Assembly (NCBI RefSeq): GCF_001182725.1
Contig: NZ_CWHU01000004.1
Location: 62,001 to 126,000, forward strand
Source of the DNA: Anaerococcus jeddahensis
Lineage (GTDB): Bacteria; Bacillota; Clostridia; Tissierellales; Peptoniphilaceae
DNA length: 64,000 nucleotides
Direction of reading: 5' to 3'
The number at the start of each line of letters is the position of its first letter. Within the stretch, counting starts at the first letter, position 1. The notes under the pieces are model-generated. The model had not been told where the DNA came from. It searched no databases and worked only from the letters and a program-made list of their open reading frames with translations. This document shows positions 1-64,000 of the stretch, piece after piece. The position numbers were made by a program, and so were the translations under genes.

Positions 1-34
1 TATAAAAAAGTATTATTCCGAAAACAAGTAAATG

Positions 35-67
35 AAAAGACAGTAGTTCGCCCTACTGTCTTTTTTT
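35..67 (+). terminator. Rho-independent terminator
   Basis: An 8 bp stem (GACAGTAG with CTACTGTC, six-base loop) is extended by A residues on the left and followed by seven T residues. It would end a rightward transcript entering from outside the window; the A-rich left side could also let it act weakly in the other direction, downstream of the leftward tRNA. Confidence 0.8.
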
Positions 68-179
68 GTGGTGATTCCACATTGTTAACCTCAATTCCTT
101 GAATTATTCAAGGATTATAAGAGAATTCCTCTTACTTAAAGTATATCACAAAATCCTATTTTTTCAAGTTTTTAAAAAT

Positions 180-255
180 TGGTGGAGAATAGGGGATTTG
201 AACCCCTGGCCTCTTGACTGCCAGTCAAGCGCTCTCCCAACTGAGCTAATTCCCC
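180..255 (-). tRNA. tRNA-Ala (anticodon GGC)
   Basis: Read on the minus strand, the 76 nt sequence begins GGGGAATTAGCTCAG and ends with an encoded CCA. The acceptor stem GGGGAAT pairs with ATTCTCC and includes the G3-U70 pair that is the alanine identity element. The anticodon loop CTGGCAG sits on a CTTGA/TCAAG stem and gives anticodon GGC (reads GCC). The T arm has the usual GGTTCAAATCC. Confidence 0.97.
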
Positions 256-259
256 AAGT

Positions 260-288
260 GACTTTTTCCTAAGAGTAAAGAAAAAGTC
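260..288 (-). other. Hairpin just upstream of tRNA-Ala
   Basis: GACTTTTTC and GAAAAAGTC form a 9 bp stem with an 11-base loop, directly before the 5' end of the tRNA on the minus strand. There is no T tract after it, so it may be part of the tRNA precursor or a processing signal rather than a terminator. Confidence 0.4.
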
Positions 289-405
289 TAATATTTATTT
301 AATTATACCATATTAAATTTAATAAAGCCTATATATTAAGGTAGGAAATATCAAATTCAAATTTCCTTACCGTTTCTTACCGTTTTCTTAATTATTCTCA
401 TGATT

Positions 406-930
406 TTAATATTTTTCTTTTGAATTAATAATATTTACCTGACAGGATTTCATAGCGTCTAGGGCAATTTGGTGATTTTTTTCGTTTGTGGCCTTGCACA
501 AATCTTCTATAACTGTAACTTCTGTATCCAATAGGGCATTTTTTAATAAAATTGCATTTGATATTACGCAAATATCGGTGCAAATTCCTACCATATAGAT
601 ATTTTTGATTTTTTCTTTTTGATTTAATTTTTCTAAATATTCCACAAGTTCGTAGGAACCAAAAGATGGTTTGTCTATTACTTTGTGATTTTTTGTATCA
701 ATTCTTACTTGCCAGCCTTTGGAATTTTTTAAGCAGTGTTCTGCCGGTAGATGTTTCCCTTCTAGTGTTTTTAGATAGGATTTGTCGTGGGTGTCTCTTG
801 TAAAAATAACCTCTCCATTGAAATTTTCTACCAATTTTTCAATAGGCTCAACTATTTTTTCATTTCCTTCATTTCCCAAGGCACCATCAATAAAATCATT
901 TTGTAGGTCAATTACTAATAATACGTCCAT
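406..930 (-). CDS. Isochorismatase-family cysteine hydrolase, nicotinamidase-like
   Basis: This 174-residue cytosolic protein has the cysteine-hydrolase triad of the family: Asp8 in VIDLQNDF, Lys87 in DKPSFGSYE and Cys121 in GICTDICV. TRDTHD (residues 44-49) and His60 resemble the metal-binding residues of nicotinamidases, so hydrolysis of nicotinamide to nicotinate for NAD salvage is the likely role, though other amides are possible. Length is normal for PncA. It is the last leftward gene after the sialic-acid operon and lies 59 bp below an enoyl-CoA hydratase-family gene. Start: ATG at 930 with a weak G-poor ribosome site. Confidence 0.75.
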   Translation of the reverse strand: MDVLLVIDLQNDFIDGALGNEGNEKIVEPIEKLVENFNGEVIFTRDTHDKSYLKTLEGKHLPAEHCLKNSKGWQVRIDTKNHKVIDKPSFGSYELVEYLEKLNQKEKIKNIYMVGICTDICVISNAILLKNALLDTEVTVIEDLCKATNEKNHQIALDAMKSCQVNIINSKEKY

Positions 931-989
931 TTTTTTCTCCCTGTTTTTTCTTATTTTTTAGAATTTAGGTGTTTTTAAAAAAATCAATC

Positions 990-2048
990 CTAATTTTCCC
1001 TATACATTTTTTCAATTCCCAATAATTTTTTTACCTTTTCATCTGGGACTTTATCTACGGATTTTTCATTCCAGTTTGCCTTTTCTTTATCAATTATTAA
1101 AGATCTTATTCCCTTTTCCATCAAGCCTTCTTTTCTTGAATATTTTAAAATTTTTAAATCTAGGGCAAAGACTTCATCTTGGCTTAAGTTTTTGCATACA
1201 AAATATTTTTCAAATTGAACTTTTAGCATGAAAGGAGATTTTTCATATAAATTTTCCAAGGTATTTTTTGCACATTCATCCTTGTCCTTGTTTTTTTCAA
1301 GGATTTCAAAAATTTCTTCTATCGAAGATTTTGAAAAATATTTTTCAATTTTTTCTAAATTATTAGAAATTTTAGAATTTTCCTCGGTATTTTTGAATTT
1401 TTCGCTTTCTGTTCTAAATTCTTTTATTAATTTTTCTCCCTCATATTTCTTTGAAAGATCAAATAAAATATTTAAAATATTTTCGTAATCTTCTGATTTT
1501 ATATATAAGTCTATCAAATCATAATTTATAAGGTCAGTTGATCCTAGACTTTCTCCACAAAGTCCAAGGTATTGACCAAGGGCTTGGGGTAGATTTGAAA
1601 GGTGCTTACATACTCCAACATCTGGAACAAAACCAAGTCTTGTTTCTGGCATAGCCCAATTTACGCTTTCGTCTGCAAGTATAAAATCAGAATTTATGCT
1701 AAGGCCAATGCCTCCTCCCATCACTATGCCAAAATAATGGCTAAGAACTGGTTTTTTGTAATTTTTTACAAATTTATCAAGGATAAATTCTTCCTCATAA
1801 AACTCATCCTTATTTTGGCAAGACTCATTTAAAAGATAATCATTATAAATTTCTTTTAAATCTCCGCCAGCACAAAATCCTTTCCTGCAAAGTGAATCAA
1901 ATAAAACCGCCTTTATTTTGTCATCATTTTCCCATTTTTTTAGGATTTTTTCTATATCTTTAACCATTTCTAAATTTAGAGCATTTATTACTTCTTTTTT
2001 ATCTAAATAAATTATTCCAATATTTTCTATTATTTTTTCTTTAATCAT
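990..2048 (-). CDS. Enoyl-CoA hydratase/isomerase family, 3-hydroxyisobutyryl-CoA hydrolase-like
   Basis: The 352-residue crotonase-fold protein carries FCAGGDLKEIYND (oxyanion-hole region) and a GGGIGLSINSDF segment followed by MPETRLGFVPDVG. This arrangement and the length, longer than simple enoyl-CoA hydratases (about 260), match 3-hydroxyisobutyryl-CoA hydrolases; the Glu of MPET is the expected catalytic acid. The usual role is thioester hydrolysis in valine breakdown, but no other valine-pathway gene is nearby, so the natural substrate is open. It follows the rpiR-type regulator by 72 bp on the same strand and may be read from the sialic-acid promoter. Start: ATG at 2048 behind AGGTGAT. 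Confidence 0.75.
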   Translation of the reverse strand: MIKEKIIENIGIIYLDKKEVINALNLEMVKDIEKILKKWENDDKIKAVLFDSLCRKGFCAGGDLKEIYNDYLLNESCQNKDEFYEEEFILDKFVKNYKKPVLSHYFGIVMGGGIGLSINSDFILADESVNWAMPETRLGFVPDVGVCKHLSNLPQALGQYLGLCGESLGSTDLINYDLIDLYIKSEDYENILNILFDLSKKYEGEKLIKEFRTESEKFKNTEENSKISNNLEKIEKYFSKSSIEEIFEILEKNKDKDECAKNTLENLYEKSPFMLKVQFEKYFVCKNLSQDEVFALDLKILKYSRKEGLMEKGIRSLIIDKEKANWNEKSVDKVPDEKVKKLLGIEKMYREN

Positions 2049-2120
2049 TTTATCACCTATATCTAGGATAGTTTAAAAGTAGAAATTGTCAAGAAATTTG
2101 ACCGATAAATATTTTATAAA

Positions 2121-2936
2121 TTATTCGGTTCCCAAGGCTTTTATGGTATCACCGTGAAGTTTTTCTTTGATATTTTTATCTTCTTTTACAAAGTATGAAT
2201 ACAAAATATCAACCATTACTGAAATTGGGAATTGGGGACTTATGGCATTGCCGTAGTTTAAATGTTTTAGGGATGGAACAAGTATTACCTCGTTGCAATA
2301 ATCCTTGTACAAATCTCTATTTTGGGAAGTAATTAGGATTGTTTTTGCGTTTTTGTTGTAGGCTTGGGATAAAAAGAGCAAAACTTCGCTTGTATTTCCA
2401 CTTATACTCAAACCAAAAATCAAGGAATTTTCATCATGAAAGGCCCCTCTCATTTTCATTTGATCAGAATCTGTTATGGAGTCTATGTTTACTCCTATTC
2501 TCATAAATCTTAACTCCATCTCATTTGCAGCAAGTCCAGATGATCCTTTCCCACAAGCAACAACTCGGTTTGCCCTGTTTATATAATTTATTATTCTTTT
2601 TATTTGATTTTCATCTACTAGGCTATATGTTTTGTTTAAAAGTTCTTGGTAAGTGTTTAAAACTTGGCTAACATTTCCGTTTATATCTTCTTTTTTTTCT
2701 ACAAAATCTTGGCCATATTGGTAAACAAATTCTCTATATCCTCTAAATCCACATTTTTGTGCAAATCTTGAAAGGGATGCTTGGGAAACAAATAGTTTTT
2801 CTGCTATGGATTTGCTTGAAAAATCCTCTCTTTTGTTGTTGTAAATAAAAAAATCTGCTATATTTCTTTCAACTTCTGTAAAGTTTTCATAATTTGATTC
2901 TACTATTTCTACAACAGATTTATTGTAATAATCCAA
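2121..2936 (-). CDS. RpiR/MurR-family transcriptional regulator (putative NanR)
   Basis: 271 residues. An N-terminal RpiR helix-turn-helix (about residues 1-77, core IAEKLFVSQASLSRFAQ) is followed by a SIS sugar-phosphate binding domain (about 115-250, with GKGSSGLAANEME and GLSISGNTSEV). RpiR proteins control sialic-acid operons in several Gram-positive bacteria, and this gene closes a nan operon, so sensing ManNAc-6-P or GlcNAc-6-P is the likely job (inference). The start is TTG at 2936; its AGGGG ribosome site overlaps the TAG stop of the kinase gene only 9 bp upstream, so the two are translationally linked. Paired GAAATTACTTTC palindromes before nanE are candidate targets. Confidence 0.88.
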   Translation of the reverse strand: MDYYNKSVVEIVESNYENFTEVERNIADFFIYNNKREDFSSKSIAEKLFVSQASLSRFAQKCGFRGYREFVYQYGQDFVEKKEDINGNVSQVLNTYQELLNKTYSLVDENQIKRIINYINRANRVVACGKGSSGLAANEMELRFMRIGVNIDSITDSDQMKMRGAFHDENSLIFGLSISGNTSEVLLFLSQAYNKNAKTILITSQNRDLYKDYCNEVILVPSLKHLNYGNAISPQFPISVMVDILYSYFVKEDKNIKEKLHGDTIKALGTE

Positions 2937-2945
2937 AATAATCCC

Positions 2946-3842
2946 CTACTTTTCTTCAATTTCCCTAAAATTATAGTAGGCTCCAAGCATGCCTGCAGAA
3001 TTTTTGTGTTTGGCAAATTTTATGCTGATATTTTTATAGAATCTCTCTTCCAAATATTCGGATAATTTTCCTTCAATTTTTTCTTTCAAATATTCTTCTT
3101 GGGCCATTATTCCTCCTCCCAAAACCACAGTATCAGGATTTAACATATAGGATAGATTTGCTATACCAAGACCCAAAACATCACACATTTCATCAATTGC
3201 TCTTATACAAATTTCATCGCCTTTTTTTGCATTTTCAAAAACTTTTTTTCCATTCCACAAGGATAAGTCTTGGTTTTTTTCTTTTGCAACCTTTTCAACC
3301 AAAGTTTTTGCTGAGCCAAGTCTTTCAAATTTATCTCCTTTGATGTTCATGTAGCCTACTTCAAAAGCTGATCCATTTGCCCCATGGATAATTTCCCCAT
3401 CAATTATTCCACAGCCACCAATTCCTGTTCCAATTGTAAGGGTTAGGCAAACTTTGCTATCTTTTCCTGCTCCAGATTCATATTCAGCAAAACCCGCACA
3501 ATTTACATCATTTTCAACCTGGCAAGGCAAGGAAAATTTTTCTTCAATGGTCTTTTTAAAATTAATTCCAATATAATTTGGAATAAGATCTGATGCATGA
3601 TAAATTGAGCCTTTTTTTGTATCAACCACACCTGCCGTTGAAATACAAACTCCCATTAATTGGTCATTTTGATTTTCTTTTACAAAATTTTCAACTATCT
3701 TTATAACTTCATTTAGGATATGGTCTCCACCTTTTTGGGCATTTGTATCGATTTCATACTTTTCCAAAATATTTGCATCACAATCGATAAGTCCATATTT
3801 TATGGCAGTTCCGCCTATATCTATGCTTATATATTTTTTCAT
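2946..3842 (-). CDS. ROK-family sugar kinase (putative N-acetylmannosamine kinase)
   Basis: 298 residues with the ROK ATP site DIGGTAIKYG (8-17), the catalytic Asp112 in VENDVNCAG and GTGIGGCGIIDGE (138-150). The zinc motif CxCGxxGCxE of most ROK kinases is missing. The usual ExGH has become EVGYM, so the zinc-binding histidine is Tyr164. The same zinc-less form occurs in ROK proteins of other low-GC bacteria. Position between nanA/nanE and a nan regulator suggests phosphorylation of ManNAc to ManNAc-6-P; glucokinase or beta-glucoside kinase activity cannot be excluded. ATG at 3842 behind AAAGGAGAT. Confidence 0.8.
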   Translation of the reverse strand: MKKYISIDIGGTAIKYGLIDCDANILEKYEIDTNAQKGGDHILNEVIKIVENFVKENQNDQLMGVCISTAGVVDTKKGSIYHASDLIPNYIGINFKKTIEEKFSLPCQVENDVNCAGFAEYESGAGKDSKVCLTLTIGTGIGGCGIIDGEIIHGANGSAFEVGYMNIKGDKFERLGSAKTLVEKVAKEKNQDLSLWNGKKVFENAKKGDEICIRAIDEMCDVLGLGIANLSYMLNPDTVVLGGGIMAQEEYLKEKIEGKLSEYLEERFYKNISIKFAKHKNSAGMLGAYYNFREIEEK

Positions 3843-3899
3843 AATATCTCCTTTTAAAAAATAAGAGGCAAATGCTCATCACACTGCCTCTATTATATC

Positions 3900-4349
3900 C
3901 TATAATTTGATTTTAAAAATTGCTTTTTTAATTTTTTGTGGATCTTTAACTTTTACGGCTGTCATATGACCATCATTTGGATAGCAAATTAGAAAATCTC
4001 CCTCATTTAAAATTACTGATGAATTTTTTTCACCCTCCATTGCTTGATAATCATCTTCTTTTTTATATGGGCCCAAGTCCATATTACCTATAAAATTTAA
4101 ATCAATTTGTTCAATTCCATCAAGCATAAGGTGAAGGTCAAGATAATCTTTGTGAGCTTCCCAAAATCTATTTTCAGGATTTGTAGTTTCATATTCTACA
4201 ATATTTACAAAAAGATCTTCTCCCTTTATAGGATGACTTCCCTTTTCCATATTTTTCAAATCATTATTTTTATAAAATTCAAAACATTCTTTTATTTGAC
4301 CGTTTAAATAATCAAATTCTTCTAAATTTTTTATATTTCCAAATATCAT
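3900..4349 (-). CDS. YhcH/YjgK/YiaL family protein (NanQ-like)
   Basis: 149 residues, the normal size for this cupin-like family. It shows the family's central stretch EAHKDYLDLHLMLDGIE, with histidines likely to bind metal, and a C-terminal GDFLICYPNDGHM segment. E. coli NanQ (YhcH) speeds opening of cyclic sialic acid before the lyase acts, and this gene sits in the same context, between the symporter and the ROK kinase. Function is inferred from family and location. Start: ATG at 4349 behind AGGGG; the symporter stop is only 8 bp upstream. Confidence 0.8.
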   Translation of the reverse strand: MIFGNIKNLEEFDYLNGQIKECFEFYKNNDLKNMEKGSHPIKGEDLFVNIVEYETTNPENRFWEAHKDYLDLHLMLDGIEQIDLNFIGNMDLGPYKKEDDYQAMEGEKNSSVILNEGDFLICYPNDGHMTAVKVKDPQKIKKAIFKIKL

Positions 4350-4357
4350 TTTTGCCC

Positions 4358-5869
4358 CTAATTTTGATTATAAATTGTTGTGTTTTTTGGTACTATAGTT
4401 TCTTTTCCCTTAACTTTATTGTAAATTGCTGATCCAATAAGTCCAACTACTAAAGAAACTAATATTGATATAATTGAGTATGACCAGAAAGAAATTTTTG
4501 CTGGATCTACGAAATATTTTATATAAATCATAACTCCACTTGCTGCAATAAAGGCAAGTGTTGCTCCAAATTTATTTGCAGTTTTTGTAAATGCTCCAAG
4601 GATAAAGGTTCCTACAAGTATTCCCAAAACAAGACCCATAAATCCATTAAACCATTCGTAAGCAGATTTAATATCTCCATTTGCCAAAATCATTGAAACA
4701 ATTATTGCAAAAATTCCAACTATTAATGAAACTCTTTGACCAATTTTTGTTTGTTTTTCAAAACTTAAATTTGTATTTAAACTTGATTGAATATCCAAAG
4801 CCCAACTTGAAGCAACTGAGTTTAGTCCTGTTGAAAGGGTAGATTGGCTTGCTGCATAAATTGCTGCAAGTAATACTCCTGTAAATCCTACTGGAAGCTC
4901 AAAAGCTATCCAAGATGCGAAAATTTGATCTTGTTGAGCTGCTGTTGGCAAAGGATTGCCTTGAACTTTATAAAATACGAAAAGTCCAGTTCCTATAAGA
5001 TAAAATACTGTTGCAATAAAAATTGAAAGACAACCATTTGTTATCATCATTTTGTTTAATTTTTTTGTATCAGTTGTAGTTGTAAATCTTTGTACAATAT
5101 CTTGACTTGAAACATAAGATCCTATTGTATTTAAACCAGCTCCAACTATTAATAAAAATATTGAATCCCTAAATATATTTGCATCAAATATTGGCTCGTC
5201 TAGTGCTAAAAATTTGTGATTTGTGAAAAGTTCACTTGCAACTGCCCCAAATCCACCGTTAATATTTGCAATTAAATAAATTAAACCAAAAGTTACACCA
5301 ATAAGAAGAACTGATCCTTGGATAAAATCTGTCCACAAAACTGATTTTAATCCGCCAGTATAAGAATAAATAATTGCAATAACTCCCATAATTATAATTA
5401 AAATGTTTACGTTTATACCCATAAGTTTGGATAAAACCATACATGGAAGATACATTATAATTGACATACGACCAACTTGGTAAATTATAAACATTACTGC
5501 CCCAAGAATTCTTAGACCCTTGCTGTCAAATCTTAATTCTAGGTAATGGTAAGCTGTATCTATATCAAGTTTACTATAAATTGGAAGGAAAAATTTTATA
5601 GTAAAAGGAATTGCTACAAGCATTCCAAGTTGTGCAAACCACATAATCCAAGTTCCTGCATAAGAATTTCCTGCAAGAGATAAAAATGAAATCGGACTTA
5701 AAAGTGTTGCAAAAATAGAAACTGAAGTTACCCACCAAGGCACTGTTCCATCACCCTTAAAATATTCTTTGCCCTTCATTTCTTTTTTAGAGAAATGAAG
5801 GCCGGCAAATAATACTGCTGCTAAATATACAATTAAGATTGCTAAATCAATTTTTGTAAAACCTTGCAT
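4358..5869 (-). CDS. Sodium:solute symporter family transporter, probable sialic acid uptake
   Basis: A 503-residue membrane protein with about 13 hydrophobic segments, opening with IDLAILIVYLAAVLFAGLHF and containing the SSS-type TM1-TM2 stretch with TVPWWVTSVSIFATLLSPIS. SSS-family SiaT/NanT proteins import N-acetylneuraminate with Na+, and the gene lies directly after nanA (9 bp) and before the NanQ-like gene, so sialic acid is the probable substrate. Substrate is inferred from the operon only. Start: ATG at 5869 behind AAGGTG, which overlaps the end of nanA. Confidence 0.85.
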   Translation of the reverse strand: MQGFTKIDLAILIVYLAAVLFAGLHFSKKEMKGKEYFKGDGTVPWWVTSVSIFATLLSPISFLSLAGNSYAGTWIMWFAQLGMLVAIPFTIKFFLPIYSKLDIDTAYHYLELRFDSKGLRILGAVMFIIYQVGRMSIIMYLPCMVLSKLMGINVNILIIIMGVIAIIYSYTGGLKSVLWTDFIQGSVLLIGVTFGLIYLIANINGGFGAVASELFTNHKFLALDEPIFDANIFRDSIFLLIVGAGLNTIGSYVSSQDIVQRFTTTTDTKKLNKMMITNGCLSIFIATVFYLIGTGLFVFYKVQGNPLPTAAQQDQIFASWIAFELPVGFTGVLLAAIYAASQSTLSTGLNSVASSWALDIQSSLNTNLSFEKQTKIGQRVSLIVGIFAIIVSMILANGDIKSAYEWFNGFMGLVLGILVGTFILGAFTKTANKFGATLAFIAASGVMIYIKYFVDPAKISFWSYSIISILVSLVVGLIGSAIYNKVKGKETIVPKNTTIYNQN

Positions 5870-5878
5870 TTTTTCACC

Positions 5879-6799
5879 TTAACCTAGATATTTATTCTTC
5901 GCATCATTTATCATCTTAGCAGCTTCTTTTACAATTTCCATATCTGAATCAATTAAGTTTTCAAGAGGTTTTCTAACTCCACCAATATCTAAATCTTCAT
6001 TAATTCTTAATATTTCTTTTATTACTGCATACATATTGCCGTGAGCTGAGCACATTTTATAAATTATTGCATCAACAGCATATTGGATTTCACGAGCCTT
6101 GTCTAAATCTTTATTTTTTAGACATTCATCCATTTTTAAAATTAATTCAGGCATTACACCATATGTTCCACCAATTGCTCCTTCAGCTCCAATAAGTCTT
6201 CCTGAAATAAATTGTTCATCTGGTCCGTTGAAAATTATATAATCATCTCCGGCATTTTGTTTAAACATTTGAATATCTTGAACTGGCATTGAAGAATTTT
6301 TAACACCGATTACATTAGGATTTTTTCTCATTTCACTAAATAAAGACTCTGTTAAAGCAACTCCAGCAAGTTGTGGAATATTATAAATTACAAAATCAGT
6401 ATTTGGTGCCGCAGAAGAAATATCATTCCAATAAGCTGCAATAGAATATTCTGGAAGTCTAAAATAAATTGGAGGTATAGCTGCAATTGCATCAACTCCC
6501 AAGCTTTCAGCGTGAGCTGCAAGTTCCATAGAATCTTTTGTATTGTTGCAAGCTACGTGAGCAATAACTGTAAGTTTTCCCTTAGCTTCCTTCATTACAT
6601 TTTCAAGAACAATTTTTTTATCCTCAACACTTTGGTAAATACATTCTCCAGAAGAACCATTAACATAAACACCCTTAACACCTTTGTTAATGTGATATCT
6701 TGTAAGTTCTCTTACTCTTTCAGGACTAATTTCTCCATTTTCATCGTAGCATGCATAAAATGCTGGAATAACTCCCTTATATTTGTCTAAATTTCTCAT
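5879..6799 (-). CDS. nanA: N-acetylneuraminate lyase
   Basis: 306 residues, a class I aldolase of the dihydrodipicolinate synthase/NAL family. The substrate carboxylate loop GSSGE is at 48-52, the catalytic tyrosine is Tyr139 in VIYNIPQ and the Schiff-base lysine is Lys167 in IGVKNSS. It would split N-acetylneuraminate into ManNAc and pyruvate in the cytosol. The NAL reading, rather than dihydrodipicolinate synthase, rests on the nan neighbours as well as the sequence. Start: ATG at 6799 with AAGGAAGGAAAG upstream; it follows nanE by 17 bp in the same operon. Confidence 0.92.
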   Translation of the reverse strand: MRNLDKYKGVIPAFYACYDENGEISPERVRELTRYHINKGVKGVYVNGSSGECIYQSVEDKKIVLENVMKEAKGKLTVIAHVACNNTKDSMELAAHAESLGVDAIAAIPPIYFRLPEYSIAAYWNDISSAAPNTDFVIYNIPQLAGVALTESLFSEMRKNPNVIGVKNSSMPVQDIQMFKQNAGDDYIIFNGPDEQFISGRLIGAEGAIGGTYGVMPELILKMDECLKNKDLDKAREIQYAVDAIIYKMCSAHGNMYAVIKEILRINEDLDIGGVRKPLENLIDSDMEIVKEAAKMINDAKNKYLG

Positions 6800-6816
6800 A
6801 ATCTTTCCTTCCTTTT

Positions 6817-7521
6817 TTATTTTTCTAATTCTTTAATTTTTTCAGTAAAATTTTTAGTAATAACTTGTGGTCTTGTAATAATTGAACCAACAACAACACT
6901 ATAGGCACCAAGTTCCAAAACTCTTTTTGCTTTCTCAGGTGTATTAATATTTCCTTCAGCAATTACTTTATTCTTTACATTTTTAATAATTTTTCTAAGA
7001 ATTTCGAAATCATTTTCATCGATTTTATCATTTTTAGATTGGTCAGTATATCCAACCAAGGTAGTTCCAATAAAATCAAATCCAAGCCTATCTGCATTTA
7101 TAGCCTCATCAATAGTAGAACAATCAGCCATAAACAATTTATTTGGATATTTTTCCTTAACTTTTTTGAAAAATTCATCAATTGTAATATTTCCAGGTCT
7201 TAAATCACTTGTAGCATCCATGGCTATAATATCAGCCCCACAAGAAACAAGTTCATCAACCTCATCCATGGTTGGAGTTATGTAGACTTTAGAATCCTCA
7301 AAATCTTTTTTTACAATTCCTATAATAGGTAGGTCAACTTCTTTTTGTATTTCTTTAATATCTTCACTGGTATTAGCTCTAATACCTTTTGCTCCACCTT
7401 CTTTAGCAGCTTTTGCCATTCTTCCCATAATAAAAGATGAATGCAAAGGCTCATCAGGCAAAGCTTGACAAGATACTATTAATTTTTTTTCAATAGCATT
7501 TACATTAACTTCATCAGCCAT
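6817..7521 (-). CDS. nanE: N-acetylmannosamine-6-phosphate 2-epimerase
   Basis: 234 residues forming a TIM barrel. Family blocks visible are [33 protein letters not shown] (with the catalytic-region lysine), [11 protein letters not shown] (catalytic Asp), FMADCST and [10 protein letters not shown]. It converts ManNAc-6-P to GlcNAc-6-P, the last dedicated step of sialic-acid breakdown. The reading frame stays open upstream to 7638, but that extension is low-complexity and runs through the promoter. ATG at 7521 has a perfect AAGGAGG six bases away and begins the conserved part, so I place the start there. First gene of the nan operon. Confidence 0.92.
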
Positions 7522-7542
7522 AAAAACCTCCTTGATGGTTAA

Positions 7543-7571
7543 AGTATATTCCATCTTAAATTTATTTTCAA
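7543..7571 (-). promoter_or_regulatory. nan operon promoter
   Basis: On the minus strand TTGAAA (7571-7566), a 17 bp spacer and TATACT (7548-7543) lie about 22 bp before the nanE start codon. This is a good vegetative-type promoter at the right place. Confidence 0.7.
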
Positions 7572-7585
7572 GATTTTGATTTAAT

Positions 7586-7601
7586 TTGAAATTACTTTCA
7601 A
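7586..7601 (-). promoter_or_regulatory. Candidate NanR (RpiR) operator 1
   Basis: TTGAAATTACTTTCAA is a palindrome with 6 bp arms, 15 bp upstream of the -35 box. The core GAAATTACTTTC recurs at 7660. Assignment to the operon's own RpiR-type regulator is inference. Confidence 0.5.
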
Positions 7602-7659
7602 AAAAATAAAATAAAAAAATCATTTTCCCGTTTTCCAATAAAAATTTTAAAAGCTAAAA

Positions 7660-7671
7660 GAAATTACTTTC
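7660..7671 (-). promoter_or_regulatory. Candidate NanR (RpiR) operator 2
   Basis: An exact second copy of GAAATTACTTTC lies 72 bp (just under seven helical turns) upstream of the first. The spacing would suit looping or cooperative binding by a dimeric regulator. Confidence 0.45.
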
Positions 7672-7726
7672 ATTAAATTTATATTATTTAAAATTAATTA
7701 CTAGAAAAATAATTAGAAAATAAGAA

Positions 7727-8188
7727 AGCAGGATAAATCCTACCAGAGCGTTGACAAAGTAAGATTTTAGCTAATATTTTATTTTATAATAAAAATTAAG
7801 CTACGTACCATCTCGACTAGATAAATGTGCATTGATTTTGCACATTTATCCCTAAAACTAAGTGCGAAAGCACGTAGACAAAGTAAGATTTTAGCTAATA
7901 TTTTATTTTATAATAAAAATTAAGCTACGTACCATCTCGACTAGATAAATGTGCATTGATTTTGCACATTTATCCCTAAAACTAAGTGCGAAAGCACGAA
8001 GAAGTTTGCAAAGCAAACGTGTTTTAGTGTGAGTGAAACGAACGCATGGAGAGATCTCATGAGATTTCTCCGCTCGTTGCACACGATAAATCGGGATAAA
8101 CAACCGAAATCAACGGTTATTTATCTGATAGAAATGGGAAATGTTTCTAATTTGTCAACAGTCTGAGCAGGACAAGTCCTGCTTTTTT
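7727..8188. repeat. Hairpin-chain inverted-repeat element A, with flanking terminator copies
   Basis: The element runs from the left terminal repeat CAGAGCGTTGACAAAG (7744-7759) to the right one TTTGTCAACAGTCTG (8151-8165). Inside lie successive hairpins: GATAAATGTGCA/TGCACATTTATC, GTGCGAAAGCAC, GTTTGCAAAGCAAAC, GGAGAGATCTC/GAGATTTCTCC and GATAAACAACCG/CGGTTATTTATC. An outer pair CCATCTCGA/TCGAAATGG-type stem encloses them. Left flank GCAGGATAAATCCTAC (7728-7743) and right flank GCAGGACAAGTCCTGCTTTTTT (8167-8188) are two versions of the same terminator hairpin. Without an internal 124 bp duplication the element would be 298 bp. No protein is encoded. It fills the gap between the nan operon and the symporter gene. 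Confidence 0.8.
7753..7998. repeat. 124 bp tandem duplication inside element A
   Basis: The block starting GACAAAGTAAGATTTTAG at 7753 is repeated from 7877, exactly 124 bp later, and I see no difference over the first 122 bases of each unit. It covers the left interior of element A, including the first long hairpin, so that hairpin is present twice. Confidence 0.93.
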
Positions 8189-8210
8189 ACAATTTTTATA
8201 TTTTTTCATA

Positions 8211-8258
8211 AAAAAATAAGCTTATCAAATTAATTAATAATTTGATAAGCTTATTTTT
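8211..8258 (-). terminator. Terminator of the tna symporter gene
   Basis: A near-perfect stem of about 20 bp (AAATAAGCTTATCAAATT with its complement, seven-base loop) directly follows the 8265 stop codon on the minus strand and ends in a run of T. Confidence 0.85.
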
Positions 8259-8264
8259 ATTTTA

Positions 8265-9605
8265 TCAGCCTATACCTCCAAGAACTGCCCCGGCAATTAA
8301 GGCTATTACTGCTGCTCCTACGTAAACGTATTTTGAAAGTGGATAATACCAAGATCCTATTGGTTTTTTTGCACCTTCGTTAACAGCTTTTATTGCGAAA
8401 TCTTTTCCTGCAACCCATAAGAACATTATTGCTGCTAGTGCTGCTCCAAGTGGGCAGATATAAATTGAAATTACATCCATCCATTGAGAAACTATAGGTT
8501 GAATTAATATCGCAATTACACATCCAAATATATGGATTATTAGGGTTGATTTTTTTCTTGAAAAATTAAATTTTTCTTGCAAATATGCTACTGATGATTC
8601 ATATAAATTTATTATTGAGCTTACTCCTGCAAATAATACGCAAACATAAAATATTATGCTTACTATTCTACCACCAGGCATTCCGTTTAATACATTTACT
8701 AAATAAATAAACATTAATCCAGGACCGCCTGTATCTAGTGCTGTATTTGCTGTAGCCATAGCTGGAATTATTACAAATGCTGCCATTAATGCTGCTATTG
8801 TATCAAAAATTGCTACATTGGCTGCAGATGTTATCAAGTTTTCTTTTTTTGATAGGTATGAACCATAAATTACAGTTCCTGATCCTGCTACTGAAAGTGA
8901 GAAGAATGCTTGTCCAAAAGCATATATCCAAACTTTTGGATTTTTTATTAACTCATTATCAATTGTAAATATATATTTATATCCATCTGATGAGCCTGGT
9001 ATTGTTGTAATATAAATAGCAAGAACTACAAAAAGAATGAATAAGGCTGGCATCATGATTTTATTTGATTTTTCAATTCCGTTTGAAACTCCAAGAATCA
9101 TTATTACACAACTTACAACTATTGCAACTACAATCCAAAGATTTGCTCCCATTGCTGTAGCAGTTTCAGAAAACGTTTTTCCGATTAGGTCCATATCTTG
9201 ACCCATTCCACTAAGCTCACCAGAAAAAGCCATGAAAGTATATTTAAATATCCAAGCCATTACACAAGTATAACCTATTGCAAGAGCAAGAGATCCAGCT
9301 ACAGGTATTACTCCAAGACCTTCCCCGATTTTTTTATTTCCATATTTTAATTCAGTACATTTACCAAAAGCTCTTACTGTTCCTGATTCTGTTGAACGTC
9401 CAAGAGCCATTTCTGTTATTACTCCTGTTGTAGCTATCAGAATTACAAAGATAAAATATGGAATCAAAAATGTCATTCCACCATATTGAGAAACAAGGAT
9501 AGGAAATCTCCAAATATTTCCCATTCCAACTGCAGATCCTACACATGCAAGGATAAATCCCCACTTAGACTGAAAACCGTCTCTGTTTGATATTTTATTT
9601 TCCAT
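8265..9605 (-). CDS. Neurotransmitter:sodium symporter family transporter, probable tryptophan importer
   Basis: 446 residues, about 11-12 membrane segments, with the NSS signature GSAVGMGNIWRFPILVSQYGG near the N terminus (roughly residues 19-39) where Na+ and the amino acid bind. A bacterial NSS protein next to tryptophanase in Symbiobacterium (TnaT) is a Na+-dependent tryptophan transporter, and here too the gene follows tryptophanase by 58 bp on the same strand. Tryptophan, or another aromatic amino acid, is therefore the likely substrate (inference). Start: ATG at 9605 behind GGGAG. A hairpin lies between it and the lyase gene. Confidence 0.85.
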   Translation of the reverse strand: MENKISNRDGFQSKWGFILACVGSAVGMGNIWRFPILVSQYGGMTFLIPYFIFVILIATTGVITEMALGRSTESGTVRAFGKCTELKYGNKKIGEGLGVIPVAGSLALAIGYTCVMAWIFKYTFMAFSGELSGMGQDMDLIGKTFSETATAMGANLWIVVAIVVSCVIMILGVSNGIEKSNKIMMPALFILFVVLAIYITTIPGSSDGYKYIFTIDNELIKNPKVWIYAFGQAFFSLSVAGSGTVIYGSYLSKKENLITSAANVAIFDTIAALMAAFVIIPAMATANTALDTGGPGLMFIYLVNVLNGMPGGRIVSIIFYVCVLFAGVSSIINLYESSVAYLQEKFNFSRKKSTLIIHIFGCVIAILIQPIVSQWMDVISIYICPLGAALAAIMFLWVAGKDFAIKAVNEGAKKPIGSWYYPLSKYVYVGAAVIALIAGAVLGGIG

Positions 9606-9628
9606 AACATACTCCCTAATATTATGAA

Positions 9629-9660
9629 TTTAGCAGAATCTCAAAAGAGATCCTGCTAAA
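9629..9660 (-). other. Intercistronic hairpin between tnaA and the symporter gene
   Basis: TTTAGCAGAATCTC and GAGATCCTGCTAAA form a 14 bp stem with one mismatch and a four-base loop, starting 4 bases after the tnaA stop. No T run follows, so it more likely sets mRNA stability or partial termination and lowers symporter expression. Confidence 0.6.
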
Positions 9661-9663
9661 AAT

Positions 9664-11307
9664 TTATTTTTCTTCTTCACTTGGTTCATATGGTTCTAGG
9701 AATGCGTGGAAGTGACGCATTGGTAGATTATGACCTTTAACAATTTTAATATTAGGTATTGTTGATCTATCTTCGTACAACGCTTTAACTGCTGCTATTA
9801 CATAATCCATATGTTCTTTGCTAAGTTGACTTCTATTAACTGCAAATCTAACTACGTTAGCTACTTCTTTTTGTTGTTCTGGTGTTTTTAGATCGTATTC
9901 CATTGAATAGTTTCCAAGCTCAGCTGTTCTTATTCCGTATCTTCTAATAAGTTCTACTGAGAAACCTTGTCCAGCAAAAGTTTCTGGAGCTCTTTTGTTA
10001 TCAAAGAATTCATCCATGTTGATATAAACACCGTGTCCACCTGCTGGAAGTACGACACCTTTTACTCCTGCTTTGTAGAATCCTTGAGCTAAATATTCAC
10101 ATTGTTTAACACGTGCATCTAAATATTCAAATTTTGAAGCTTCATAAAGACCTGCTGCTAGTGCCATAATATCTCTACCACTCATTCCACCGTATGAGTC
10201 ATTTCCATATGATGAAATTTGTTTTACTTTTAGTAAGATACCTACGTCAGTTTTAACTGATCCGTCTTCATTAAAGTCTGAGAATTTCTTCCAGAATAAT
10301 CCCTTATCTCTAAATGCTAAAACTCCACCCATATTTGCATGGCCATCTTTTTTAAGAGATGCTGTAAATCCATCACAGTATGAGAACATTTCTTGAGCTA
10401 TTTCATTTATAGATTTATCTTGGTAGCCTTCTTCATTTACTTTTATGAAATAAGCATTTTCTGCCCATCTAGCTGCATCAAACATATAAGGAATATCGTA
10501 TTTATGAGCAATTCTTGAGCATTCTCTCATGTTTGCCATAGATACTGGTTGTCCACAAACTGTATTATTTGTAATTGTTGTATAAACTAATGGTACATTT
10601 TCTGGTCCTAGTTTTGTAATTAACTCTTCAAGTTTTTCTGTATCCATATTTCCTTTAAAAGGATTCTTTTCATATTTACCACCTTCTGGAACTTCCCATA
10701 ATAATTCTTTATTATAAAGGTTTCTTGGAATTGAACCCATTTGTTTGATATTTCCTTCTGTTGTATCAAAGTGTCCGTTTGATGGAATTGTATAAGTTTT
10801 TCCTGGTTCTCTACTATTTAATATATTTTTTACAAGTTCGAATAATACTGATTCAGCTGCACGACCTTGTTGGATGATAAATGTGTTTGGTCTTTCCATT
10901 TGAGCAGATCCACCATTAAATAGTCCGCCTTCATATTCACATAAATAAACTTCATCCATCATTTTTTCTACGTCTTCGCAGTCGGTTCTTACTAGATCAA
11001 TTATTCTTTTTTGATCATTTCCTCTTTCAAATACATCTCTAAATGTATCTAAAAGTACATAATATCCCTTATTTCTACCATAGGATTCATCTCCTAAAAA
11101 CATTGCAGACCATTGTACATCTGTCATCGCAGTTGTACCTGAATCTGAAAGCATATCGATTGTTAGCATGCCTGCTGGGAAAGCAAATTCATTGTAGTGA
11201 GTTGCTTTTAATGCTCTTTCTCTTTGTTCAATTGTTACGTTTGGAATATTTTTTGTTACATAAGTGTAAGAATGTGGTGTAGGTACATTCAATTGGTACT
11301 TTTTCAT
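9664..11307 (-). CDS. tnaA: Tryptophanase-family beta-eliminating lyase, long form
   Basis: 547 residues, PLP-dependent. Visible features are SDSGTTAMTDVQW (55-67), IIQQGRAAES near 144-153, FDAARWAENAYFIK (276-289) and the Schiff-base lysine Lys320 in SLKKDGHANMGG. The expected reaction is tryptophan to indole, pyruvate and ammonia. E. coli TnaA has 471 residues; here about 60 extra residues sit between GDESY (72-76) and NTFIIQQGRAA (141-151), where ordinary enzymes run on directly. Tyrosine phenol-lyase is the close alternative and FDAAR does not decide between them; the NSS transporter next door favours tryptophan. ATG at 11307 behind GGAGG. Confidence 0.82.
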   Translation of the reverse strand: MKKYQLNVPTPHSYTYVTKNIPNVTIEQRERALKATHYNEFAFPAGMLTIDMLSDSGTTAMTDVQWSAMFLGDESYGRNKGYYVLLDTFRDVFERGNDQKRIIDLVRTDCEDVEKMMDEVYLCEYEGGLFNGGSAQMERPNTFIIQQGRAAESVLFELVKNILNSREPGKTYTIPSNGHFDTTEGNIKQMGSIPRNLYNKELLWEVPEGGKYEKNPFKGNMDTEKLEELITKLGPENVPLVYTTITNNTVCGQPVSMANMRECSRIAHKYDIPYMFDAARWAENAYFIKVNEEGYQDKSINEIAQEMFSYCDGFTASLKKDGHANMGGVLAFRDKGLFWKKFSDFNEDGSVKTDVGILLKVKQISSYGNDSYGGMSGRDIMALAAGLYEASKFEYLDARVKQCEYLAQGFYKAGVKGVVLPAGGHGVYINMDEFFDNKRAPETFAGQGFSVELIRRYGIRTAELGNYSMEYDLKTPEQQKEVANVVRFAVNRSQLSKEHMDYVIAAVKALYEDRSTIPNIKIVKGHNLPMRHFHAFLEPYEPSEEEK

Positions 11308-11528
11308 TTTAATGCCTCCATATAAATAGCTATGTTAATAGTTATAATTAAAACTGTACAGAGGAACCCCGGTCATTAATTTCAAAAAATTAACTAGCGG
11401 ACAGTATCCAAATTGAGAACCCCGGTTATCAAAAATGATTGTAGATTAGTGGTTAAATTTAAAAATTTCCACATATCGAAAAAAAATTGATGAGCGGTCA
11501 GCACTCCGAAAAATTCTAGAATTATCTA
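11308..11528 (-). promoter_or_regulatory. tnaA leader RNA with candidate attenuator
   Basis: About 220 nt lie between the predicted transcription start (near 11528) and the tnaA start codon. The leader first forms GAGTG/CGCTC (11506-11492), followed closely by eight T (11486-11479), a weak terminator-like structure. It then carries two copies of ACCGGGGTTC, 55 bp apart (near 11427 and 11372), and a second T6 stretch with TTAATTT/AAATTAA pairing. No T-box or known riboswitch motif is recognisable. Control of elongation or translation by tryptophan is possible but unproven. Confidence 0.45.
11394..11474 (-). CDS. Possible leader peptide upstream of tnaA (26 codons)
   Basis: An ATG frame within the tnaA leader encodes MWKFLNLTTNLQSFL followed by ITGVLNLDTVR and a TAG stop. 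Codon 2 is tryptophan, which recalls the TnaC leader peptide, but the TnaC W-FN-D motif and C-terminal proline are absent and there is no ribosome site before the ATG. A second short frame from 11372 (MTGVPLYSFNYNY) shares the TGV codons with it. Both may be incidental to the repeated RNA structure. Confidence 0.2.
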   Translation of the reverse strand: MWKFLNLTTNLQSFLITGVLNLDTVR

Positions 11529-11538
11529 TGAAATAGAT
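11516..11538 (-). promoter_or_regulatory. tna operator-like repeat 1
   Basis: On the minus strand ATCTATTTCATAGATAATT then CTAG, containing the palindrome ATCTA-TTTCA-TAGAT. It overlaps the -10 box and start point of the tnaA promoter, and a closely similar sequence lies upstream of the -35 box. Confidence 0.5.
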
Positions 11539-11563
11539 TACATCAATTATTTAACTTTGTCAA
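11535..11563 (-). promoter_or_regulatory. tnaA promoter
   Basis: On the minus strand a consensus TTGACA (11563-11558), 17 bp spacer and TAATCT (11540-11535). It is the best promoter in the region and lies between the two 23-base repeats. Confidence 0.75.
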
Positions 11564-11580
11564 GAATAAGTTTAAAAGCC

Positions 11581-11603
11581 CTAGAATTATCTGCGATATA
11601 GAC
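11581..11603 (-). promoter_or_regulatory. tna operator-like repeat 2
   Basis: On the minus strand GTCTATATCGCAGATAATT then CTAG, matching repeat 1 at 18 of 23 bases. The repeats are 65 bp apart and bracket the promoter, an arrangement typical of a repressor with two operators. No candidate regulator gene is adjacent. Confidence 0.5.
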
Positions 11604-11670
11604 ATTTTCAAAAAAATACAATTTTTGAAAACGTATGTAAATATTTTGTTGATTATGTAAAACTTAACAT

Positions 11671-11713
11671 AAAAAAAGTGGAAGCTTGAATTTTTCTTGC
11701 ATCCACTTTTTTT
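11671..11713 (-). terminator. Terminator of guanine deaminase gene
   Basis: AAAAAGTGGATGC pairs with GCTTCCACTTTTTTT across a loop of about 14 bases, 43 bp after the guaD stop on the minus strand, with a T7 tail. A- and T-runs on both sides would also allow rightward termination. Confidence 0.8.
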
Positions 11714-11755
11714 AAATTTCTTTTTAAATTTTAATGAAAAAATTTATTTTTCCTA

Positions 11756-13030
11756 TCAGAAGATTTTTACTCCTCTTACAAATTTCGAAACAACATCTTC
11801 ATCTTTTGAAATATATACTATTCTTTCTAGTCTTTGTTTTAAGTCAAATTTATCTTCTTCTAATAATTTTTCATCGTCAATAATTATTGCATCAAATTCG
11901 TATCCTTTTTCAAATGATCCGACTTTTCCAAAAAATTCTCCTCCACCCAAAGTTGCCATATAAAAGGCTTCTTCAAGGCTTAGAGGTTTTATTTTTTCGT
12001 CTAATAATCTGTATCTTAATTTTGAAACTTTTATGGCATCTGCCATAGCTTTAAATATTGATGAGTGAGTTGCCCCTGCAACATCTGATCCAAGCCCAAT
12101 TTTTTGCCCTTCTCTTAGGTATTTTCCTGCTGGGGCAATTCCTGATGTAAGGTTGGTGTTTGAATCTGGACAGTGGGCTATGAAGACTTCATTTTCTTTT
12201 ATCAAATCTTCTTCATCTTCATTTGAATATACACAATGAGCCATCACCGTCTTGTTATTTTTGCCAAATAAATCAAAAATATTGTAGGCATCTCCATAAA
12301 ATTTAGCCTTAGGAACTAATTCTTTGACCCATTCTATCTCATCCAAATTTTCTGATAAGTGGGATTGGATAGGAAGATTGTACTCATCTTTTATTTTTCT
12401 TAGTCTTTCCAATAAATCGTCAGTACATGATGGGATAAATCTTGGTGTTAAAATAGGATAGGTATTTTTATATTTTCCTTTAATTGATTCAAGCCAAGCG
12501 ATTGTAGCCTTTTCTGATTCCTTAGCATCCTTTTCTTCAAGATCTACTCCACCATTTCTGTCCATATTTACTTTTCCAACAAAAGAAACCATTTTTGATT
12601 CTTCCATCAAATCCATCAAAATTATTGTGGATTTCACATGAAGACTTGAAAAAATCACATGCCTTGTATTTGGTCCATATTTTAAATAATCTACAAATCT
12701 TTGGTAGGATTTTTTTGCATAATTTTCGTCTTTAAATTTTGCTTCACTTGGAAATGTGTAGGTATTTAGCCAATACAATAATTCTAAATCCATTCCCATG
12801 CCCCTAAAATTATATTGAGGGGCGTGGATATGAAGATCTGTAAGACCTGGACAAATTATTTTTTCTCCAAAGTCTATAACTTTTATGTCCTTGTATTTTT
12901 CATCTAATTTTTCAAAAACTCCCATTGAAAGTCCGTCTTTACAAATCAAAAAAGAATTTTCACAAAAATTTATTACGTTTTGATTTTTACTATAAATTAT
13001 ATTTCCCTTTAGGGCAAATGTTTTTGTCAT
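11756..13030 (-). CDS. guaD: Guanine deaminase (amidohydrolase superfamily)
   Basis: 424 residues from the chosen start. The metal-binding HxH is His67/His69 in DLHIHAPQYNFRG; PRFIPSCTDDLLERL, QSHLSENLDEIEW, MAHCVYSNEDE, AHCPDSNTNL and GLGSDVAGA follow in the order of guanine deaminases. QYNFRG and PRFxPSCT are guanine-deaminase hallmarks. It would turn guanine into xanthine and ammonia, feeding the xanthine pathway 10-30 kb away; E. coli guaD is part of the equivalent locus. The frame is open to 13099, but ATG at 13030 has AGGTGA in front and begins the domain. Confidence 0.9.
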   Translation of the reverse strand: MTKTFALKGNIIYSKNQNVINFCENSFLICKDGLSMGVFEKLDEKYKDIKVIDFGEKIICPGLTDLHIHAPQYNFRGMGMDLELLYWLNTYTFPSEAKFKDENYAKKSYQRFVDYLKYGPNTRHVIFSSLHVKSTIILMDLMEESKMVSFVGKVNMDRNGGVDLEEKDAKESEKATIAWLESIKGKYKNTYPILTPRFIPSCTDDLLERLRKIKDEYNLPIQSHLSENLDEIEWVKELVPKAKFYGDAYNIFDLFGKNNKTVMAHCVYSNEDEEDLIKENEVFIAHCPDSNTNLTSGIAPAGKYLREGQKIGLGSDVAGATHSSIFKAMADAIKVSKLRYRLLDEKIKPLSLEEAFYMATLGGGEFFGKVGSFEKGYEFDAIIIDDEKLLEEDKFDLKQRLERIVYISKDEDVVSKFVRGVKIF

Positions 13031-13136
13031 ATTTTCACCTATCCAAATTATGAATTTTACTATAAATATATCTTGAAATTTTAAGATATTTCCGTCCAAA
13101 ATTTCAAAAGAGATTTACACTACTATGAGGTTTTTT

Positions 13137-13164
13137 ATTATACTATTTACATTTTTTTATCCAA
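13137..13164 (-). promoter_or_regulatory. guaD promoter
   Basis: On the minus strand TTGGAT (13164-13159), 16 bp, TATAAT (13142-13137), about 107 bp before the guaD start. The rest of the divergent gap to 13266 is AT-rich with no other clear signal. Confidence 0.5.
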
Positions 13165-13266
13165 AGCTAGTTTATTCAAACAAAGTCTCATATTTGTAAT
13201 TTTTATAAATTTAAATTCTAATTCCATTAAAAAATGGGTAAATATATTAGGACTTTAGGAGGAATT

Positions 13267-14055
13267 ATGAAAAAAAGATTAAAGAACAAAAATTATATCA
13301 TTGGACTTATTATGTTTATTATTACCTTGATTTTTTCTTTTTTTGCATACAAGGGAGTATTTTTTCTCCACAAGCAAGAAGAAATTTTTAAAATATACGA
13401 AAATCCACTAATACCTATTGGTTTTAGTTTTTATATTTGGATTTTTATCTATATTTTTTCTACTCTTTTTTTGCTTTTGCCTTTTATAAAAAAGCTTTCT
13501 ATGACAAATGAGGAAATATATTATGAAAAATTGATGCCACTTTTTATTTTTTGGAATATGGCAAATGGAATTTTTTCTGTAATGACAAACAATAATTATC
13601 CCATGCCTGCTCTTATTGGAATTATGGTCTATGCTTTAATTTTAATCACTTTGATAAAAACAATTGACCAAAACAAAGATTTTTCAAAAAAATATAAATT
13701 TCTTGTAAGCTTTCCTACTGGAATTCATGGAGGCTGGGTTATTCTTTCAGTTTTTACAAGTATAATGCTTGTTTTTTCTCAAAATAAAAGCTTAGAAAAT
13801 AAATTTTTTGCCCTAATTATAAGTTTAATTTTACTAATACTTGCAAGCGCCATGGTTTTGTTTGTCTTTAAAGAAAACAAAAATTTTGGACTTATTATTG
13901 GTTTTTTGTGGGGGATTTTTGGAATTATTATAAAGCAAAACCCTTGGTCAAATTTTTCAAAGGCAAATAATATTATATTTATCGGTGCAAGTATTTTATT
14001 TATTTTTGTAGGGATATTTTCTGTTTATATTTTTAAATATTTTAAAGAAAAATAA
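13267..14055 (+). CDS. Multi-pass membrane protein, TspO/tryptophan-rich-sensory-like
   Basis: 262 residues with about seven hydrophobic segments. PIGFSFYIWIFIYIF near the N terminus and FPTGIHGGWVILSVFTSI in the middle resemble the PAGFTFSIWGLIY and FGWI blocks of long TspO/MBR-like proteins of low-GC bacteria. Their ligands and roles are poorly known, so no function is assigned. The first ATG in frame is at 13234, but ATG at 13267 sits behind a perfect AGGAGG and is preferred. Single gene, divergent from guaD and convergent with the pyrimidine phosphorylase gene. Confidence 0.6.
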   Translation: MKKRLKNKNYIIGLIMFIITLIFSFFAYKGVFFLHKQEEIFKIYENPLIPIGFSFYIWIFIYIFSTLFLLLPFIKKLSMTNEEIYYEKLMPLFIFWNMANGIFSVMTNNNYPMPALIGIMVYALILITLIKTIDQNKDFSKKYKFLVSFPTGIHGGWVILSVFTSIMLVFSQNKSLENKFFALIISLILLILASAMVLFVFKENKNFGLIIGFLWGIFGIIIKQNPWSNFSKANNIIFIGASILFIFVGIFSVYIFKYFKEK

Positions 14056-14056
14056 A

Positions 14057-14380
14057 AAAATCCTAGGATTCATACTATCTATAAGCTAAATTTTTAACCA
14101 CTTCTACCAGATAAAAAACTACCATTTGGGTTTTTATCAAGATAAACGTGTAAAAGGAGCGGAGAAATTTCATGAGATCTCTCCACAAGGTCGAGATGGG
14201 TTTTAGCGTAATTTTATTTTTAAATAACTAATAAATTACTAAGCTAACTTTGTCTAATATCTGAATCCTAGTTTTAACTAAGATTTAGAGCGTAGACAAA
14301 GTATGAATTTAAATAAAAATTAAGCTAAGTACCATTTAGCTATTTGGCTGTATGAATCCTAGCATTTACTAGGATTTTTT
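14057..14380. repeat. Hairpin element B: two partial copies between three terminator-stem copies
   Basis: Three versions of one terminator hairpin occur: AATCCTAGGATT (14059-14070, T-rich tail on minus), AATCCTAGTTTTAACTAAGATT (14264-14285) and AATCCTAGCATTTACTAGGATTTTTT (14355-14380, plus-strand tail). The first interval holds a partial element with GAGATCTCTCCACAAGGTCGAGATGGG-type sequence and a right end CTTTGTCTAATATCTG. The second holds a left end TAGAGCGTAGACAAAG and only about 50 bp more. The hairpins would stop the convergent membrane-protein and pdp transcripts. No gene in this 335 bp gap. Confidence 0.7.
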
Positions 14381-14390
14381 ATTTTATAAA

Positions 14391-15692
14391 TTATTCTAAA
14401 ATTTCTTCTACAACTGGAATTGGCTTTGTTTTTTCTTTTGAATAGGTGAAGGTTTGGTAAAAACTTTCTATCCATTCGTCTGTAAGTTTTTTATCGTGAT
14501 AAACAATGGCAAGGCTGTCGCCTTTTTCTACCCTATCACCTTTTTTTACTTTCATTTCAAGACCAACCGCATAATTTATCTTATCTTCTTTTCTCTCGCG
14601 TCCTCCGCCAAGTTTCATTGACAAAATTCCAAGATTCATTGAATGAATGTGGTCAATATAGCCATCATTTTTTGATTTCATCTCTGTTTTAAATTTAGCT
14701 TGTGGAAGAAGGCTTGGGTCTTCAATTTGCCCTACATTTCCGCCTTGGTATTCAACCATCTTCTTTAACTTTTCAAAGGCTCTTCCAGAATTTATGGCAT
14801 CTTCAAGCATTTTTCTTGCCTGGTTTTTATTTTTTGCAACTTTTCCTTGGATAAGCATAATTTCTCCAGCTGTTAAAACCAATTCAGTAAAATCTTTTGG
14901 ACCCTCTCCTTTTACGGTTTCAATAGCTTCTTTTACTTCAAGGGCATTTCCAATTGTATTTCCCAAAGGTTGGTTCATATCTGTAATCATGGCCCTTGTG
15001 TCTTTGCCAAGTTTTTTCCCAATATTTATCATAGCTCTTGCAAGTTTTTTTGCATCATCAATTGTGTGCATAAAGGCGCCCTCGCCGTATTTTACATCAA
15101 GTAAAATCGTATCAGCACCAGATGCTAATTTTTTGCTCATTATAGATGAGGCAATTAGAGGAATTGAATCGACAGTTGCTGTCACATCTCTTAGGGCATA
15201 TAATTTTTTGTCGGCTGGAACAAGTTCTCCAGTTTGTCCCATAATGGCAAAACCAATTTCTTTAACTTGTTTTATAAAATCTTCTTCTTTCAAAAATACA
15301 TTAAAGCCTTCAATTGATTCTAATTTGTCAAGCGTTCCACCAGTGTGTCCCAAACCTCGCCCGCTCATTTTTGCAAGTTTTAAGCCACAAGCTGAAATTA
15401 TTGGACCAAGAGCAAGGGAAGTTTTATCACCAACTCCACCAGTGGAATGTTTATCAGTCTTTATTCCTTCAATATCAGATAAATCCAAAACGTCACCACT
15501 TTTCATCATACATTCGGCAAGTTTTGCAGTTTCGTGTTCATTCATCCCATTTAAAACTATAGCCATAAGAAGGGCTGATGTTTGATAATCTGGAATTGTT
15601 TCATCGGTCACCCCATCAATCCAAAATTTTATTTCCTCATCGCTTAATTCTTTTTTATTTTTCTTTTTTTCAATTATATCTACAAATCTCAT
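14391..15692 (-). CDS. pdp: Pyrimidine-nucleoside phosphorylase
   Basis: 433 residues, the usual size. The family signature SGRGLGHTGGTLDKLE and the phosphate-binding KHSTGGVGDKTSLALGP are present (roughly residues 80-125), as is the C-terminal alpha/beta domain around NYAVGLEMKVKKGDRVEKG. It splits uridine, deoxyuridine or thymidine into base and (deoxy)ribose-1-phosphate in the cytosol. The Gram-positive Pdp type with broad specificity fits better than strict thymidine phosphorylase DeoA, but sequence alone does not fully separate them. ATG at 15692 behind GGAGGAGA; stands alone, ended by element B. Confidence 0.9.
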   Translation of the reverse strand: MRFVDIIEKKKNKKELSDEEIKFWIDGVTDETIPDYQTSALLMAIVLNGMNEHETAKLAECMMKSGDVLDLSDIEGIKTDKHSTGGVGDKTSLALGPIISACGLKLAKMSGRGLGHTGGTLDKLESIEGFNVFLKEEDFIKQVKEIGFAIMGQTGELVPADKKLYALRDVTATVDSIPLIASSIMSKKLASGADTILLDVKYGEGAFMHTIDDAKKLARAMINIGKKLGKDTRAMITDMNQPLGNTIGNALEVKEAIETVKGEGPKDFTELVLTAGEIMLIQGKVAKNKNQARKMLEDAINSGRAFEKLKKMVEYQGGNVGQIEDPSLLPQAKFKTEMKSKNDGYIDHIHSMNLGILSMKLGGGRERKEDKINYAVGLEMKVKKGDRVEKGDSLAIVYHDKKLTDEWIESFYQTFTYSKEKTKPIPVVEEILE

Positions 15693-15745
15693 AATTCTCC
15701 TCCACTTAGTAAATAAATACCCATCTGGAAGTTTTTAGAAAATAT

Positions 15746-15967
15746 TTACAAATCTTTTTCCAATAATTTTTCTATATTTTTATTAAGCCTATCAAGCTGT
15801 TTAATCATAAGCCAGTTTTGTGCAAATAATCCATTAATTCCACCACTAGCAAACATACTTGAATTATTAAAAATCATTTCTAAATCTTCTTTTTTTATAT
15901 CTTTTAAGTCATAATAATCAACTATTTGTTCAAATCCTTTTTCATTTTTTCTATCAAAAATTGCCAT
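15746..15967 (-). CDS. Small protein of unknown function (73 aa)
   Basis: A soluble, charged protein that opens MAIFDRKNEKGFEQIVDYY and ends in a likely amphipathic helix (LMIKQLDRLNKNIEKLLEK). No family is recognised. ATG at 15967 has GGAGGAAAAT in front and is preferred to the ATG four codons earlier. It is divergent from a small membrane-protein gene 95 bp away and lies 53 bp upstream of pdp. Confidence 0.65.
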   Translation of the reverse strand: MAIFDRKNEKGFEQIVDYYDLKDIKKEDLEMIFNNSSMFASGGINGLFAQNWLMIKQLDRLNKNIEKLLEKDL

Positions 15968-16061
15968 ATTTTCCTCCAATCTATATAATATTTTTTACCC
16001 AATCTAAGATTATATAGATAAATTTCTTTTTATTATGATATTATCTATATAGGAGGATTTT

Positions 16062-16466
16062 ATGATTAAAAAATTAATTAAGATTTTTAAACCTAATCTT
16101 TTTAGGGTTTTAATTTTATTGGTTTTGTTTTTGGCTATGGGAGGAAGTTTTTTGGCTACAAATATGAGTGGGGGAATTCTTTTAATTGGAGATTTGATTT
16201 TTATTTTTATAACTCTACTTTTTTCTGATCATTTTGATTTATATAAGTCAAAAAAATACAAAAACCAATTTTTGATAGCAGTGGTTTTTACAATTATTTT
16301 AATATTAATTTTATCTATGGTCTTGGTTTCTTTGGATATGGATGTAAATGATTTTAAAGGATTTAAGTCAATTTCTTTTAATTTATATATGCTAACTGGA
16401 GCTTATATTTTATCTTTACTTTACAAGGAAATCAGATACTTTTTGGATAAAAGAGCAAAAAAATAA
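16062..16466 (+). CDS. Small membrane protein of unknown function
   Basis: 134 residues with four predicted membrane segments (about 14-34, 37-53, 69-92 and 109-123) and a basic C terminus. No family is recognised. The start ATG at 16062 has AGGAGG seven bases upstream. The stop codon lies inside a terminator hairpin shared with the convergent gene. The upstream gap carries TATATAGAT inverted repeats that may be divergent promoter elements. Confidence 0.65.
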   Translation: MIKKLIKIFKPNLFRVLILLVLFLAMGGSFLATNMSGGILLIGDLIFIFITLLFSDHFDLYKSKKYKNQFLIAVVFTIILILILSMVLVSLDMDVNDFKGFKSISFNLYMLTGAYILSLLYKEIRYFLDKRAKK

Positions 16467-16488
16467 GAGCTTTTGCTCTTATTTTTTT
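16458..16488. terminator. Bidirectional terminator containing both stop codons
   Basis: AAAAATAAGAGC, loop TTTT, GCTCTTATTTTTTT. The TAA of the rightward gene (16464-16466) and the TAA of the leftward gene (16479-16481) are both within the stem, an economical convergent arrangement. Confidence 0.9.
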
Positions 16489-16919
16489 AGTATATCCAAA
16501 GGATCTATAGCTTGGGGGCTTAGGGATAATTTGTTTTTATTGTTGTAGAAGATAAAAATTGGAAAATTTGTTTTTCCTTTTTCTAGGTTTTCTCCTAGGC
16601 TTTCTAGGAAAAATTTCAAATCATCCTTGTTTATATTTTTCTTTTCTTTTTCTAGCCAAAATGGGGACATGGGTTTTATTTCTTCTATATCAAGAAGGAT
16701 GCCAACTTCATATTCTCTATTTAAAAAACTTCCCCCAAAGGCATAAATCCCATTTTCATGATCTTCTTTTTGGTCAAGATTTAAATTTTTTGGAAGACTT
16801 ATCACATCTATTTCCATTACATCTGTGATTTTTCCGTAATTTTTTTCAAAATTTTCTAAAACTTCATCTTTTCCTAATTGTTTTTTTACAAGATTATAGT
16901 ATTTTTTATTTTTTAACAT
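16479..16919 (-). CDS. Hypothetical protein (146 aa)
   Basis: Soluble protein starting MLKNKKYYNLVKKQLGKDE and ending with SLSPQAIDPLDILKK. No family recognised and no membrane segment. The frame is open to 17057 but that part overlaps the M20 hydrolase gene in another frame; ATG at 16919, with GGAGAGG seven bases upstream and 8 bp after the hydrolase stop, is the real start. It is the last gene of the leftward run carrying molybdenum hydroxylase accessory genes. Confidence 0.65.
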   Translation of the reverse strand: MLKNKKYYNLVKKQLGKDEVLENFEKNYGKITDVMEIDVISLPKNLNLDQKEDHENGIYAFGGSFLNREYEVGILLDIEEIKPMSPFWLEKEKKNINKDDLKFFLESLGENLEKGKTNFPIFIFYNNKNKLSLSPQAIDPLDILKK

Positions 16920-16927
16920 GACCTCTC

Positions 16928-18091
16928 CTATTTTTGTAAATCCAAAACTGCATTTGCCATGACTTCTACTGCGGGCTTTATCGCCAAATCTGAGCAGTAG
17001 AAATTTTTGCTGTGGAGGGCTTCTTTTTTGTGGTTTTCTTCTCCACTTCCAAACCAATAGAAAAATCCTGGGACTTTTTCCATATAAAAGGCAAAATCTT
17101 CGCTTGCCATGGTTTGTCCGTCTTTTATTATGTTTTCTTCTCCCAAAATTTTTTCTGCTGATTTTAAAACTTTTTCGTACATTTCTTCTGGATTAAATAC
17201 TAGGGGGATTTTTTCTGTGTAATTTATTTCATACTTACATCCATAAGCTTCGGCTATATTTTTTACAATTTCTTCCATTCTTTTTACAGATTTTTCAAGA
17301 GATTTTTCTGAAAGGGACCTAATTGTTGCTGAAAGATGGGTCCTGTCTACAACTAAATTGTTTTCTGAGCCTCCATTTATAGAATTTACTGACAAAACTG
17401 TGGAGTCAAATGGATTTGTATTTCTTGAAATAATTGTTTGAAGGGCCATTACTATGTTTGATGCACAAACTATTGGGTCAATGTTTAAATGTGGCATAGA
17501 CCCGTGTTGGCCTTTTCCTATAATTTCAATTTTAAAATTAACCTTTGTGCTCATAAGAGGACCTTTTTTTAAAATCACCTTGCCATAATCAATTTCTGGC
17601 CAATTGTGAAGGCCCAAAATCTTGTCAATTTTTACTTTTTCAAAAAGCCCCTTATCCAAATATTCCTTGGCACCTGTCGTTATTTCTTCTGCTCTTTGGA
17701 AAATGAAAACCACATCGCCTTTTAATTTTTCCTTATTTTCGGATAAAAGTTTTGCGATGGCAAGAACAACCGAAGTGTGATAATCGTGGCCACAAGCGTG
17801 CATCACCTTATCATTTTTTGATTTGTAGGAAATTTCTGTTTCTTCTTTTTGTAAAAGAGCATCAATATCTGCCCTAAGACCAATAACTTCCCCATTTTTT
17901 CCAGTATTAAGCCTTGCAATTAAGCCAGTTTTTATTGGAAAATCTATAATTTCTATCCCATCAATTTTTTCCAGATAGTCCCTTATGATTTTTGTTGTCC
18001 TAAATTCATTTTCTGAAACTTCTGGGTGCATGTGGATATCGTGTCTGATTTTTATTATTTCTTCTAAAGATTTTTCTGAAATTTCTAGCAT
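16928..18091 (-). CDS. M20 family amidohydrolase/aminoacylase
   Basis: 387 residues, zinc-dependent. It has the HipO/AMA-type blocks IRHDIHMHPEVSENEF near the start, VMHACGHDYHTSV (ligand Cys and His), FQRAEEITTGAKEY (Glu pair; usually FQPAEE), GLHNWPEIDYGKV and the C-terminal MASEDFAFYMEKVPG. It would hydrolyse an N-acyl or similar amide; the substrate is unknown. Its ATG overlaps the TAA of the MoeA-like gene (TAATG), so the two are co-translated. M20 proteins also occur in the purine locus (YgeY), but this is a different subfamily. Confidence 0.8.
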   Translation of the reverse strand: MLEISEKSLEEIIKIRHDIHMHPEVSENEFRTTKIIRDYLEKIDGIEIIDFPIKTGLIARLNTGKNGEVIGLRADIDALLQKEETEISYKSKNDKVMHACGHDYHTSVVLAIAKLLSENKEKLKGDVVFIFQRAEEITTGAKEYLDKGLFEKVKIDKILGLHNWPEIDYGKVILKKGPLMSTKVNFKIEIIGKGQHGSMPHLNIDPIVCASNIVMALQTIISRNTNPFDSTVLSVNSINGGSENNLVVDRTHLSATIRSLSEKSLEKSVKRMEEIVKNIAEAYGCKYEINYTEKIPLVFNPEEMYEKVLKSAEKILGEENIIKDGQTMASEDFAFYMEKVPGFFYWFGSGEENHKKEALHSKNFYCSDLAIKPAVEVMANAVLDLQK

Positions 18092-19074
18092 TATCTGTTT
18101 AAAAGCCCTCCTTCTCCAAGTTCTATAAAATCTTCTTTTTTAAGGTCGATTTTTGCAAAAATTCTTGGCAAAAACATATCAAAACTTGTAAATTTTGCGT
18201 GCATACTTGCTCCAGGAACTCCAACCAAATAAGTTTTTCCCTTCATGCCTACTGTAAGCATATTTCCAGGTTGAACTGGCATGCCTTGAATAATAAATTT
18301 ATCGGATAAATCTTTTATGGTTGAAGGGGTTATATCGTCAGGATCTACACTCATTCCCCCAGAAAATACTACAAGGTCTGCATCTTTTTCAAGATATTTT
18401 CTACAAATTTTTTCTATATATTCCCTATCATCCGGACATTTTTCAATTCCAAGTAATTCGTGATCAAAATGAGATAATTTTTCCCTAATTACAGGCTCAA
18501 ACATATCTTTTATTCTTCCTGTAAAAACTTCATTTCCAGTAATAATTACTCCAACTTTTAATTTTTGAAATTTCTTAACCTGAAAAATCGGCTCATATTT
18601 TTTGGCAATTCTTTTAATATTTTGAACCTGATTTTCTTCAGTAAAAAGAGGCACAATCCTTCCTCCAACTAAATTATCTCCCTCATTTACAATTGAATAA
18701 GAAGGAATTGTTGCAAAGGTATAGTCCCCCTCCATATTTAGGTCAAAAAGTCCTTTTCTATTTATAAGAAAAAGTCCGTAGGTCTTACTTTTAAAGCCGA
18801 TTTTTCCTTCTGAGGGCTTTGTATAAGAAATATTTTCTCCAATCAAGTCATCAGCAACTTCCCTTATTGCATCTTCTTCGTGGACAAAACCTGGGTCAAG
18901 TTCACCGACAAATAAATTTTCCTTGCCTATATCTTTTAATTTTTCTATATCTTCTTTTTGAATTACATGGCCTCTTTTAAAAAGAACCCCCTTAAATCCT
19001 CCAGCTTTTATTCCAGTTAAATCATGAAAAAGCACATGACCCACTGCATCTTCTACTTTTATTTTTTTCAGCAT
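18091..19074 (-). CDS. Molybdopterin-binding MoeA/MogA-like protein
   Basis: 327 residues. The C-terminal half is a MoCF-biosynthesis domain: GVIITGNEVFTGRI, VFSGGMSVDPDDITPSTI and VQPGNMLTVGMKGKTYLVGVPG. The N-terminal part (VEDAVGHVLFHDLTGI) is typical of MoeA-like proteins found beside molybdenum hydroxylase genes and is shorter than full MoeA. It probably handles molybdopterin during cofactor finishing for the xanthine dehydrogenases. ATG at 19074 behind GGGAG is preferred to the upstream in-frame start at 19113. The next gene upstream begins the XdhC-YqeB-MocA-YqeC run. Confidence 0.8.
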   Translation of the reverse strand: MLKKIKVEDAVGHVLFHDLTGIKAGGFKGVLFKRGHVIQKEDIEKLKDIGKENLFVGELDPGFVHEEDAIREVADDLIGENISYTKPSEGKIGFKSKTYGLFLINRKGLFDLNMEGDYTFATIPSYSIVNEGDNLVGGRIVPLFTEENQVQNIKRIAKKYEPIFQVKKFQKLKVGVIITGNEVFTGRIKDMFEPVIREKLSHFDHELLGIEKCPDDREYIEKICRKYLEKDADLVVFSGGMSVDPDDITPSTIKDLSDKFIIQGMPVQPGNMLTVGMKGKTYLVGVPGASMHAKFTSFDMFLPRIFAKIDLKKEDFIELGEGGLLNR

Positions 19075-19140
19075 AAAGTCTCCCTCATTTTTTTCAAAAA
19101 AATCACAAACCAATAGATAATTTATGGTTTGTGAATATTT

Positions 19141-19917
19141 TTATTTTTCTATTACTTTATTGTTTTTTATTGAAATCATCAAGGATAAAATTGAAATTGC
19201 AATTTCTTCAACACTTCCATCATCAATATCATAGCCTACTGGGGCATGGACTTTTTTGATTAAGTCTTCTTTTATGCCCTTTTCTTTCAAATTATCAAAA
19301 ACTCTTTTCACCTTTCTTTTTGACCCAATCATGCCGAGAAATTTATAGTCTTTATCGATTACATTTTCCAAAACTTCCTCATCATAATCTGGTGTACAAA
19401 TTAAAATATAGGTGTTTTTATTAAATTTGTGACTTGAAGCAAAATCTTTTGGATTTGAAATTACAAATTCTCTTATATTCTCCAAATCTTTTTTATCTTT
19501 GAAATCTTCTCTTTTGTCAACTACAGTTACATCAAAATTTGTATTTACAGCAACCCTTGCAAGCTTTTGTCCAACGTGGCCTGCCCCAAAAATAATTAAA
19601 CTGGGATTTGCCCTAAAAATTTTTATATAACCCTTGTTTCTTCCTCCACAAGACATTTTCACCTCTTGCTTTTCATTTAAAGTATAATCAAAAGATCTTT
19701 CTTCATCATCTTCCAAGGCTTTTTTTGCTTGTTTTATAAGGTCAAATTCAATAGGACCGCCTCCGATTGTCCCAGAAATTTCTCCATTTTCAAAAACTGC
19801 CATAGAAGAATTATCCTTGCCCGGAGCTGAACCCTTGGTTTCTGTAAGAATTACCAAGGCAACATTTTCTCCTTTATCAAGTCTTTCTACAATATCTTTA
19901 AGAATTTGTATGTCCAT
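19141..19917 (-). CDS. XdhC/CoxI-family molybdenum hydroxylase maturation protein
   Basis: 258 residues. The N-terminal XdhC/CoxI part has LTETKGSAPGKDNSSMAVF and GTIGGGPIEFDL; KMSCGGRNKGYI follows. The C-terminal part is a Rossmann domain (IIFGAGHVGQKLARVAV) with IGSKRKVKRVF. Such proteins bind Mo cofactor, promote its sulfuration and hand it to xanthine dehydrogenase. The member next to yqeB, mocA and yqeC likely serves the Se-type enzymes. ATG at 19917 (8 bases after AAGGAG) is chosen over TTG at 19923, which lies too close to the ribosome site. The start overlaps the end of yqeB. Confidence 0.85.
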   Translation of the reverse strand: MDIQILKDIVERLDKGENVALVILTETKGSAPGKDNSSMAVFENGEISGTIGGGPIEFDLIKQAKKALEDDEERSFDYTLNEKQEVKMSCGGRNKGYIKIFRANPSLIIFGAGHVGQKLARVAVNTNFDVTVVDKREDFKDKKDLENIREFVISNPKDFASSHKFNKNTYILICTPDYDEEVLENVIDKDYKFLGMIGSKRKVKRVFDNLKEKGIKEDLIKKVHAPVGYDIDDGSVEEIAISILSLMISIKNNKVIEK

Positions 19918-20719
19918 TTTCAATTCTCCTTCTTCCTATAAGAATAGCTTCAAGGCAGCCTCCTCCAATTAGTCTTGCCTTATCAGAAATAGTTTTTGCA
20001 TTTTTTGGAATAACTCTTGGATCAACATCTCCAATTTTTAAACCCTTTGTAACAAAAGATCCATTTCCAATCATGCCCCTAACCATTCCATCAAGCTTTG
20101 ATTTTATTTCTTTTCCATTTACTAAAGCCACAACTTGGTCTTTTTTTACAATAGATCCTATATCTTCAATAACTTGGATTTCTCCCTCATCTACTGCTCT
20201 TAAAATTCTTTCACTTGTAAACCCTTTAATATTTCCAGGAATTCCTGTGTTTTTTTCAGCAAAACCTTCAAAAATTAACCTACCAAGGTCATGGCCCCTG
20301 TTTGTTTCAATTACATAATCAACATCAACACCAGCCTCATATCCTGGTCCAAGAGCTATTGTAATATCTGCCATATTTTTATTTGTTCCAATATTTTTTT
20401 TGGCAAGAGTTCCATCAACTACAGCCATAGGTTTTATTTCTTTTAAAATTTCACCTTTTGGATCAACATAAACTGGAACTACATTTTCATCCCAAGCTCT
20501 TTTGATTTGGTCAATATTTTCCACCTTTCTTGCAGTAAAATCTTCAATTTTAATTTCACCATCAAAAATTGCTTGGGCTGCTGAAACATATCTTCTTATA
20601 CAAAGAGGTTTTTCCATCTCCAAAACCAAAACCTTAAAACCAGTCCTAAATAATTTTTGAATAGATCCAGTCGCAACATCGCCGCCGCCCCTAAAAACTA
20701 CTATATTATTTAGAGGCAT
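19898..20719 (-). CDS. yqeB: Selenium-dependent molybdenum hydroxylase system protein YqeB
   Basis: 273 residues, the EF2563/YqeB family. It opens with VFRGGGDVATGSIQKLFRTG, followed by EMEKPLCIRRYVSAAQAIFDG and a biotinyl-like segment around GSIVKKDQVVALVNGKEI. The family occurs in genomes with selenium-dependent molybdenum hydroxylases and is needed for their cofactor; its exact reaction is not established. It overlaps mocA by 14 bp and the XdhC-like gene by 20 bp, so all are one translationally coupled operon. ATG at 20719 with GGAGTTAGAAG in front. Confidence 0.88.
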   Translation of the reverse strand: MPLNNIVVFRGGGDVATGSIQKLFRTGFKVLVLEMEKPLCIRRYVSAAQAIFDGEIKIEDFTARKVENIDQIKRAWDENVVPVYVDPKGEILKEIKPMAVVDGTLAKKNIGTNKNMADITIALGPGYEAGVDVDYVIETNRGHDLGRLIFEGFAEKNTGIPGNIKGFTSERILRAVDEGEIQVIEDIGSIVKKDQVVALVNGKEIKSKLDGMVRGMIGNGSFVTKGLKIGDVDPRVIPKNAKTISDKARLIGGGCLEAILIGRRRIENGHTNS

Positions 20720-21278
20720 CTTCTAACTCCTCCAAATTTTTGTAGGTGTCAATATCCCATAATTCTTTGACATCATCAATTTTAACTTCATTTTTATTAT
20801 CATCCTTAACCAAAATCATTCCGCCTTGGTCAAAATCTAAAGACAAAAGCCCTTCCCTGTATTCTGGTGAAAAAATTACAGGAGCTCCTCTTCTTTTTTC
20901 AGTTCTTGGATAGGTAATAAGTTCATTTTCCTTATATTTTTCAATTAATTTATTTACAGTTTCAACTTTTAATAAAGGTTGGTCAGCTACAAAAAACATC
21001 ATAGCAGAATCCTTGTCACAATTTAAAACTCCAAGCTTTATTGATGCAGATTTTCCAACCTCGTTGTTGTCATTGAAAATCGCCTTAAATCCTCTTTTTT
21101 TAGCATCATCAAGAATTTCATCATAAGATGAAACAAGGATAACATCATCAAAATCAATTTCTTCTACCAAATCAAAAGTCCATTCATAAAGTTTATCACC
21201 CTTAAAATCTAGTAAAAGTTTATTTTCTCCCATTCTCTTTGAAAGGCCAGACGCCATAATAATTGCACTAATTTTCAT
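20706..21278 (-). CDS. mocA: Molybdenum cofactor cytidylyltransferase-like protein
   Basis: 190 residues with the nucleotidyltransferase start IIMASGLSKRMGENKLLLDFKG, the metal-binding FFVADQPLL and RRGAPVIFSPEYREGLLSL. MocA makes molybdopterin cytosine dinucleotide from CTP and Moco for xanthine dehydrogenase-type enzymes; E. coli MocA (YgfJ) is encoded in the matching locus. Typical length. It overlaps yqeC by 11 bp and yqeB by 14 bp. ATG at 21278 behind AAAGGAGA. Confidence 0.87.
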   Translation of the reverse strand: MKISAIIMASGLSKRMGENKLLLDFKGDKLYEWTFDLVEEIDFDDVILVSSYDEILDDAKKRGFKAIFNDNNEVGKSASIKLGVLNCDKDSAMMFFVADQPLLKVETVNKLIEKYKENELITYPRTEKRRGAPVIFSPEYREGLLSLDFDQGGMILVKDDNKNEVKIDDVKELWDIDTYKNLEELEDASK

Positions 21279-21975
21279 AATATTTCTCCTTTAAAATTGA
21301 TCCGTAAAAATAATTTAAATCTATTTTCTCTTTCAAATAATCTATTACCCTTTTTGCCTGATTTTTTTCAAAAAGCCTATCAGCTTGATTAAAGAAAACA
21401 AATTTTTCCCCACCAAAATTTCCGAAAATTCCAGCTTTTATAAGTTTTTCAAAAACTTCTTCATTTATAGAATCATTTTTAATATTTGCCCTAAATTCAT
21501 CAAAATTATAAATAAAATCAGAAGAAATTTCTTTGCCATAAACTTTTATAGAAAAAATTCCAATAACTTTATTTGAAAAATCATAAATAACTGGCTCAAA
21601 TTCTTTCCAAAATTTTAGGGGAAGATTTCTACATCCATCTGCTTCTATTATAATATAATCAAAGTCTTTTGCGATAATTTTTAAATTATTTTCACCAATA
21701 GACTTTAATTTATTAAGTCCATCAAGTTTTTGACCAATTCCTACAATCTTATTTTTATAATCTTTTTTTTCATAAGATTCAAAAGATAAAAAAAGCTCGT
21801 CGACTTGGTCTTTATCTGGAACTTTTATTTTTGTAGATGTAGTTATTAAAACCGAACCCTTTTTCTTTAAAATATTTGCAAGATAAAACATAAGAGAAGT
21901 CTTGCCCCCAGATCCTGTAATAGAAATCACATCATTTTTTTTAATTTTTAATATCTCATCTAAATTTTTTTCCAT
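21268..21975 (-). CDS. yqeC: Selenium-dependent hydroxylase accessory protein YqeC
   Basis: 235 residues with a P-loop SITGSGGKTSLMFYLANIL (about 19-37), a signature of YqeC, then ITTSTKIKVP and IIIEADGCRNLPLKFW. YqeC co-occurs with selenium-dependent molybdenum hydroxylases; it is probably a nucleotide-using cofactor maturation factor, mechanism unknown. It begins the yqeC-mocA-yqeB-xdhC-type operon. Oddly, no ribosome site precedes ATG 21975, and a terminator-like hairpin plus element C lie immediately upstream, about 15 bp from the start. Confidence 0.87.
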   Translation of the reverse strand: MEKNLDEILKIKKNDVISITGSGGKTSLMFYLANILKKKGSVLITTSTKIKVPDKDQVDELFLSFESYEKKDYKNKIVGIGQKLDGLNKLKSIGENNLKIIAKDFDYIIIEADGCRNLPLKFWKEFEPVIYDFSNKVIGIFSIKVYGKEISSDFIYNFDEFRANIKNDSINEEVFEKLIKAGIFGNFGGEKFVFFNQADRLFEKNQAKRVIDYLKEKIDLNYFYGSILKEKYYEN

Positions 21976-21990
21976 AATAATAAAAATTAA

Positions 21991-22312
21991 GGACTGTGAA
22001 AGACACAGTCTCAGAGCTTACAAAATCTTTTCAGTAATTCATTAACAATTTAATAATAAATTACGACGCAACCCATCTCGACTAGATGATTGTGCCTTGA
22101 GTTGGCACAATCATCCCTAAAACTAAGTGTGAAAGCACGAAAAGTTTGTAAAGCAAACGAGTTTTAATGTTTTTGAAGCGAACGAACGGAGAGATCCAAA
22201 GAGATCTCTCGACTACGCTCGAGATGGGTTCTAGCTTTATTTTATTTTAAAATAAAATATTGCTTAAATCTATATTTTGTCGACACTCTGGTACTGTGAA
22301 ATTCACAATCCT
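21991..22312. repeat. Hairpin-chain inverted-repeat element C with flanking terminator-stem copies
   Basis: Terminal repeats CAGAGCTTACAAAATC (22012-22027) and TTTTGTCGACACTCTG (22276-22291) enclose 280 bp. The inner hairpins match element A in place but not in sequence: GATGATTGTGCC/GGCACAATCATC, GTGTGAAAGCAC, GTTTGTAAAGCAAAC and a GAGAGATC/GATCTCTC stem. The flanks are GGACTGTGAAAGACACAGTC (21991-22010) and TACTGTGAAATTCACAATCC (22293-22312), two forms of one hairpin. On the minus strand the left copy runs into TTAATTTTTATT and could end the xanthine dehydrogenase transcript. No gene in this 345 bp gap. Confidence 0.8.
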
Positions 22313-22320
22313 TTATTCTC

Positions 22321-24957
22321 CTATTTCTTTATAATTTTCTTTTTCTTTTTGCTATAAGCTGTATCTCTTAATGGAAGTTCTAATCTTAAATCGTGATCTT
22401 TTGCATAATATGCTCCTTGGACTGCTGGCGCTGTAGGAATTGTTGCAATTTCTCCAATTCCTTTTGCCCCATAGGCAAGGTCTAATAATTCGTCTTTTTC
22501 AATTAAAATCGTATGAATATTTGGAGCATCCGGTGCTTTCCACAAGCCCATTGTTCCATATTTTGCTTTTAAAACAGAATTTTGAACTTTCAAATCTTCT
22601 GTCAAAGCATAACCGAGACTCATTATGACTCCACCTTCGATTTGCCCTTCAATTGTTGTAGGATTTACAACTTTTCCAGAATCGTGAGCAGCATAAACAT
22701 CTGTAACTTTTCCATCATCATCCAAAACTACAACGTGAGCTGCAAAACCGTAGGCAATATGTGATTTTGGATTTGGTTTATCTGATCCAAGTGGATCTGT
22801 TGGATCATCATATTCATAAAAATATTCTTTTTTATCAAGCTCTTCAAGGCTATGATTTTCTAAATCTTTGGCAAGTTTTTCTGCACATTTTTTAGCAGCC
22901 TCACCAGTTATAAGAGTATGTCTTGAACCTGATGTTGTTCCAGAATCTGGACTTGTCAAAGTATTTGGTGGCATAACTTTTATCTTGTGATAAGGAAGAC
23001 CTGTCGCCTTTCCAACCATTTGTAAAATAATTGTACCAACACCTTGGCCTATACAAGTTGCTCCAGAAAATACTTTTACCATATCACCATCAACAACAAT
23101 TTTTACCCTACCAATATCTTTTAGTCCAACACCAACTCCGGCGTTTTTCATAGCAACTGCAATTCCTGCATGGTCTTTATTTTTTTCATAAATATCTTTT
23201 ACGGCATCAAGACATTCAACAAGGGCAGTTGATCTGTCAGCGATTTGTCCGTTTGGAAGAACTTCGCCTGGTTTTATTGCATTTCTATATCTTATTTCCC
23301 AAGGAGAAATTCCAACTTTTTCTGCCAAAATATTTATATTTGATTCCATTGCAAAATTTGATTGGCAAACTCCAAATCCTCTAAAAGCTCCTGCTGTAGG
23401 ATTATTTGTATAATATCCGTAGCCTTTTATATCTGTATTTTGATAATTGTAAGGACCTACTGAATGTGTACAAGCTCTTTCCAAAACTGGTCCACAAAGT
23501 GATGCATAAGCTCCTGTATCAAAATAAATTTCACATTCCATTCCTTGGAAAATTCCATTTTCATCACAGCCGATTGTAAATGTTCCTTCCATTGGGTGGC
23601 GTTTTGGATGCCATCTTAATGATTCATCTCTTGTAAATTTATGTTTTACTGGTCTTTTGAAAAGGTAAGCTGCAAGAGCTGCTGGTGGCTGAACACTCAT
23701 GTCTTCTTTTCCACCAAATCCTCCGCCGACAAATGGATTTACTACGACAATTCTTTCTGGAGTATCTTCCCAATCAAACATAATTGACAATTCTCTTCTT
23801 GTATCATAAACTGATTGGTCGGATGAATAAACTCTTACTCCATCCTTGTATGGTTCTGCCACGCAACATTCTGGTTCAAGAAAAGCGTGTTCGCCAAGTG
23901 GAGTTTTGTAAGTAAATGTTGCTGTATATTTTGAATTCGCCAAAGCTTTTTTTGCATCTCCACGAGAAACATGTCTTTGTTGGCAAAGATTGTCAACGCC
24001 TTCGTGAACTTGTGGGGCATCTTCTACCATTGCTTCTTTGATTGAGCTTACTGGTTTTAACTCTTCAAGCTCAACTTTTACAAGTTTTTTTGCCTTTTCC
24101 AAAGTTTTTTCATCTTCAGCAACTACAAAACAAAAAGCATCTGCAAGGGAAGCTGTTGTTTGTCCAACATCAATAAATACTGGCCAATCTCTTTGAATGT
24201 GTCCTACGTTTTGAACCGGTAAATCTTTTGCTGTAAGAATTCCTACAACTCCATCAAGTTTTTCTGCTTCGCTTGTATCAAGACTTAAAAGTCTTGCTCT
24301 TGGGAATTTACTTCTTACACAAGAACCATAGGCCATATTTGGAAGTTCTATATCATCTGCATAAATTCCTGTTCCAAGAATTTTTTCTTTAGCGTCAATT
24401 CTGTCGGCTCTTGCTCCAACAAAGGCATCGCTTTCTTCATCTTTTATTTCTTCTTCGTCTCTTAAAATTTTTCCAGCAAGGCTTATTCCATCAACGATTT
24501 TTTTGTAGCCTGTACACCTACAAATATTTCCCTTGATAGCTTCTCTAATTTCTTTTTCTGTTGGGTCTGGATTTGTTCTTATTAAACTTGCTCCACTCAT
24601 TACCATTCCAGGAATACAAAATCCACATTGGACAGCTCCCGCCTTGGTAAAAGCATATGTAAAAGCATCTTTTTCTTTTTGAGATAGACCTTCGTTGGTT
24701 ATAACTTCTTCTCCATTAAGTTTTGAAAGCCTAACTATACAAGCTTTTTTGTGAATATTTCCAACTATAACTGTACAAGTTCCACAAGCTCCTTGGCTAC
24801 AACCATCCTTTACTGAAAACAATTTTAAATCGTCTCTTAAAAATCTCAATAAAGATTTATCTTCATACGTCTTATAATTTTTCCCATTTACCTTTACAAT
24901 AAATGGGTCTTGCCCTTGTATTTCTTTTCCTATTAAAATCGTTTCTTTATTTGTCAT
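22321..24957 (-). CDS. Selenium-dependent xanthine dehydrogenase, fused Fe-S and molybdenum subunits
   Basis: 878 residues. Residues 1-165 form a two-cluster [2Fe-2S] domain: Cys53/58/61/73 and Cys111/114/146/148 (in QCGFCIPG and NICRCTGY). From about 180 comes the molybdopterin domain with NPFVGGGFGGKED, AGAFRGFGVCQSN (substrate-binding Arg), ATCIGQGVGT and the catalytic-Glu motif GAKGIGEIA. The small-large fusion without an FAD domain matches the family tied to labile selenium in its Mo cofactor (EF2570 and E. coli XdhD type). It would hydroxylate purines at the head of the urate/xanthine route. First in a leftward set ending at element C. ATG at 24957. Confidence 0.9.
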   Translation of the reverse strand: MTNKETILIGKEIQGQDPFIVKVNGKNYKTYEDKSLLRFLRDDLKLFSVKDGCSQGACGTCTVIVGNIHKKACIVRLSKLNGEEVITNEGLSQKEKDAFTYAFTKAGAVQCGFCIPGMVMSGASLIRTNPDPTEKEIREAIKGNICRCTGYKKIVDGISLAGKILRDEEEIKDEESDAFVGARADRIDAKEKILGTGIYADDIELPNMAYGSCVRSKFPRARLLSLDTSEAEKLDGVVGILTAKDLPVQNVGHIQRDWPVFIDVGQTTASLADAFCFVVAEDEKTLEKAKKLVKVELEELKPVSSIKEAMVEDAPQVHEGVDNLCQQRHVSRGDAKKALANSKYTATFTYKTPLGEHAFLEPECCVAEPYKDGVRVYSSDQSVYDTRRELSIMFDWEDTPERIVVVNPFVGGGFGGKEDMSVQPPAALAAYLFKRPVKHKFTRDESLRWHPKRHPMEGTFTIGCDENGIFQGMECEIYFDTGAYASLCGPVLERACTHSVGPYNYQNTDIKGYGYYTNNPTAGAFRGFGVCQSNFAMESNINILAEKVGISPWEIRYRNAIKPGEVLPNGQIADRSTALVECLDAVKDIYEKNKDHAGIAVAMKNAGVGVGLKDIGRVKIVVDGDMVKVFSGATCIGQGVGTIILQMVGKATGLPYHKIKVMPPNTLTSPDSGTTSGSRHTLITGEAAKKCAEKLAKDLENHSLEELDKKEYFYEYDDPTDPLGSDKPNPKSHIAYGFAAHVVVLDDDGKVTDVYAAHDSGKVVNPTTIEGQIEGGVIMSLGYALTEDLKVQNSVLKAKYGTMGLWKAPDAPNIHTILIEKDELLDLAYGAKGIGEIATIPTAPAVQGAYYAKDHDLRLELPLRDTAYSKKKKKIIKK

Positions 24958-24967
24958 TTATATATCC

Positions 24968-26341
24968 TTATCTTAATTTTCTTTTTATAAACTTACCCAT
25001 ACCCTCTTTGCCATAGTATCCATCTTGATCCAAAATAATTTTTCCTCTTGAAATAACAGTATCAACTTTCACCTTAGTTTCATATCCTTCATAACTTGTG
25101 TAATCACATCTTGAATGTCTGTTATTTTCTCTTATTGTGTAGGATTTTTTTGAAAATATTCCTATGTCTGCGTCTTTGTTTTCTTCTAAACTTCCCTTAT
25201 ATTTTGAAAATCCAAAAATTTCTGCTGGATTTTTGCATAAAAGTTCTGTCAATCTTTCTAATGGAACATTTCTTTTTAAGCCTTCAGTCAAAACAACTTC
25301 CATTCTCTCTTCAACTCCAGGAATTCCTCCTGGTGCTTTTGTAAAATCATCAGCGTAAGGTTTTTTCTCACTTTCATAGATAAATGGGCAATGGTCAGTT
25401 GCTATTACATTTACATCTCCATTTTTTATCCCCTCCCACAAGGCTTCAATATCTAATTTTTTTCTAAGGGGAGGTGCGCAAATATATTTAACAGCTTCCT
25501 CGTTTGGATTATCCATATACTTACTTTCATCATAGACTAGGTATTGGGTGCAAGTTTCACAATAAATATTTTTTAGTCCCCTCGCCCTTGCAGCTTTTAT
25601 TTCATCAAGTCCTTCTTTGGTTGATGTGTGAACTATATAAAGTTTTGGATCACCTGCAACTTTTGAAAGATAGGCAAGTCTATTTATTGTTTCTGCCTCA
25701 CTTTCATTTGGTCTTGTTAGGGCGTGATATTTTGGGGAAAGATTTCCAGCTTCAATCGCCTCTTTTCTTAATTCTTTTATTAGTCCATCGTTTTCACAAT
25801 GAACACAAATTATTGTTCCAAGATCTTTTGCCTTTTTTAAAACTCGTAAGATTTCATCATCTTCAAGTTTTCCAGCATAAGTTGAATAGATTTTAATGGA
25901 TGGGATTCCCCCATCCATTAACTCTTCTATTTCTTCAATCAAATCATCATTTACTTCATACATTGCTCCGTGAAAAGAATAATCTATGACAGCTTTTCCG
26001 TCTGCAATATCGTGGTAATGGTCGATTAATTTGTGAAGGCTTGCTCCTTTTTCCAAAGCTCCTATGTGATCACAAATGGTAGTTGTTGCTCCATAACTTG
26101 CTGCTATTGTTCCTGTATAAAAATCATCACAAGCAACAAATTTTCCCAAATCCAAAGACATGTGGGTGTGAACGTCTACTCCACCTGCCGTAACTATTTT
26201 ATCTTTGGCATCAATAATTTTTTCAGCACTTAGGTTTAAATTTTTGCCAATTTTTTGGATTTTTTCATCTTCTATATAAATATCTAAATTTTCTATTTTT
26301 TCATCTAGAACTACAGTTCCATTTTTAATCAATATAGACAC
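24968..26341 (-). CDS. Dihydropyrimidinase/D-hydantoinase family amidohydrolase 1
   Basis: 457 residues with two-zinc cyclic amidohydrolase ligands: His58/His60 in VDVHTHMSLD, carbamylated Lys150 in PSIKIYSTY, and His/Asp in VHCEND, IVHTSTKEG and ATDHCPF. It hydrolyses cyclic amides; in the equivalent E. coli locus HyuA occupies this place and is part of the purine-degradation gene set. The start is GTG at 26341 with GGTGAAGG upstream. It lies 10 bp before the fused dehydrogenase gene and 15 bp after the small Fe-S subunit gene. A second copy occurs at 38-39.5 kb. Confidence 0.88.
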   Translation of the reverse strand: MSILIKNGTVVLDEKIENLDIYIEDEKIQKIGKNLNLSAEKIIDAKDKIVTAGGVDVHTHMSLDLGKFVACDDFYTGTIAASYGATTTICDHIGALEKGASLHKLIDHYHDIADGKAVIDYSFHGAMYEVNDDLIEEIEELMDGGIPSIKIYSTYAGKLEDDEILRVLKKAKDLGTIICVHCENDGLIKELRKEAIEAGNLSPKYHALTRPNESEAETINRLAYLSKVAGDPKLYIVHTSTKEGLDEIKAARARGLKNIYCETCTQYLVYDESKYMDNPNEEAVKYICAPPLRKKLDIEALWEGIKNGDVNVIATDHCPFIYESEKKPYADDFTKAPGGIPGVEERMEVVLTEGLKRNVPLERLTELLCKNPAEIFGFSKYKGSLEENKDADIGIFSKKSYTIRENNRHSRCDYTSYEGYETKVKVDTVISRGKIILDQDGYYGKEGMGKFIKRKLR

Positions 26342-26356
26342 GCCTTCACCTGCTTT

Positions 26357-26956
26357 TTACATATAATCTTTTTTATCTTCTTCTTTGATTTGATTTACTA
26401 CATGTTCTTCTATTTCTTCAAAACCATTTTCAATATTGTTTGCTTTTTGTACTGCTATTAAAATATTTTCGTAACCTGTACATCTACACATGTGATTTGC
26501 CAATTCTTTTCTAAGCTCATCAATTGTGTAATATTTTCCTCTTGCTATTATTTCTGTTGCAGAAACTATAAAGCCTGGTGTACAAAAACCACATTGAACT
26601 GCTGCTTCATCTACAAAGGCTTGTTGGATAATTGAAAGTGAACCATCAGATGCTGTTAGGCCTTCTGTTGTCCAAATATCTTTTCCTTCTGCCCAAATTG
26701 CAAGATAAATACATGAGTTAAAGCTTTCGCCGTCAATTAAAACTGCGCAAGCTCCACATTCTCCAACTTCGCAACCTTTTTTTACACTTGTAAGGGCAAA
26801 TTCATTTCTCAAAAAATCTGTAAGTGATTCTCTCACATCAACCATTTTTGTAACCCTGATTCCATTAATTCTACATTTTACAATTTTATATTGAGGTTCG
26901 TAATGTAGTTTTTCTTCTGGTTTTGGGCCGTATGGTCCATATTCTCTGCTATGCAT
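26357..26956 (-). CDS. xdhC: Xanthine dehydrogenase [2Fe-2S] subunit
   Basis: 199 residues. Cluster I cysteines are 62, 67, 70 and 82 (GCEVGECGAC... C); cluster II are 122, 125, 157 and 159 (QCGFCTPG and HMCRCTGY). It passes electrons from the Mo site to the FAD subunit. A 25-residue N-terminal extension (EYGPYGPKPEEKLHYEPQY) is longer than in many homologues. The start ATG at 26956 overlaps the end of the FAD-subunit gene by 8 bp, with a ribosome site GGAGGG within it, so the subunits are co-translated. Confidence 0.9.
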   Translation of the reverse strand: MHSREYGPYGPKPEEKLHYEPQYKIVKCRINGIRVTKMVDVRESLTDFLRNEFALTSVKKGCEVGECGACAVLIDGESFNSCIYLAIWAEGKDIWTTEGLTASDGSLSIIQQAFVDEAAVQCGFCTPGFIVSATEIIARGKYYTIDELRKELANHMCRCTGYENILIAVQKANNIENGFEEIEEHVVNQIKEEDKKDYM

Positions 26957-27833
26957 TTAATCCCTCCTCATGTTTTTTTCTAATTTCTTTTAAACATCTT
27001 GTGGTTATTTCGTAAAGTATTTGTGTTCTTAGGGCTTTTGATGCTCTCCATGAATCTCTTGGAGATAATTCATCTAGGGCTTTTTTTGCAAATACATTTA
27101 TATTATTATCTGTAAGTTCTCTTCCTACTAAAGTTTTTTCTGCTTCAAAAGCTCTAACTGGAATTGCTGCTGCAACTCCATAAGATATTCTTACTTCTTC
27201 TACTTTATTATTTCCATCAAATTTTACATTTGCTGATGCTGTTGATGTTGCTATATCCATAGCATTTCTCATTGCATATTTAAAATAGTGTCCGTAATGA
27301 TTTTCGTAGGATTCTTTTTTAATTTTTATTGCTGTAACAATTTCAGTTTCTCTTATGTCCACTGTTGCATATTTTATATAAAAATCTTTTACAGGAACAT
27401 CCCTGTAGCCATTTTCGCCTTTTAATTCAATTATAGCATCATAAGCCATAACTGTTGTACAAGAATCTGCTGATGGAGCTGCATTACAAATATTTCCACC
27501 AATTGTTGCAATATTTCTAAGTTGAGGACCACCTGCAGTGTCAACTGCTTCTCCCAAAGTATTTATATATTTTTGAATTATTGGATCATTTGTAATGTGA
27601 GTAAAGCTTGTCAATGAACCAATTCTAATTGTTCCATCTTCTTCCATGCTAACTCCCCTAAGCTCATCTATAAGATAAAGTGAAATAAGCTCAAGGCCTG
27701 CCATTTTTCCTTCTCTAATTTTTACCAAAACATCAGAACCACCAGCTATATATCTTGCTTCAGGATGTTCTTTTTTTAATTGTATTGCCTCATCAATTGT
27801 ATAGGCTTCATAAATTCTTTTTACATCATACAT
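26949..27833 (-). CDS. xdhB: Xanthine dehydrogenase FAD-binding subunit
   Basis: 294 residues of the CO-dehydrogenase/xanthine dehydrogenase FAD fold. The flavin-binding blocks ARYIAGGSDVLVKIREGK and NIATIGGNICNAAPSADS are clear; the C-terminal domain follows (ELSPRDSWRASKALR). It takes electrons from the [2Fe-2S] subunit and passes them to NAD(P)+ or another carrier. It is between the Mo subunit (12 bp upstream) and the Fe-S subunit (8 bp overlap). ATG at 27833 with GGAGAAAAATT in front. Confidence 0.9.
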   Translation of the reverse strand: MYDVKRIYEAYTIDEAIQLKKEHPEARYIAGGSDVLVKIREGKMAGLELISLYLIDELRGVSMEEDGTIRIGSLTSFTHITNDPIIQKYINTLGEAVDTAGGPQLRNIATIGGNICNAAPSADSCTTVMAYDAIIELKGENGYRDVPVKDFYIKYATVDIRETEIVTAIKIKKESYENHYGHYFKYAMRNAMDIATSTASANVKFDGNNKVEEVRISYGVAAAIPVRAFEAEKTLVGRELTDNNINVFAKKALDELSPRDSWRASKALRTQILYEITTRCLKEIRKKHEEGLNA

Positions 27834-27845
27834 AATTTTTCTCCT

Positions 27846-30161
27846 TTAAGCATCATATTCCATATCTTGTTCGTAGTCATTTTCAATTAGTCCAGCTTCT
27901 TTGAAAAGTGGGAACAAAACGTGTGGTGTCATTGGACATTTATTAACTTGTACTCCTGTTGCATTTAAAATTGCATTTCTTATTGCTGGAGCTGGAGAAC
28001 AAGTTGGTGGTTCACCAAGTGATTTTGTATTAAATGGTGAAACTGGTGATGGATTTTCTATAAAGTAAACTTCAAAGTGTGGATGATCCATTGTTGTTGA
28101 TAATTTATAATCAAGAAGATTATTATTTAAAATTTGTCCCTTATCATTATATTTTAATTCTTCTGATAAAGCATATCCAACTGCCATACTCATTCCGCCG
28201 TGAGCTTGAGCTTCAGCAAGTCTAGGATTTATAAGTCTACCACAATCGTGAACATTTATAAGTCTTAGAAGTTTAACTTTTCCAAGTGAAATATCAACTT
28301 CAACTTCTGCGAATGAACAACCAAATGAGAAAGCATTATTTCTTATTGTATAAGTTTCTTCAGCAGAAATATGTTCACTATCACGAGTATCATACAAGGC
28401 TTCTGTTGCAAGCTCGCCCAAAGTCATTAGTGGTTTATTATCAACTTTTCTAATTATCATACTATCAACAAGGTCAAGATTGTTAGGAGTATATTCCAAA
28501 ATTTTTCTTGCCCTATCTAATATTTTTTCTTTAAATACTCTAGCAGTATTTGTAATAGAAAAACTTGAAACAAAAGTTTGTCTTGAAGCATAAGCTCCCA
28601 AACCAAATGGAGTTACATCTGTATCTTGAGTTGAAACTATATGAACATCTTCCATTTTTACACCAATAGCATCTGCTGCCATTTGTGAAAATGCTGTATC
28701 TCCACCTTGACCGATTTCAGTTTCTCCAAGTTGCATTTGAACTGAACCGTCTTGGTTTAAAACCATTCTACAAGAAGAAGATTCTAGAGAAATTGGATAA
28801 ACTGCTGTGTTATACCAAAATGTTGCAAGTCCTATTCCTCTTCTTATATTTCCAGTTTGATTTTTATATTCTTCTTTCTTTTTATCATAGTCAATTGCTT
28901 TTCTACCAACTGCCATTGCTTCTCTAAATGAATCATAATAATTTTCATTTCTTGAAAAACCATCAACAAATCCTTTTGGCATTATATTTTGAATTCTTAA
29001 TTCCAAAGGATCCATATTCATAGCTTTTGCAACATCGTCAAGATGAGATTCAAAAGCAAACATAGTTTGTGGAATTCCATATCCCCTCATAGCTCCTGCT
29101 GTTGGAAGATTTGTATAAACTGTATAACCATCAGCTTGAGTATTATCGCAAGGATATAATTGATGGAAACAATTTGTTCCCTTTGCAGCTATTGAATGGC
29201 CGTGAGATGCATAAGCACCGTTGTTAGAAAATAATTCCAATTTTCTTGCAGCAAAAGTTCCATCAGCTCTTACATAAGAAATGATATGAAGTTTTTGTGC
29301 GTGTCTTGTTCTTGTTGAAACAAAAGTTTCTTCTCTTGATGTATCAAGTTTTACAGGATGACCGCCAACTTGAGTTGTAAGATAAGCTGCTAATGGTTCA
29401 TACAAAGCATCTTGCTTGTTACCAAAACCTCCACCAATATATGGTTTTACAACTCTAATTTTTCCCCAGCCAATTCCCAAAGCTTGACCGCAAACACGTC
29501 TTACAATGTGAGGAATTTGAGTTGAAGCAATCACAACAATTTTTCCTTGCTCTTCATAAGCACAAGCAATTCCATTTTCAATATGAGAATGTTGAACGAT
29601 TGGAGTTTCGTACCAGCCTTCAACTTTTGTAAGGCCTTCTTCTTTTATAGCCTCTTCATAATTTCCCCTATGATTTTTAGTATGACCTAAAACATTATCA
29701 GGAAATTTATCGTGAATTGGTCTTAATCCATTATTCATAGATTCAATAGGATCCAAAACAACTTCATATTCTTCATATTCAACTTCAATTAATTTCAAAG
29801 CTTGACTTGCAGAAACTTCATTTTCTGCAATAACAACAGCCACATCGTCGCCATAATATCTAACATGTTCATTTAATAATCTTCTATCAGCAACATCTTG
29901 ATGGCCTTTGTCAGTTGACCAAGGGTGACCTGCAGTTGGGAAAGTATGTTTTGGCACATCAAAACAAGTAATAATTTTTACAACTCCCTCAACCTCTTCA
30001 GCCTTTTTAGTATCAATTAAGATAACCTTTCCATGACCGATTGTTGAATGCAAAACTTTAGCAACATAAGCACCGTTAATGATTAAATCTTCTGTATATT
30101 TTGCACGTCCTGTTACCTTATCATATGCGTCAACTCTTTTAACACTTTTTCCTACGTACAT
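27846..30161 (-). CDS. xdhA: Xanthine dehydrogenase molybdenum-binding subunit
   Basis: 771 residues, typical for separate Mo subunits. It has YIGGGFGNKQDALYEPLA (molybdopterin loop), AGAMRGYGIPQTMFAFE with the substrate Arg, GETEIGQGGDTAFSQM and the catalytic Glu in NTKSLGEPPTCSP. It would hydroxylate hypoxanthine/xanthine, or, working in reverse with reductant, could act on urate; the direction is not visible. It is the first gene of xdhA-xdhB-xdhC-hydantoinase-fused XDH, 10 bp or less apart or overlapping for most joints. ATG at 30161 behind AGGAGG. Confidence 0.9.
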   Translation of the reverse strand: MYVGKSVKRVDAYDKVTGRAKYTEDLIINGAYVAKVLHSTIGHGKVILIDTKKAEEVEGVVKIITCFDVPKHTFPTAGHPWSTDKGHQDVADRRLLNEHVRYYGDDVAVVIAENEVSASQALKLIEVEYEEYEVVLDPIESMNNGLRPIHDKFPDNVLGHTKNHRGNYEEAIKEEGLTKVEGWYETPIVQHSHIENGIACAYEEQGKIVVIASTQIPHIVRRVCGQALGIGWGKIRVVKPYIGGGFGNKQDALYEPLAAYLTTQVGGHPVKLDTSREETFVSTRTRHAQKLHIISYVRADGTFAARKLELFSNNGAYASHGHSIAAKGTNCFHQLYPCDNTQADGYTVYTNLPTAGAMRGYGIPQTMFAFESHLDDVAKAMNMDPLELRIQNIMPKGFVDGFSRNENYYDSFREAMAVGRKAIDYDKKKEEYKNQTGNIRRGIGLATFWYNTAVYPISLESSSCRMVLNQDGSVQMQLGETEIGQGGDTAFSQMAADAIGVKMEDVHIVSTQDTDVTPFGLGAYASRQTFVSSFSITNTARVFKEKILDRARKILEYTPNNLDLVDSMIIRKVDNKPLMTLGELATEALYDTRDSEHISAEETYTIRNNAFSFGCSFAEVEVDISLGKVKLLRLINVHDCGRLINPRLAEAQAHGGMSMAVGYALSEELKYNDKGQILNNNLLDYKLSTTMDHPHFEVYFIENPSPVSPFNTKSLGEPPTCSPAPAIRNAILNATGVQVNKCPMTPHVLFPLFKEAGLIENDYEQDMEYDA

Positions 30162-30245
30162 TTTAACCTCCTAAAATGTTTTAAAGCATTTTCCTTTTAT
30201 GTACATCAATTACATTTAGCTTTGTAATTGTATATTGTATATAAT

Positions 30246-30275
30246 ATATTACCACAAGTGACTAATCGTTTTCAA
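30246..30275 (-). promoter_or_regulatory. xdhA operon promoter
   Basis: On the minus strand TTGAAA (30275-30270), 18 bp, TAATAT (30251-30246), about 85 bp before xdhA. Just downstream, TTGTAATTGTATATTGTATA (plus-strand reading, 30221-30240) is a run of TTGTA repeats that could bind a GntR-type regulator such as the one at 55.2 kb (inference). Confidence 0.5.
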
Positions 30276-30366
30276 GGTTTTGAGAGATTTTTTTTAAAAA
30301 TTTTTTTCCAAATTTCCCCCATATTTTTTTCATTTTTTTAAAAATTTTAATTTATTATTCATTTGG

Positions 30367-30497
30367 CAAAAAAATAAAGCTTAAAATCTTTATTTTCCTA
30401 AAAAATAGTGAATTTTATTTGAAATTTATTTAAAATAATTCTTTTTAAATAATCCAAATAAAAATATATTTTATATAAAGATTTTAAGCTTTTTATT
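30367..30497 (-). terminator. Long-loop terminator after the first NCS2 permease gene
   Basis: A 17 bp perfect inverted repeat (AAGCTTAAAATCTTTAT, extended by AATA sides) has arms at 30373-30393 and 30475-30497 with an 80-base AT-rich loop. On the minus strand the second arm is followed by TTTATTTTTTT. The first arm begins within 2 bases of the permease stop codon. This and the xdh promoter are all I see in the 30162-30498 gap. Confidence 0.6.
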
Positions 30498-30498
30498 T

Positions 30499-31905
30499 TT
30501 ACTCTTCTTCTAATTCTTTAATCTCAAGATTTTCAAGCGAATCGTCTTTCGCCTTGTCTTCTTCTTTTTCTGGAATAATTAAATTCATTAATACTGCAGA
30601 AATTGTTGCAAGTACAACTGGTGATGATCCAATTGCTACTGCTAATTCTTCTGGCATAAAGAAAACGCCAGCATTTTGTGCGCTTGCTGCAACTGTAGTA
30701 AATCCAATACCTAAAGCTACAGAAACTCCAACTATTGAAGTATTTCTTCCACTTAGAGGTTGGCTTGTTATCATTCTAACTCCGTTCATTGTTATAGCTG
30801 CAAAAACTGAAAGTGTTGCTCCTCCCAAAACTGGATAAGGAATTGTTGTAAGTATTGAAGATAATTTTGGAACAAGTCCTGATATTAAAATTATCAAAGA
30901 GGCTATGGTAAATACTTTTTTATTTACTACCTTGTTTATTGAAACAATTCCAGCATTTTGTGAGAATGTTGCTGTTGGAAGACATCCAAAAATCGCTCCA
31001 AGTAAGTTTGCAACACCGTATCCTATAATTCCACCTCTTAATTCTTTTGGTGTAGGAATTCTATCCATACCACCTACTGTTGTTGAAGTCATATCCCCTA
31101 TTCCTTCAATTGCTGTTACTATAAAAATGATTGTGATTGAAACTATTGCTGATGGTTCAAAAGCAATTCCAAAGTGAAGTGGTTCTACAACTGAAATCCA
31201 ACCTGCTTCTTTTACCGGAGAAAAATCTACCATTCCAAAAAACATTGATATTATGTATCCAATAATCATAGCAAATAATACATTTGCTAGTTTAAACATT
31301 CCTTTTCCAAAATGTGTAAATCCTAGTCCTAATATTAAAGTTATTCCTCCAACTAACCAATTTTGCCAAGCTCCCCAGCCAGCAACTTCTACACTTCCTG
31401 CTCCTCCCATATAATTCATAGCTACAGGATAAAGTGATAGACCTATTACTAAAACTACTGTTCCTGAAACAAGTGGTGGAAATAGTGGCATTATGTATTT
31501 TAATCCGATTCCAAAAAGTATTGAACAAATTCCACCAACGATTTGTGCTCCCAATACTATGGCAACAACTTCAACGGGGCCTCGTGCTCCAAATTGATTT
31601 GCTAGAGCAATCATAGTTGGTACATAAGCAAATGAAACTCCAAATATCATTGGAAGTCTTGATCCTACAATTTTAATTGGATAAATCATCAACAATGATG
31701 TAAGTGCTGAGCCTATAAGGGCAATTTGTATTAAAATAATTGTATCTTTTGGTGAAAGTCCACTTGCTCCAGCAAGCATTAATGGTGGAGTAATACAACC
31801 TGCAATCATTGCAACAACGTGTTGAAAGGCAAGTGGCAACGCCTCTTTTGTAGTTACCTCTCCGTCGAAACTAAAAAGTCCGCTAAATTTTTTTTCTTTT
31901 TCCAT
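30499..31905 (-). CDS. NCS2 nucleobase:cation symporter, xanthine/uracil/urate permease 1
   Basis: 468 residues, about 14 membrane segments, NAT/NCS2 family. The family motif region reads SQNAGIVSINK, against the usual QNxGxxxxT[RKG]; the threonine is Asn here, which may bear on substrate choice. Its position between xdhA and a second NCS2 gene, within a purine degradation locus like E. coli ygfU (urate) and xanthine permeases, suggests uptake of xanthine or urate. Highly acidic C-terminal tail (about 25 residues). ATG at 31905 with AAAGGAAAA upstream. Confidence 0.87.
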   Translation of the reverse strand: MEKEKKFSGLFSFDGEVTTKEALPLAFQHVVAMIAGCITPPLMLAGASGLSPKDTIILIQIALIGSALTSLLMIYPIKIVGSRLPMIFGVSFAYVPTMIALANQFGARGPVEVVAIVLGAQIVGGICSILFGIGLKYIMPLFPPLVSGTVVLVIGLSLYPVAMNYMGGAGSVEVAGWGAWQNWLVGGITLILGLGFTHFGKGMFKLANVLFAMIIGYIISMFFGMVDFSPVKEAGWISVVEPLHFGIAFEPSAIVSITIIFIVTAIEGIGDMTSTTVGGMDRIPTPKELRGGIIGYGVANLLGAIFGCLPTATFSQNAGIVSINKVVNKKVFTIASLIILISGLVPKLSSILTTIPYPVLGGATLSVFAAITMNGVRMITSQPLSGRNTSIVGVSVALGIGFTTVAASAQNAGVFFMPEELAVAIGSSPVVLATISAVLMNLIIPEKEEDKAKDDSLENLEIKELEEE

Positions 31906-31989
31906 AAAAATTTTCCTTTTCTTTTTTTATAAAATTATAAGGCTTACTTTGTGTAAGCATATTTTTTTATTTTAATTTAAAAAATAATT

Positions 31990-32030
31990 TTTAGCCTTAT
32001 TTAAAATAATTTTATTAAATAAGGCTAAAT
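31990..32030 (-). terminator. Terminator of second NCS2 permease gene
   Basis: TTTAGCCTTATTTAA pairs with TTAAATAAGGCTAAA (loop about 11) just after the 32037 stop; on the minus strand it is followed by AATTATTTTTT. Confidence 0.7.
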
Positions 32031-32036
32031 TTTAAA

Positions 32037-33407
32037 TTATTTTTCGTCCATTTCTTTTCTTTCTTTTTCTTCTTGTTCTAAAGTTTTCTTTGGCATTATT
32101 ATATTTAATAAAAATACTACTATAGTTGCCATAACTACAGGAGATGATGTAAATACCATTCTAAACCATTCTGGAAATTGTGCTAAAGCATGATCGCCTA
32201 ATTGAACAATTCCCATACCAAGGGCTATTCCTAGTCCTACTATTGTTACGTTTCTTGAACTCATTTCATCTGACATTATCAGCTTCATTCCACTCATTGT
32301 AATTTGTGCAAAAACTGTAATAGTTGCTCCACCTATTACTGCCTGTGGAACTGATAGCATCAAAGCTCCAAATTTGGGAATAAATCCTGCAACAAGAATA
32401 AGGCTTGCTGTTATTGCAAAAACTTTTCTTGCAACAACTTTTGTAAGTGAAACTATTCCAACGTTTTGACTGTATGTTGCTGTTGGCATACCACCAATCA
32501 AAGCTCCTATTACAGAAGCAATACCATTTGCTTTTATTCCACCTTCAAGCTCATCTCCTGTTGGAACTCTATTAAGACCTCCAGCTGTTGTTGAAGATAA
32601 GTCTCCTACGGCTTGAATTGAATTTACAACAAACATTACTGACATTGTAACTACTGCATCGATTGGAAATTCTAATTTAAATGGCATTATTCTTGGTAAG
32701 GTTAGCCAAGCAGCTTCTTTTACTCCATCAAAATGAACTATTCCAAAAAATATTGATGCTACATATCCTACACCAATTCCTATTAAAATAGCTGCAAGTT
32801 TTATAATTCCTTTTCCAAACATATTACAGCAAAGTGTTACTGCTAAAGTTAAAAATGCTACACCCCAATAAACCAATTCTCCTTGATTTGGATTTCCATT
32901 TCCTCCTGCCATATAATTTAAGGCAACAGAATAAAGGGAAAGTCCTATTGTTAAAACTACAGTTCCTGAAACCATTGGTGGAAAATATTTATAAATTCTT
33001 TTTATATTCATACCTACTATAAAGGCAACAATACCACCGACTAATTGAGCTCCATAGACTGCTCCAATTCCATATTTTATTCCTATTGATGTCAAAACTG
33101 GAATATATGCAAAACTTATTCCCATAATTACCGGAAGTTTTGCACCAACTTTAAAAACTGGATATAATTGCAAAAATGTTGCTATAGCTGCTACAAACAT
33201 GCCCGCTTGAATTAAATAAACTGCATCTTGGGCTGATATTGCAAATTCCGTATTAGCTAATTGTCCTGTAAGAACGATTGCCGGAAGAGTATTTCCTACA
33301 ATCATTGCCAACAAGTGTTGGAGGGCAATCGGCAAACTCCTTTTCAAACTGGGATTTGCATCCATATCAAACAAGGAAGTGTTTGCATTTTTTTCTTCGT
33401 TTTTCAT
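32037..33407 (-). CDS. NCS2 nucleobase:cation symporter, xanthine/uracil/urate permease 2
   Basis: 456 residues, about 14 membrane segments, clearly paralogous to the next gene. The family motif is canonical: SQNVGIVSLTK. It starts with a short acidic cytoplasmic tail (MKNEEKNANTSLFDMDANPS) and ends with a charged KKTLEQEEKERKEMDEK tail. The different motifs suggest the two carry different purines. ATG at 33407 has AAAGGAGA; a palindrome TGACA-N9-TGTCA lies 21 bp before the start codon. Separated from the first permease by a terminator, so the two can be controlled independently. Confidence 0.87.
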   Translation of the reverse strand: MKNEEKNANTSLFDMDANPSLKRSLPIALQHLLAMIVGNTLPAIVLTGQLANTEFAISAQDAVYLIQAGMFVAAIATFLQLYPVFKVGAKLPVIMGISFAYIPVLTSIGIKYGIGAVYGAQLVGGIVAFIVGMNIKRIYKYFPPMVSGTVVLTIGLSLYSVALNYMAGGNGNPNQGELVYWGVAFLTLAVTLCCNMFGKGIIKLAAILIGIGVGYVASIFFGIVHFDGVKEAAWLTLPRIMPFKLEFPIDAVVTMSVMFVVNSIQAVGDLSSTTAGGLNRVPTGDELEGGIKANGIASVIGALIGGMPTATYSQNVGIVSLTKVVARKVFAITASLILVAGFIPKFGALMLSVPQAVIGGATITVFAQITMSGMKLIMSDEMSSRNVTIVGLGIALGMGIVQLGDHALAQFPEWFRMVFTSSPVVMATIVVFLLNIIMPKKTLEQEEKERKEMDEK

Positions 33408-33427
33408 TTCATCTCCTTTTGTTTTTT

Positions 33428-33446
33428 TGACATTTGCTAAGTGTCA
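33428..33446. promoter_or_regulatory. Palindrome before second NCS2 gene, possible operator
   Basis: TGACATTTGCTAAGTGTCA has 5 bp arms around a 9-base centre. It lies between a TATAAT-like -10 and the ribosome site, where a repressor could block transcription. Confidence 0.35.
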
Positions 33447-33560
33447 TTTAATAAATTTTTAAGCTTATCATTATAATACACTTTGTTATAAATTAAACAA
33501 ATAATATCATAAAAATTTTTTGATTTTTTAAAATAATTTTATATTTTAAATATATTTTTT

Positions 33561-33593
33561 ATTAAGCTAGTTTAAAAAATAAACTAGCTTAAT
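33561..33593 (-). other. Intergenic hairpin after ssnA
   Basis: ATTAAGCTAGTTT and AAACTAGCTTAAT form a perfect 13 bp stem with a seven-base loop, 5 bp after the ssnA stop codon. The minus strand continues AAAAAATATATTT, not a T tract, so it may protect the mRNA 3' end or terminate inefficiently. Confidence 0.6.
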
Positions 33594-33598
33594 AAATT

Positions 33599-34921
33599 TT
33601 AAAGATTTTTCCAAATTTTTGCAGCTCTTTGTCTTGAATCTGCGTGAATTTTTGCTTGATCAACTGTTGTTATTACTTTATCTTTCATAACAAATTTTCC
33701 ATTTATTATTGTATCGTTTACAAGTCTTCCTGTTAAACCGAAAAGACTGTGTCCGCCCCAATTGTCTTTGTTGATTGGAGTGTATGGATCATAATTTATT
33801 GTGATTAAATCTGCATAGGCTCCCTTTTTAATTCTTCCTACTTCATTGTTTAGGAAGTGGGAAACTATATCAGGGTTATTTTTAAATTGCATTTCCAAGG
33901 TTTCTCCAAATCCTTTTGTTGGATCTTGTGTGTTATGAGCTTGGATTATGTTTGCAACTTTCATTGATTCAAACATGTCATTTGTATAAGCATCTGTTCC
34001 AAGCCCTACTTTTAATCCTTTTTCAAAAAATCTATTTACTGGAGGAACTCCTACAGCGTTGTTCATATTTGATTCCGGGTTAAAGATTACTGGAGTATTA
34101 TTTTTCTTTAATATATCCATCTCTCTTCCGTTTATATGAACACAGTGAATAGCAAGTGTATTTTCATTTATTATGCCGAAATCATTTAGTCTTTCTACAA
34201 TTCTTTTGCCATATTTTCTTTGGCAATCCCATTGGTCTTCGATTCCTTCTGCAATGTGAACGTGGAAGCCATTATAAATTCCATACAATGCATCAAGAGC
34301 TTTTTCTAATGATTCATCTGAAAGGGTAAAAGATGCGTGAAGGCCAAATAATCCTCTTAGCATATCGTCATTTTCTTTAAGAGAATGTTTAATCCACTCT
34401 ACGTTTTCTTTTATTTCCCTATCTCTAATTTCAGCTCCATCACGATCTGAAAGTTCATAGCAAAGATTTGTTCTAATTCCTACTTCTTTTGCTGCATCTG
34501 CAAGGGTAAAGAGTGAATTTTCTACAGAATTTGGTCCTGAATGGTGGTCAATTACTGTTGTAACTCCGTTTGCTATTGATTCCATGTAAGTTGTTAGGGC
34601 ATTTAATCTTACATCTTCTGTTGTAAGTTCCCTATCAAGAGCCCACCATAAATTTTCTAAAACATTAAAGAAATTATCTGTTGGTTTTGAAGCTGCCATT
34701 CCTCTTGCGTAAGCTGAATAAATGTGTGAGTGAGCACAGATCATTCCTGGCATAAGAAGTTTTCCTTTTAAATCAATTACTTCTTCATCAGGATATTTAT
34801 TTAAAATATCCTGATTTTCTCCAACATCTTCTATTAGTTTGTCCTTGATAAAAACTGCGCCGTTTTCATAAAAATTATTGTTTTCATCGTTTGTAATTAT
34901 TAGGCAATTTGATAATATCAT
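33599..34921 (-). CDS. ssnA: SsnA-family aminohydrolase
   Basis: 440 residues, amidohydrolase superfamily close to the guanine deaminase/chlorohydrolase group. Metal ligands are in ICAHSHIYSAYARG (HxH), FHVHIAEGIEDQW, LAIHCVHING and LGTDAYTND. SsnA is part of the conserved ygeX-ygeY-ygeW-ygfK-ssnA-hyuA set linked to anaerobic urate use; it probably opens or deaminates a purine-derived ring, exact reaction not proven. It follows ygfK by 9 bp in a leftward pair. ATG at 34921 behind GGAGATAAG. Confidence 0.88.
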   Translation of the reverse strand: MILSNCLIITNDENNNFYENGAVFIKDKLIEDVGENQDILNKYPDEEVIDLKGKLLMPGMICAHSHIYSAYARGMAASKPTDNFFNVLENLWWALDRELTTEDVRLNALTTYMESIANGVTTVIDHHSGPNSVENSLFTLADAAKEVGIRTNLCYELSDRDGAEIRDREIKENVEWIKHSLKENDDMLRGLFGLHASFTLSDESLEKALDALYGIYNGFHVHIAEGIEDQWDCQRKYGKRIVERLNDFGIINENTLAIHCVHINGREMDILKKNNTPVIFNPESNMNNAVGVPPVNRFFEKGLKVGLGTDAYTNDMFESMKVANIIQAHNTQDPTKGFGETLEMQFKNNPDIVSHFLNNEVGRIKKGAYADLITINYDPYTPINKDNWGGHSLFGLTGRLVNDTIINGKFVMKDKVITTVDQAKIHADSRQRAAKIWKNL

Positions 34922-34930
34922 CTTATCTCC

Positions 34931-37900
34931 TTATGAGTTTAAAATTTCTGTTGGCTTAATATAATAAGCATAGTTTTCTTCGATTGCTTTTATTAGTTTT
35001 GTCATATTTTCTGACAAATCATCCAAGTTTTCTACTTCTATTACTTTGCCATTTTCAAGTCTAACTAGATATTTATTACCTTCTTTTAAGAAGCCTGTGT
35101 TTGTTGAATCATCAAAGTCTTCTTTTGTCCAAAATACTGTAAGTTTATCTTTATAAGGACGTCCTGCGTGTGGACAATAGAATCCACAGTTTCCACATTC
35201 GTTACACATTCCATCTAAGTGAATTATTTGGTGAAGATTTTCAAATCCTTCAACTTTTATAGCTACATTTGCTCTGTTTGGACAAACTTCTGTACACATT
35301 TCACAGATTTGATCACACTTTAAGCATCTATAGCCTTCGTTTTCGTTGTCGATTTTTTCTTGAAGTCTTCCTCTTTTTTCGTAGATAATTTTATTATCTT
35401 CAAGTTCTTCAAATTTTTCAAAATCATTTTCTAGATTTTCTTTTGATAAAATATCAAGGCAAACCGCTTTAGCTTCGCCCATTGCTTTTACAATAGTACT
35501 TGCTCCGGCTCTACAATCTCCAATTACATAGACATTATCAATATTTGTTTCATAATTTTCTGTAGTTTTTACATTGCCCCAGTCATCTAGGTTAATATTA
35601 TTTTCTTTGAAGGCACTTGTATCAACTCTTGCTCCTGTTGCTCCGATTACTGTATCAAATTCAAGGTCAAGTTTTTCTCCTGTTGAATTAATTGATCTTC
35701 TTCCAGATTCATCAAATTCGCCAAGTTCCATTTTTTCACATTTTAAAACTTTTCCATCATATGCGTATGGGGCAACTAGTTCATAAATCTTGTGGCCTTC
35801 TTCTTTTACATCATTTACTTCTTCTTGAGTTGCAGGCATGTAAGCTTCTGTTCTTCTGTAAACCAAAGCCACACTTTCAACTCCGTCAAGTCTAGCTGCA
35901 GTTCTTGTACAATCCATAGCTACATCTCCTGCACCTACAACTGCAACTTTTTTGCCAACATCTGCCTTGCCATTCATTCTTACATCCCATAAGAAATCAA
36001 GTGCATCAAGAATATTTTCACTTCCTTCTTTTACTGGAGATCTTCCCTTCTCCCAAGCACCTGTGGCAGCAATTATATAATCATAATCTTTTTTCAATTC
36101 TTCGTAAGATTCTTTTACTTCAGAATCAAAAACAAATTTTACGCCTTGTTTTACAGCAATTTGGTAATCTCTTTCAATTTGTTCGTCAGAAATTCTAAAT
36201 TTAGGAATAACGTGGCTTACAATTCCGTAAGGTTTTGATAATTTTTCTCTTACAGTTACATCCACACCATTTCTTCTTAAATATGATGCTGCAGCAATTC
36301 CACCAGGACCTGCTCCTATAATAAGAACTTTTTTATCTGATTTTAAATCTACTTCTTTTATATTTTCTAAATATTTATCTTGAGCCTTATTAGCTGCAAT
36401 TAGTTTCATTTCTCTAATTTGAAGGCTCTTTTCGTAGTCAACTCTTGTACAATGATCTTGACAATAGTGAGCACAAAGCTCTCCCAAAATTGTTGGAGCA
36501 GTATTATCCATAGCAATAACTTCAATTGCCTTATCATATTCTCCATCTGCAACTAATTTTAAATATTCAGGAATTTGTTGTTCGATTGGACATCCTCCAT
36601 CCTTACAAGGAGCCTTGTAGCAATCTGTAAGTGGAAGAGGTGAATTTGTTTTTCTTGATCCAACTTTTTCTCTATATAATTTATTATTAACCCATTCACT
36701 TATGGTCTTATCTCTAAGTTTTATAGTTTTTTCAACATCAACATCGTGAAGTTCATTGCTTAATAAATCTTCAGTTTCTTTTGCCAATTGGTTAAATCTT
36801 AGATATCCACCTGGCTTAAGAATTGTTGTTGCAACTGTAATTGGTTGACCCAAAGCTTTGAAAATTTCTTTAATATTTCTAGCATCAGCTCCACCAGAAT
36901 ATGAAATCGGAAGTTTTCCATCAAATTTTTCTGAAAGCATAGCTGCCATAGAAACTGTTAGTGGAAGAAGAGATCTTCCTGACATATACATTTCTTCAGC
37001 TGGAAGTTCATTTCTTTTTACATCAACTGGGAAAGTATTTGTAAGTTTTACTCCAAAAGCAAGGTCATTTTTCTTTGCAAGATCTAATAATCTTTCAATC
37101 ATAACAACCGCATCTTCATATTGAAGGTCGTTTTTAAAGTGGTGGTCTGTAAAAGAAATATAATCAAAGCCCATATCATCTAGGGTTTTTCTTGCATAAT
37201 CATAACCTAACATGGTTGGGTTACATTTTATAAATGTAGACATTTTTTTATCGTCTATTAAATAAGATGCAATTTTTTCAATTTCTTCTGCAGGACAACC
37301 GTGGAGGGTTGAAAGGGTTATTGAATCACAAACATTTGTGCTGATATTATCTATGTCTTCTTTATTGAAGTTTGAAAATTTATCAATGTTTTCTTCAAGA
37401 TAAGACTTACATTCTTTAAATACATCAGTATCTTTAGCATTTCTTAAATTTTCAATGTATGTATCAACTTTTTCAGATTTTATTCCTTCAAGGTCATAAC
37501 CTACTGACATATTGTAGGCAAAATCTTTTTTATCAGAAAGATTTAACTCTTTTGCCAAGGCAATTATTGCAAAATATGCTTTTACATATTCGTTATAAGC
37601 TTCTTTTACTGTAAGCTCTGTTGACCACTCACAGTTATAACACTCATCTTCTGAGTTTATACATGGTTTTGCAACAGCCTTTTGTATATCTTCTCCATCA
37701 AGTTTTTGAACTGTTTTTAGCTCAATAAATCTTGCTCCTGTTAGGTATGAAGCTAGGATATTTTGGGCTAGTTGAGATTGAGGACCTGCTGCAGGACCAA
37801 CTGCTGATGAAATTTCATCACCAAAAACTGTTTTTAGCATTTTTCCCGATTCATTTTTGTAGAATTTTTCCTTTTTAATTCCAAAAATAGAACCTTCATT

Positions 37901-37966
37901 TTTATATTCTTCCAAAGCCCAATCAATTAGGTCTTTAAAAGGTATAGGTCTCATAAATTCACTCAT
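34931..37966 (-). CDS. ygfK: YgfK-type iron-sulfur flavoprotein (putative selenate reductase subunit family)
   Basis: 1011 residues. About 1-450 is a dihydroorotate/dihydropyrimidine-dehydrogenase-like barrel part (MRPIPFKDLIDWALEEYK start). About 450-860 is GltD-like, with cysteine motifs CKDGGCPIEQQIPEY and CAHYCQDHCTRVDY and two dinucleotide sites (VLIIGAGPGGIAAASYLRR and VAVVGAGDVAMDCTR). The C terminus has two 4Fe-4S clusters (CLKCDQICEMCTEVCP and CNECGNCGFYCP). It would supply NAD(P)H electrons for reductive ring chemistry in the purine route. The selenate-reductase name is historical. ATG at 37966 behind AAGGAG. Confidence 0.9.
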   Translation of the reverse strand: MSEFMRPIPFKDLIDWALEEYKNEGSIFGIKKEKFYKNESGKMLKTVFGDEISSAVGPAAGPQSQLAQNILASYLTGARFIELKTVQKLDGEDIQKAVAKPCINSEDECYNCEWSTELTVKEAYNEYVKAYFAIIALAKELNLSDKKDFAYNMSVGYDLEGIKSEKVDTYIENLRNAKDTDVFKECKSYLEENIDKFSNFNKEDIDNISTNVCDSITLSTLHGCPAEEIEKIASYLIDDKKMSTFIKCNPTMLGYDYARKTLDDMGFDYISFTDHHFKNDLQYEDAVVMIERLLDLAKKNDLAFGVKLTNTFPVDVKRNELPAEEMYMSGRSLLPLTVSMAAMLSEKFDGKLPISYSGGADARNIKEIFKALGQPITVATTILKPGGYLRFNQLAKETEDLLSNELHDVDVEKTIKLRDKTISEWVNNKLYREKVGSRKTNSPLPLTDCYKAPCKDGGCPIEQQIPEYLKLVADGEYDKAIEVIAMDNTAPTILGELCAHYCQDHCTRVDYEKSLQIREMKLIAANKAQDKYLENIKEVDLKSDKKVLIIGAGPGGIAAASYLRRNGVDVTVREKLSKPYGIVSHVIPKFRISDEQIERDYQIAVKQGVKFVFDSEVKESYEELKKDYDYIIAATGAWEKGRSPVKEGSENILDALDFLWDVRMNGKADVGKKVAVVGAGDVAMDCTRTAARLDGVESVALVYRRTEAYMPATQEEVNDVKEEGHKIYELVAPYAYDGKVLKCEKMELGEFDESGRRSINSTGEKLDLEFDTVIGATGARVDTSAFKENNINLDDWGNVKTTENYETNIDNVYVIGDCRAGASTIVKAMGEAKAVCLDILSKENLENDFEKFEELEDNKIIYEKRGRLQEKIDNENEGYRCLKCDQICEMCTEVCPNRANVAIKVEGFENLHQIIHLDGMCNECGNCGFYCPHAGRPYKDKLTVFWTKEDFDDSTNTGFLKEGNKYLVRLENGKVIEVENLDDLSENMTKLIKAIEENYAYYIKPTEILNS

Positions 37967-38088
37967 TTTTTTACTCCTTAATTATAATATGATAATTTAA
38001 TAGGTTTAAATCTTAAAATCGCTCTATTGTTTAATACAGACTTAATTAAAAACTCATATATTAATATTATCAAAATTTTTATTGAAAA

Positions 38089-39459
38089 TTATTTAGCTAA
38101 TTTTCTTTTTATAAATTTTCCATATCCAGGAACTCCTAAATATTCCCCTTCTGATAATACAAACTTTCCTCTGCACAATACTGTCTTAACTTTATAATCG
38201 GACTCAAACCCCTCATATGAAGTATAGTCTACATTTGAATGTCTATTTTCTTGTTTAATAACATATTTTTCTTTTTCTAATATTATTATATCAGCATCAC
38301 TATTTGGGTTAATATTTCCCTTTTTAGGATATAATCCAAATATTTTAGCTGGATTAGATATTAATACCTCTATCAATCTATCAAGACTTATTCCTCTTTT
38401 TAACCCCTCTGATAGTATCAGCTCTAATCTTTCTTCAACACCTGGTGCTCCACCTGGGCAATCATAAAAATTATCTTTATAAGGTAACTTCTCTGTTTCA
38501 TAAAAAAATGGACAATGATCTGTAGCTACAACATTAACTTCACCATCAATTATCCCTTGCCATAAAGCATTTTGATCAGATTTTTTTCTTAAAGGAGGTG
38601 ACATAATATATTTTATTCCTTCAGAATTACCGCCATCAATATATTTTTGCTCATCTAATAACAAGTATTGAGTACATGTCTCACAATATAAATTTTTAAC
38701 TCCTCTTTTTCTAGCCTTTTTTATTTCATTTAAACCTAATTCCGTTGAGGTGTGAACTATATATAATTTAGGATATCCTGCTATTTCAGATAAATAAATT
38801 AGTCTATTGATTGCTTCCGCTTCTGTTTCAGCCGGTCTAGTTTTTGCGTGATAAATAGGATCTAACTCATTCTTTGACTTTGCCTCTTCTCTTAATTCTG
38901 CAATTGCTCCATCATTTTCACAATGAACACATACTACTGTCCCAGTTTCTTTAGCTTTTTTCAATATTTTTAAAATTTTATCATCATCAAGTTTTCCACC
39001 ATAAGTTGTGTATATTTTTGTTGAAACTATACCTTCATTTTTATGATATGATTCCATTAATTCCAATGTTTTATCTCTTGAATCTTGGATTGCTCCATGA
39101 AAAGAGTAATCAATTATAGCTAAATCTTTTGCCATTTTATGATATTTTTTTATCATTTCATCAAAATAGCTTTCTTTAGATCCAAAAGCTATATGATCTA
39201 CTATTGTTGTAGTTCCTCCACAAGCAGCAGCTCTTGTACCTGTGTGAAAATCATCAACAGCAACAAATTTACCTAAATCTAGAGACATATGGGTGTGAAC
39301 ATCTACGCCTCCTGGTAAAGTTAGTCTTTCTTTCGCATCATATATTTCACACTCGTCATCATTAAGATTGCACCCTATAGATTCTATCTTCTCTCCATTT
39401 ATTTTAATATCTACTATATTTTCACCGTATAAATTAGCATTTTTAATAATTAAAGACAT
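38089..39459 (-). CDS. Dihydropyrimidinase/D-hydantoinase family amidohydrolase 2
   Basis: 456 residues, colinear with the hydantoinase at 25-26 kb and by eye a little over half identical. All ligands are kept: HTH in VDVHTHMSLDLGKF, the lysine in VSTKIYTTY, VHCEND, IVHTST and ATDHCPF. It may open a different cyclic amide (allantoin-, dihydropyrimidine- or hydantoin-like), because its partner is an NCS1 transporter. ATG at 39459 with GGAGAT in front; the frame is open to 39513 but that part overlaps the transporter gene. No NCS1-hydantoinase pair of this kind is in the E. coli locus. Confidence 0.85.
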   Translation of the reverse strand: MSLIIKNANLYGENIVDIKINGEKIESIGCNLNDDECEIYDAKERLTLPGGVDVHTHMSLDLGKFVAVDDFHTGTRAAACGGTTTIVDHIAFGSKESYFDEMIKKYHKMAKDLAIIDYSFHGAIQDSRDKTLELMESYHKNEGIVSTKIYTTYGGKLDDDKILKILKKAKETGTVVCVHCENDGAIAELREEAKSKNELDPIYHAKTRPAETEAEAINRLIYLSEIAGYPKLYIVHTSTELGLNEIKKARKRGVKNLYCETCTQYLLLDEQKYIDGGNSEGIKYIMSPPLRKKSDQNALWQGIIDGEVNVVATDHCPFFYETEKLPYKDNFYDCPGGAPGVEERLELILSEGLKRGISLDRLIEVLISNPAKIFGLYPKKGNINPNSDADIIILEKEKYVIKQENRHSNVDYTSYEGFESDYKVKTVLCRGKFVLSEGEYLGVPGYGKFIKRKLAK

Positions 39460-39469
39460 ATTCCATCTC

Positions 39470-40933
39470 CTATTTTTTCTTAACAATTTTAAGATATAAA
39501 TAGTACAAAGCACCTGTAGCTATTACACCAAATACATAAGCATTATTGAATATCCATGTTATTGATTCAATATATTTACCAGCAAATATTAATGCTGTCA
39601 TTACAATGAATAATACTATTACAGGGATGTTCCACCCATTGCTATAAAAATACTTACCTTCATTCGTCTTATAAACATCAACCATATCTATTTCAGTCTT
39701 ATATTCAAATAGATATGATACCAAATATATACCTGATATAGGACCAATAAGTGCACCTAATAACTGAGTTACATTGAAAATAAGATTATAAGCACTTGAC
39801 AAACTATCCCAAGGCCTTGCTAATAAAGCCAATAAAGCAACTAATATAGTAACAACTTTATATGGTATTTTATTTTTAGTTAAAGTCGCTGCGATATTCA
39901 CTGGTGGAATTAAATTTCCAGCAACATTAGTAGTTAAAACAGCCAAAATTATAAAAATAGAGAATATAATTCTTATAAATATACTATGAAAATTTCCTAC
40001 TAATACTGCAGGTTCCCAAATTTCTTTACCAAAAGCTAGTAATCCACCAGCTGTTCCACACATTCCTACAAAAGAAATATAAAATGTCATTAAAGGAGCT
40101 GAAATAATTTGCCCAACACTTTGTGCTTTTTGGTTTACACAATGCCTTGTAAAGTCTGGCATTGATAATGCAATTCCTCCGTCAAAAGCTATCATAGCTG
40201 AAAGAGCTGGCCAAAAAAGTTCCCAAAAGCTAATACCTTGTTTTGCTTGAAGTATTTTTGCTCCAAATAATGTTTTAAAACTCCAGTCAGCGGTATAAAG
40301 TCCCCAAATAATAACTATTAGGCTTAGAACAATTAATATAGGTGCTGACACGCCTTCTAGTATTTTAACTGCCTTGCTACCTGAAGCAGCAATATATACG
40401 TTCATAATCCAAAAAATTATAAATGAAATAAAGTGAGCTTTAAATCCCATTTCTAACCAACTTGGAAAAATAGCGCCAATTATCGTATATATAGCTTGAC
40501 CTCCGATCCATGCTTGAACACCAAACCAAAATACACCAAGAATAGCCCTAATAAATGATGGAAAAATTGCACCTTTTTTACCAAATACAATTTTGCTCAG
40601 CATCGGATATGTCATACCATATTTTGTACCAAAATGACCCAAAGCTATAGCTACTCCCATAACTATGGTATGTCCTAATACAACAGTTAGTAAAGCCTGT
40701 CCCCAAGACATTCCTGACACCAACAAGCCACTTGCTACTTGATACACGGCTATAGAAACAATCATTCCAATCCATAAATTCGATATATCCTTAGTGTGCC
40801 AATTTCTGTCTGTAGACTTTATAGGTGAGCTTATTTCATTATAATCATTTTCATGATTATTTATCTCTTTTATCCCTAATTCGGTTAAATCATATATGTC
40901 GCCATTTAAAACTTGATTTTTTTGTTTTTCCAA
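39470..40933 (-). CDS. NCS1 nucleobase/hydantoin/allantoin permease
   Basis: 487 residues, about 12 membrane segments after a hydrophilic N terminus of about 45 residues. NCS1 features are NLWIGMIVSIAVYQVASG and GVFWFGVQAWIGGQAIY (TM3 region of the Mhp1/PucI type). NCS1 proteins carry hydantoins, allantoin, cytosine or purines with Na+ or H+. Pairing with a hydantoinase 10 bp downstream suggests a hydantoin- or allantoin-like substrate. The start is TTG at 40933 behind a strong AAGGAGG. A hairpin upstream separates it from ygeY, and it probably has its own promoter in the 40934-41170 gap. Confidence 0.85.
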   Translation of the reverse strand: MEKQKNQVLNGDIYDLTELGIKEINNHENDYNEISSPIKSTDRNWHTKDISNLWIGMIVSIAVYQVASGLLVSGMSWGQALLTVVLGHTIVMGVAIALGHFGTKYGMTYPMLSKIVFGKKGAIFPSFIRAILGVFWFGVQAWIGGQAIYTIIGAIFPSWLEMGFKAHFISFIIFWIMNVYIAASGSKAVKILEGVSAPILIVLSLIVIIWGLYTADWSFKTLFGAKILQAKQGISFWELFWPALSAMIAFDGGIALSMPDFTRHCVNQKAQSVGQIISAPLMTFYISFVGMCGTAGGLLAFGKEIWEPAVLVGNFHSIFIRIIFSIFIILAVLTTNVAGNLIPPVNIAATLTKNKIPYKVVTILVALLALLARPWDSLSSAYNLIFNVTQLLGALIGPISGIYLVSYLFEYKTEIDMVDVYKTNEGKYFYSNGWNIPVIVLFIVMTALIFAGKYIESITWIFNNAYVFGVIATGALYYLYLKIVKKK

Positions 40934-41171
40934 AACTTACCTCCTTTTCAAATTTCAGATTTGAATAAGATAACAACTTTCTAATTCAATATTAAACGTT
41001 TTCTTAATAAATACTTTGCAAATTCGAAGCAATTCAAAATACTACAGTTCCTTTTATAAATATTATATTGTTAATTTTATGTATATTTATTATTTAGCAA
41101 AAGATTTTTAAAAGTTAATCGCTTTTCATAAACTTGAAAGTTTTATCTTATTATTAACCGATATAAATTTA

Positions 41172-41200
41172 TATCAAGAAAGGACTAGCCTTTCTTGATA
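41172..41200 (-). terminator. Hairpin between ygeY and the NCS1 gene
   Basis: TATCAAGAAAGG, loop ACTAG, CCTTTCTTGATA: a perfect 12 bp stem 10 bp after the ygeY stop. The minus strand has no clear T tract after it, so it may be a weak terminator or an mRNA end protector. The rest of the gap to 40934 holds only AT-rich sequence and the NCS1 ribosome site. Confidence 0.6.
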
Positions 41201-41210
41201 CTATTTAAAT

Positions 41211-42530
41211 TTATTTTATATATTCAAGTGGAAGAACTGAATATGTTGCTGCACAGGTTACTAAATCTTGTTTAAATGTAATTTCGTTTGGTGCGTGAGC
41301 TTGATCTTCTGCTCCTGGTCCAAATCCTATTACTGGAATATTGTGTCTTCCCATTATAGCAACACCGTTTGTTGAGAATGTCCATTTATCTGTTAATGGT
41401 AAATTCTTTCTCTTTTCAATTTCTTTTTCTACATTTGGTGCAATTCTCTTATCACCGTAAAGACCCTTGTATGCTCTTTCTAATGCTGTTGTTACTTCGT
41501 GATCTTCTGGAATTACCCATGTTGGGAAGTAGCATTCTTGTTTTTTGCTAAGGCCTGTCCATGATGGTCTTTCGTAATCATACATCGTAACTTTTGCACC
41601 GAATTTTTTAGCTGATGGAAGATCTTCAATTTCTTTTATACAAGATTCCCAAGTTTCTCCAGCTGTCATTCTTCTATCAAGTGAGATTGCACATGAATCT
41701 GCAACTGCACATCTTGATGGTGATGTAAAGAAGATTTGACTTGTTGTAACTGTTCCACGTCCTAAGAAGTTTGCTTCTTTGTATTCAGGATTGTATTTTT
41801 CGTCAAGCATTTTTACAAGACCCTTGATTTCTACTGAATCATCTGCTGGGTTTTCGTTTAGTTGTTCGATTTCATTAAGGATTTTTGCCATTTTATAAAT
41901 TGCGTTATCTCCTCTTTCTGGAGCTGAACCGTGGCATGAAACTCCTTCAACTTCTACACGAATTTCCATTCTTCCTCTTTGTCCTCTATAGATTCCACCG
42001 TCTGTTGGTTCTGTTGAAACTACAAAGTCAGGTCTTATTCCTTCATCTTCAATCATATATAACCAGCAGTTTCCGTCACAGTCTTCTTCTTGAACTGTTC
42101 CTGTAACTAAAACTCTAAATTTATCATTTAAAAATCCTAAGTCTTTCATGATTTTTGCACCATAAACTGCTGATACAATTCCACCTAATTGGTCAGAACC
42201 ACCACGTCCACCTATAAGATTTTCGTCTTCAAATCCTTCGTATGGATCAAAATCCCAGTTGTCTCTATTTCCAATTCCTACTGTATCAATATGGCCATCA
42301 AAAGCAATTTGTGTTTTGCCTGTACCCATCTCACCAAGTACGTTTCCTTGACCATCAATCCAAGCTTTATTAAAGCCTAGTTTTTCCATTTCTTCTTTAA
42401 TTCTTTTTGATTTTGCACCTTCTTCACAAGATTCACCATGTTTTAAGATTAAATCTCTCAAGAAAGCATTCATATCTTCTGAATATTTTTGTGCAGTTTC
42501 TTTTACCAAATCATAATTAATTTCTGTCAT
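41211..42530 (-). CDS. ygeY: YgeY-type M20 family metallohydrolase
   Basis: 439 residues. Zinc-site blocks are [28 protein letters not shown] (bridging Asp) and [13 protein letters not shown] (Glu base), with the dimerisation domain in the middle ([18 protein letters not shown]). YgeY is conserved with YgeX and YgeW in the anaerobic purine locus and probably cleaves an amide or ureido intermediate on the way to 2,3-diaminopropionate. It is the third gene of ygeX-ygeW-ygeY, 28 bp after ygeW. ATG at 42530 behind AAAAGGAGA. Confidence 0.9.
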
Positions 42531-42558
42531 TTATATCTCCTTTTAAATTTTAAAATTC

Positions 42559-43770
42559 TTATTTATTTTCTTCTTTGTCAATAACTCTTTCTTTATTAGC
42601 TTTTAATAATTTTTCGATTGTAGCTTTTGGATCTTTAACTTTTTGTAAGAAGATCATTGCAGCAATTATATATGGTTTGTAGCTTGCTTCTTTGTAAAGT
42701 GGATCTCTGTATCTATCAAATACTGATTCATCAACTTCTCCGTCTTCACATGAAAGTCCTGTGATATCTGCTGGTAGGCAGTGCATGTATAGAGCTTTTC
42801 CATCTTTTGTAAGTTTCATCATTTCTTCTGTACAAGCCCAGTCCATGTGGCTCTTATTTTGTTCTAGAAGTTTTTGTTCAAGTTCATCAATTCCTTCTTG
42901 ATCTCCCTTAGCATATAGGTCTGTTCTTTCTTCCATAGCTGCAAATGGAGCCCATGATTTTGGATAAACTATATCAGCATCTTTGAATGCTTCTTCCATT
43001 GAATTTGTTTTTGTAAAGCTTCCGCCGTATTTTTTAGCATTTTCTTCTGCAATTTCTTCAACTTCTGGCATTATTTCATATCCTTCTGGGTGAGCTAAAA
43101 CTACATCCATTCCAAATCTTGTAAATAAGCTTGAAATTCCTTGAGGAACTGAAAGTGGTTTACCATATGATGGTGAATAAGCCCAAGTCATAGCAACTTT
43201 TTTGCCCTTTAAGTTTTCTACTCCACCAAATTCGTGAATTACGTGAAGTAAGTCAGCCATAGCTTGAGTTGGATGGTCAATATCACATTGAAGGTTTACA
43301 AGGTGTGGTCTTTGTTCAAGAATTCCATGGTCATATCCTTCTTGTACATATTCTGAGAAGTCTTTCATGTATTTGTAGCCTTTTCCAATATACATGTCAT
43401 CTCTTATTCCAATTGTATCAGCCATAAATGAAATCATGTTAGCTGTTTCTTTTACTGTTTCACCGTGAGCTTGTTGTGATTTTGCTTCGTCTAAGTCTTG
43501 AACTTCAAGTCCTAGCATGTTTGCAGCTGATGCAAATGAAAATCTTGTTCTTGTTGAGTTATCTCTAAACAATGAAATAGCAAGTCCTGAATCAAAGATT
43601 TTTGGAGAGATATTTTTTTCTCTCATTGCTCTTAATGTATCTGCAACTGTAAAGATTGCTTCAAGTTCGTCTTGTGATTTATCCCATGTATGGAAAAAGT
43701 CATCTTGGTAAAGTTTTTCAAAATCTAAGCCTTCTAATTTTTCTAATAATTTGTTGATATCTTGTGTCAT
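42559..43770 (-). CDS. ygeW: Knotted carbamoyltransferase YgeW
   Basis: 403 residues of the aspartate/ornithine transcarbamylase superfamily. The carbamoyl-phosphate loop is FRDNSTRTRFSF, HPTQAMADLLHV is the HPxQ motif, and the C-terminal MHCLPADITGLSCEDGEV is the catalytic HCLP. YgeW members bind neither aspartate nor ornithine; the true acceptor is a purine-derived compound, and the reaction may run toward carbamoyl phosphate for ATP. No carbamate kinase gene is in the window to complete that step. ATG at 43770 with GGAGAAATAA; between ygeX (38 bp) and ygeY. Confidence 0.9.
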   Translation of the reverse strand: MTQDINKLLEKLEGLDFEKLYQDDFFHTWDKSQDELEAIFTVADTLRAMREKNISPKIFDSGLAISLFRDNSTRTRFSFASAANMLGLEVQDLDEAKSQQAHGETVKETANMISFMADTIGIRDDMYIGKGYKYMKDFSEYVQEGYDHGILEQRPHLVNLQCDIDHPTQAMADLLHVIHEFGGVENLKGKKVAMTWAYSPSYGKPLSVPQGISSLFTRFGMDVVLAHPEGYEIMPEVEEIAEENAKKYGGSFTKTNSMEEAFKDADIVYPKSWAPFAAMEERTDLYAKGDQEGIDELEQKLLEQNKSHMDWACTEEMMKLTKDGKALYMHCLPADITGLSCEDGEVDESVFDRYRDPLYKEASYKPYIIAAMIFLQKVKDPKATIEKLLKANKERVIDKEENK

Positions 43771-43808
43771 TTATTTCTCCTTTTTTCTTTATTATCTTAT
43801 TATTTTTA

Positions 43809-45053
43809 TTATCTTATTATTTTTTTATATTCAAACTTTTCATCGTTTGTATAATATCCATCCCAAACTACTTTTCTGTAGTGTTCGAAGTCTGTATCAC
43901 CTTCTGTTGAGATAAATAATATTACTGAATTTTCATCTAATTGTAATTTTTCTTTTATATCTTTTAAATCTTCCCTTTGTAAGATTTCGCTGATAGCTCC
44001 AAGTGTAGCTGCTCCAGATTCTCCAGAAATTACTCTTTCGTCATCTCCTAAAGGATTTCCTAAAATTCTCATTCCTCTAGCAGCTGATGAGTCTGGAACT
44101 GATAAAAACGCATCAACATATGATTTTAAAATTGGATATCCTACTGTTACTGGTTCTCCACAAGCAAGTCCTGCCATGATTGTGTTCATTTCGCCTTCAA
44201 CGTTGTGGATTTTTCCATCATTAATTTTTGCTGTTAGATAGTTACAATTTGCTTTTTCTGGTTCTATGAGTCCTATAAAAGGTTTTTCACTTCCCTTGTA
44301 TTCGTCAGAGAAAAATCCTGTTACTCCTGTTGCAAAAGATCCTACTCCTGCTTGTAAAAAGATGTGAGTTGGTTTTTTTCCTGCTTCTTTTAATTGGTCA
44401 TAAGCTTCCATAGCTAGAGTTGAATAACCTTGGATAATCCATGTTGGAATTTCCTCGTATCCTTCCCAAGCTGTATCTTGTACCATTATATAGCCTTTTT
44501 CTTCCGCATATTTATTTGCAAGTCTTACACAATCATCATAGTTTAAACCTTCCATGATGTCACATTTTGCTCCAGTTTTTCTGATATTATCTCTTCTTTC
44601 AAGAGCTGATCCATCTGGCATTAAAACTACACAATCTTGTTCTAATTGTTGACTTGTCCAAGCAACACCTCTACCGTGGTTTCCGTCTGTTGCTGTTATA
44701 AATGTTACCTTTCCTAATTTTTCTTTGATTTCAGGTGAAATCAATTTCTCGTATGGTAAATCTTCCAAGTCCATATCAAGTTTTTGGGCTATGTATTTTG
44801 CCATAGCATAAGATCCTCCCAAAACTTTAAAAGCGTTGAGACCAAATCTTAATGATTCGTCTTTGACAAAAATATCCTCCACACCAAATAAATCTGCAAG
44901 ATTATTTAGTCTTTTTAAAGGTGTTACAGAATATTGGGGAAAGCTCGCGTGAAATTTTTGAGCTTTTGAAGATTCTTCCTCATTAATAAAACTTAAATCA
45001 GCTAAATCTTCCAAATTTCTTTCATTTAAAACTATATTAAAACTCTCTTTCAA
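43809..45053 (-). CDS. ygeX: 2,3-diaminopropionate ammonia-lyase
   Basis: 414 residues, PLP-dependent fold type II. The Schiff-base lysine is in RFGLNAFKVLGGSYA and the phosphate/substrate part is TATDGNHGRGVAW; FLQAGVGSFATGV is the glycine-rich cofactor loop. It converts 2,3-diaminopropionate to pyruvate and ammonia, the energy-yielding end of the pathway. First gene of the ygeX-ygeW-ygeY operon. The start is TTG at 45053 with AAAGGAGA in front. An 18 bp repeat (AAAAATAATAAGATAATA on minus) covers its last codons and the intergenic spacer. Confidence 0.92.
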   Translation of the reverse strand: MKESFNIVLNERNLEDLADLSFINEEESSKAQKFHASFPQYSVTPLKRLNNLADLFGVEDIFVKDESLRFGLNAFKVLGGSYAMAKYIAQKLDMDLEDLPYEKLISPEIKEKLGKVTFITATDGNHGRGVAWTSQQLEQDCVVLMPDGSALERRDNIRKTGAKCDIMEGLNYDDCVRLANKYAEEKGYIMVQDTAWEGYEEIPTWIIQGYSTLAMEAYDQLKEAGKKPTHIFLQAGVGSFATGVTGFFSDEYKGSEKPFIGLIEPEKANCNYLTAKINDGKIHNVEGEMNTIMAGLACGEPVTVGYPILKSYVDAFLSVPDSSAARGMRILGNPLGDDERVISGESGAATLGAISEILQREDLKDIKEKLQLDENSVILFISTEGDTDFEHYRKVVWDGYYTNDEKFEYKKIIR

Positions 45054-45085
45054 TCTTTTTTCTCCTTTCTAGAACTGCTTCTGGT

Positions 45086-45091
45086 ATTATA
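45086..45091 (-). promoter_or_regulatory. ygeX -10 element
   Basis: TATAAT on the minus strand, 32 bp before the TTG start; no good -35 box is visible (TTGCTT is 20 bp away), so an activator may be needed. The rest of the 286 bp divergent gap is long T and A tracts. Confidence 0.4.
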
Positions 45092-45287
45092 GTAACATAT
45101 CACACATCAAAAAGCAAGCTTTTTTAAAAATGTTTTCAAAAAAATTTTTAATTTTTCAATTTTAATTATTTTACGAATTTATTTTTTTTAAATTTTAAGA
45201 AATTTTTTATTTTTTTGTAAAAAAAATTTTTTTTCGCCTTTTATTTTTTAAATTTTGGATTTTTCTTTTATAAAATTTTTCCTATAG

Positions 45288-45293
45288 TATAAT
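45288..45293 (+). promoter_or_regulatory. selD -10 element
   Basis: TATAAT on the plus strand, 46 bp before the selD start, preceded by T-rich DNA with no clear -35 box. Confidence 0.4.
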
Positions 45294-45339
45294 TTTAATA
45301 GAAAACTTAAAATTCAATAATTATAGAAAGTAGGAAAAT

Positions 45340-46359
45340 ATGTCTAATATAGAACTAGAAGTTTGTGGGGGTTGTAATGCGAAAATTCCCCAAGAAAGTC
45401 TAGGCGAGACCTTATCTTCTATTAAAAATTTTAAAAGAGATGATGTTTTGATTGGATACGATACCATGGATGATTCTGCTTTGGTAAGAATTGATAAGAA
45501 TAATGGAATCGTAACCACCCTAGATTTTTTTCCACCTATGGTTTCTGATCCCTATACTTTTGGGCAAATTGCTGCAGCAAATGCTTTATCAGATATTTAT
45601 GCCATGGGAGCCGATCCAATTTGTGGACTAAATATTGTCTTGTTTCCTGAAGATGAAAATATAGATATTTTGAAAAAAATTCTTCAAGGTGGGGCAAATA
45701 AGGTAATAGAGGCTGGCGCATCTCTTGTTGGCGGCCATTCTATCCACGATCCAAAAATAAAATATGGACTTTCTGTAACAGGAAAAGTTGATATTGATAA
45801 GGTTTGGAAAAATAATACACCAAATGAAAAAGATCTTTTGATTTTAACAAAACCTTTAGGAGTAACCTTGGTTACAAATGCTTATGGGATTGATATTTTG
45901 GGTCAAAAAGAAATGGATAAGGCTATTTCTTCCATGATATTTTTAAATAAATATGCCAAGGAGATTTTGGAAAAATATAGGATAAGCTCAGCTACCGATG
46001 TTACTGGTTTTTCTTTTATGGGCCACTTATCAGAAATGCTTGGTGATAAATATTCTGCCATAATTGATTCTAAGAATATTCCAATCCTTGATGGGGCAAA
46101 AAAGGCTGCAAGCGAATTTGTCTTTACCAAGGGGGGTCAAAGAAACAGAATGCATATGGAAAATTTGGTAGAATTTCTTCTTGATGACTTTGCTCTTGAG
46201 GAAGTTTTGTACGATCCTCAAACATCTGGAGGACTTTTGGTAAGTATTAATAAGGATGATGCAAAATATGCCTTGGAAGAGTTAAGGAAAAATAAGATTG
46301 AGGCGAAAATCGTGGGTCAAATTTGTAAAAAATATGATAAATCAATATTTGTAGAATAA
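45340..46359 (+). CDS. selD: Selenide, water dikinase
   Basis: 339 residues of the PurM-like family. The N terminus has CGGCNAKIP with Cys9 and Cys12 and Lys15 where SelD carries its catalytic (seleno)cysteine and lysine. DTMDDSALVRI and GGHSIHDPKIKYGLSVTGKV (Mg-ATP and phosphate region) and DPQTSGGLLVSI follow. It makes selenophosphate from selenide and ATP. No in-frame TGA is used, so it is the Cys form. It heads selD-yedF-DUF3343-desulfurase, divergent from ygeX. ATG at 45340 with a modest AGGAAAA site. Confidence 0.93.
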   Translation: MSNIELEVCGGCNAKIPQESLGETLSSIKNFKRDDVLIGYDTMDDSALVRIDKNNGIVTTLDFFPPMVSDPYTFGQIAAANALSDIYAMGADPICGLNIVLFPEDENIDILKKILQGGANKVIEAGASLVGGHSIHDPKIKYGLSVTGKVDIDKVWKNNTPNEKDLLILTKPLGVTLVTNAYGIDILGQKEMDKAISSMIFLNKYAKEILEKYRISSATDVTGFSFMGHLSEMLGDKYSAIIDSKNIPILDGAKKAASEFVFTKGGQRNRMHMENLVEFLLDDFALEEVLYDPQTSGGLLVSINKDDAKYALEELRKNKIEAKIVGQICKKYDKSIFVE

Positions 46360-46371
46360 AGGAGTAAAAAA

Positions 46372-46956
46372 ATGAAAGAAATTGATGCAAGAGGAATCGA
46401 ATGTCCAATGCCTGTAATTATGGCAAAAAGAGAAATTAAAAATGGAGAAGAAAATTTTTATGTGCTTGTAAATGAGGACATAGCTGTAGAAAATTTGAAA
46501 AAACTTGCCAAGGAAACAGGCTTTGATGTTGAAATCGAAGAAAAAGAAGACGAGGTTTTCAAATTAACATTTAAGAAAAATGAAGAAGAAAAAGAGAGAA
46601 AAGATAAGGGTGAAAGCCTATCTTCTTCATATGTTGTTGTTTTTGATTCTGATAAAATTGGTGATGGGGATGAAGATTTCTCAAAATCTCTTTTAGAAAG
46701 TTTCTTAGTTTCAATAACTGAGGCAGACGTACTTCCAAAATATGTAATATGTTACAATAAGGGAGTATTTTTGACAACACAAAGAGAAAATACCATTGAA
46801 GATTTGAAAAAACTTGCTGATAACAGAGTAGATATAATTTCATGTGGACTTTGCCTTGACCATTATGGGGTAAAAGAAGAATTAAAGGTTGGAAGAATTT
46901 CAAATATGTATGAAATTTCTTCATTAATGAGAACCCATCACACAATAAGACCATAA
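46372..46956 (+). CDS. yedF: Selenium metabolism protein YedF
   Basis: 194 residues. The N-terminal TusA-like domain (1-70) has Cys11 in DARGIECPMPVIMAKR; the C-terminal DsrE-like domain has DIISCGLCLDHYGVKEELK. YedF occurs with SelD in genomes using the labile selenium Mo cofactor, probably carrying Se as a persulfide-like group. It is 12 bp after selD and its stop overlaps the ATG of the DUF3343 gene by one base. ATG at 46372 behind AAAGGAG. Confidence 0.9.
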   Translation: MKEIDARGIECPMPVIMAKREIKNGEENFYVLVNEDIAVENLKKLAKETGFDVEIEEKEDEVFKLTFKKNEEEKERKDKGESLSSSYVVVFDSDKIGDGDEDFSKSLLESFLVSITEADVLPKYVICYNKGVFLTTQRENTIEDLKKLADNRVDIISCGLCLDHYGVKEELKVGRISNMYEISSLMRTHHTIRP

Positions 46957-47225
46957 TGGAATATGTGATTTATACTTTCAAATCATCAAATTTTGCCTAT
47001 CTTGCCCTAAGTTCAGTCGAAAGTGAAAATATAAGGGCAAGGCTAGTCCCTCTTTTGCCAGAAATTGATGCTGGTTGTGGACTTTGCCTTAGGTATGAAA
47101 AAAAATTTGATGAGAAAGTAAGGGAAATTTTTTCAAAAAATAAGCTGGATTTTGATGAAAAATACATGCTTATTTACAAAAAAAACGAGAGAAAGCCAGA
47201 GGTTATGCCCTATGATTTATCTTGA
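46956..47225 (+). CDS. DUF3343 putative Se/S carrier protein 1
   Basis: 89 residues with GCGLCLRYEKK in the middle, matching the DUF3343 family, which sits beside YedF and is suggested to carry selenium or sulfur through its cysteines. It contains two cysteines in CGLC, unlike the second family member at 54.8 kb, which has GCGLA. ATG at 46956 shares one base with the yedF stop; the desulfurase gene starts 14 bp before its stop. Confidence 0.8.
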   Translation: MEYVIYTFKSSNFAYLALSSVESENIRARLVPLLPEIDAGCGLCLRYEKKFDEKVREIFSKNKLDFDEKYMLIYKKNERKPEVMPYDLS

Positions 47226-48345
47226 CAATGCTGCAACTACAATCGATAAGGACGAATCAGTTGCAAGGGCAGTTTATAATGCTATAAATTCAAAATCTTT
47301 TGGAAATCCATCAAGAGGAGCCTACAAGGTTAGCCTTGACGCTTTGGATTTATTGATGCAAACAAGGAAAAAAGTTGGATCTTTTTTTGGCATGGATAAT
47401 CCCCTAAATGTTGTTTTATGTCAAAACATAACTTTCGCCCTAAATTTTGTTATAAAATCACTCTTTAATAAAAGTGACCATATAATAACAAGTTTATCAG
47501 AGCACAATTCAGTTTTAAGGCCTCTTTATGATTTGGAAAAAGATGGATTAGAAATTTCTTTTATTGGAATAAAAGATGATTTTAGCCTTGATTTTGAAGA
47601 AATCGAAAATTTAGTCAAAAAAAACACCAAGGCCCTTGTTATAACTGGTGCATCAAATGTTTCAGGAGTTTTGACAGACCTTGATAAGGCTTATGAAATT
47701 TGTAAGAAAAATAATTTAAAATTAATAATTGACGGGGCCCAAGTTGCAGGATATGTACCATTTGATATAAAAAAATATGATAATTCAATATTTTTATTCA
47801 CAGGCCACAAAGGCCTTCACGCTCCCCAAGGAACAGGTGGATTTATTGTAAATGGTGATTTTGATTTTAGGCAAGTTTTTGCTGGAGGATCTGGTTTTGA
47901 TTCATTTTCAAAAACCCAACCCCATATCTTGCCAGATTTATTTGAGCCTGGAACTGCAAATGTTCATTCCTTTGCAGGATTAAAGTCCGCCATAGAATTT
48001 TTGCAAAAAAATCCTCACAAAGATATAAATAAGCTTACAAAAATTTTATATAATGGCCTAAAAGATATAGAAGGGATAAAATTTTATTCTAATATAAATT
48101 TAAAGCACGTGCCAATTATTTCATTTAATATAAAAGATATTCCTGCAAATTATATAGCAATGAAACTTTGGGATGATTATGAAATTTGTGTAAGAGCAGG
48201 CAGCCACTGTGCCCCACTTTTTCACGAAAAAATGGGAACAAAAAAACAAGGTATAGTTAGAATGAGCCTGTCATTTTATAACACAAAAGAAGAAATAGAA
48301 AAAACGATAGAAGCTGTGAAAAATATAGCAAAAGAAAGAAGCTAG
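47212..48345 (+). CDS. Cysteine desulfurase-like aminotransferase class V protein of the Se cofactor system
   Basis: 377 residues from MIYLDNAATT. The PLP lysine is in FTGHKGLHAPQGTGG and the C-terminal catalytic cysteine in VRAGSHCAPLFH. It belongs to the EF2568-type branch near yedF and selD genes. The role is likely release of sulfur or selenium from (seleno)cysteine and delivery to SelD or the Mo cofactor (inference). The frame is open to 47152, but that lies inside the DUF3343 gene; ATG at 47212 has AGAGG 10 bases upstream. The stop codon is within its terminator. Confidence 0.87.
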   Translation: MIYLDNAATTIDKDESVARAVYNAINSKSFGNPSRGAYKVSLDALDLLMQTRKKVGSFFGMDNPLNVVLCQNITFALNFVIKSLFNKSDHIITSLSEHNSVLRPLYDLEKDGLEISFIGIKDDFSLDFEEIENLVKKNTKALVITGASNVSGVLTDLDKAYEICKKNNLKLIIDGAQVAGYVPFDIKKYDNSIFLFTGHKGLHAPQGTGGFIVNGDFDFRQVFAGGSGFDSFSKTQPHILPDLFEPGTANVHSFAGLKSAIEFLQKNPHKDINKLTKILYNGLKDIEGIKFYSNINLKHVPIISFNIKDIPANYIAMKLWDDYEICVRAGSHCAPLFHEKMGTKKQGIVRMSLSFYNTKEEIEKTIEAVKNIAKERS

Positions 48346-48363
48346 GTAATCCTAGCTTTTTTG
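48341..48363 (+). terminator. Terminator of the selD operon
   Basis: GCTAGG, loop TAAT, CCTAGC, TTTTTT; the TAG stop is in the first arm. Confidence 0.85.
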
Positions 48364-48419
48364 TTTGTTATAAAATATTTTTTAGAATGCACACTCTGTC
48401 TTTTGTCCTAGTTTTGCAG

Positions 48420-49441
48420 GAGATCTCTCGACTTCGCTCGAGATGGGTAATAGTTCGCTTTTTAAATTGCTAAAGTTGTTTTTTTCTTCTATAATCGTAA
48501 ATTTGTTTTTTATTAATGAAAGTTTTTGATTTTTAGTATGATAAACGAAGTTATACCCCATCTCGAGCGAACGATAGTGAGTCGAGAGATCTCTTTTATT
48601 AGTTTTGAGTTTTATTTTAATTTCTACTTGTAATATATATCGGATTATTTTTTGAAGACTTACTCTGTCTTCTGTCTTATTTTTGCAAGAGATCTCTCCA
48701 CAAGGTCGAGATGGGTGAGTGTTTTCTATTTTTAATTGCTGAAGTTTTTAATTTTTGGTTTTAATTATTAAAATTTTTTTTAAATTGCTAATTTATTATA
48801 AAAAAGTGAGTTTATTTATTTAAATTTTATTTAAATCTATTCGAAGTAAAAAAGTATATCCTCACATAACCCATCTCGAGCGAACGATAGTGAGTCGAGA
48901 GATCTCTTTGTTGATTTTGTCTTGTATTTTATTTTATATTTTTAATATATGTTGGATTATTTTTTTAATGCACACTCTTTCTTTTATCTTAGTTTTTGCA
49001 AGAGATCTCTCCACAAGGTCGAGATGGGTGAGTATTTGCTTTTTTTAATTGCTGAAGTTTTTAATTTTTGGTTTTAATTATTAAAATTTTTTTTAAATTG
49101 CTAATTTATTATAAAAAAGTGAGTTTATTTATTTAAATTTTTTTAAATTTATTCGAAGTATAAAAGTATATCGACATCTAACCAACCTCTATCAAATATA
49201 ATTGGTAAAATTGATTATCTAAAAAAAGATTTTTTAATATTGAAATTTTATTTAAATCTATTCGAAGTAAAAAAGTATATCCTCGCATAACCCATCTCGA
49301 GCGTAGTCGAGAGATCTCTTTTGTTGATTTTGCCTTGTGTTTTATTTTATATTTGTAATATATATTGGATTATTTTTTTAATGCACACTCTTTCTTTTGT
49401 CTTAGTTTTTGCAAGAGATCTCTCCACAAGGTCGAGATGGG
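48420..49441. repeat. Array of seven alternating GAGATCTCTC...CGAGATGGG palindromes
   Basis: Seven copies of a 28-38 bp palindrome lie at 48420-48447 (+), 48557-48594 (-), 48688-48715 (+), 48870-48907 (-), 49001-49028 (+), 49291-49319 (-) and 49414-49441 (+). Orientation strictly alternates. The plus copies read GAGATCTCTCCACAAGGTCGAGATGGG or have CGACTTCGC in the middle. The DNA between is also repeated with a 313 bp period (48688 to 49001; 48557 to 48870), and 413 bp for the last step. The 1,245 bp gap 48346-49590 contains no credible gene. The same palindrome is the core of elements B and C. Confidence 0.85.
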
Positions 49442-49496
49442 TGAGTGTTTTCTATTTTTAATTGCTGAAGTTTTTATTTTTTTATTTTATAAAAAC

Positions 49497-49560
49497 AAAA
49501 AAAAAAGAGAATGTTTCAAAAATATGAATAGTCATCATTTTACAACAGTCTCTTTTTTTA
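49497..49560 (-). terminator. Terminator of the moa-mod operon
   Basis: On the minus strand AAAGAGACTGTT pairs with AACATTCTCTTT (one mismatch, loop about 30) and is followed by a T-rich tail of about 10 bases, 31 bp after the modC stop. Confidence 0.7.
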
Positions 49561-49590
49561 TATTTTATGAAATTTTCTAAGCTTTAATTT

Positions 49591-50625
49591 TTATTTTAAA
49601 AACATTATCTTATCTTCTCTCAAATTAAAATATAAATTTTTTTCATTTTTAAAATTTTTCCATTTTTCTTTGTCCAAAAATACGGTCATTTGGCCTTGGC
49701 TGTCTTTTTTTCTTATTATTAGGCAGGTATTAAAAGTTTCTTCTATTTCTTTTAAAATTTCTACCTCGTAAGAATTTTTTTCTTTTTTATTTTTGGAAAT
49801 TTCTATATCATGGCCTCTTATTCCTATGAATTTTTCATCGTAATCTTTTTCTAAATATAAATCGAGATCCCATGCTTTCAATTTATAGGAATTTTCTCCG
49901 ATTTTTTCAATTTCTGAGAAATTTTTGCAACCTGATAGCTCTGCTCCTGCCATTGTTTCTGGGTTATGGAAAAGTTCTTTTGTACTTTTTTTTGACTCAG
50001 ACTTTCCATTTGCCATTATTACAATATCATCGCACATCCTATAAATCTCATCCCTATCGTGGGATACGAAAAGGGTTGGAATTTTGTATTCTTCTATAAT
50101 TTTTCTTACTTCAAGCTCAATTGACCACCTCAAATATCCATCTATTGCTGAATATGGCTCGTCTAACAAAAGAATTTCTGGCTCATTTACTAAAATTCTT
50201 GCAAGAGCCGCCCTTTGTTTTTCTCCACCTGAAATCATATCTGGACGTTTATTTTTTATGTGATCTATGTGAAGCTCTTCTAATTTTTTATTTATAATTT
50301 TTTCAAAATTTTTATTTTTCCCCCTAAGTCCAGTTTGTATATTTTCATAAACTGTCATATTTGGAAAAAGTGCGTAATCTTGAAAAAGATAGGCAACTTT
50401 TCTGTCTTTGGTTGGTATATTTATTTTTTTTTCTTTGTCAAAAAGGATCCTACCATTTAAAATTATTTTTCCATAATCTGGTTTTATTATTCCTGCAATG
50501 GCCTTTAGGGTCAAACTTTTGCCAGAACCTGACGCTCCCAAAATTCCCAAAATCCCATTTTCATTTGTAAATTTTGCATCAAGCTTAAAATTTCCAAAAT
50601 TTTTTTTGATATCAACTTCAAGCAT
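49591..50625 (-). CDS. modC: Molybdate ABC transporter ATP-binding protein
   Basis: 344 residues. Walker A is GASGSGKSLTLKAIAG (about 30-45), the signature is ISGGEKQRAALARIL and Walker B is EILLLDEPYSAID; a C-terminal regulatory domain follows (from about 230), weak compared with classical ModC TOBE/Mop. It powers molybdate import with ModB and ModA. It is the last gene of the moaA-to-modC operon, overlapping modB by 8 bp. ATG at 50625 with AAAAGGAGA in front. Confidence 0.9.
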   Translation of the reverse strand: MLEVDIKKNFGNFKLDAKFTNENGILGILGASGSGKSLTLKAIAGIIKPDYGKIILNGRILFDKEKKINIPTKDRKVAYLFQDYALFPNMTVYENIQTGLRGKNKNFEKIINKKLEELHIDHIKNKRPDMISGGEKQRAALARILVNEPEILLLDEPYSAIDGYLRWSIELEVRKIIEEYKIPTLFVSHDRDEIYRMCDDIVIMANGKSESKKSTKELFHNPETMAGAELSGCKNFSEIEKIGENSYKLKAWDLDLYLEKDYDEKFIGIRGHDIEISKNKKEKNSYEVEILKEIEETFNTCLIIRKKDSQGQMTVFLDKEKWKNFKNEKNLYFNLREDKIMFLK

Positions 50626-51292
50626 GGGCCTTCTCCTTTTCTTTTGTATCTTCCAAGAAATTTATGGCTACAAGGACAATAAATGAAATTAAAACATTTA
50701 TCATAACCCACTTATAAGCTATCGCATCTTGACCGATTCTCCAAAATTGATAAACTGTTGTTGAAATTGTTGCAGTTTTTCCTGGAGTGTAGCCGCTTAC
50801 CATTGAAGTTGCTCCATATTCTCCAAGAGCTCTTGCAAAGGATAAAACTAAACCTGCCATTACTCCTTTTTTGCAATTTGGCATCAAAACTTTCCAAAAA
50901 ATCCATGTGTTTGACTTGCCCAATGTTTGGGCTGCATAGGTTAAGTTTTCGTTATAGGCTTCAAATGATCCTCTTGTTGTCCTATACATTAATGGAAAGG
51001 TAACTATAACTGTTGCAAAAATCGCTGAATACCAATTCATAATAAGAGGGAATTTAAAATATTCTACAAAAATTTTCCCAAGTGGCGAATTTGGTCCTAA
51101 AATTTTAATTAGAAAAAATCCTACAACAGTAGGAGGCAAGACCAAGGGTAGGGTTAGTACCACATCTATTGCCCCCTTTACTTTTGCAGGTAATTTTTTT
51201 ATATAGTAGGCTGCAAATATACCAAGGAAAAAAATTATTACCGATGATATACTTGCAATCCTTATTGAATTATATAAAGGATATAAGTCCAT
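50618..51292 (-). CDS. modB: Molybdate ABC transporter permease
   Basis: 224 residues, five to six membrane segments, with the coupling motif region GSFEAYNENLTYAAQTLGKSN and FARALGEYGATSMVSG, the classic ModB/CysT EAA loop. It forms the membrane channel for molybdate. Normal length. It starts 2 bp after the modA stop with no clear ribosome site, so translation probably depends on modA, and overlaps modC by 8 bp. Confidence 0.92.
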   Translation of the reverse strand: MDLYPLYNSIRIASISSVIIFFLGIFAAYYIKKLPAKVKGAIDVVLTLPLVLPPTVVGFFLIKILGPNSPLGKIFVEYFKFPLIMNWYSAIFATVIVTFPLMYRTTRGSFEAYNENLTYAAQTLGKSNTWIFWKVLMPNCKKGVMAGLVLSFARALGEYGATSMVSGYTPGKTATISTTVYQFWRIGQDAIAYKWVMINVLISFIVLVAINFLEDTKEKEKAHA

Positions 51293-51294
51293 GA

Positions 51295-52146
51295 TTATTT
51301 ATTTAATGGCTTAAATCCATATTTATCTAAAATTTCAGATGCTTTTTTGCCTTTCAAAAATTCTAGATATTTTTTGCCTTCTTCTGGATTTTTAGAATTT
51401 TTAAGTAAAGCTGCTGGATAAATTACTTTATTTTCAAGCATTGAATCATCAGCTACTGCTACTGTTTCAAGTCCTGCTGTTTTTGCATCAGTTTTATAAA
51501 CTATTCCACAATCAGCTGCTTTTTCACTTACCCATGATGTAACTTCTTTTACGTTTGAACCTAAAGTTACCTTATCTTGGATTTTATCCCAAATTCCTAA
51601 ATTTTTAAGAATTTCTTCTGAATATTGTCCTACTGGAACATCAGAATTTCCAAGAGCGATTTTTTCTACATCATCTTTTTCAAGATCTTTAAAATCTTTA
51701 ATTCCTTTTTCATTTCCTTCTGCTACTGCAAGAGTTACTTCGTTTTCTAGCAAATCAAATCTTGTGTCTTTATCAATTTTGTCTTCTTTTTCAAGTTCAT
51801 CCATTTGTTTTTGAGCTGCTGAAACAAATACATCACAATCTGCTCCTGAATCAATTTGAGTTTTTAAAGTTCCTGATGAATCAAAGTTAAAGGTCAAACT
51901 AAGATTTGGATTTTCTTTTTCAAATTCTGTTTTTAATTCTTCCAAAGCTTCTGTCATAGAAGCTGCTGCAAATACTGTAAGTTCTTTTTTATCCTTTGTG
52001 TCTGTAGCCGCATTTGATTTTGCTACATTTGAATTTGACATAGGTTCATTTGAATTGTTGTCATTTTTATTGTTGTTAGCACAACCTGCTGTTCCGATTA
52101 ATAGTGCTCCTGCTAGAGCTGTCATTGCGATTTTTTTAAAATTCAT
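51295..52146 (-). CDS. modA: Molybdate-binding lipoprotein
   Basis: 283 residues. A lipoprotein signal (MNFKKIAMTALAGALLIGTAGC, lipobox GTAGC with Cys22) is followed by an Asn-rich linker. The binding domain has LTVFAAASMTEALEEL, FDSSGTLKTQIDSGADCDVF and GNSDVPVGQYSEEIL, typical ModA. Anchored outside the membrane, it passes molybdate to ModB. It overlaps the MOSC gene by 11 bp. ATG at 52146 behind AGGAGAAG. Confidence 0.93.
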   Translation of the reverse strand: MNFKKIAMTALAGALLIGTAGCANNNKNDNNSNEPMSNSNVAKSNAATDTKDKKELTVFAAASMTEALEELKTEFEKENPNLSLTFNFDSSGTLKTQIDSGADCDVFVSAAQKQMDELEKEDKIDKDTRFDLLENEVTLAVAEGNEKGIKDFKDLEKDDVEKIALGNSDVPVGQYSEEILKNLGIWDKIQDKVTLGSNVKEVTSWVSEKAADCGIVYKTDAKTAGLETVAVADDSMLENKVIYPAALLKNSKNPEEGKKYLEFLKGKKASEILDKYGFKPLNK

Positions 52147-52594
52147 TTTCTTCTCCTAATATTTTAATTTCATCTCCAGTTTTTATTACGCCTTCTTTAA
52201 TTACTTTTGCAAATATTCCCTCATAAGGCATAATACACTTTCCAACACTTTGTTTTATGGCGCAACCTTTGTGACATTCTTTACCAATCTGACTAACTTC
52301 CAAAACACAATCGCCAATTTTTAATTTTTCTCCTACAGGAATTTCATGCAAAATTATTCCTTGAGTTGTAATATTTTCTGCAAAATCCCCAAAATCAAAT
52401 TTGCGATTTTCATTTTCCATTTTTCTAATTGATTCTTCTGCCAAAAGGCTCACTTGCCTGTGCCACTTTCCTGCGTGGGCATCATTTTCTAGCCCAAAAT
52501 CTTTTTTAAATAAACCCTGACCTATCTGTTCCTTTCTCACCCCTTTCGTTTTTGAAATATTTATTGATAAAACTTTTGCTTTAATGGTGTCCAC
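52136..52594 (-). CDS. MOSC domain protein
   Basis: 152 residues. It is a stand-alone MOSC domain: SINISKTKGVRKEQIG, a metal- or sulfur-carrying region with ECHKGCAIKQSVGKCIMPYEG (three cysteines) and GIFAKVIKEG. Such proteins next to mogA and moaC are thought to deliver sulfur for metal-sulfur centres, including Moco sulfuration. The start is GTG at 52594 with AAGGAGA in front, overlapping the mog-type gene by 14 bp. Its stop overlaps modA. Role inferred from family. Confidence 0.85.
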   Translation of the reverse strand: MDTIKAKVLSINISKTKGVRKEQIGQGLFKKDFGLENDAHAGKWHRQVSLLAEESIRKMENENRKFDFGDFAENITTQGIILHEIPVGEKLKIGDCVLEVSQIGKECHKGCAIKQSVGKCIMPYEGIFAKVIKEGVIKTGDEIKILGEENEF

Positions 52595-53072
52595 TATTAT
52601 CTCCTTCTAATATATCTAAGCCATGGCCTAAAAATGGCAAAATTCCTTCGACACTTTCTGTGACAGCCTTGGGAGAGCCTGGCAAATTTATTATTAAAGA
52701 ATTATTTTTTATTCCAGAAACTGCCCTTGATAGGGCCCACATATGAGTTTTTTCTTTTGAAATTAATCTAATTGCCTCGCTTATACCTGGCGTTTGTTTT
52801 TCAATTACTTTTAAACTTGCCTCTGGTGTATTGTCCCTTTTTGAAAGTCCTGTTCCACCAGATGTTAAAATTAATTGGATATTTTCATCAACCAATTTAT
52901 TTAATTCATTTTCAATATTTTCCAAATCGTCATTAATTATAGACTTATAAACCATCTTATAATTTTCTGGCATTATTTTTTGACAAGCGTCAATGCAACC
53001 GTCCTTGTTTTCGCCAGTAGATCTGGTATCAGAAATTACCACAAAGGCGTAATTATAAATTTTCTCTTTCAT
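52581..53072 (-). CDS. mog: Molybdopterin adenylyltransferase/MoaB-like protein
   Basis: 163 residues of the MogA/MoaB fold: VISDTRSTGENKDGCID, the phosphate-binding LILTSGGTGLSKRDNTPEA and INLPGSPKAVTESVEGILP. It binds molybdopterin and probably activates it by adenylation before Mo insertion. MogA and MoaB are hard to tell apart by eye; MoaB-type is possible. It overlaps moaC by 20 bp and the MOSC gene by 14 bp. ATG at 53072. Confidence 0.87.
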   Translation of the reverse strand: MKEKIYNYAFVVISDTRSTGENKDGCIDACQKIMPENYKMVYKSIINDDLENIENELNKLVDENIQLILTSGGTGLSKRDNTPEASLKVIEKQTPGISEAIRLISKEKTHMWALSRAVSGIKNNSLIINLPGSPKAVTESVEGILPFLGHGLDILEGDNSGHH

Positions 53073-53523
53073 AAAGCCCTGATTTTCCTCCTGATTTTTT
53101 TACTAAATATATATCTTTTATGGTCATAGACTTATCAAGAGCCTTGCACATATCATAAACTGTCAAAAGTCCAGCAGAAACTCCCGTCAAAGCTTCCATT
53201 TCAACCCCAGTTTTTCCTTGGCACTTAACTTTCACCTCACAAAATAATAAATTTCCCTCAAAATTAAAATCTACATTTATTCCATTTAATAAAAGTGGAT
53301 GGGCCATTGGAATTATTGAAGATGTATTTTTTACAGCCTGGATTGCTGCAACTTGGGCAATAGCAAGGACGTCTCCCTTTTTTATTTTTTCATTTTTTAT
53401 GGCTTCTATGGTTTGATTTTTAAGTTCAATTGAACCCTTGGCTATGGCTTCTCTTTGGCTGATTTCTTTTTTTGAAATATCAACCATTTGCCCCCTGCCG
53501 TTTTTATCTAAATGCGTAAACAT
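53053..53523 (-). CDS. moaC: Cyclic pyranopterin monophosphate synthase accessory protein
   Basis: 156 residues with the standard MoaC blocks: MVDISKKEISQREAIAKG, IPMAHPLLLNGINVDF (His in the active site) and GVEMEALTGVSAGLLTVYDMCKALDK, which carries Lys/Asp near the end. With MoaA it turns GTP into cPMP. The ATG abuts the moaA TAA, and the ribosome site GGAGGA is the moaA Gly-Gly codons. Confidence 0.95.
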   Translation of the reverse strand: MFTHLDKNGRGQMVDISKKEISQREAIAKGSIELKNQTIEAIKNEKIKKGDVLAIAQVAAIQAVKNTSSIIPMAHPLLLNGINVDFNFEGNLLFCEVKVKCQGKTGVEMEALTGVSAGLLTVYDMCKALDKSMTIKDIYLVKKSGGKSGLYERENL

Positions 53524-54471
53524 TTATCCTCCTATCCTATACATAGATTCTTTTATAATTTCATTTTCCAAATGATGTCTTTGAGGCTTTTTCATAAGAG
53601 CCTCATCAATCAATTTTTCTATATCTTTATTTTCTCTTATGGCCTTTTTCAAATCTATTTGTAAATCCGAATGAAGACAAGGTCTAATTTTCCCGTCAGC
53701 TGTAAGTCTTAATCTGTTGCAAGTAGAGCAAAACTTGTGGCTTAAAGGCTCAATTAGTCCTAATGTATAATCAAAATCTGGGACCTTGTAAAGGCTTGTT
53801 GGCGAATGAGTATCAGGATTTTCTATTGGAATAAGATTCAATTTTTTTATAATCTCATCACTTGAAATGAACTTATCTTTTGAAAAATCTGCCGTCCCAC
53901 CTATTGGCATAAGCTCAATAAATCTTAATTGTAGGCCATTTTCTTTGGAAAATTTTATAAGATCATAAATTTCCCCATCATTAAATCCTTTGATTAAAAC
54001 AGTATTTATTTTTATGGCATATCCAAAATTTTTGGCGTATTTTATGGCCTCAAGAACTTTTTCCAAATCCCCGCCTTGGCTCATCATTTTATATTTTTCA
54101 GAATCTAGGCTATCAAGAGAAATATTTAATCTTTTTAGTCCATTTTCCCACAAAATTTCTGCCTTTTCTTTTAAAAAATATCCATTTGTAGTCATTGCCA
54201 AATCTTCTAATCCATCAATTTCAGCAAGCATTTTTACAAGACTTTCTACATTTTTTCTAACCAAAGGCTCGCCGCCTGTAAGTCTTATTTTTTTTATGCC
54301 TTTTTTTACAAAAATTTTGCTAATTTCATTTATCTCTTCTAAAGTCAGCATATCTTCATGATTTTTTTTACAAGAAATACCATCTGGCATACAATATTTG
54401 CACCTATAATTGCAACGGTCTGTAAGAGAAATTCTCAAATAATCTATTTTTCTTTCGTATCTATCTAGCAT
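53524..54471 (-). CDS. moaA: GTP 3',8-cyclase (radical SAM)
   Basis: 315 residues. The N-terminal radical-SAM cluster is CNYRCKYC (19-26); LTGGEPLVRK follows. The C-terminal second 4Fe-4S site is FCSTCNRLRLTADGKIRPCL, and the chain ends in the conserved Gly-Gly (MYRIGG). It makes the first intermediate of molybdopterin. It leads moaA-moaC-mog-MOSC-modABC, all overlapping or within a few bases. moaE, moaD and a full moeA are not in the window. ATG at 54471. Confidence 0.96.
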   Translation of the reverse strand: MLDRYERKIDYLRISLTDRCNYRCKYCMPDGISCKKNHEDMLTLEEINEISKIFVKKGIKKIRLTGGEPLVRKNVESLVKMLAEIDGLEDLAMTTNGYFLKEKAEILWENGLKRLNISLDSLDSEKYKMMSQGGDLEKVLEAIKYAKNFGYAIKINTVLIKGFNDGEIYDLIKFSKENGLQLRFIELMPIGGTADFSKDKFISSDEIIKKLNLIPIENPDTHSPTSLYKVPDFDYTLGLIEPLSHKFCSTCNRLRLTADGKIRPCLHSDLQIDLKKAIRENKDIEKLIDEALMKKPQRHHLENEIIKESMYRIGG

Positions 54472-54550
54472 ATAATCAACTACTTTCTATATTTATAATA
54501 TACTATTTTTTTAAAATAAAACATTTTCACAAAGTATTTCAAGAATTAAA

Positions 54551-54634
54551 ATTAAAAAATAAAAGTGAACTTGCCTAAGACAAATTTTTACCAAATAATA
54601 AAAATAAAAATTTGCCCTTTTAAAACAAGTTCAC
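54551..54634 (-). terminator. Terminator-like hairpin after second DUF3343 gene
   Basis: GTGAACTTG (minus) pairs with CAAGTTCAC, enclosing a second pair CAAATTTTTA/TAAAAATTTG; on the minus strand it is followed by TTTTATTTTTT. It lies about 80 bp before the moaA promoter region. The remainder of the 54472-54841 gap holds a short open frame of about 34 codons without a start, perhaps a gene remnant. Confidence 0.55.
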
Positions 54635-54841
54635 AATTAGCCTAAAGCATTTCTATAAAAGCTGCAATTTTTGCAATATTCATCCTATATTGTCTGAGAT
54701 TTTTTTTAAATTCATATAAGAAGGTTTTGTATTTTCTACTACAAGTCTAATAGATTTTTTAACCTGTACATTTTTATAACTTTCTTAAAAATATTTATAC
54801 AATTAGAAACTATTAAAATTCCCCTTAAAAATTTTCTTAAT

Positions 54842-55063
54842 TTATATATCTAAAACTTTTAAAATTTTATATGAAATATTTTCCTCATCGAGGATTTTTT
54901 TTATTTTTTCAAAATTTTTGCTTTCAAAGCTAAAAGCTAGACCACAGCCTGATCCAAATTCTTCTGGAACTGGGATCATCTCGCCTTTTATATTTTTATT
55001 TTTACAAAAATTTTCCATCAAAATAGCCTGGCTTGTCGTTTCAAATCCAGCAACAAGTTTCAT
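54842..55063 (-). CDS. DUF3343 putative Se/S carrier protein 2
   Basis: 73 residues starting MKLVAGFETTSQAILMENF, with PVPEEFGSGCGLAFSFESK as the family core; only one cysteine remains in GCGLA, while the paralogue at 47 kb has GCGLC. Function is assumed to be the same carrier family, perhaps serving the Mo cofactor operon beside it. ATG at 55063 with GGAGGAAAAA in front is used, four codons after an upstream ATG. Divergent from the GntR gene. Confidence 0.75.
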   Translation of the reverse strand: MKLVAGFETTSQAILMENFCKNKNIKGEMIPVPEEFGSGCGLAFSFESKNFEKIKKILDEENISYKILKVLDI

Positions 55064-55125
55064 TTTTTCCTCCATTATATCTATGTAAAGTATAACATAC
55101 CACTTTTAGTATTTCAATAAAACGA

Positions 55126-55153
55126 TTGTGCAAAAATATATTTCTGTTATAAT
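55126..55153 (+). promoter_or_regulatory. GntR gene promoter
   Basis: TTGTGC (55126-55131), 16 bp, TATAAT (55148-55153), 34 bp before the ATG. Confidence 0.6.
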
Positions 55154-55187
55154 ATTTTTATATGAAACAATTGAAAAAGAGGAATCT

Positions 55188-55901
55188 ATGAGTGAAAAAG
55201 ATAAAAATAAAGTTAAGATTAAAAAAATTAGCAGGACTTTTGTAAAAGATGAAGCTTACAATTTGCTTGCAAAAAAAATTATAAATGGAGAGCTTAAACC
55301 TTGTGAAAGACTTAGGGTTCAAGAACTTTCAGATGATTTGGGAATTTCTAGAACTCCAGTAAGAGAAGCCTTGTTACAACTTGAAAGCGAGGGGTTAGTC
55401 ATGACCAAGGCAAATCGCTGGACCATTGTTGCTCCAATTAATCCAGGCGAAGCAAAAGATATTTATCCAATAATTTATAGTTTGGAAGAGCTTGCTCTTA
55501 TTGAATCTTTCGAAAAAATCGATGAAAAATTTTTAGAAAAGATCGAAGATTTAAATGAAGATATTAAATATTTTCACAGAAAAAATGACCAAATAAAAAC
55601 TATAAAAAAAGACAATGAATTCCACAACGCTTTTATTGAACTTTCTGGAAATGTAGAAATAAAACCAATAGTCGACAAGCTCAAAAGAAGAGTTGAAAGA
55701 ATGGAAATTTATTTTTTTGAAACAGGCGAAGAAAATTTCACAACTTACAATGAGCATATGGATATAATTAACGCCTTAAAAGAAAAAAATCTTGAAAAAG
55801 CAAGAGCTGCACTTGTAAAAAATTGGCAATCAACAATAGATACCATAGAAAATCTTTCCAAAGATATGGAATTTAAAGATCTAGAAGATCAAATAAAATA
55901 A
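55188..55901 (+). CDS. GntR-family transcriptional regulator with FCD domain
   Basis: 237 residues. The winged helix (about 14-75) has LRVQELSDDLGISRTPVREALLQLESEGL; the all-helical FCD ligand domain follows (SLEELALIESFE, NEFHNAFIELSGN with metal-type His, and NEHMDIINALKEKN). FadR/FCD regulators respond to small organic acids. Its position between the Mo/Se gene blocks suggests it may control the purine or cofactor genes, but this is a guess from location. ATG at 55188 with AAGAGG in front; the frame is open upstream to 55128, which covers the promoter. Its terminator is split by element D. Confidence 0.85.
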   Translation: MSEKDKNKVKIKKISRTFVKDEAYNLLAKKIINGELKPCERLRVQELSDDLGISRTPVREALLQLESEGLVMTKANRWTIVAPINPGEAKDIYPIIYSLEELALIESFEKIDEKFLEKIEDLNEDIKYFHRKNDQIKTIKKDNEFHNAFIELSGNVEIKPIVDKLKRRVERMEIYFFETGEENFTTYNEHMDIINALKEKNLEKARAALVKNWQSTIDTIENLSKDMEFKDLEDQIK

Positions 55902-56240
55902 GGACTTTTAAAAAGTCCCAGAGCGTAGACAGAGTCTAATTATTAAGAATTATTAGTAATTTAGAATTAAATTACTAATAACCCATCTCGACTAGATAAA
56001 TGTGCACTGATTTTGCACATTTATCTCTAAAACTAAGTGATAAATCACGAATGAGTTTGCGAAGCAAAGGTGTTTTAGTGCGAGTGAAACGAACGCACGG
56101 AGAGATCTCGTGAGATTTCTCGACTCACTACGTACGATAAATCGGGATAAACAACCGAATAAACGGTTGTTTATCTGCTCGAAATGGGAAAATTTTTAGT
56201 TTGTAAACAGACTGAGGACTTTTGAAAAGTCCTTTTTTTT
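55902..56240. repeat. Hairpin-chain inverted-repeat element D with flanking terminator copies
   Basis: Terminal repeats CAGAGCGTAGACAGAG (55919-55934) and TTTGTAAACAGACTG (56200-56214) bound 296 bp. Inside are GATAAATGTGCA/TGCACATTTATC, a GTGATAAATCAC hairpin, GTTTGCGAAGCAAA, GGAGAGATCTCGTGAGATTTC and GATAAACAACCG/CGGTTGTTTATC. The left flank GGACTTTTAAAAAGTCC starts at the GntR stop codon; the right flank AGGACTTTTGAAAAGTCC is followed by T8. So the GntR terminator is present twice, once on each side. No gene in this 344 bp gap. Confidence 0.85.
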
Positions 56241-56245
56241 ACATT

Positions 56246-57427
56246 TTAAATCAAAAATTCTTTTGGCAAATCGTGTCTTGCGAAATTTAAAATTGAAATA
56301 CTGTAGGAATAGGCTCCTGCATTTGTAATTTTTAAAATATCTCCAATATCTGCCTTTTTTAATTCAATATCTCTTGCCAATAAATCAAGACTTGTGCACA
56401 AGTGACCACCAATATCAACTCTTTCTTTCTCCAAAGAATCTCCAATAATTTCAAATTCACATTGATTAATACCTGTATAAAGTGGCTCAAAGGCTCTTTC
56501 ACATTCTTTGCCCAAGGCATCTTTCAACATTTCTTTCATTGAAGCCTTAACAAAACCATTCATGGCATTTTTTACTACAAGATAGGTTTTTCCTTGGGAA
56601 TATTTCTTGTCAATTACAGGTGTATAGTAGGTCCCTGAATTCATCACCAAAAATCTTCCGCTTTCAATTAAAAATTTTACCCCAAGTTCTCTTTCATTTT
56701 TTTCATACATATCTTTCATGGTCTTTGCCAAAATATCCAAGTCCACATCTTTTTCATTTTTCTTATCATATGAAACGCCAATTCCTGAACCAAAATTTAT
56801 AAATTTTAAATCTACAAAGTCGAGTTTTGAAAATTTTACTGCCAAATCATAGGTATTTTTGTAGTAATTTGAAAGAAGATTTGTATCAAGAATTTGACTT
56901 TGAACGTGAACGTGAAGACCTACAAGTTTTAAATTTTTATAGGTCCAAGAAAAATCAAAAATTTTATCCTCATCAACACCAAATTTACTTGGATGGGCTT
57001 TTTTATCCTTCATAGAATAATTTGGATTAATTCTCAAACCAATTTCTAAAATTTCCCCGTGTTTTTTTGCCAAATCATCTATCAAATCAAGCTCGTGGAA
57101 AGAATCTGCTATAAAGATACACTTACCCCAAGCTTTTTTTAAATCTTCCATTGTTTTTCCTGGAGCAGAATAATAAATATGATTTTTTTCCATACCCGCT
57201 TCAATCGACATTAAAACTTCATTACTTGATGCAGCATCTGAACCAATTCCATTTTCCTTTATTGTTTTTATTACCGGCATAAAGGGATTTGCCTTTATTG
57301 AATATAAAAATTCAATATTTTCAAATTTTTCCTTTAAAATCTTACAAGATTTGTCAATAATATCCTTTTTATAAATATAACAAGGAGCATTTTCTCTTAC
57401 AAATTCATTAATATTTTTTTCTACCAT
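56246..57427 (-). CDS. LysA/ornithine-decarboxylase-family (group IV) PLP decarboxylase
   Basis: 393 residues. The PLP lysine is in FLYSIKANPF (about Lys44), HVHVQSQ replaces the usual HxHxGSQ, FGSGIGV replaces the GGG loop, and the C-terminal cysteine is in GGHLCTSLDLLARD with the PLP-contacting tyrosine in TNAGAYSYS. This CTxxDxLA form is closer to decarboxylases of specialised or polyamine pathways than to ordinary diaminopimelate decarboxylase. With the pot operon just downstream, a role in polyamine metabolism (for example carboxynorspermidine-like substrates) is reasonable, but the substrate is open. ATG at 57427. Confidence 0.7.
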   Translation of the reverse strand: MVEKNINEFVRENAPCYIYKKDIIDKSCKILKEKFENIEFLYSIKANPFMPVIKTIKENGIGSDAASSNEVLMSIEAGMEKNHIYYSAPGKTMEDLKKAWGKCIFIADSFHELDLIDDLAKKHGEILEIGLRINPNYSMKDKKAHPSKFGVDEDKIFDFSWTYKNLKLVGLHVHVQSQILDTNLLSNYYKNTYDLAVKFSKLDFVDLKFINFGSGIGVSYDKKNEKDVDLDILAKTMKDMYEKNERELGVKFLIESGRFLVMNSGTYYTPVIDKKYSQGKTYLVVKNAMNGFVKASMKEMLKDALGKECERAFEPLYTGINQCEFEIIGDSLEKERVDIGGHLCTSLDLLARDIELKKADIGDILKITNAGAYSYSISILNFARHDLPKEFLI

Positions 57428-57504
57428 ATTTTTCTCCTATTTTTATGAAAACCTTTCTTATCAATTCAAATTTACTTCTTTAATTTATTATACAATAAAT
57501 TAAT

Positions 57505-57547
57505 TAAAAAAATCCTTGAAAACTTACTATCTAGCAAATTTTCAAGG
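57505..57547 (-). terminator. Terminator of the pot operon
   Basis: CCTTGAAAA and TTTTCAAGG (loop about 16) just after the potD stop, followed on the minus strand by ATTTTTTT. Confidence 0.8.
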
Positions 57548-57552
57548 AAAAA

Positions 57553-58632
57553 TTAATCTGCTTGAGGTGATATTTTTAAATCCAAAAACAAATCATTGTA
57601 TAAAATTGTTGTTTCCTTGCCCAAATTTTTGAAAACTTCTAATTTATCTATATCTTCATCGTCTGGATACAAGGTCTTATCATTTCTTGCTTCTTTGTCA
57701 ATATATTTCATTGCCTTTTTGTTTGGAGTTGGATACCTAACATAATCAGCGTTTTTTACGGCAACTTCTGGTCTTAATAGATAATTTATAAGAGCGTAGG
57801 CTCCCTCGGTATTTTTTGAGGTTTTTGGAATAACCATGGTGTCAAACCAAATGTTTGATCCTTCTTTTGGAATTGTGTAGGAAAGATTTGGATTTATAGA
57901 CTCTGCCATTGAAGCTTCTCCTGAAAATGTAATTGCTATATCAGCCTCTTCTTGGACCATATACATTCTTATTTCATCGGCAAGAATTGCCTTTACATTT
58001 TTCATAAAACCAACCAATTCATCCTTGGTTTGTCTTAAAACTTTTTCATCTTTTTCATTTATGGATTTTCCTTCTGCCAAAAGTCCAATCCCTAAAGTTT
58101 CTCTTGCCCCATCAAAAGATAAAACTTCTCCTTCAAATTTTTTATCCCACAAATTTTTCCAAGATGAAAAATCTTCTTTTTTGTATTTTTTATTGTTATA
58201 AATTATACCAAAAGATCCCCAAAAATATGGAATTGAATATTGGTTGTTGGGATCATAGGATAAATTTAAAAATCTTTGGTCAATATTATCAAGGCCCTTT
58301 ATTTTTTCGTGATCTAATTTTTTTAAAAGTTTTTTATCCCTCATCATTTCAACCGTATATTCTGAAGGAAATGCCAAATCATAGGAAGTTTTTCCCTGCT
58401 CAACTTTTGCCATCATGGCCTCGTTTGAATCGAAAGTTTCATAAATTACGTGATAGCCTGTCTCTTTTTCAAAATCTTTTATAATTTCAGGGTCAATATA
58501 ATCGCCCCAATTATAAAAATAAATATTTTTTGAATCTTGATCTTTTTCTTTTGCATTTAATTTTTTTTGTCCCAAAAATAAAAGAAGGCAAAGGGCCAAA
58601 ATTCCTATAAAAAATTTATAAACCTTGTTCAT
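57553..58632 (-). CDS. potD: Spermidine/putrescine ABC transporter substrate-binding protein
   Basis: 359 residues. A hydrophobic signal (FFIGILALCLLLFLGQKK) precedes the mature protein, which has IYFYNWGDYIDPEIIKDFEK and YDLAFPSEYTVEMMRDKKLL of PotD-type proteins; it is not a clear lipoprotein. It binds extracellular polyamines for PotABC. Its ATG overlaps the potC stop (ATGA). Last gene of potA-potB-potC-potD. Polyamine choice (putrescine or spermidine) cannot be read from the sequence. Confidence 0.88.
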   Translation of the reverse strand: MNKVYKFFIGILALCLLLFLGQKKLNAKEKDQDSKNIYFYNWGDYIDPEIIKDFEKETGYHVIYETFDSNEAMMAKVEQGKTSYDLAFPSEYTVEMMRDKKLLKKLDHEKIKGLDNIDQRFLNLSYDPNNQYSIPYFWGSFGIIYNNKKYKKEDFSSWKNLWDKKFEGEVLSFDGARETLGIGLLAEGKSINEKDEKVLRQTKDELVGFMKNVKAILADEIRMYMVQEEADIAITFSGEASMAESINPNLSYTIPKEGSNIWFDTMVIPKTSKNTEGAYALINYLLRPEVAVKNADYVRYPTPNKKAMKYIDKEARNDKTLYPDDEDIDKLEVFKNLGKETTILYNDLFLDLKISPQAD

Positions 58633-59426
58633 CTTGCCCTCCTTTTTTCTTCTCTACTTTGTATAAGATAATAGCCTATTGCCAAAATCAAGGACAAAAT
58701 AAAAATCATTGAAGATAGGGCGTTAATTTCTAGAGAAATTCCTGTTCTAACCCTTGAATAAATTTCAACAGAAAGAGTAGAAAATCCTGATCCTGTTACA
58801 AAAAATGTAACTGCAAAATCATCCAAAGAATAAGTAAGAGCCATAAAAAATCCTGCAAATATTCCGCTTGCAATATTTGGAAGGATAATTTTATTTAAAA
58901 TTGTAATATCATTTGCTCCCAAATCTTCCGCAGCCTTCATCATATCAGAATTTAGGGCATAAAGTCTTGGAAGAACCATCAAAACCACAATTGGAATTGA
59001 AAAGGCAATATGGGAGAGCAAAACCGAGTAAAAACCCATGGGAATTTTTAATAAAAAAGAAAATAAAATCAAAAATGATGCTCCCATCATTACATCTGGC
59101 AAAACCATCAAAACTGAATTTAGACCTAAAACTTTCTTTTTTAAATTTTTATCTCTCATATAATAAATTGAAATCGCACCAAGCGTTCCAATAATTGTTG
59201 CAATTAAAGACGACAAAAGTCCAATTATTAGGGTATTTATTACAATATTTATAAGCCTTTCGTCTTCAAAAACTTTTTTATAATATTTTAATGTAAAGCT
59301 TTCAAAAACATTCATATTTCCCCCGCTATTAAATGAATAAAAAATCAAGTAAATAAGAGGCAAATACATTATTATAAAGACAAAAAATAAATATAAATTT
59401 CCAAGCCTATTTTTTTTATTTTCCAT
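58629..59426 (-). CDS. potC: Spermidine/putrescine ABC transporter permease
   Basis: 265 residues, six membrane segments, with the coupling loop AAEDLGANDITILNKIILPN. It is the second channel subunit of the polyamine importer. It overlaps potB by 11 bp and potD by 4 bp. ATG at 59426 behind AAGGCGG. Confidence 0.9.
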   Translation of the reverse strand: MENKKNRLGNLYLFFVFIIMYLPLIYLIFYSFNSGGNMNVFESFTLKYYKKVFEDERLINIVINTLIIGLLSSLIATIIGTLGAISIYYMRDKNLKKKVLGLNSVLMVLPDVMMGASFLILFSFLLKIPMGFYSVLLSHIAFSIPIVVLMVLPRLYALNSDMMKAAEDLGANDITILNKIILPNIASGIFAGFFMALTYSLDDFAVTFFVTGSGFSTLSVEIYSRVRTGISLEINALSSMIFILSLILAIGYYLIQSREEKRRAR

Positions 59427-60213
59427 TTTTGACCGCCTTTTTATTTAAAATAGAAATAACTGCAAACATCATAAAAATTAAAACAAGGCCAATGGTTGAT
59501 CCCATGCCCCAATTTTGAGTAACCAAATAATGCTCTTCGACTGCAGTTCCCAAGGTTATAATTTTATTTCCTCCAATAATTCTTGTTATAAGAAAAAGTG
59601 AAAGAGAAGGAATAAAAACTGCTTGACTTGCTGCCATTACTCCATCCATAGAAAGGGGAATGATTATTTTTCTAAAAGTTTGAAACTTACTTGCTCCCAA
59701 ATCTTCGCTTGCAATTATATATTCATTTGGAATAGAATCAATCGCCCTAAAAATTGGAATTATCATAAAGGGAAGTTCGACGTAGGAAGCAACCAAAATA
59801 AAGGCAGGATTTGTAAACAAAATCCCCTCACTTGCAAGTCCCAAAAATCCCATAATGCTTCCATTTTTATTAAAAAGTCCAATAAAAGCGTAGGCCTTTA
59901 AAACCAAATTTATCCAAGTTGGAAGAATTACCAAAAGCAAGATAAAGTCTTTGTGCTTGGTCTTGGATAAAAAATACGAAAATGGATAGGCCCACAAAAG
60001 TGTAAAGGTAGTTATCAAAAATGCAGTTAAAATAGAATTGAAGGTCATAATCATATAATTTTTATTTGAAAAATAGGAAATGTAATTGTTTAAAGTAAAA
60101 TTTCCATAAATATCAAAAAATGATTGGTAAACCAATAGAAGGATTGGAGCAATTATAAAAATTAAAATCCAAATATAATAAATAGCTGATAATTTTTGGT
60201 ATTTTTTAGCCAT
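59416..60213 (-). CDS. potB: Spermidine/putrescine ABC transporter permease
   Basis: 265 residues from [10 protein letters not shown], six membrane segments, coupling loop [20 protein letters not shown]. The frame is open upstream to 60303, but that part lies inside potA. ATG at 60213, six bases after GGAG and overlapping the potA stop, is the natural start; an adjacent ATG at 60216 is possible. Pairs with PotC to form the channel. Confidence 0.9.
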
Positions 60214-61318
60214 CATCTTCTCCAATCGCATATTTTTCAATTCTTTTATCAAAATCATCCTCGCTTTCGTTATAACGCATAACGTGGATGTTGTCAGCAT
60301 CAATTTTTATTCCAATATCATCGCCTTCTTCAAAAGTTCTTGTTGTGTGAATTTTCCACCTAAAATCAGAAGAATCAAAACAAATTAATTCATTAAAAAC
60401 TCCCCTGTACAAAATATTATCAATATTTACAACAATATCAGCATCATCAACTGACACAAGATTTATATCTTCAGGCCTAATTACAACCTCAACCCTTTCA
60501 TTTTTATTTATTCCAGCATCAGAGCAAGCGAAAGTTTTATTTGCAAATTCAACCTTATAATCATCAACCATTCTTGCTTTTAAAATATTACTTTCACCAA
60601 TAAACTGAGCAACATAGCGATTGATTGGTTCATCGTAAATATCTTTTGGGCTTCCTTGTTGAACAATTTCTCCCTTATCCATTACAAAAATCCAATCGCT
60701 CATGGCAAGAGCTTCTTCTTGATCGTGAGTTACAAAAACAAAAGTAATCCCAAGCTCCCATTGCAAATCACGAAGCAAAACTTGCATAGATTTACGAAGC
60801 TTCATATCAAGAGCAGACAAGGGCTCGTCGAGTAAAAGAACATCAGGTTTATTTACAAGAGCGCGAGCTATGGCAACTCTTTGCTTTTGCCCACCAGACA
60901 TTTGAGAAACCTCACGTTTTTCAAAACCAGACAAATTCACCATATCAAGAGCCTTTTCAACTTCTTTTTTTATAATTTTTTTGTCAGTTTTTTTGATTTC
61001 AAGACCAAAAGCCACATTATCAAAAACATTCATATGAGGAAAAAGAGAATAATTTTGAAAAACCGTATTAACCTTTCTCTTACTTGCAGGAATATCCAAA
61101 ACATTTTCTCCATTAATATAAATCTCACCAGAATTTGCTTCCAAAAAGCCTGCAATAAGATTTAAAATTGTAGTTTTCCCACAACCAGAAGGCCCCAAAA
61201 GCGTATAAAATTTCCCCTTCTCAAGCTCCAAATCAACCGATTTTAAAATCATTTCATCATCAAAAGACTTAGAAACATTCTTTAAAACTACAGAATATTT
61301 ATCTAAATTTTCACACAC
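60206..61318 (-). CDS. potA: Spermidine/putrescine ABC transporter ATP-binding protein
   Basis: 370 residues. Walker [17 protein letters not shown] (about 38-53), signature [15 protein letters not shown], Walker [14 protein letters not shown] and His-loop [11 protein letters not shown] are complete; a TOBE-type C-terminal domain follows (from about 250). It energises polyamine import and heads potABCD. The start is GTG at 61318 behind GGGGGTGG. A -10 TATACT lies 29 bp upstream (61352-61347) without a strong -35 box. Confidence 0.92.
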
Positions 61319-61396
61319 AAGACCACCCCCATTAATTACAATTAAAAGTATAACATAAAAAAATAAAAAACACTCACAATATCCAAATTTTTAAGC

Positions 61397-61421
61397 TTTT
61401 ATCTTTAATATAAAGATAAAA
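61397..61421. other. Palindrome over the histidine kinase stop codon
   Basis: TTTTATCTTTA, loop ATA, TAAAGATAAAA: an 11 bp perfect stem covering the end of the kinase gene at 61405. Its T content on both sides is weak, so termination is only possible, not clear. Confidence 0.4.
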
Positions 61422-62718
61422 TTAAATTCGTATAATTAAATATAAAAGATACTTCAAGACCTTTATTTTTATTTTTTATAAAAAATTTTCCATCATGTAA
61501 TTCGGCAATTTGTTTAGAAATTAAAAGACCCAAACCATGTCTTGTAACATCGGTCAAATCTTCCTTGTTAATTTTTTCTATTATCTTCTCAGATACTCCC
61601 CTTCCTTGATCTATAATTTTAATTTCTAATTTATCATTAGAATCTGAAATTGTAAGTTTAATTTTTCCATGTGTATAAATTAGGGAGTTTTTTAAAATAT
61701 TTTCAAGCATCCTTATAAACAAATTCTCATCCATTTTAAGCTTTATATCTTTATTTTCCACCTTATTTTCAAAAATAATTTCCCTGTTTGGATTTTCATT
61801 TAATTTATCTACTATAAGTTTTCTGATTATTTTTATAGGATTTTCTTCCTTAAAATTTTCTTTATTTATGTTAGAAAGTGATAAGGTGAGATTTAAGCCC
61901 TCCAAGATATTTGAAATTTTTAGGACTTGGTCTTTCATATTTTCTATATCAAAATTTTCTTTATTTTCTTTACTTAGCTCCCATGAAATTTTTGCAAGGG
62001 GAGTCCTTACATCATGACTTAGGCCTCTAATCCACTTATTTTGGGATTTTTTTAAATTATGGTATTTTTCATTTGCCTTATTTATGGATATGGCCAAATC
62101 TTTTAATTCTCCATTTTCATCCAAGCTTTCATAATCATCTTCATAAATCCTATCTATTGCTTTTTGAAATGGCAGGGTATTTTTTAAGATGTTTTTAATA
62201 TCAATCCTGTAAAAAATATAAACTAATAAGAAAAACAAAAGTGCAAAAATTATAAATAATTTAAAATTAAAAATAAGGTTCTTGTAATTATAATAGTTGA
62301 AGGGAAATTTATCCAAAGAATTTTTTGGATAGGCAAATAAAATCAAACCATCTCCAACAATGTAGGTAAAAACAGGATAGTCAGCCAAATAAAACCTAGT
62401 AAATCTTGCAACATCAATAAGTTCAAATTTATCTTTAAGATTTTTTGGCTTATTAAAACTTTCTATTACTCTTCCATTTTTATCGAGTCTTATCGCCCAA
62501 ATATCTTTTTCTTTTAAAAATTCTTTATTTTTTTCGTTTAGATAAATCTTGCTTTTATTGTCTTCCACATAGGAAAAAATATCATTTGGCCTTGGATATT
62601 TATTATTTAATCTGTAGTTTAGGTAGAGAAACATCACAAGCAAAAACATTAGAAAAAACATTAAAGAGAGTATTCTTATAACAATTTTTTTAAACCTTTT
62701 TAAAATATAATTAAACAT
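61405..62718 (-). CDS. Sensor histidine kinase
   Basis: 437 residues. Two membrane segments (about 11-33 and 150-170) flank an outside domain of about 115 residues. The H box has His235 in LSHDVRTPLAKIS, the N box is MLENILKNSLIY, and the G boxes are DQGRGVSEKI and HGLGLLISKQIAELHDG. It would phosphorylate the response regulator whose gene is 2 bp upstream. The ABC transporter gene divergent from the pair suggests control of an antimicrobial-peptide-type exporter (inference). ATG at 62718 behind AGAGGATTA. Confidence 0.92.
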   Translation of the reverse strand: MFNYILKRFKKIVIRILSLMFFLMFLLVMFLYLNYRLNNKYPRPNDIFSYVEDNKSKIYLNEKNKEFLKEKDIWAIRLDKNGRVIESFNKPKNLKDKFELIDVARFTRFYLADYPVFTYIVGDGLILFAYPKNSLDKFPFNYYNYKNLIFNFKLFIIFALLFFLLVYIFYRIDIKNILKNTLPFQKAIDRIYEDDYESLDENGELKDLAISINKANEKYHNLKKSQNKWIRGLSHDVRTPLAKISWELSKENKENFDIENMKDQVLKISNILEGLNLTLSLSNINKENFKEENPIKIIRKLIVDKLNENPNREIIFENKVENKDIKLKMDENLFIRMLENILKNSLIYTHGKIKLTISDSNDKLEIKIIDQGRGVSEKIIEKINKEDLTDVTRHGLGLLISKQIAELHDGKFFIKNKNKGLEVSFIFNYTNLILSLY

Positions 62719-62720
62719 TA

Positions 62721-63416
62721 TTAATCCTCTTTAACAAGTTTATAACCAAGTCCTTTTATGGTGACTAAGATTTTAGGATCTCTTGGATTATCCTCTAGTT
62801 TCTCACGTAACCTATATATGTGAGTTATTAGCGTGTTTTCATAGCCATAAGAATCTTTCCAAATATTTTCTAAAATTCTATCAATTGAAACTATCATGTT
62901 TATATTTTCAGATAAGTAATCTAGGATTTTAAATTGTGTGGCAGTTAATACAATTTCTTCTCCATTTTTTTCAAGTATTCCCTTCGATTTATCGAAAATC
63001 ACATTTCCCAAACTTATCTTTTCTTCACTTTTAATTTTTTTGCTTCTTCTTAAAACCGCATCAATTCTCCAAAGAAGTTCATCTGGAAAGAAAGGTTTGA
63101 CTAAATAATCATCTGCCTTGTTTTCAAAGCCTTCTCTCCTATCATCTATTCCATCAAGAGCAGATAAAATTATAATGGCAATATCAGAAGTCTGTCTAAC
63201 TTCCTTTAATAAGTCAAAACCACTTCCATCTGGAAGCATTAAGTCTAAAACTATTAAATCAATTTTAAAGTTTTCTAATTTAAATCTAGATTCCTTAAGG
63301 TTTTTGGCGGTATAAACTTTTTTAAAACCCTTGTCTTTCAAAAAATTATATAAATTTTCCAATAAATTTGTTTCGTCATCTACTATTAGTATAGAAAAAT
63401 TATTTCTAAAATCCAT
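62721..63416 (-). CDS. OmpR-family response regulator
   Basis: 231 residues. The receiver domain (1-120) has the acidic pair in IVDDETN, the phosphorylated Asp58 in IVLDLMLPDGSG and Lys in DYLVKPF. The C-terminal winged helix has RILENIWKDSYGYENTLITHIYRLREKL. Forms a two-component pair with the kinase gene. ATG at 63416 behind AGGAGGAC; divergent from the ABC transporter gene 126 bp away, the natural target. Confidence 0.95.
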   Translation of the reverse strand: MDFRNNFSILIVDDETNLLENLYNFLKDKGFKKVYTAKNLKESRFKLENFKIDLIVLDLMLPDGSGFDLLKEVRQTSDIAIIILSALDGIDDRREGFENKADDYLVKPFFPDELLWRIDAVLRRSKKIKSEEKISLGNVIFDKSKGILEKNGEEIVLTATQFKILDYLSENINMIVSIDRILENIWKDSYGYENTLITHIYRLREKLEDNPRDPKILVTIKGLGYKLVKED

Positions 63417-63486
63417 AAGTCCTCCTTGCTACCCTAATTATACACCAGACTTTTGATTTTTTGATTTTTGTGATGTAAAAGTGACC

Positions 63487-63515
63487 TTGCTTAAAGCTTA
63501 TTTTTATCTTAGACT
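63487..63515 (+). promoter_or_regulatory. ABC transporter gene promoter
   Basis: TTGCTT (63487-63492), 17 bp, TAGACT (63510-63515), followed 14 bp later by AGGAGG and ATG. Confidence 0.55.
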
Positions 63516-63542
63516 GGTATCCTTTTTGTAGGAGGAATAATT

Positions 63543-64000
63543 ATGGAAAAAATCTTAGAAATAAAAAATCTACAAAAATCATATAACAAGAAGAAGGTCC
63601 TAGATATTGACTCTTTGGCAATAGAGGAAGGAGCTATTTATGGTCTAATAGGTAAAAATGGAGCTGGTAAGTCAACTCTTATGAAGCTTATACTTGGACT
63701 TGTTAAAAAAGACGGAGGAGAAATTAGGGTTTTTGGTCAGGAAGTAAGTCCTAAAAACCAAAAAGACCTTAATAAAAATCTCGGAGCTCTAATTGAAAAT
63801 CCATCCTTTTACGACCACTTAAGTGGCTATGAAAATCTTGAAATAATTTGCGAGCTTAAGGGAATAGATAAAGGAGAAATTTCAAAAACATTGGACCTTG
63901 TTGATCTTCATAATGTGGGCAAGAAGAAGGCCAGGGATTATTCTATAGGCATGAAGCAAAGACTAGGTATTGCCATCGCTCTTATTGGAAATCCTAAACT
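63543..64000 (+). CDS. ABC transporter ATP-binding protein (partial, runs off the window)
   Basis: The first 152 codons are present. Walker A is GLIGKNGAGKSTLMKLILGL (about 34-53), the Q-loop region is GALIENPSFYDHLSGYENLE and the signature reads YSIGMKQRLGIAIALIGNPK. GxIENPxFY and YSxGMKQRLGIA are typical of exporters of the bacitracin/lantibiotic immunity (BcrA/NisF-like) group. The start ATG at 63543 follows a perfect AGGAGG. Divergent two-component genes probably control it, in a stress- or antimicrobial-peptide resistance module. Confidence 0.9.
   Translation, partial: MEKILEIKNLQKSYNKKKVLDIDSLAIEEGAIYGLIGKNGAGKSTLMKLILGLVKKDGGEIRVFGQEVSPKNQKDLNKNLGALIENPSFYDHLSGYENLEIICELKGIDKGEISKTLDLVDLHNVGKKKARDYSIGMKQRLGIAIALIGNPK

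Follow-up and report, generated by a model that had tools for sequence, protein, structure and literature searches.

Gene-less mobile elements of Anaerococcus jeddahensis lie between copies of a local hairpin, as do IS1182-type transposase genes in other bacteria

We analysed a 64-kb stretch of DNA from Anaerococcus jeddahensis (referred to in full as the window) in which a first-pass annotation had described three short elements, A, C and D, each flanked on both sides by hairpins specific to its locus. Direct reading of the sequence bears this description out (Table 1), together with two further details, the internal duplication in element A, which is a 124-bp tandem (7749-7996), and the position of the left hairpin of element D at the end of an open reading frame, which the first-pass annotation calls GntR. 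At site B, two element remnants lie among three hairpins, with remnant ends at 14249-14263 and 14286-14300. At one congener locus (L366), an opposite-end element adjoins the same hairpin as that of element A. Within the window, the end pattern with three mismatches allowed gave 20 matches against a chance mean of 15.9, which is not above chance. Rfam matches within the window comprise one tRNA and nothing else.

Table 1 Elements and flanking hairpin copies in the 64-kb window
Feature	Position	Strand	Remarks
Element A, left target-hairpin copy	7727..7743	+	AGCAGGATAAATCCTAC; direct repeat with 8166-8183, score 10.0 (C4:69744)
Element A	7744..8165	+	422 bp; ends CAGAGCGTTGACAAA / TTTGTCAACAGTCTG
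Element A, right hairpin copy	8166..8183	+	AGCAGGACAAGTCCTGCT; then T tract
Decayed double site B	14059..14376	.	Related hairpins 14059-14070, 14264-14285, 14355-14376
Element C, left hairpin copy	21990..22011	+	AGGACTGTGAAAGACACAGTCT
Element C	22012..22290	+	279 bp; left end degenerate, right end TTTGTCGACACTCTG
Element C, right hairpin copy	22291..22311	+	GTACTGTGAAATTCACAATCC; single-hairpin empty site in congener G007 (L362)
Element D, left hairpin copy	55901..55918	+	AGGACTTTTAAAAAGTCC; begins at end of ORF 55128-55901
Element D	55919..56214	+	296 bp; ends CAGAGCGTAGACAGA / TTTGTAAACAGACTG
Element D, right hairpin copy	56215..56232	+	AGGACTTTTGAAAAGTCC; then T tract; single-hairpin empty site in congener G006 (L315)

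Searching the whole genome (G000) for the terminal repeats uncovered at least 52 end-paired copies, compared with the three described earlier. End matches with at most one mismatch numbered 54 forward and 57 reverse across the whole genome, against 6 and 2 in the reversed control; element C falls outside the 52 paired copies because its left end is too mismatched. Sizes of 170-179 bp (19 of 52) and 250-259 bp (13 of 52) are common, and three copies measure 1.7-1.9 kb because they contain an IS110 passenger. The elements therefore resemble MITEs in being short, gene-less, present in many copies and bounded by terminal inverted repeats. Matching locus-specific hairpins (score at least 9) flank 42 of the 52 elements, compared with 4 of 2652 pairs in which left and right flanks belong to different loci, so the hairpins are not identical across loci. 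Copies lacking a flanking duplication, which the first-pass annotation had named as evidence that would count against it, do occur: 10 of the 52 score below the cut-off, some of them decayed or with hairpins that have diverged or are unlike between the two sides, and not all are explained. These copies limit the rule and do not overturn it. A looser hairpin score was uninformative, as shuffled flanks passed at 0.52 and 0.69, and a centred-dyad test was used instead. Of 32 base pairs that differ between left and right hairpin copies in G000, pairing is kept in 2 that changed on both sides and in 4 that changed on one, is broken in one copy in 25 and is missing from both copies in 1; with compensatory change this weak, we do not claim that selection acts on both copies.

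Relatives contain the corresponding empty sites with a single hairpin, including those of window loci C and D. For five of six queried loci (C4:117919, which is element D, C5:1122398, C5:635973, C5:248585 and C5:95800), at least one congener has the same flanks around one recognisably matching hairpin, with the element absent. At the sixth, C5:951473, the congener has one hairpin of altered sequence. Other candidate empty sites were uninformative, having one unlike hairpin (L316 and L337), a diverged sequence (L341), runs of N (L338 and L342) or a longer sequence in which the end was not found (L339). Congeners that share the flanks and lack the element have just one hairpin, which shows that insertion duplicates it; the target duplication of a MITE is thus demonstrated through empty sites. 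We conclude that the observation is confirmed: these are mobile elements flanked by hairpin copies. The further copies, the empty sites and the transposase genes with like ends all uphold the earlier proposal of a non-autonomous element whose target duplication is as long as a hairpin.

Such genes were found in relatives. G000 itself gave no match to the PF13751 profile at E <= 0.001 and none to an IS1182 protein query at E <= 1. Among 30 PF13751 loci fetched from relatives, four (L175, L177, L180 and L202) are bounded by CAGA... ends with a duplicated hairpin around them, and most of the 30 have no CAGA-type ends at the mismatch limit applied. The ends of L177 and L202, CAGACTGTAGACAAA and CAGAGCGTCGACAAA, differ from each other in the same way as those of the gene-less elements, pairing CAGACTG with CAGAGCG. 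Congeners thus carry IS1182 copies in which a DDE transposase of Pfam PF13751 lies between matching ends, with the same duplication, and plasmid relatives are annotated 'IS1182 family transposase'. By eye, the likeness between element and IS is seen in the end repeats only. The likely mobiliser, judged from these sequences, is an IS1182-family DDE transposase, and we infer that it moves the gene-less copies in trans, their ends and target habit matching those of congener IS1182 copies. The earlier statement that no described family behaves in this way did not survive, as the elements belong with IS1182, for which hairpin targeting has already been published with the opposite outcome, deletion.

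Among 74 IS1182-type loci, drawn from named isolates and from metagenomes, 52 are flanked by direct repeats of 16-52 bp (s.d. 6.7), identical in 51 of the 52 pairs. The dyad is exactly central (offset 0) in all 52 repeats, compared with 3.9% of shuffles; 86% of symmetric positions are paired, compared with 31% in shuffles; and the number of stem pairs correlates with repeat length at 0.97. The IS copies therefore target stem-loops, as does IS1272, which represents the IS1182 family here, but at these 52 loci the stem-loop is duplicated, not deleted without target duplication. The perfect palindrome extends 1-9 bp past the repeat in 28 of 52, which places the cut short of the foot in these cases, and the first base of the repeat is A in 50 of 52; these features indicate that a local sequence preference also acts. 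A matching repeat pair is absent at 22 of the 74 loci; these include truncated contigs, loci that have lost one end and loci whose two hairpins are unlike (for example L224, L230, L240 and L260), and not all of them are explained. At L223 the first end found has the right-side hairpin, and this locus may be composite. Six of 80 named loci, mostly partial matches, were left out of the 74-locus analysis (L254, L255, L256, L262, L275 and L276).

Duplicating IS copies occur in Clostridium, Peptoniphilus, Anaerococcus, Bacillus, Oceanobacillus, Paenibacillus and Cellvibrio, and on plasmids of Enterococcus, Staphylococcus and Providencia; 9 of 17 plasmid loci fetched, hand-picked among 100 matches listed, have it. 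In a transposase tree, the duplicating and two-hairpin rows cluster (44 rows, support 98/99) separately from six outgroup rows, the outgroups being few and long-branched. The input was 60 loci, of which 10 with short or broken reading frames were skipped, and IS1272 is absent from the tree. Two parts of the first-pass annotation need revision. It had given the duplication as about 17-22 bp, and while a hairpin-long duplication stands, its length is not fixed, ranging over 16-52 bp around gene-carrying relatives and following the palindrome. It had also named terminators as the target. Many target hairpins are indeed terminator-like, but the copy C4:9223 is inserted in GTTTGCTTTGCAAAC, a hairpin inside another element, indicating that what is targeted is the palindrome and not the terminator itself.

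In textbook target duplications, the geometry of the transposase complex sets a fixed length. Here repeat length follows the palindrome, and this suggests that strands are transferred at the 5' feet of a palindrome extruded as a cruciform ('pathway b'). In the mechanism that we propose, the target palindrome would be extruded as a cruciform, an IS1182-type transposase would join DNA at the 5' feet of the folded-out hairpin, and strand transfer on both sides would copy the whole hairpin; gene-less copies would be moved by the same type of transposase acting in trans. We regard this explanation as a whole, short non-coding mobile elements between two copies of a local target hairpin with a putative IS1182-type mobiliser and cruciform target, as probable. 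With less assurance, we lean towards the wider idea that this transposase clade reads DNA shape rather than sequence or fixed spacing, both strand transfers taking place at the four-way junction of an extruded palindrome, so that the secondary structure of the target would set the duplication length (16-52 bp).

The closest alternative keeps the IS1182 route and takes the target to be a hairpin on exposed single strands, at a replication fork or transcription bubble, instead of a double-stranded cruciform. Single-stranded hairpins serve as sites for other bacterial recombinases, and the sequence products would be alike if both strands folded, but to duplicate a whole palindrome, both strands must undergo transfer at symmetric places, and a cruciform provides these directly; we consider the single-strand version unlikely. 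The sequence data here do not separate the two forms. Somewhat less likely still is a conventional DDE transposase whose stagger is loose and variable and which inserts anywhere near terminators, selection having kept those insertions with a working hairpin on both sides. Insertions at other places could be harmful, and many target hairpins look terminator-like, the 8 bases that follow the right copy including 5 or more T in 37 of 52. Such selection would not, however, centre the dyad exactly in every repeat; stem pairs also track repeat length, and termination is not obviously at stake at the element lying in another element's hairpin.

Two other readings are far less probable. Four full-length IS110 genes lie between element ends in G000, three of them between hairpin copies, and an IS110/IS1111-type (RuvC-like) transposase might move the elements by resolving a cruciform. 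We think this very improbable. A related IS110 unit, its protein 55-57% identical, occurs at unrelated places in the congeners G018 and G005, bounded by ends of its own, TTTAGTACCATAAA... / ...AGCAGGTTT. The like-ended unit in G000 lies within the element, where it occupies an internal CATTT/CGAG site; the elements are thus not bounded by the ends of the IS110 unit with its DEDD transposase inside. Moreover, the duplication is found around IS1182 genes, and target duplications are described as uncharacteristic of IS110/IS1111 (PMC11187229). The IS110 gene in the four copies is a passenger, and its role as mobiliser was rejected on the differing ends of the congener units. Scarcely credible is the remaining reading, that the hairpins are part of the element or stood in tandem before insertion: most copies bear hairpins on both sides, but these are locus-specific in sequence, as the swapped pairs indicate, and element-free congeners have a single hairpin at the site.

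If the shape-reading proposal is true, this would be the first DDE transposition system with a documented structure-measured duplication, and a self-preserving one, insertion restoring one terminator per side. The T tract stays with the right copy and the A tract with the left, a layout from which we predict that termination remains intact in both directions and that insertion is nearly harmless. This points to a way for an element to build up about 50 copies in a 1.9-Mb genome while leaving genes and terminators unbroken. Duplication length varies threefold and equals a centred palindrome, so that the idea of cruciform extrusion in living cells governing insertion-site choice can be put to the test. 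The order hairpin - CAGA...TCTG - hairpin provides an annotation signature.

Several known systems share parts of this behaviour. IS1272/TnSha1 of staphylococci, also of the IS1182 family, is described as targeting stem-loops, some of them terminators, without a primary-sequence consensus, and as replacing or deleting the stem-loop so that no target duplication is left (PMC4923244, PMC5678879), whereas here the whole stem-loop is duplicated. Stem-loop duplication is drawn for IS1272 only as a hypothetical alternative (Wan et al. 2017, Fig 13, pathway b), and that branch of the model now becomes a documented pattern. The finding is thus hairpin duplication by IS1182-type elements, hairpin targeting by IS1182 being known already in its deletion form. 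No report of hairpin-long duplications by IS1182 elements was found among the listed titles and abstract openings of open-licence papers. In the ISfinder family table IS1182 has long direct repeats, and long repeats may therefore already be recorded there. The palindrome-targeting IS110/IS1111 elements (REP, attC) likewise use structured targets, but their own ends differ, although an IS110 unit lies inside some copies here; they are described as RNA-guided and, as a rule, without target duplication (PMC11187229, PMC11208160). ISCfr1-type IS1182 elements, with a transposase about 27-28% identical to the query, lie outside the duplicating group and have other ends (ATTCTGTTGAAAAAGTAG) and direct repeats of at most 4-6 bp with no hairpin duplication in the two copies examined (L350, L351). 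ISEfa7 and other NCBI-named IS1182 plasmid elements have the same kind of end as the elements here (CAGACTGTAGACAAA) and carry their own gene; of three ISEfa7-type copies, L346 and L352 are without a repeat and L347 is without a clear right end. The ISEfa7-type loci L359 and L360 are flanked by palindromic direct repeats of 20 and 23 bp, like the elements described here.

The end pattern, at no more than one mismatch, occurred 54 times forward and 57 times in reverse in the 1.90 Mb, five-contig Anaerococcus jeddahensis genome (window at C4:62001-126000 of G000), whereas the reversed control gave 6 and 2; element D matched its own genome in 110 pieces. Pairing of ends in fetched stretches, with total mismatches of at most three and allowed lengths, gave 52 non-overlapping elements, the further copies that the first-pass annotation had proposed to seek with the terminal repeats. 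Nineteen of the 52 measure 170-179 bp and 13 measure 250-259 bp; elements D and A exceed both classes in length.

Members of the element family in the window
Feature	Position	Setting
Element A	7744-8165	Between two copies of own hairpin
Element C	22012-22290	Between two copies of own hairpin
Element D	55919-56214	Between two copies of own hairpin
Fourth site, decayed	~14059-14376	Three related hairpins; tandem array or suspected array

Direct reading bore out that A, C and D are each flanked by the hairpin of their own locus. Across the genome, a flanking direct repeat scoring at least 9 was found for 42/52 elements, compared with 4/2652 control pairs that joined the left flank of one locus to the right flank of another, so the claim of locus-specific hairpins duplicated on both sides extends to most copies. 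Copies lacking the duplication, named in the annotation as the counter-case, also occur: the ten elements below the score have no matching pair and include decayed copies, related but diverged hairpins and unlike flanks. Among them, C5:206439 has an identical stem with a different loop, and the hairpin at C2:28671 is one base longer. Tandem or suspected arrays of alternating hairpins and elements lie at C3:169192-169632, C3:164183-164754 and the decayed window site, explained either by another element entering an already duplicated hairpin or by unequal recombination. The element at C4:9223-9393 (L074) sits in the internal hairpin of another, GTTTGCTTTGCAAAC.

We searched 31 genomes of the genus with the outer flanks of six loci and read sites with the flanks close together. 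Among the matches listed, 5/6 loci had congeners with a single recognisably matching hairpin and no element: locus D in L315 (AAAGGACTTTTGAAAAAGTCCTTT), C5:1122398 in L317-L320, C5:635973 in L321-L324 and, more diverged, L325-L326, C5:248585 in L327-L329, and C5:95800 in L330-L333 and L343. L340 also has a single hairpin at the C5:1122398 site, with a different element in a hairpin farther along. At C5:951473, L334 is empty with a single hairpin of altered sequence. Locus D has one unlike hairpin each in L316 and L337. L335 and L336 are likewise occupied in their own genomes, and L338, L339, L341 and L342 add nothing to the comparison. Window locus C is empty, with a single hairpin, in L362; the predicted empty sites thus exist at this locus and five of the six queried. 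In L363-L365 the terminator hairpin that holds element C in A. jeddahensis is interrupted by another insert (AATGCTAAGAATATCATGCG...), which is decayed; related inserts in L367 and L368 have CAGA...TCTG ends and hairpin copies. The terminator at locus A has likely been hit repeatedly, since in L366 an element starting with the opposite end adjoins the same hairpin.

Four full-length copies in A. jeddahensis (L061, L062, L063 and L134) contain an IS110-type gene (PF01548 and PF02371 in the one copy scanned). We rejected this gene as mobiliser: related IS110 units in the congeners G018 and G005 (protein 55-57% identical) have their own ends at unrelated locations, and the like-ended unit in A. 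jeddahensis is nested inside the element. It is a second mobile element that landed in the first, and because all four copies occupy one internal site, CATTT/CGAG, the element family seems to be its target.

A. jeddahensis gave no match to PF13751, the IS1182-family DDE transposase domain, nor to an IS1182 transposase query run without a positive control in this genome. PF13751 matched in 27/61 genomes of the relatives set (25 above the curated cut-off), and 4/30 fetched loci (L175, L177, L202 and L180) had CAGA... ends inside a hairpin duplication; most lacked such ends. L175 has AGTCTAACTATTATAGTTAGACT on both flanks and two ends of the CAGACTG kind. The transposase gene with matching ends that had been sought was found in relatives, as IS1182-type genes in L177 and L202, whose ends (CAGACTGTAGACAAA and CAGAGCGTCGACAAA) are the same unlike pair as in the gene-less elements; none was found in A. 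jeddahensis. The end pattern occurred in 33/61 relatives, where single matches are near control level. Like ends and a shared target habit suggest that an IS1182-type transposase mobilises the gene-less copies in trans.

The ISfinder family table reportedly gives long direct repeats for IS1182. A scan of named genomes yielded 80 IS1182-type loci, of which we tested 74 with anchored ends; direct repeats 10 bp or longer flanked 52/74, and 22/74 had no matching pair. The 52 repeats span 16-52 bp (mean 25.8, s.d. 6.7), with left and right copies identical in 51/52. The best dyad was exactly central in all 52, against 3.9% of 2080 shuffles, symmetric positions paired in 86% against 31%, and stem pairs correlated with repeat length at 0.97. 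The perfect palindrome ends at the repeat in 24/52 and runs 1-9 bp further outwards in 28/52, placing the predicted cut at the foot or slightly inside it. At least five T in the eight bases past the right copy were seen in 37/52, and at least five A in the eight ahead of the left copy in 32/52.

A transposase complex whose geometry is fixed produces a stagger of constant length; dyad-centred repeats of 16-52 bp are expected if the target palindrome is folded out. We infer a cruciform target for duplicating IS1182-type transposition. Extrusion of the palindrome would set its two 5′ feet side by side at a four-way junction, regardless of how long the arms are. With both 3′ ends of the element joined at these feet, each side would keep one whole stem-loop strand, and copying would leave the hairpin on both sides. 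Pathway b in Fig. 13 of Wan et al. is the same route, offered as an alternative to their IS1272 proposal, where the hairpin is lost because joining takes place at the 3′ feet (PMC5678879); here it is duplicated. That paper and PMC4923244, which describes TnSha1, both cite the review of Siguier et al. (2015 per PMC4923244) for some IS1182 members targeting palindromes. Against the simple reading stand the loci without a matching pair (22/74 and 10/52), the lack of such ends at the majority of PF13751 loci in the relatives set, and the base preference at repeat ends (first base A in 50/52, last base T in 44/52).

Palindromic repeats of 19-30 bp flank 9/17 fetched plasmid loci, including two ISEfa7 copies, which share the habit; two ISCfr1-type copies differ, their repeats not exceeding 4-6 bp, and L346, L347, L352 and L355 have no repeat or no clear end. 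In a 50-row tree, a branch (98/99) splits 44 duplicating or two-hairpin rows from six outgroup rows, which are few and long-branched. More distant IS1182-type elements of the same order (L187 and L204) have 9-bp direct repeats; that of L187 spans one arm of a terminator-like hairpin together with its loop and lies off its centre. Six IS1182 copies (plasmid loci L356 and L361; L224, L230, L240 and L260) lie between two good hairpins that differ from each other, probably through recombination between two copies; such copies could mark genome rearrangements. At 48300-49500 of the window lie three tandem-like units of ~310-420 bp. Their CCCATCTCGAG...GAGATGGGT modules recur within the elements, and their ends may be related too (CACACTCTTTCTTTTGTC); they may be another repeat family or decayed relatives.
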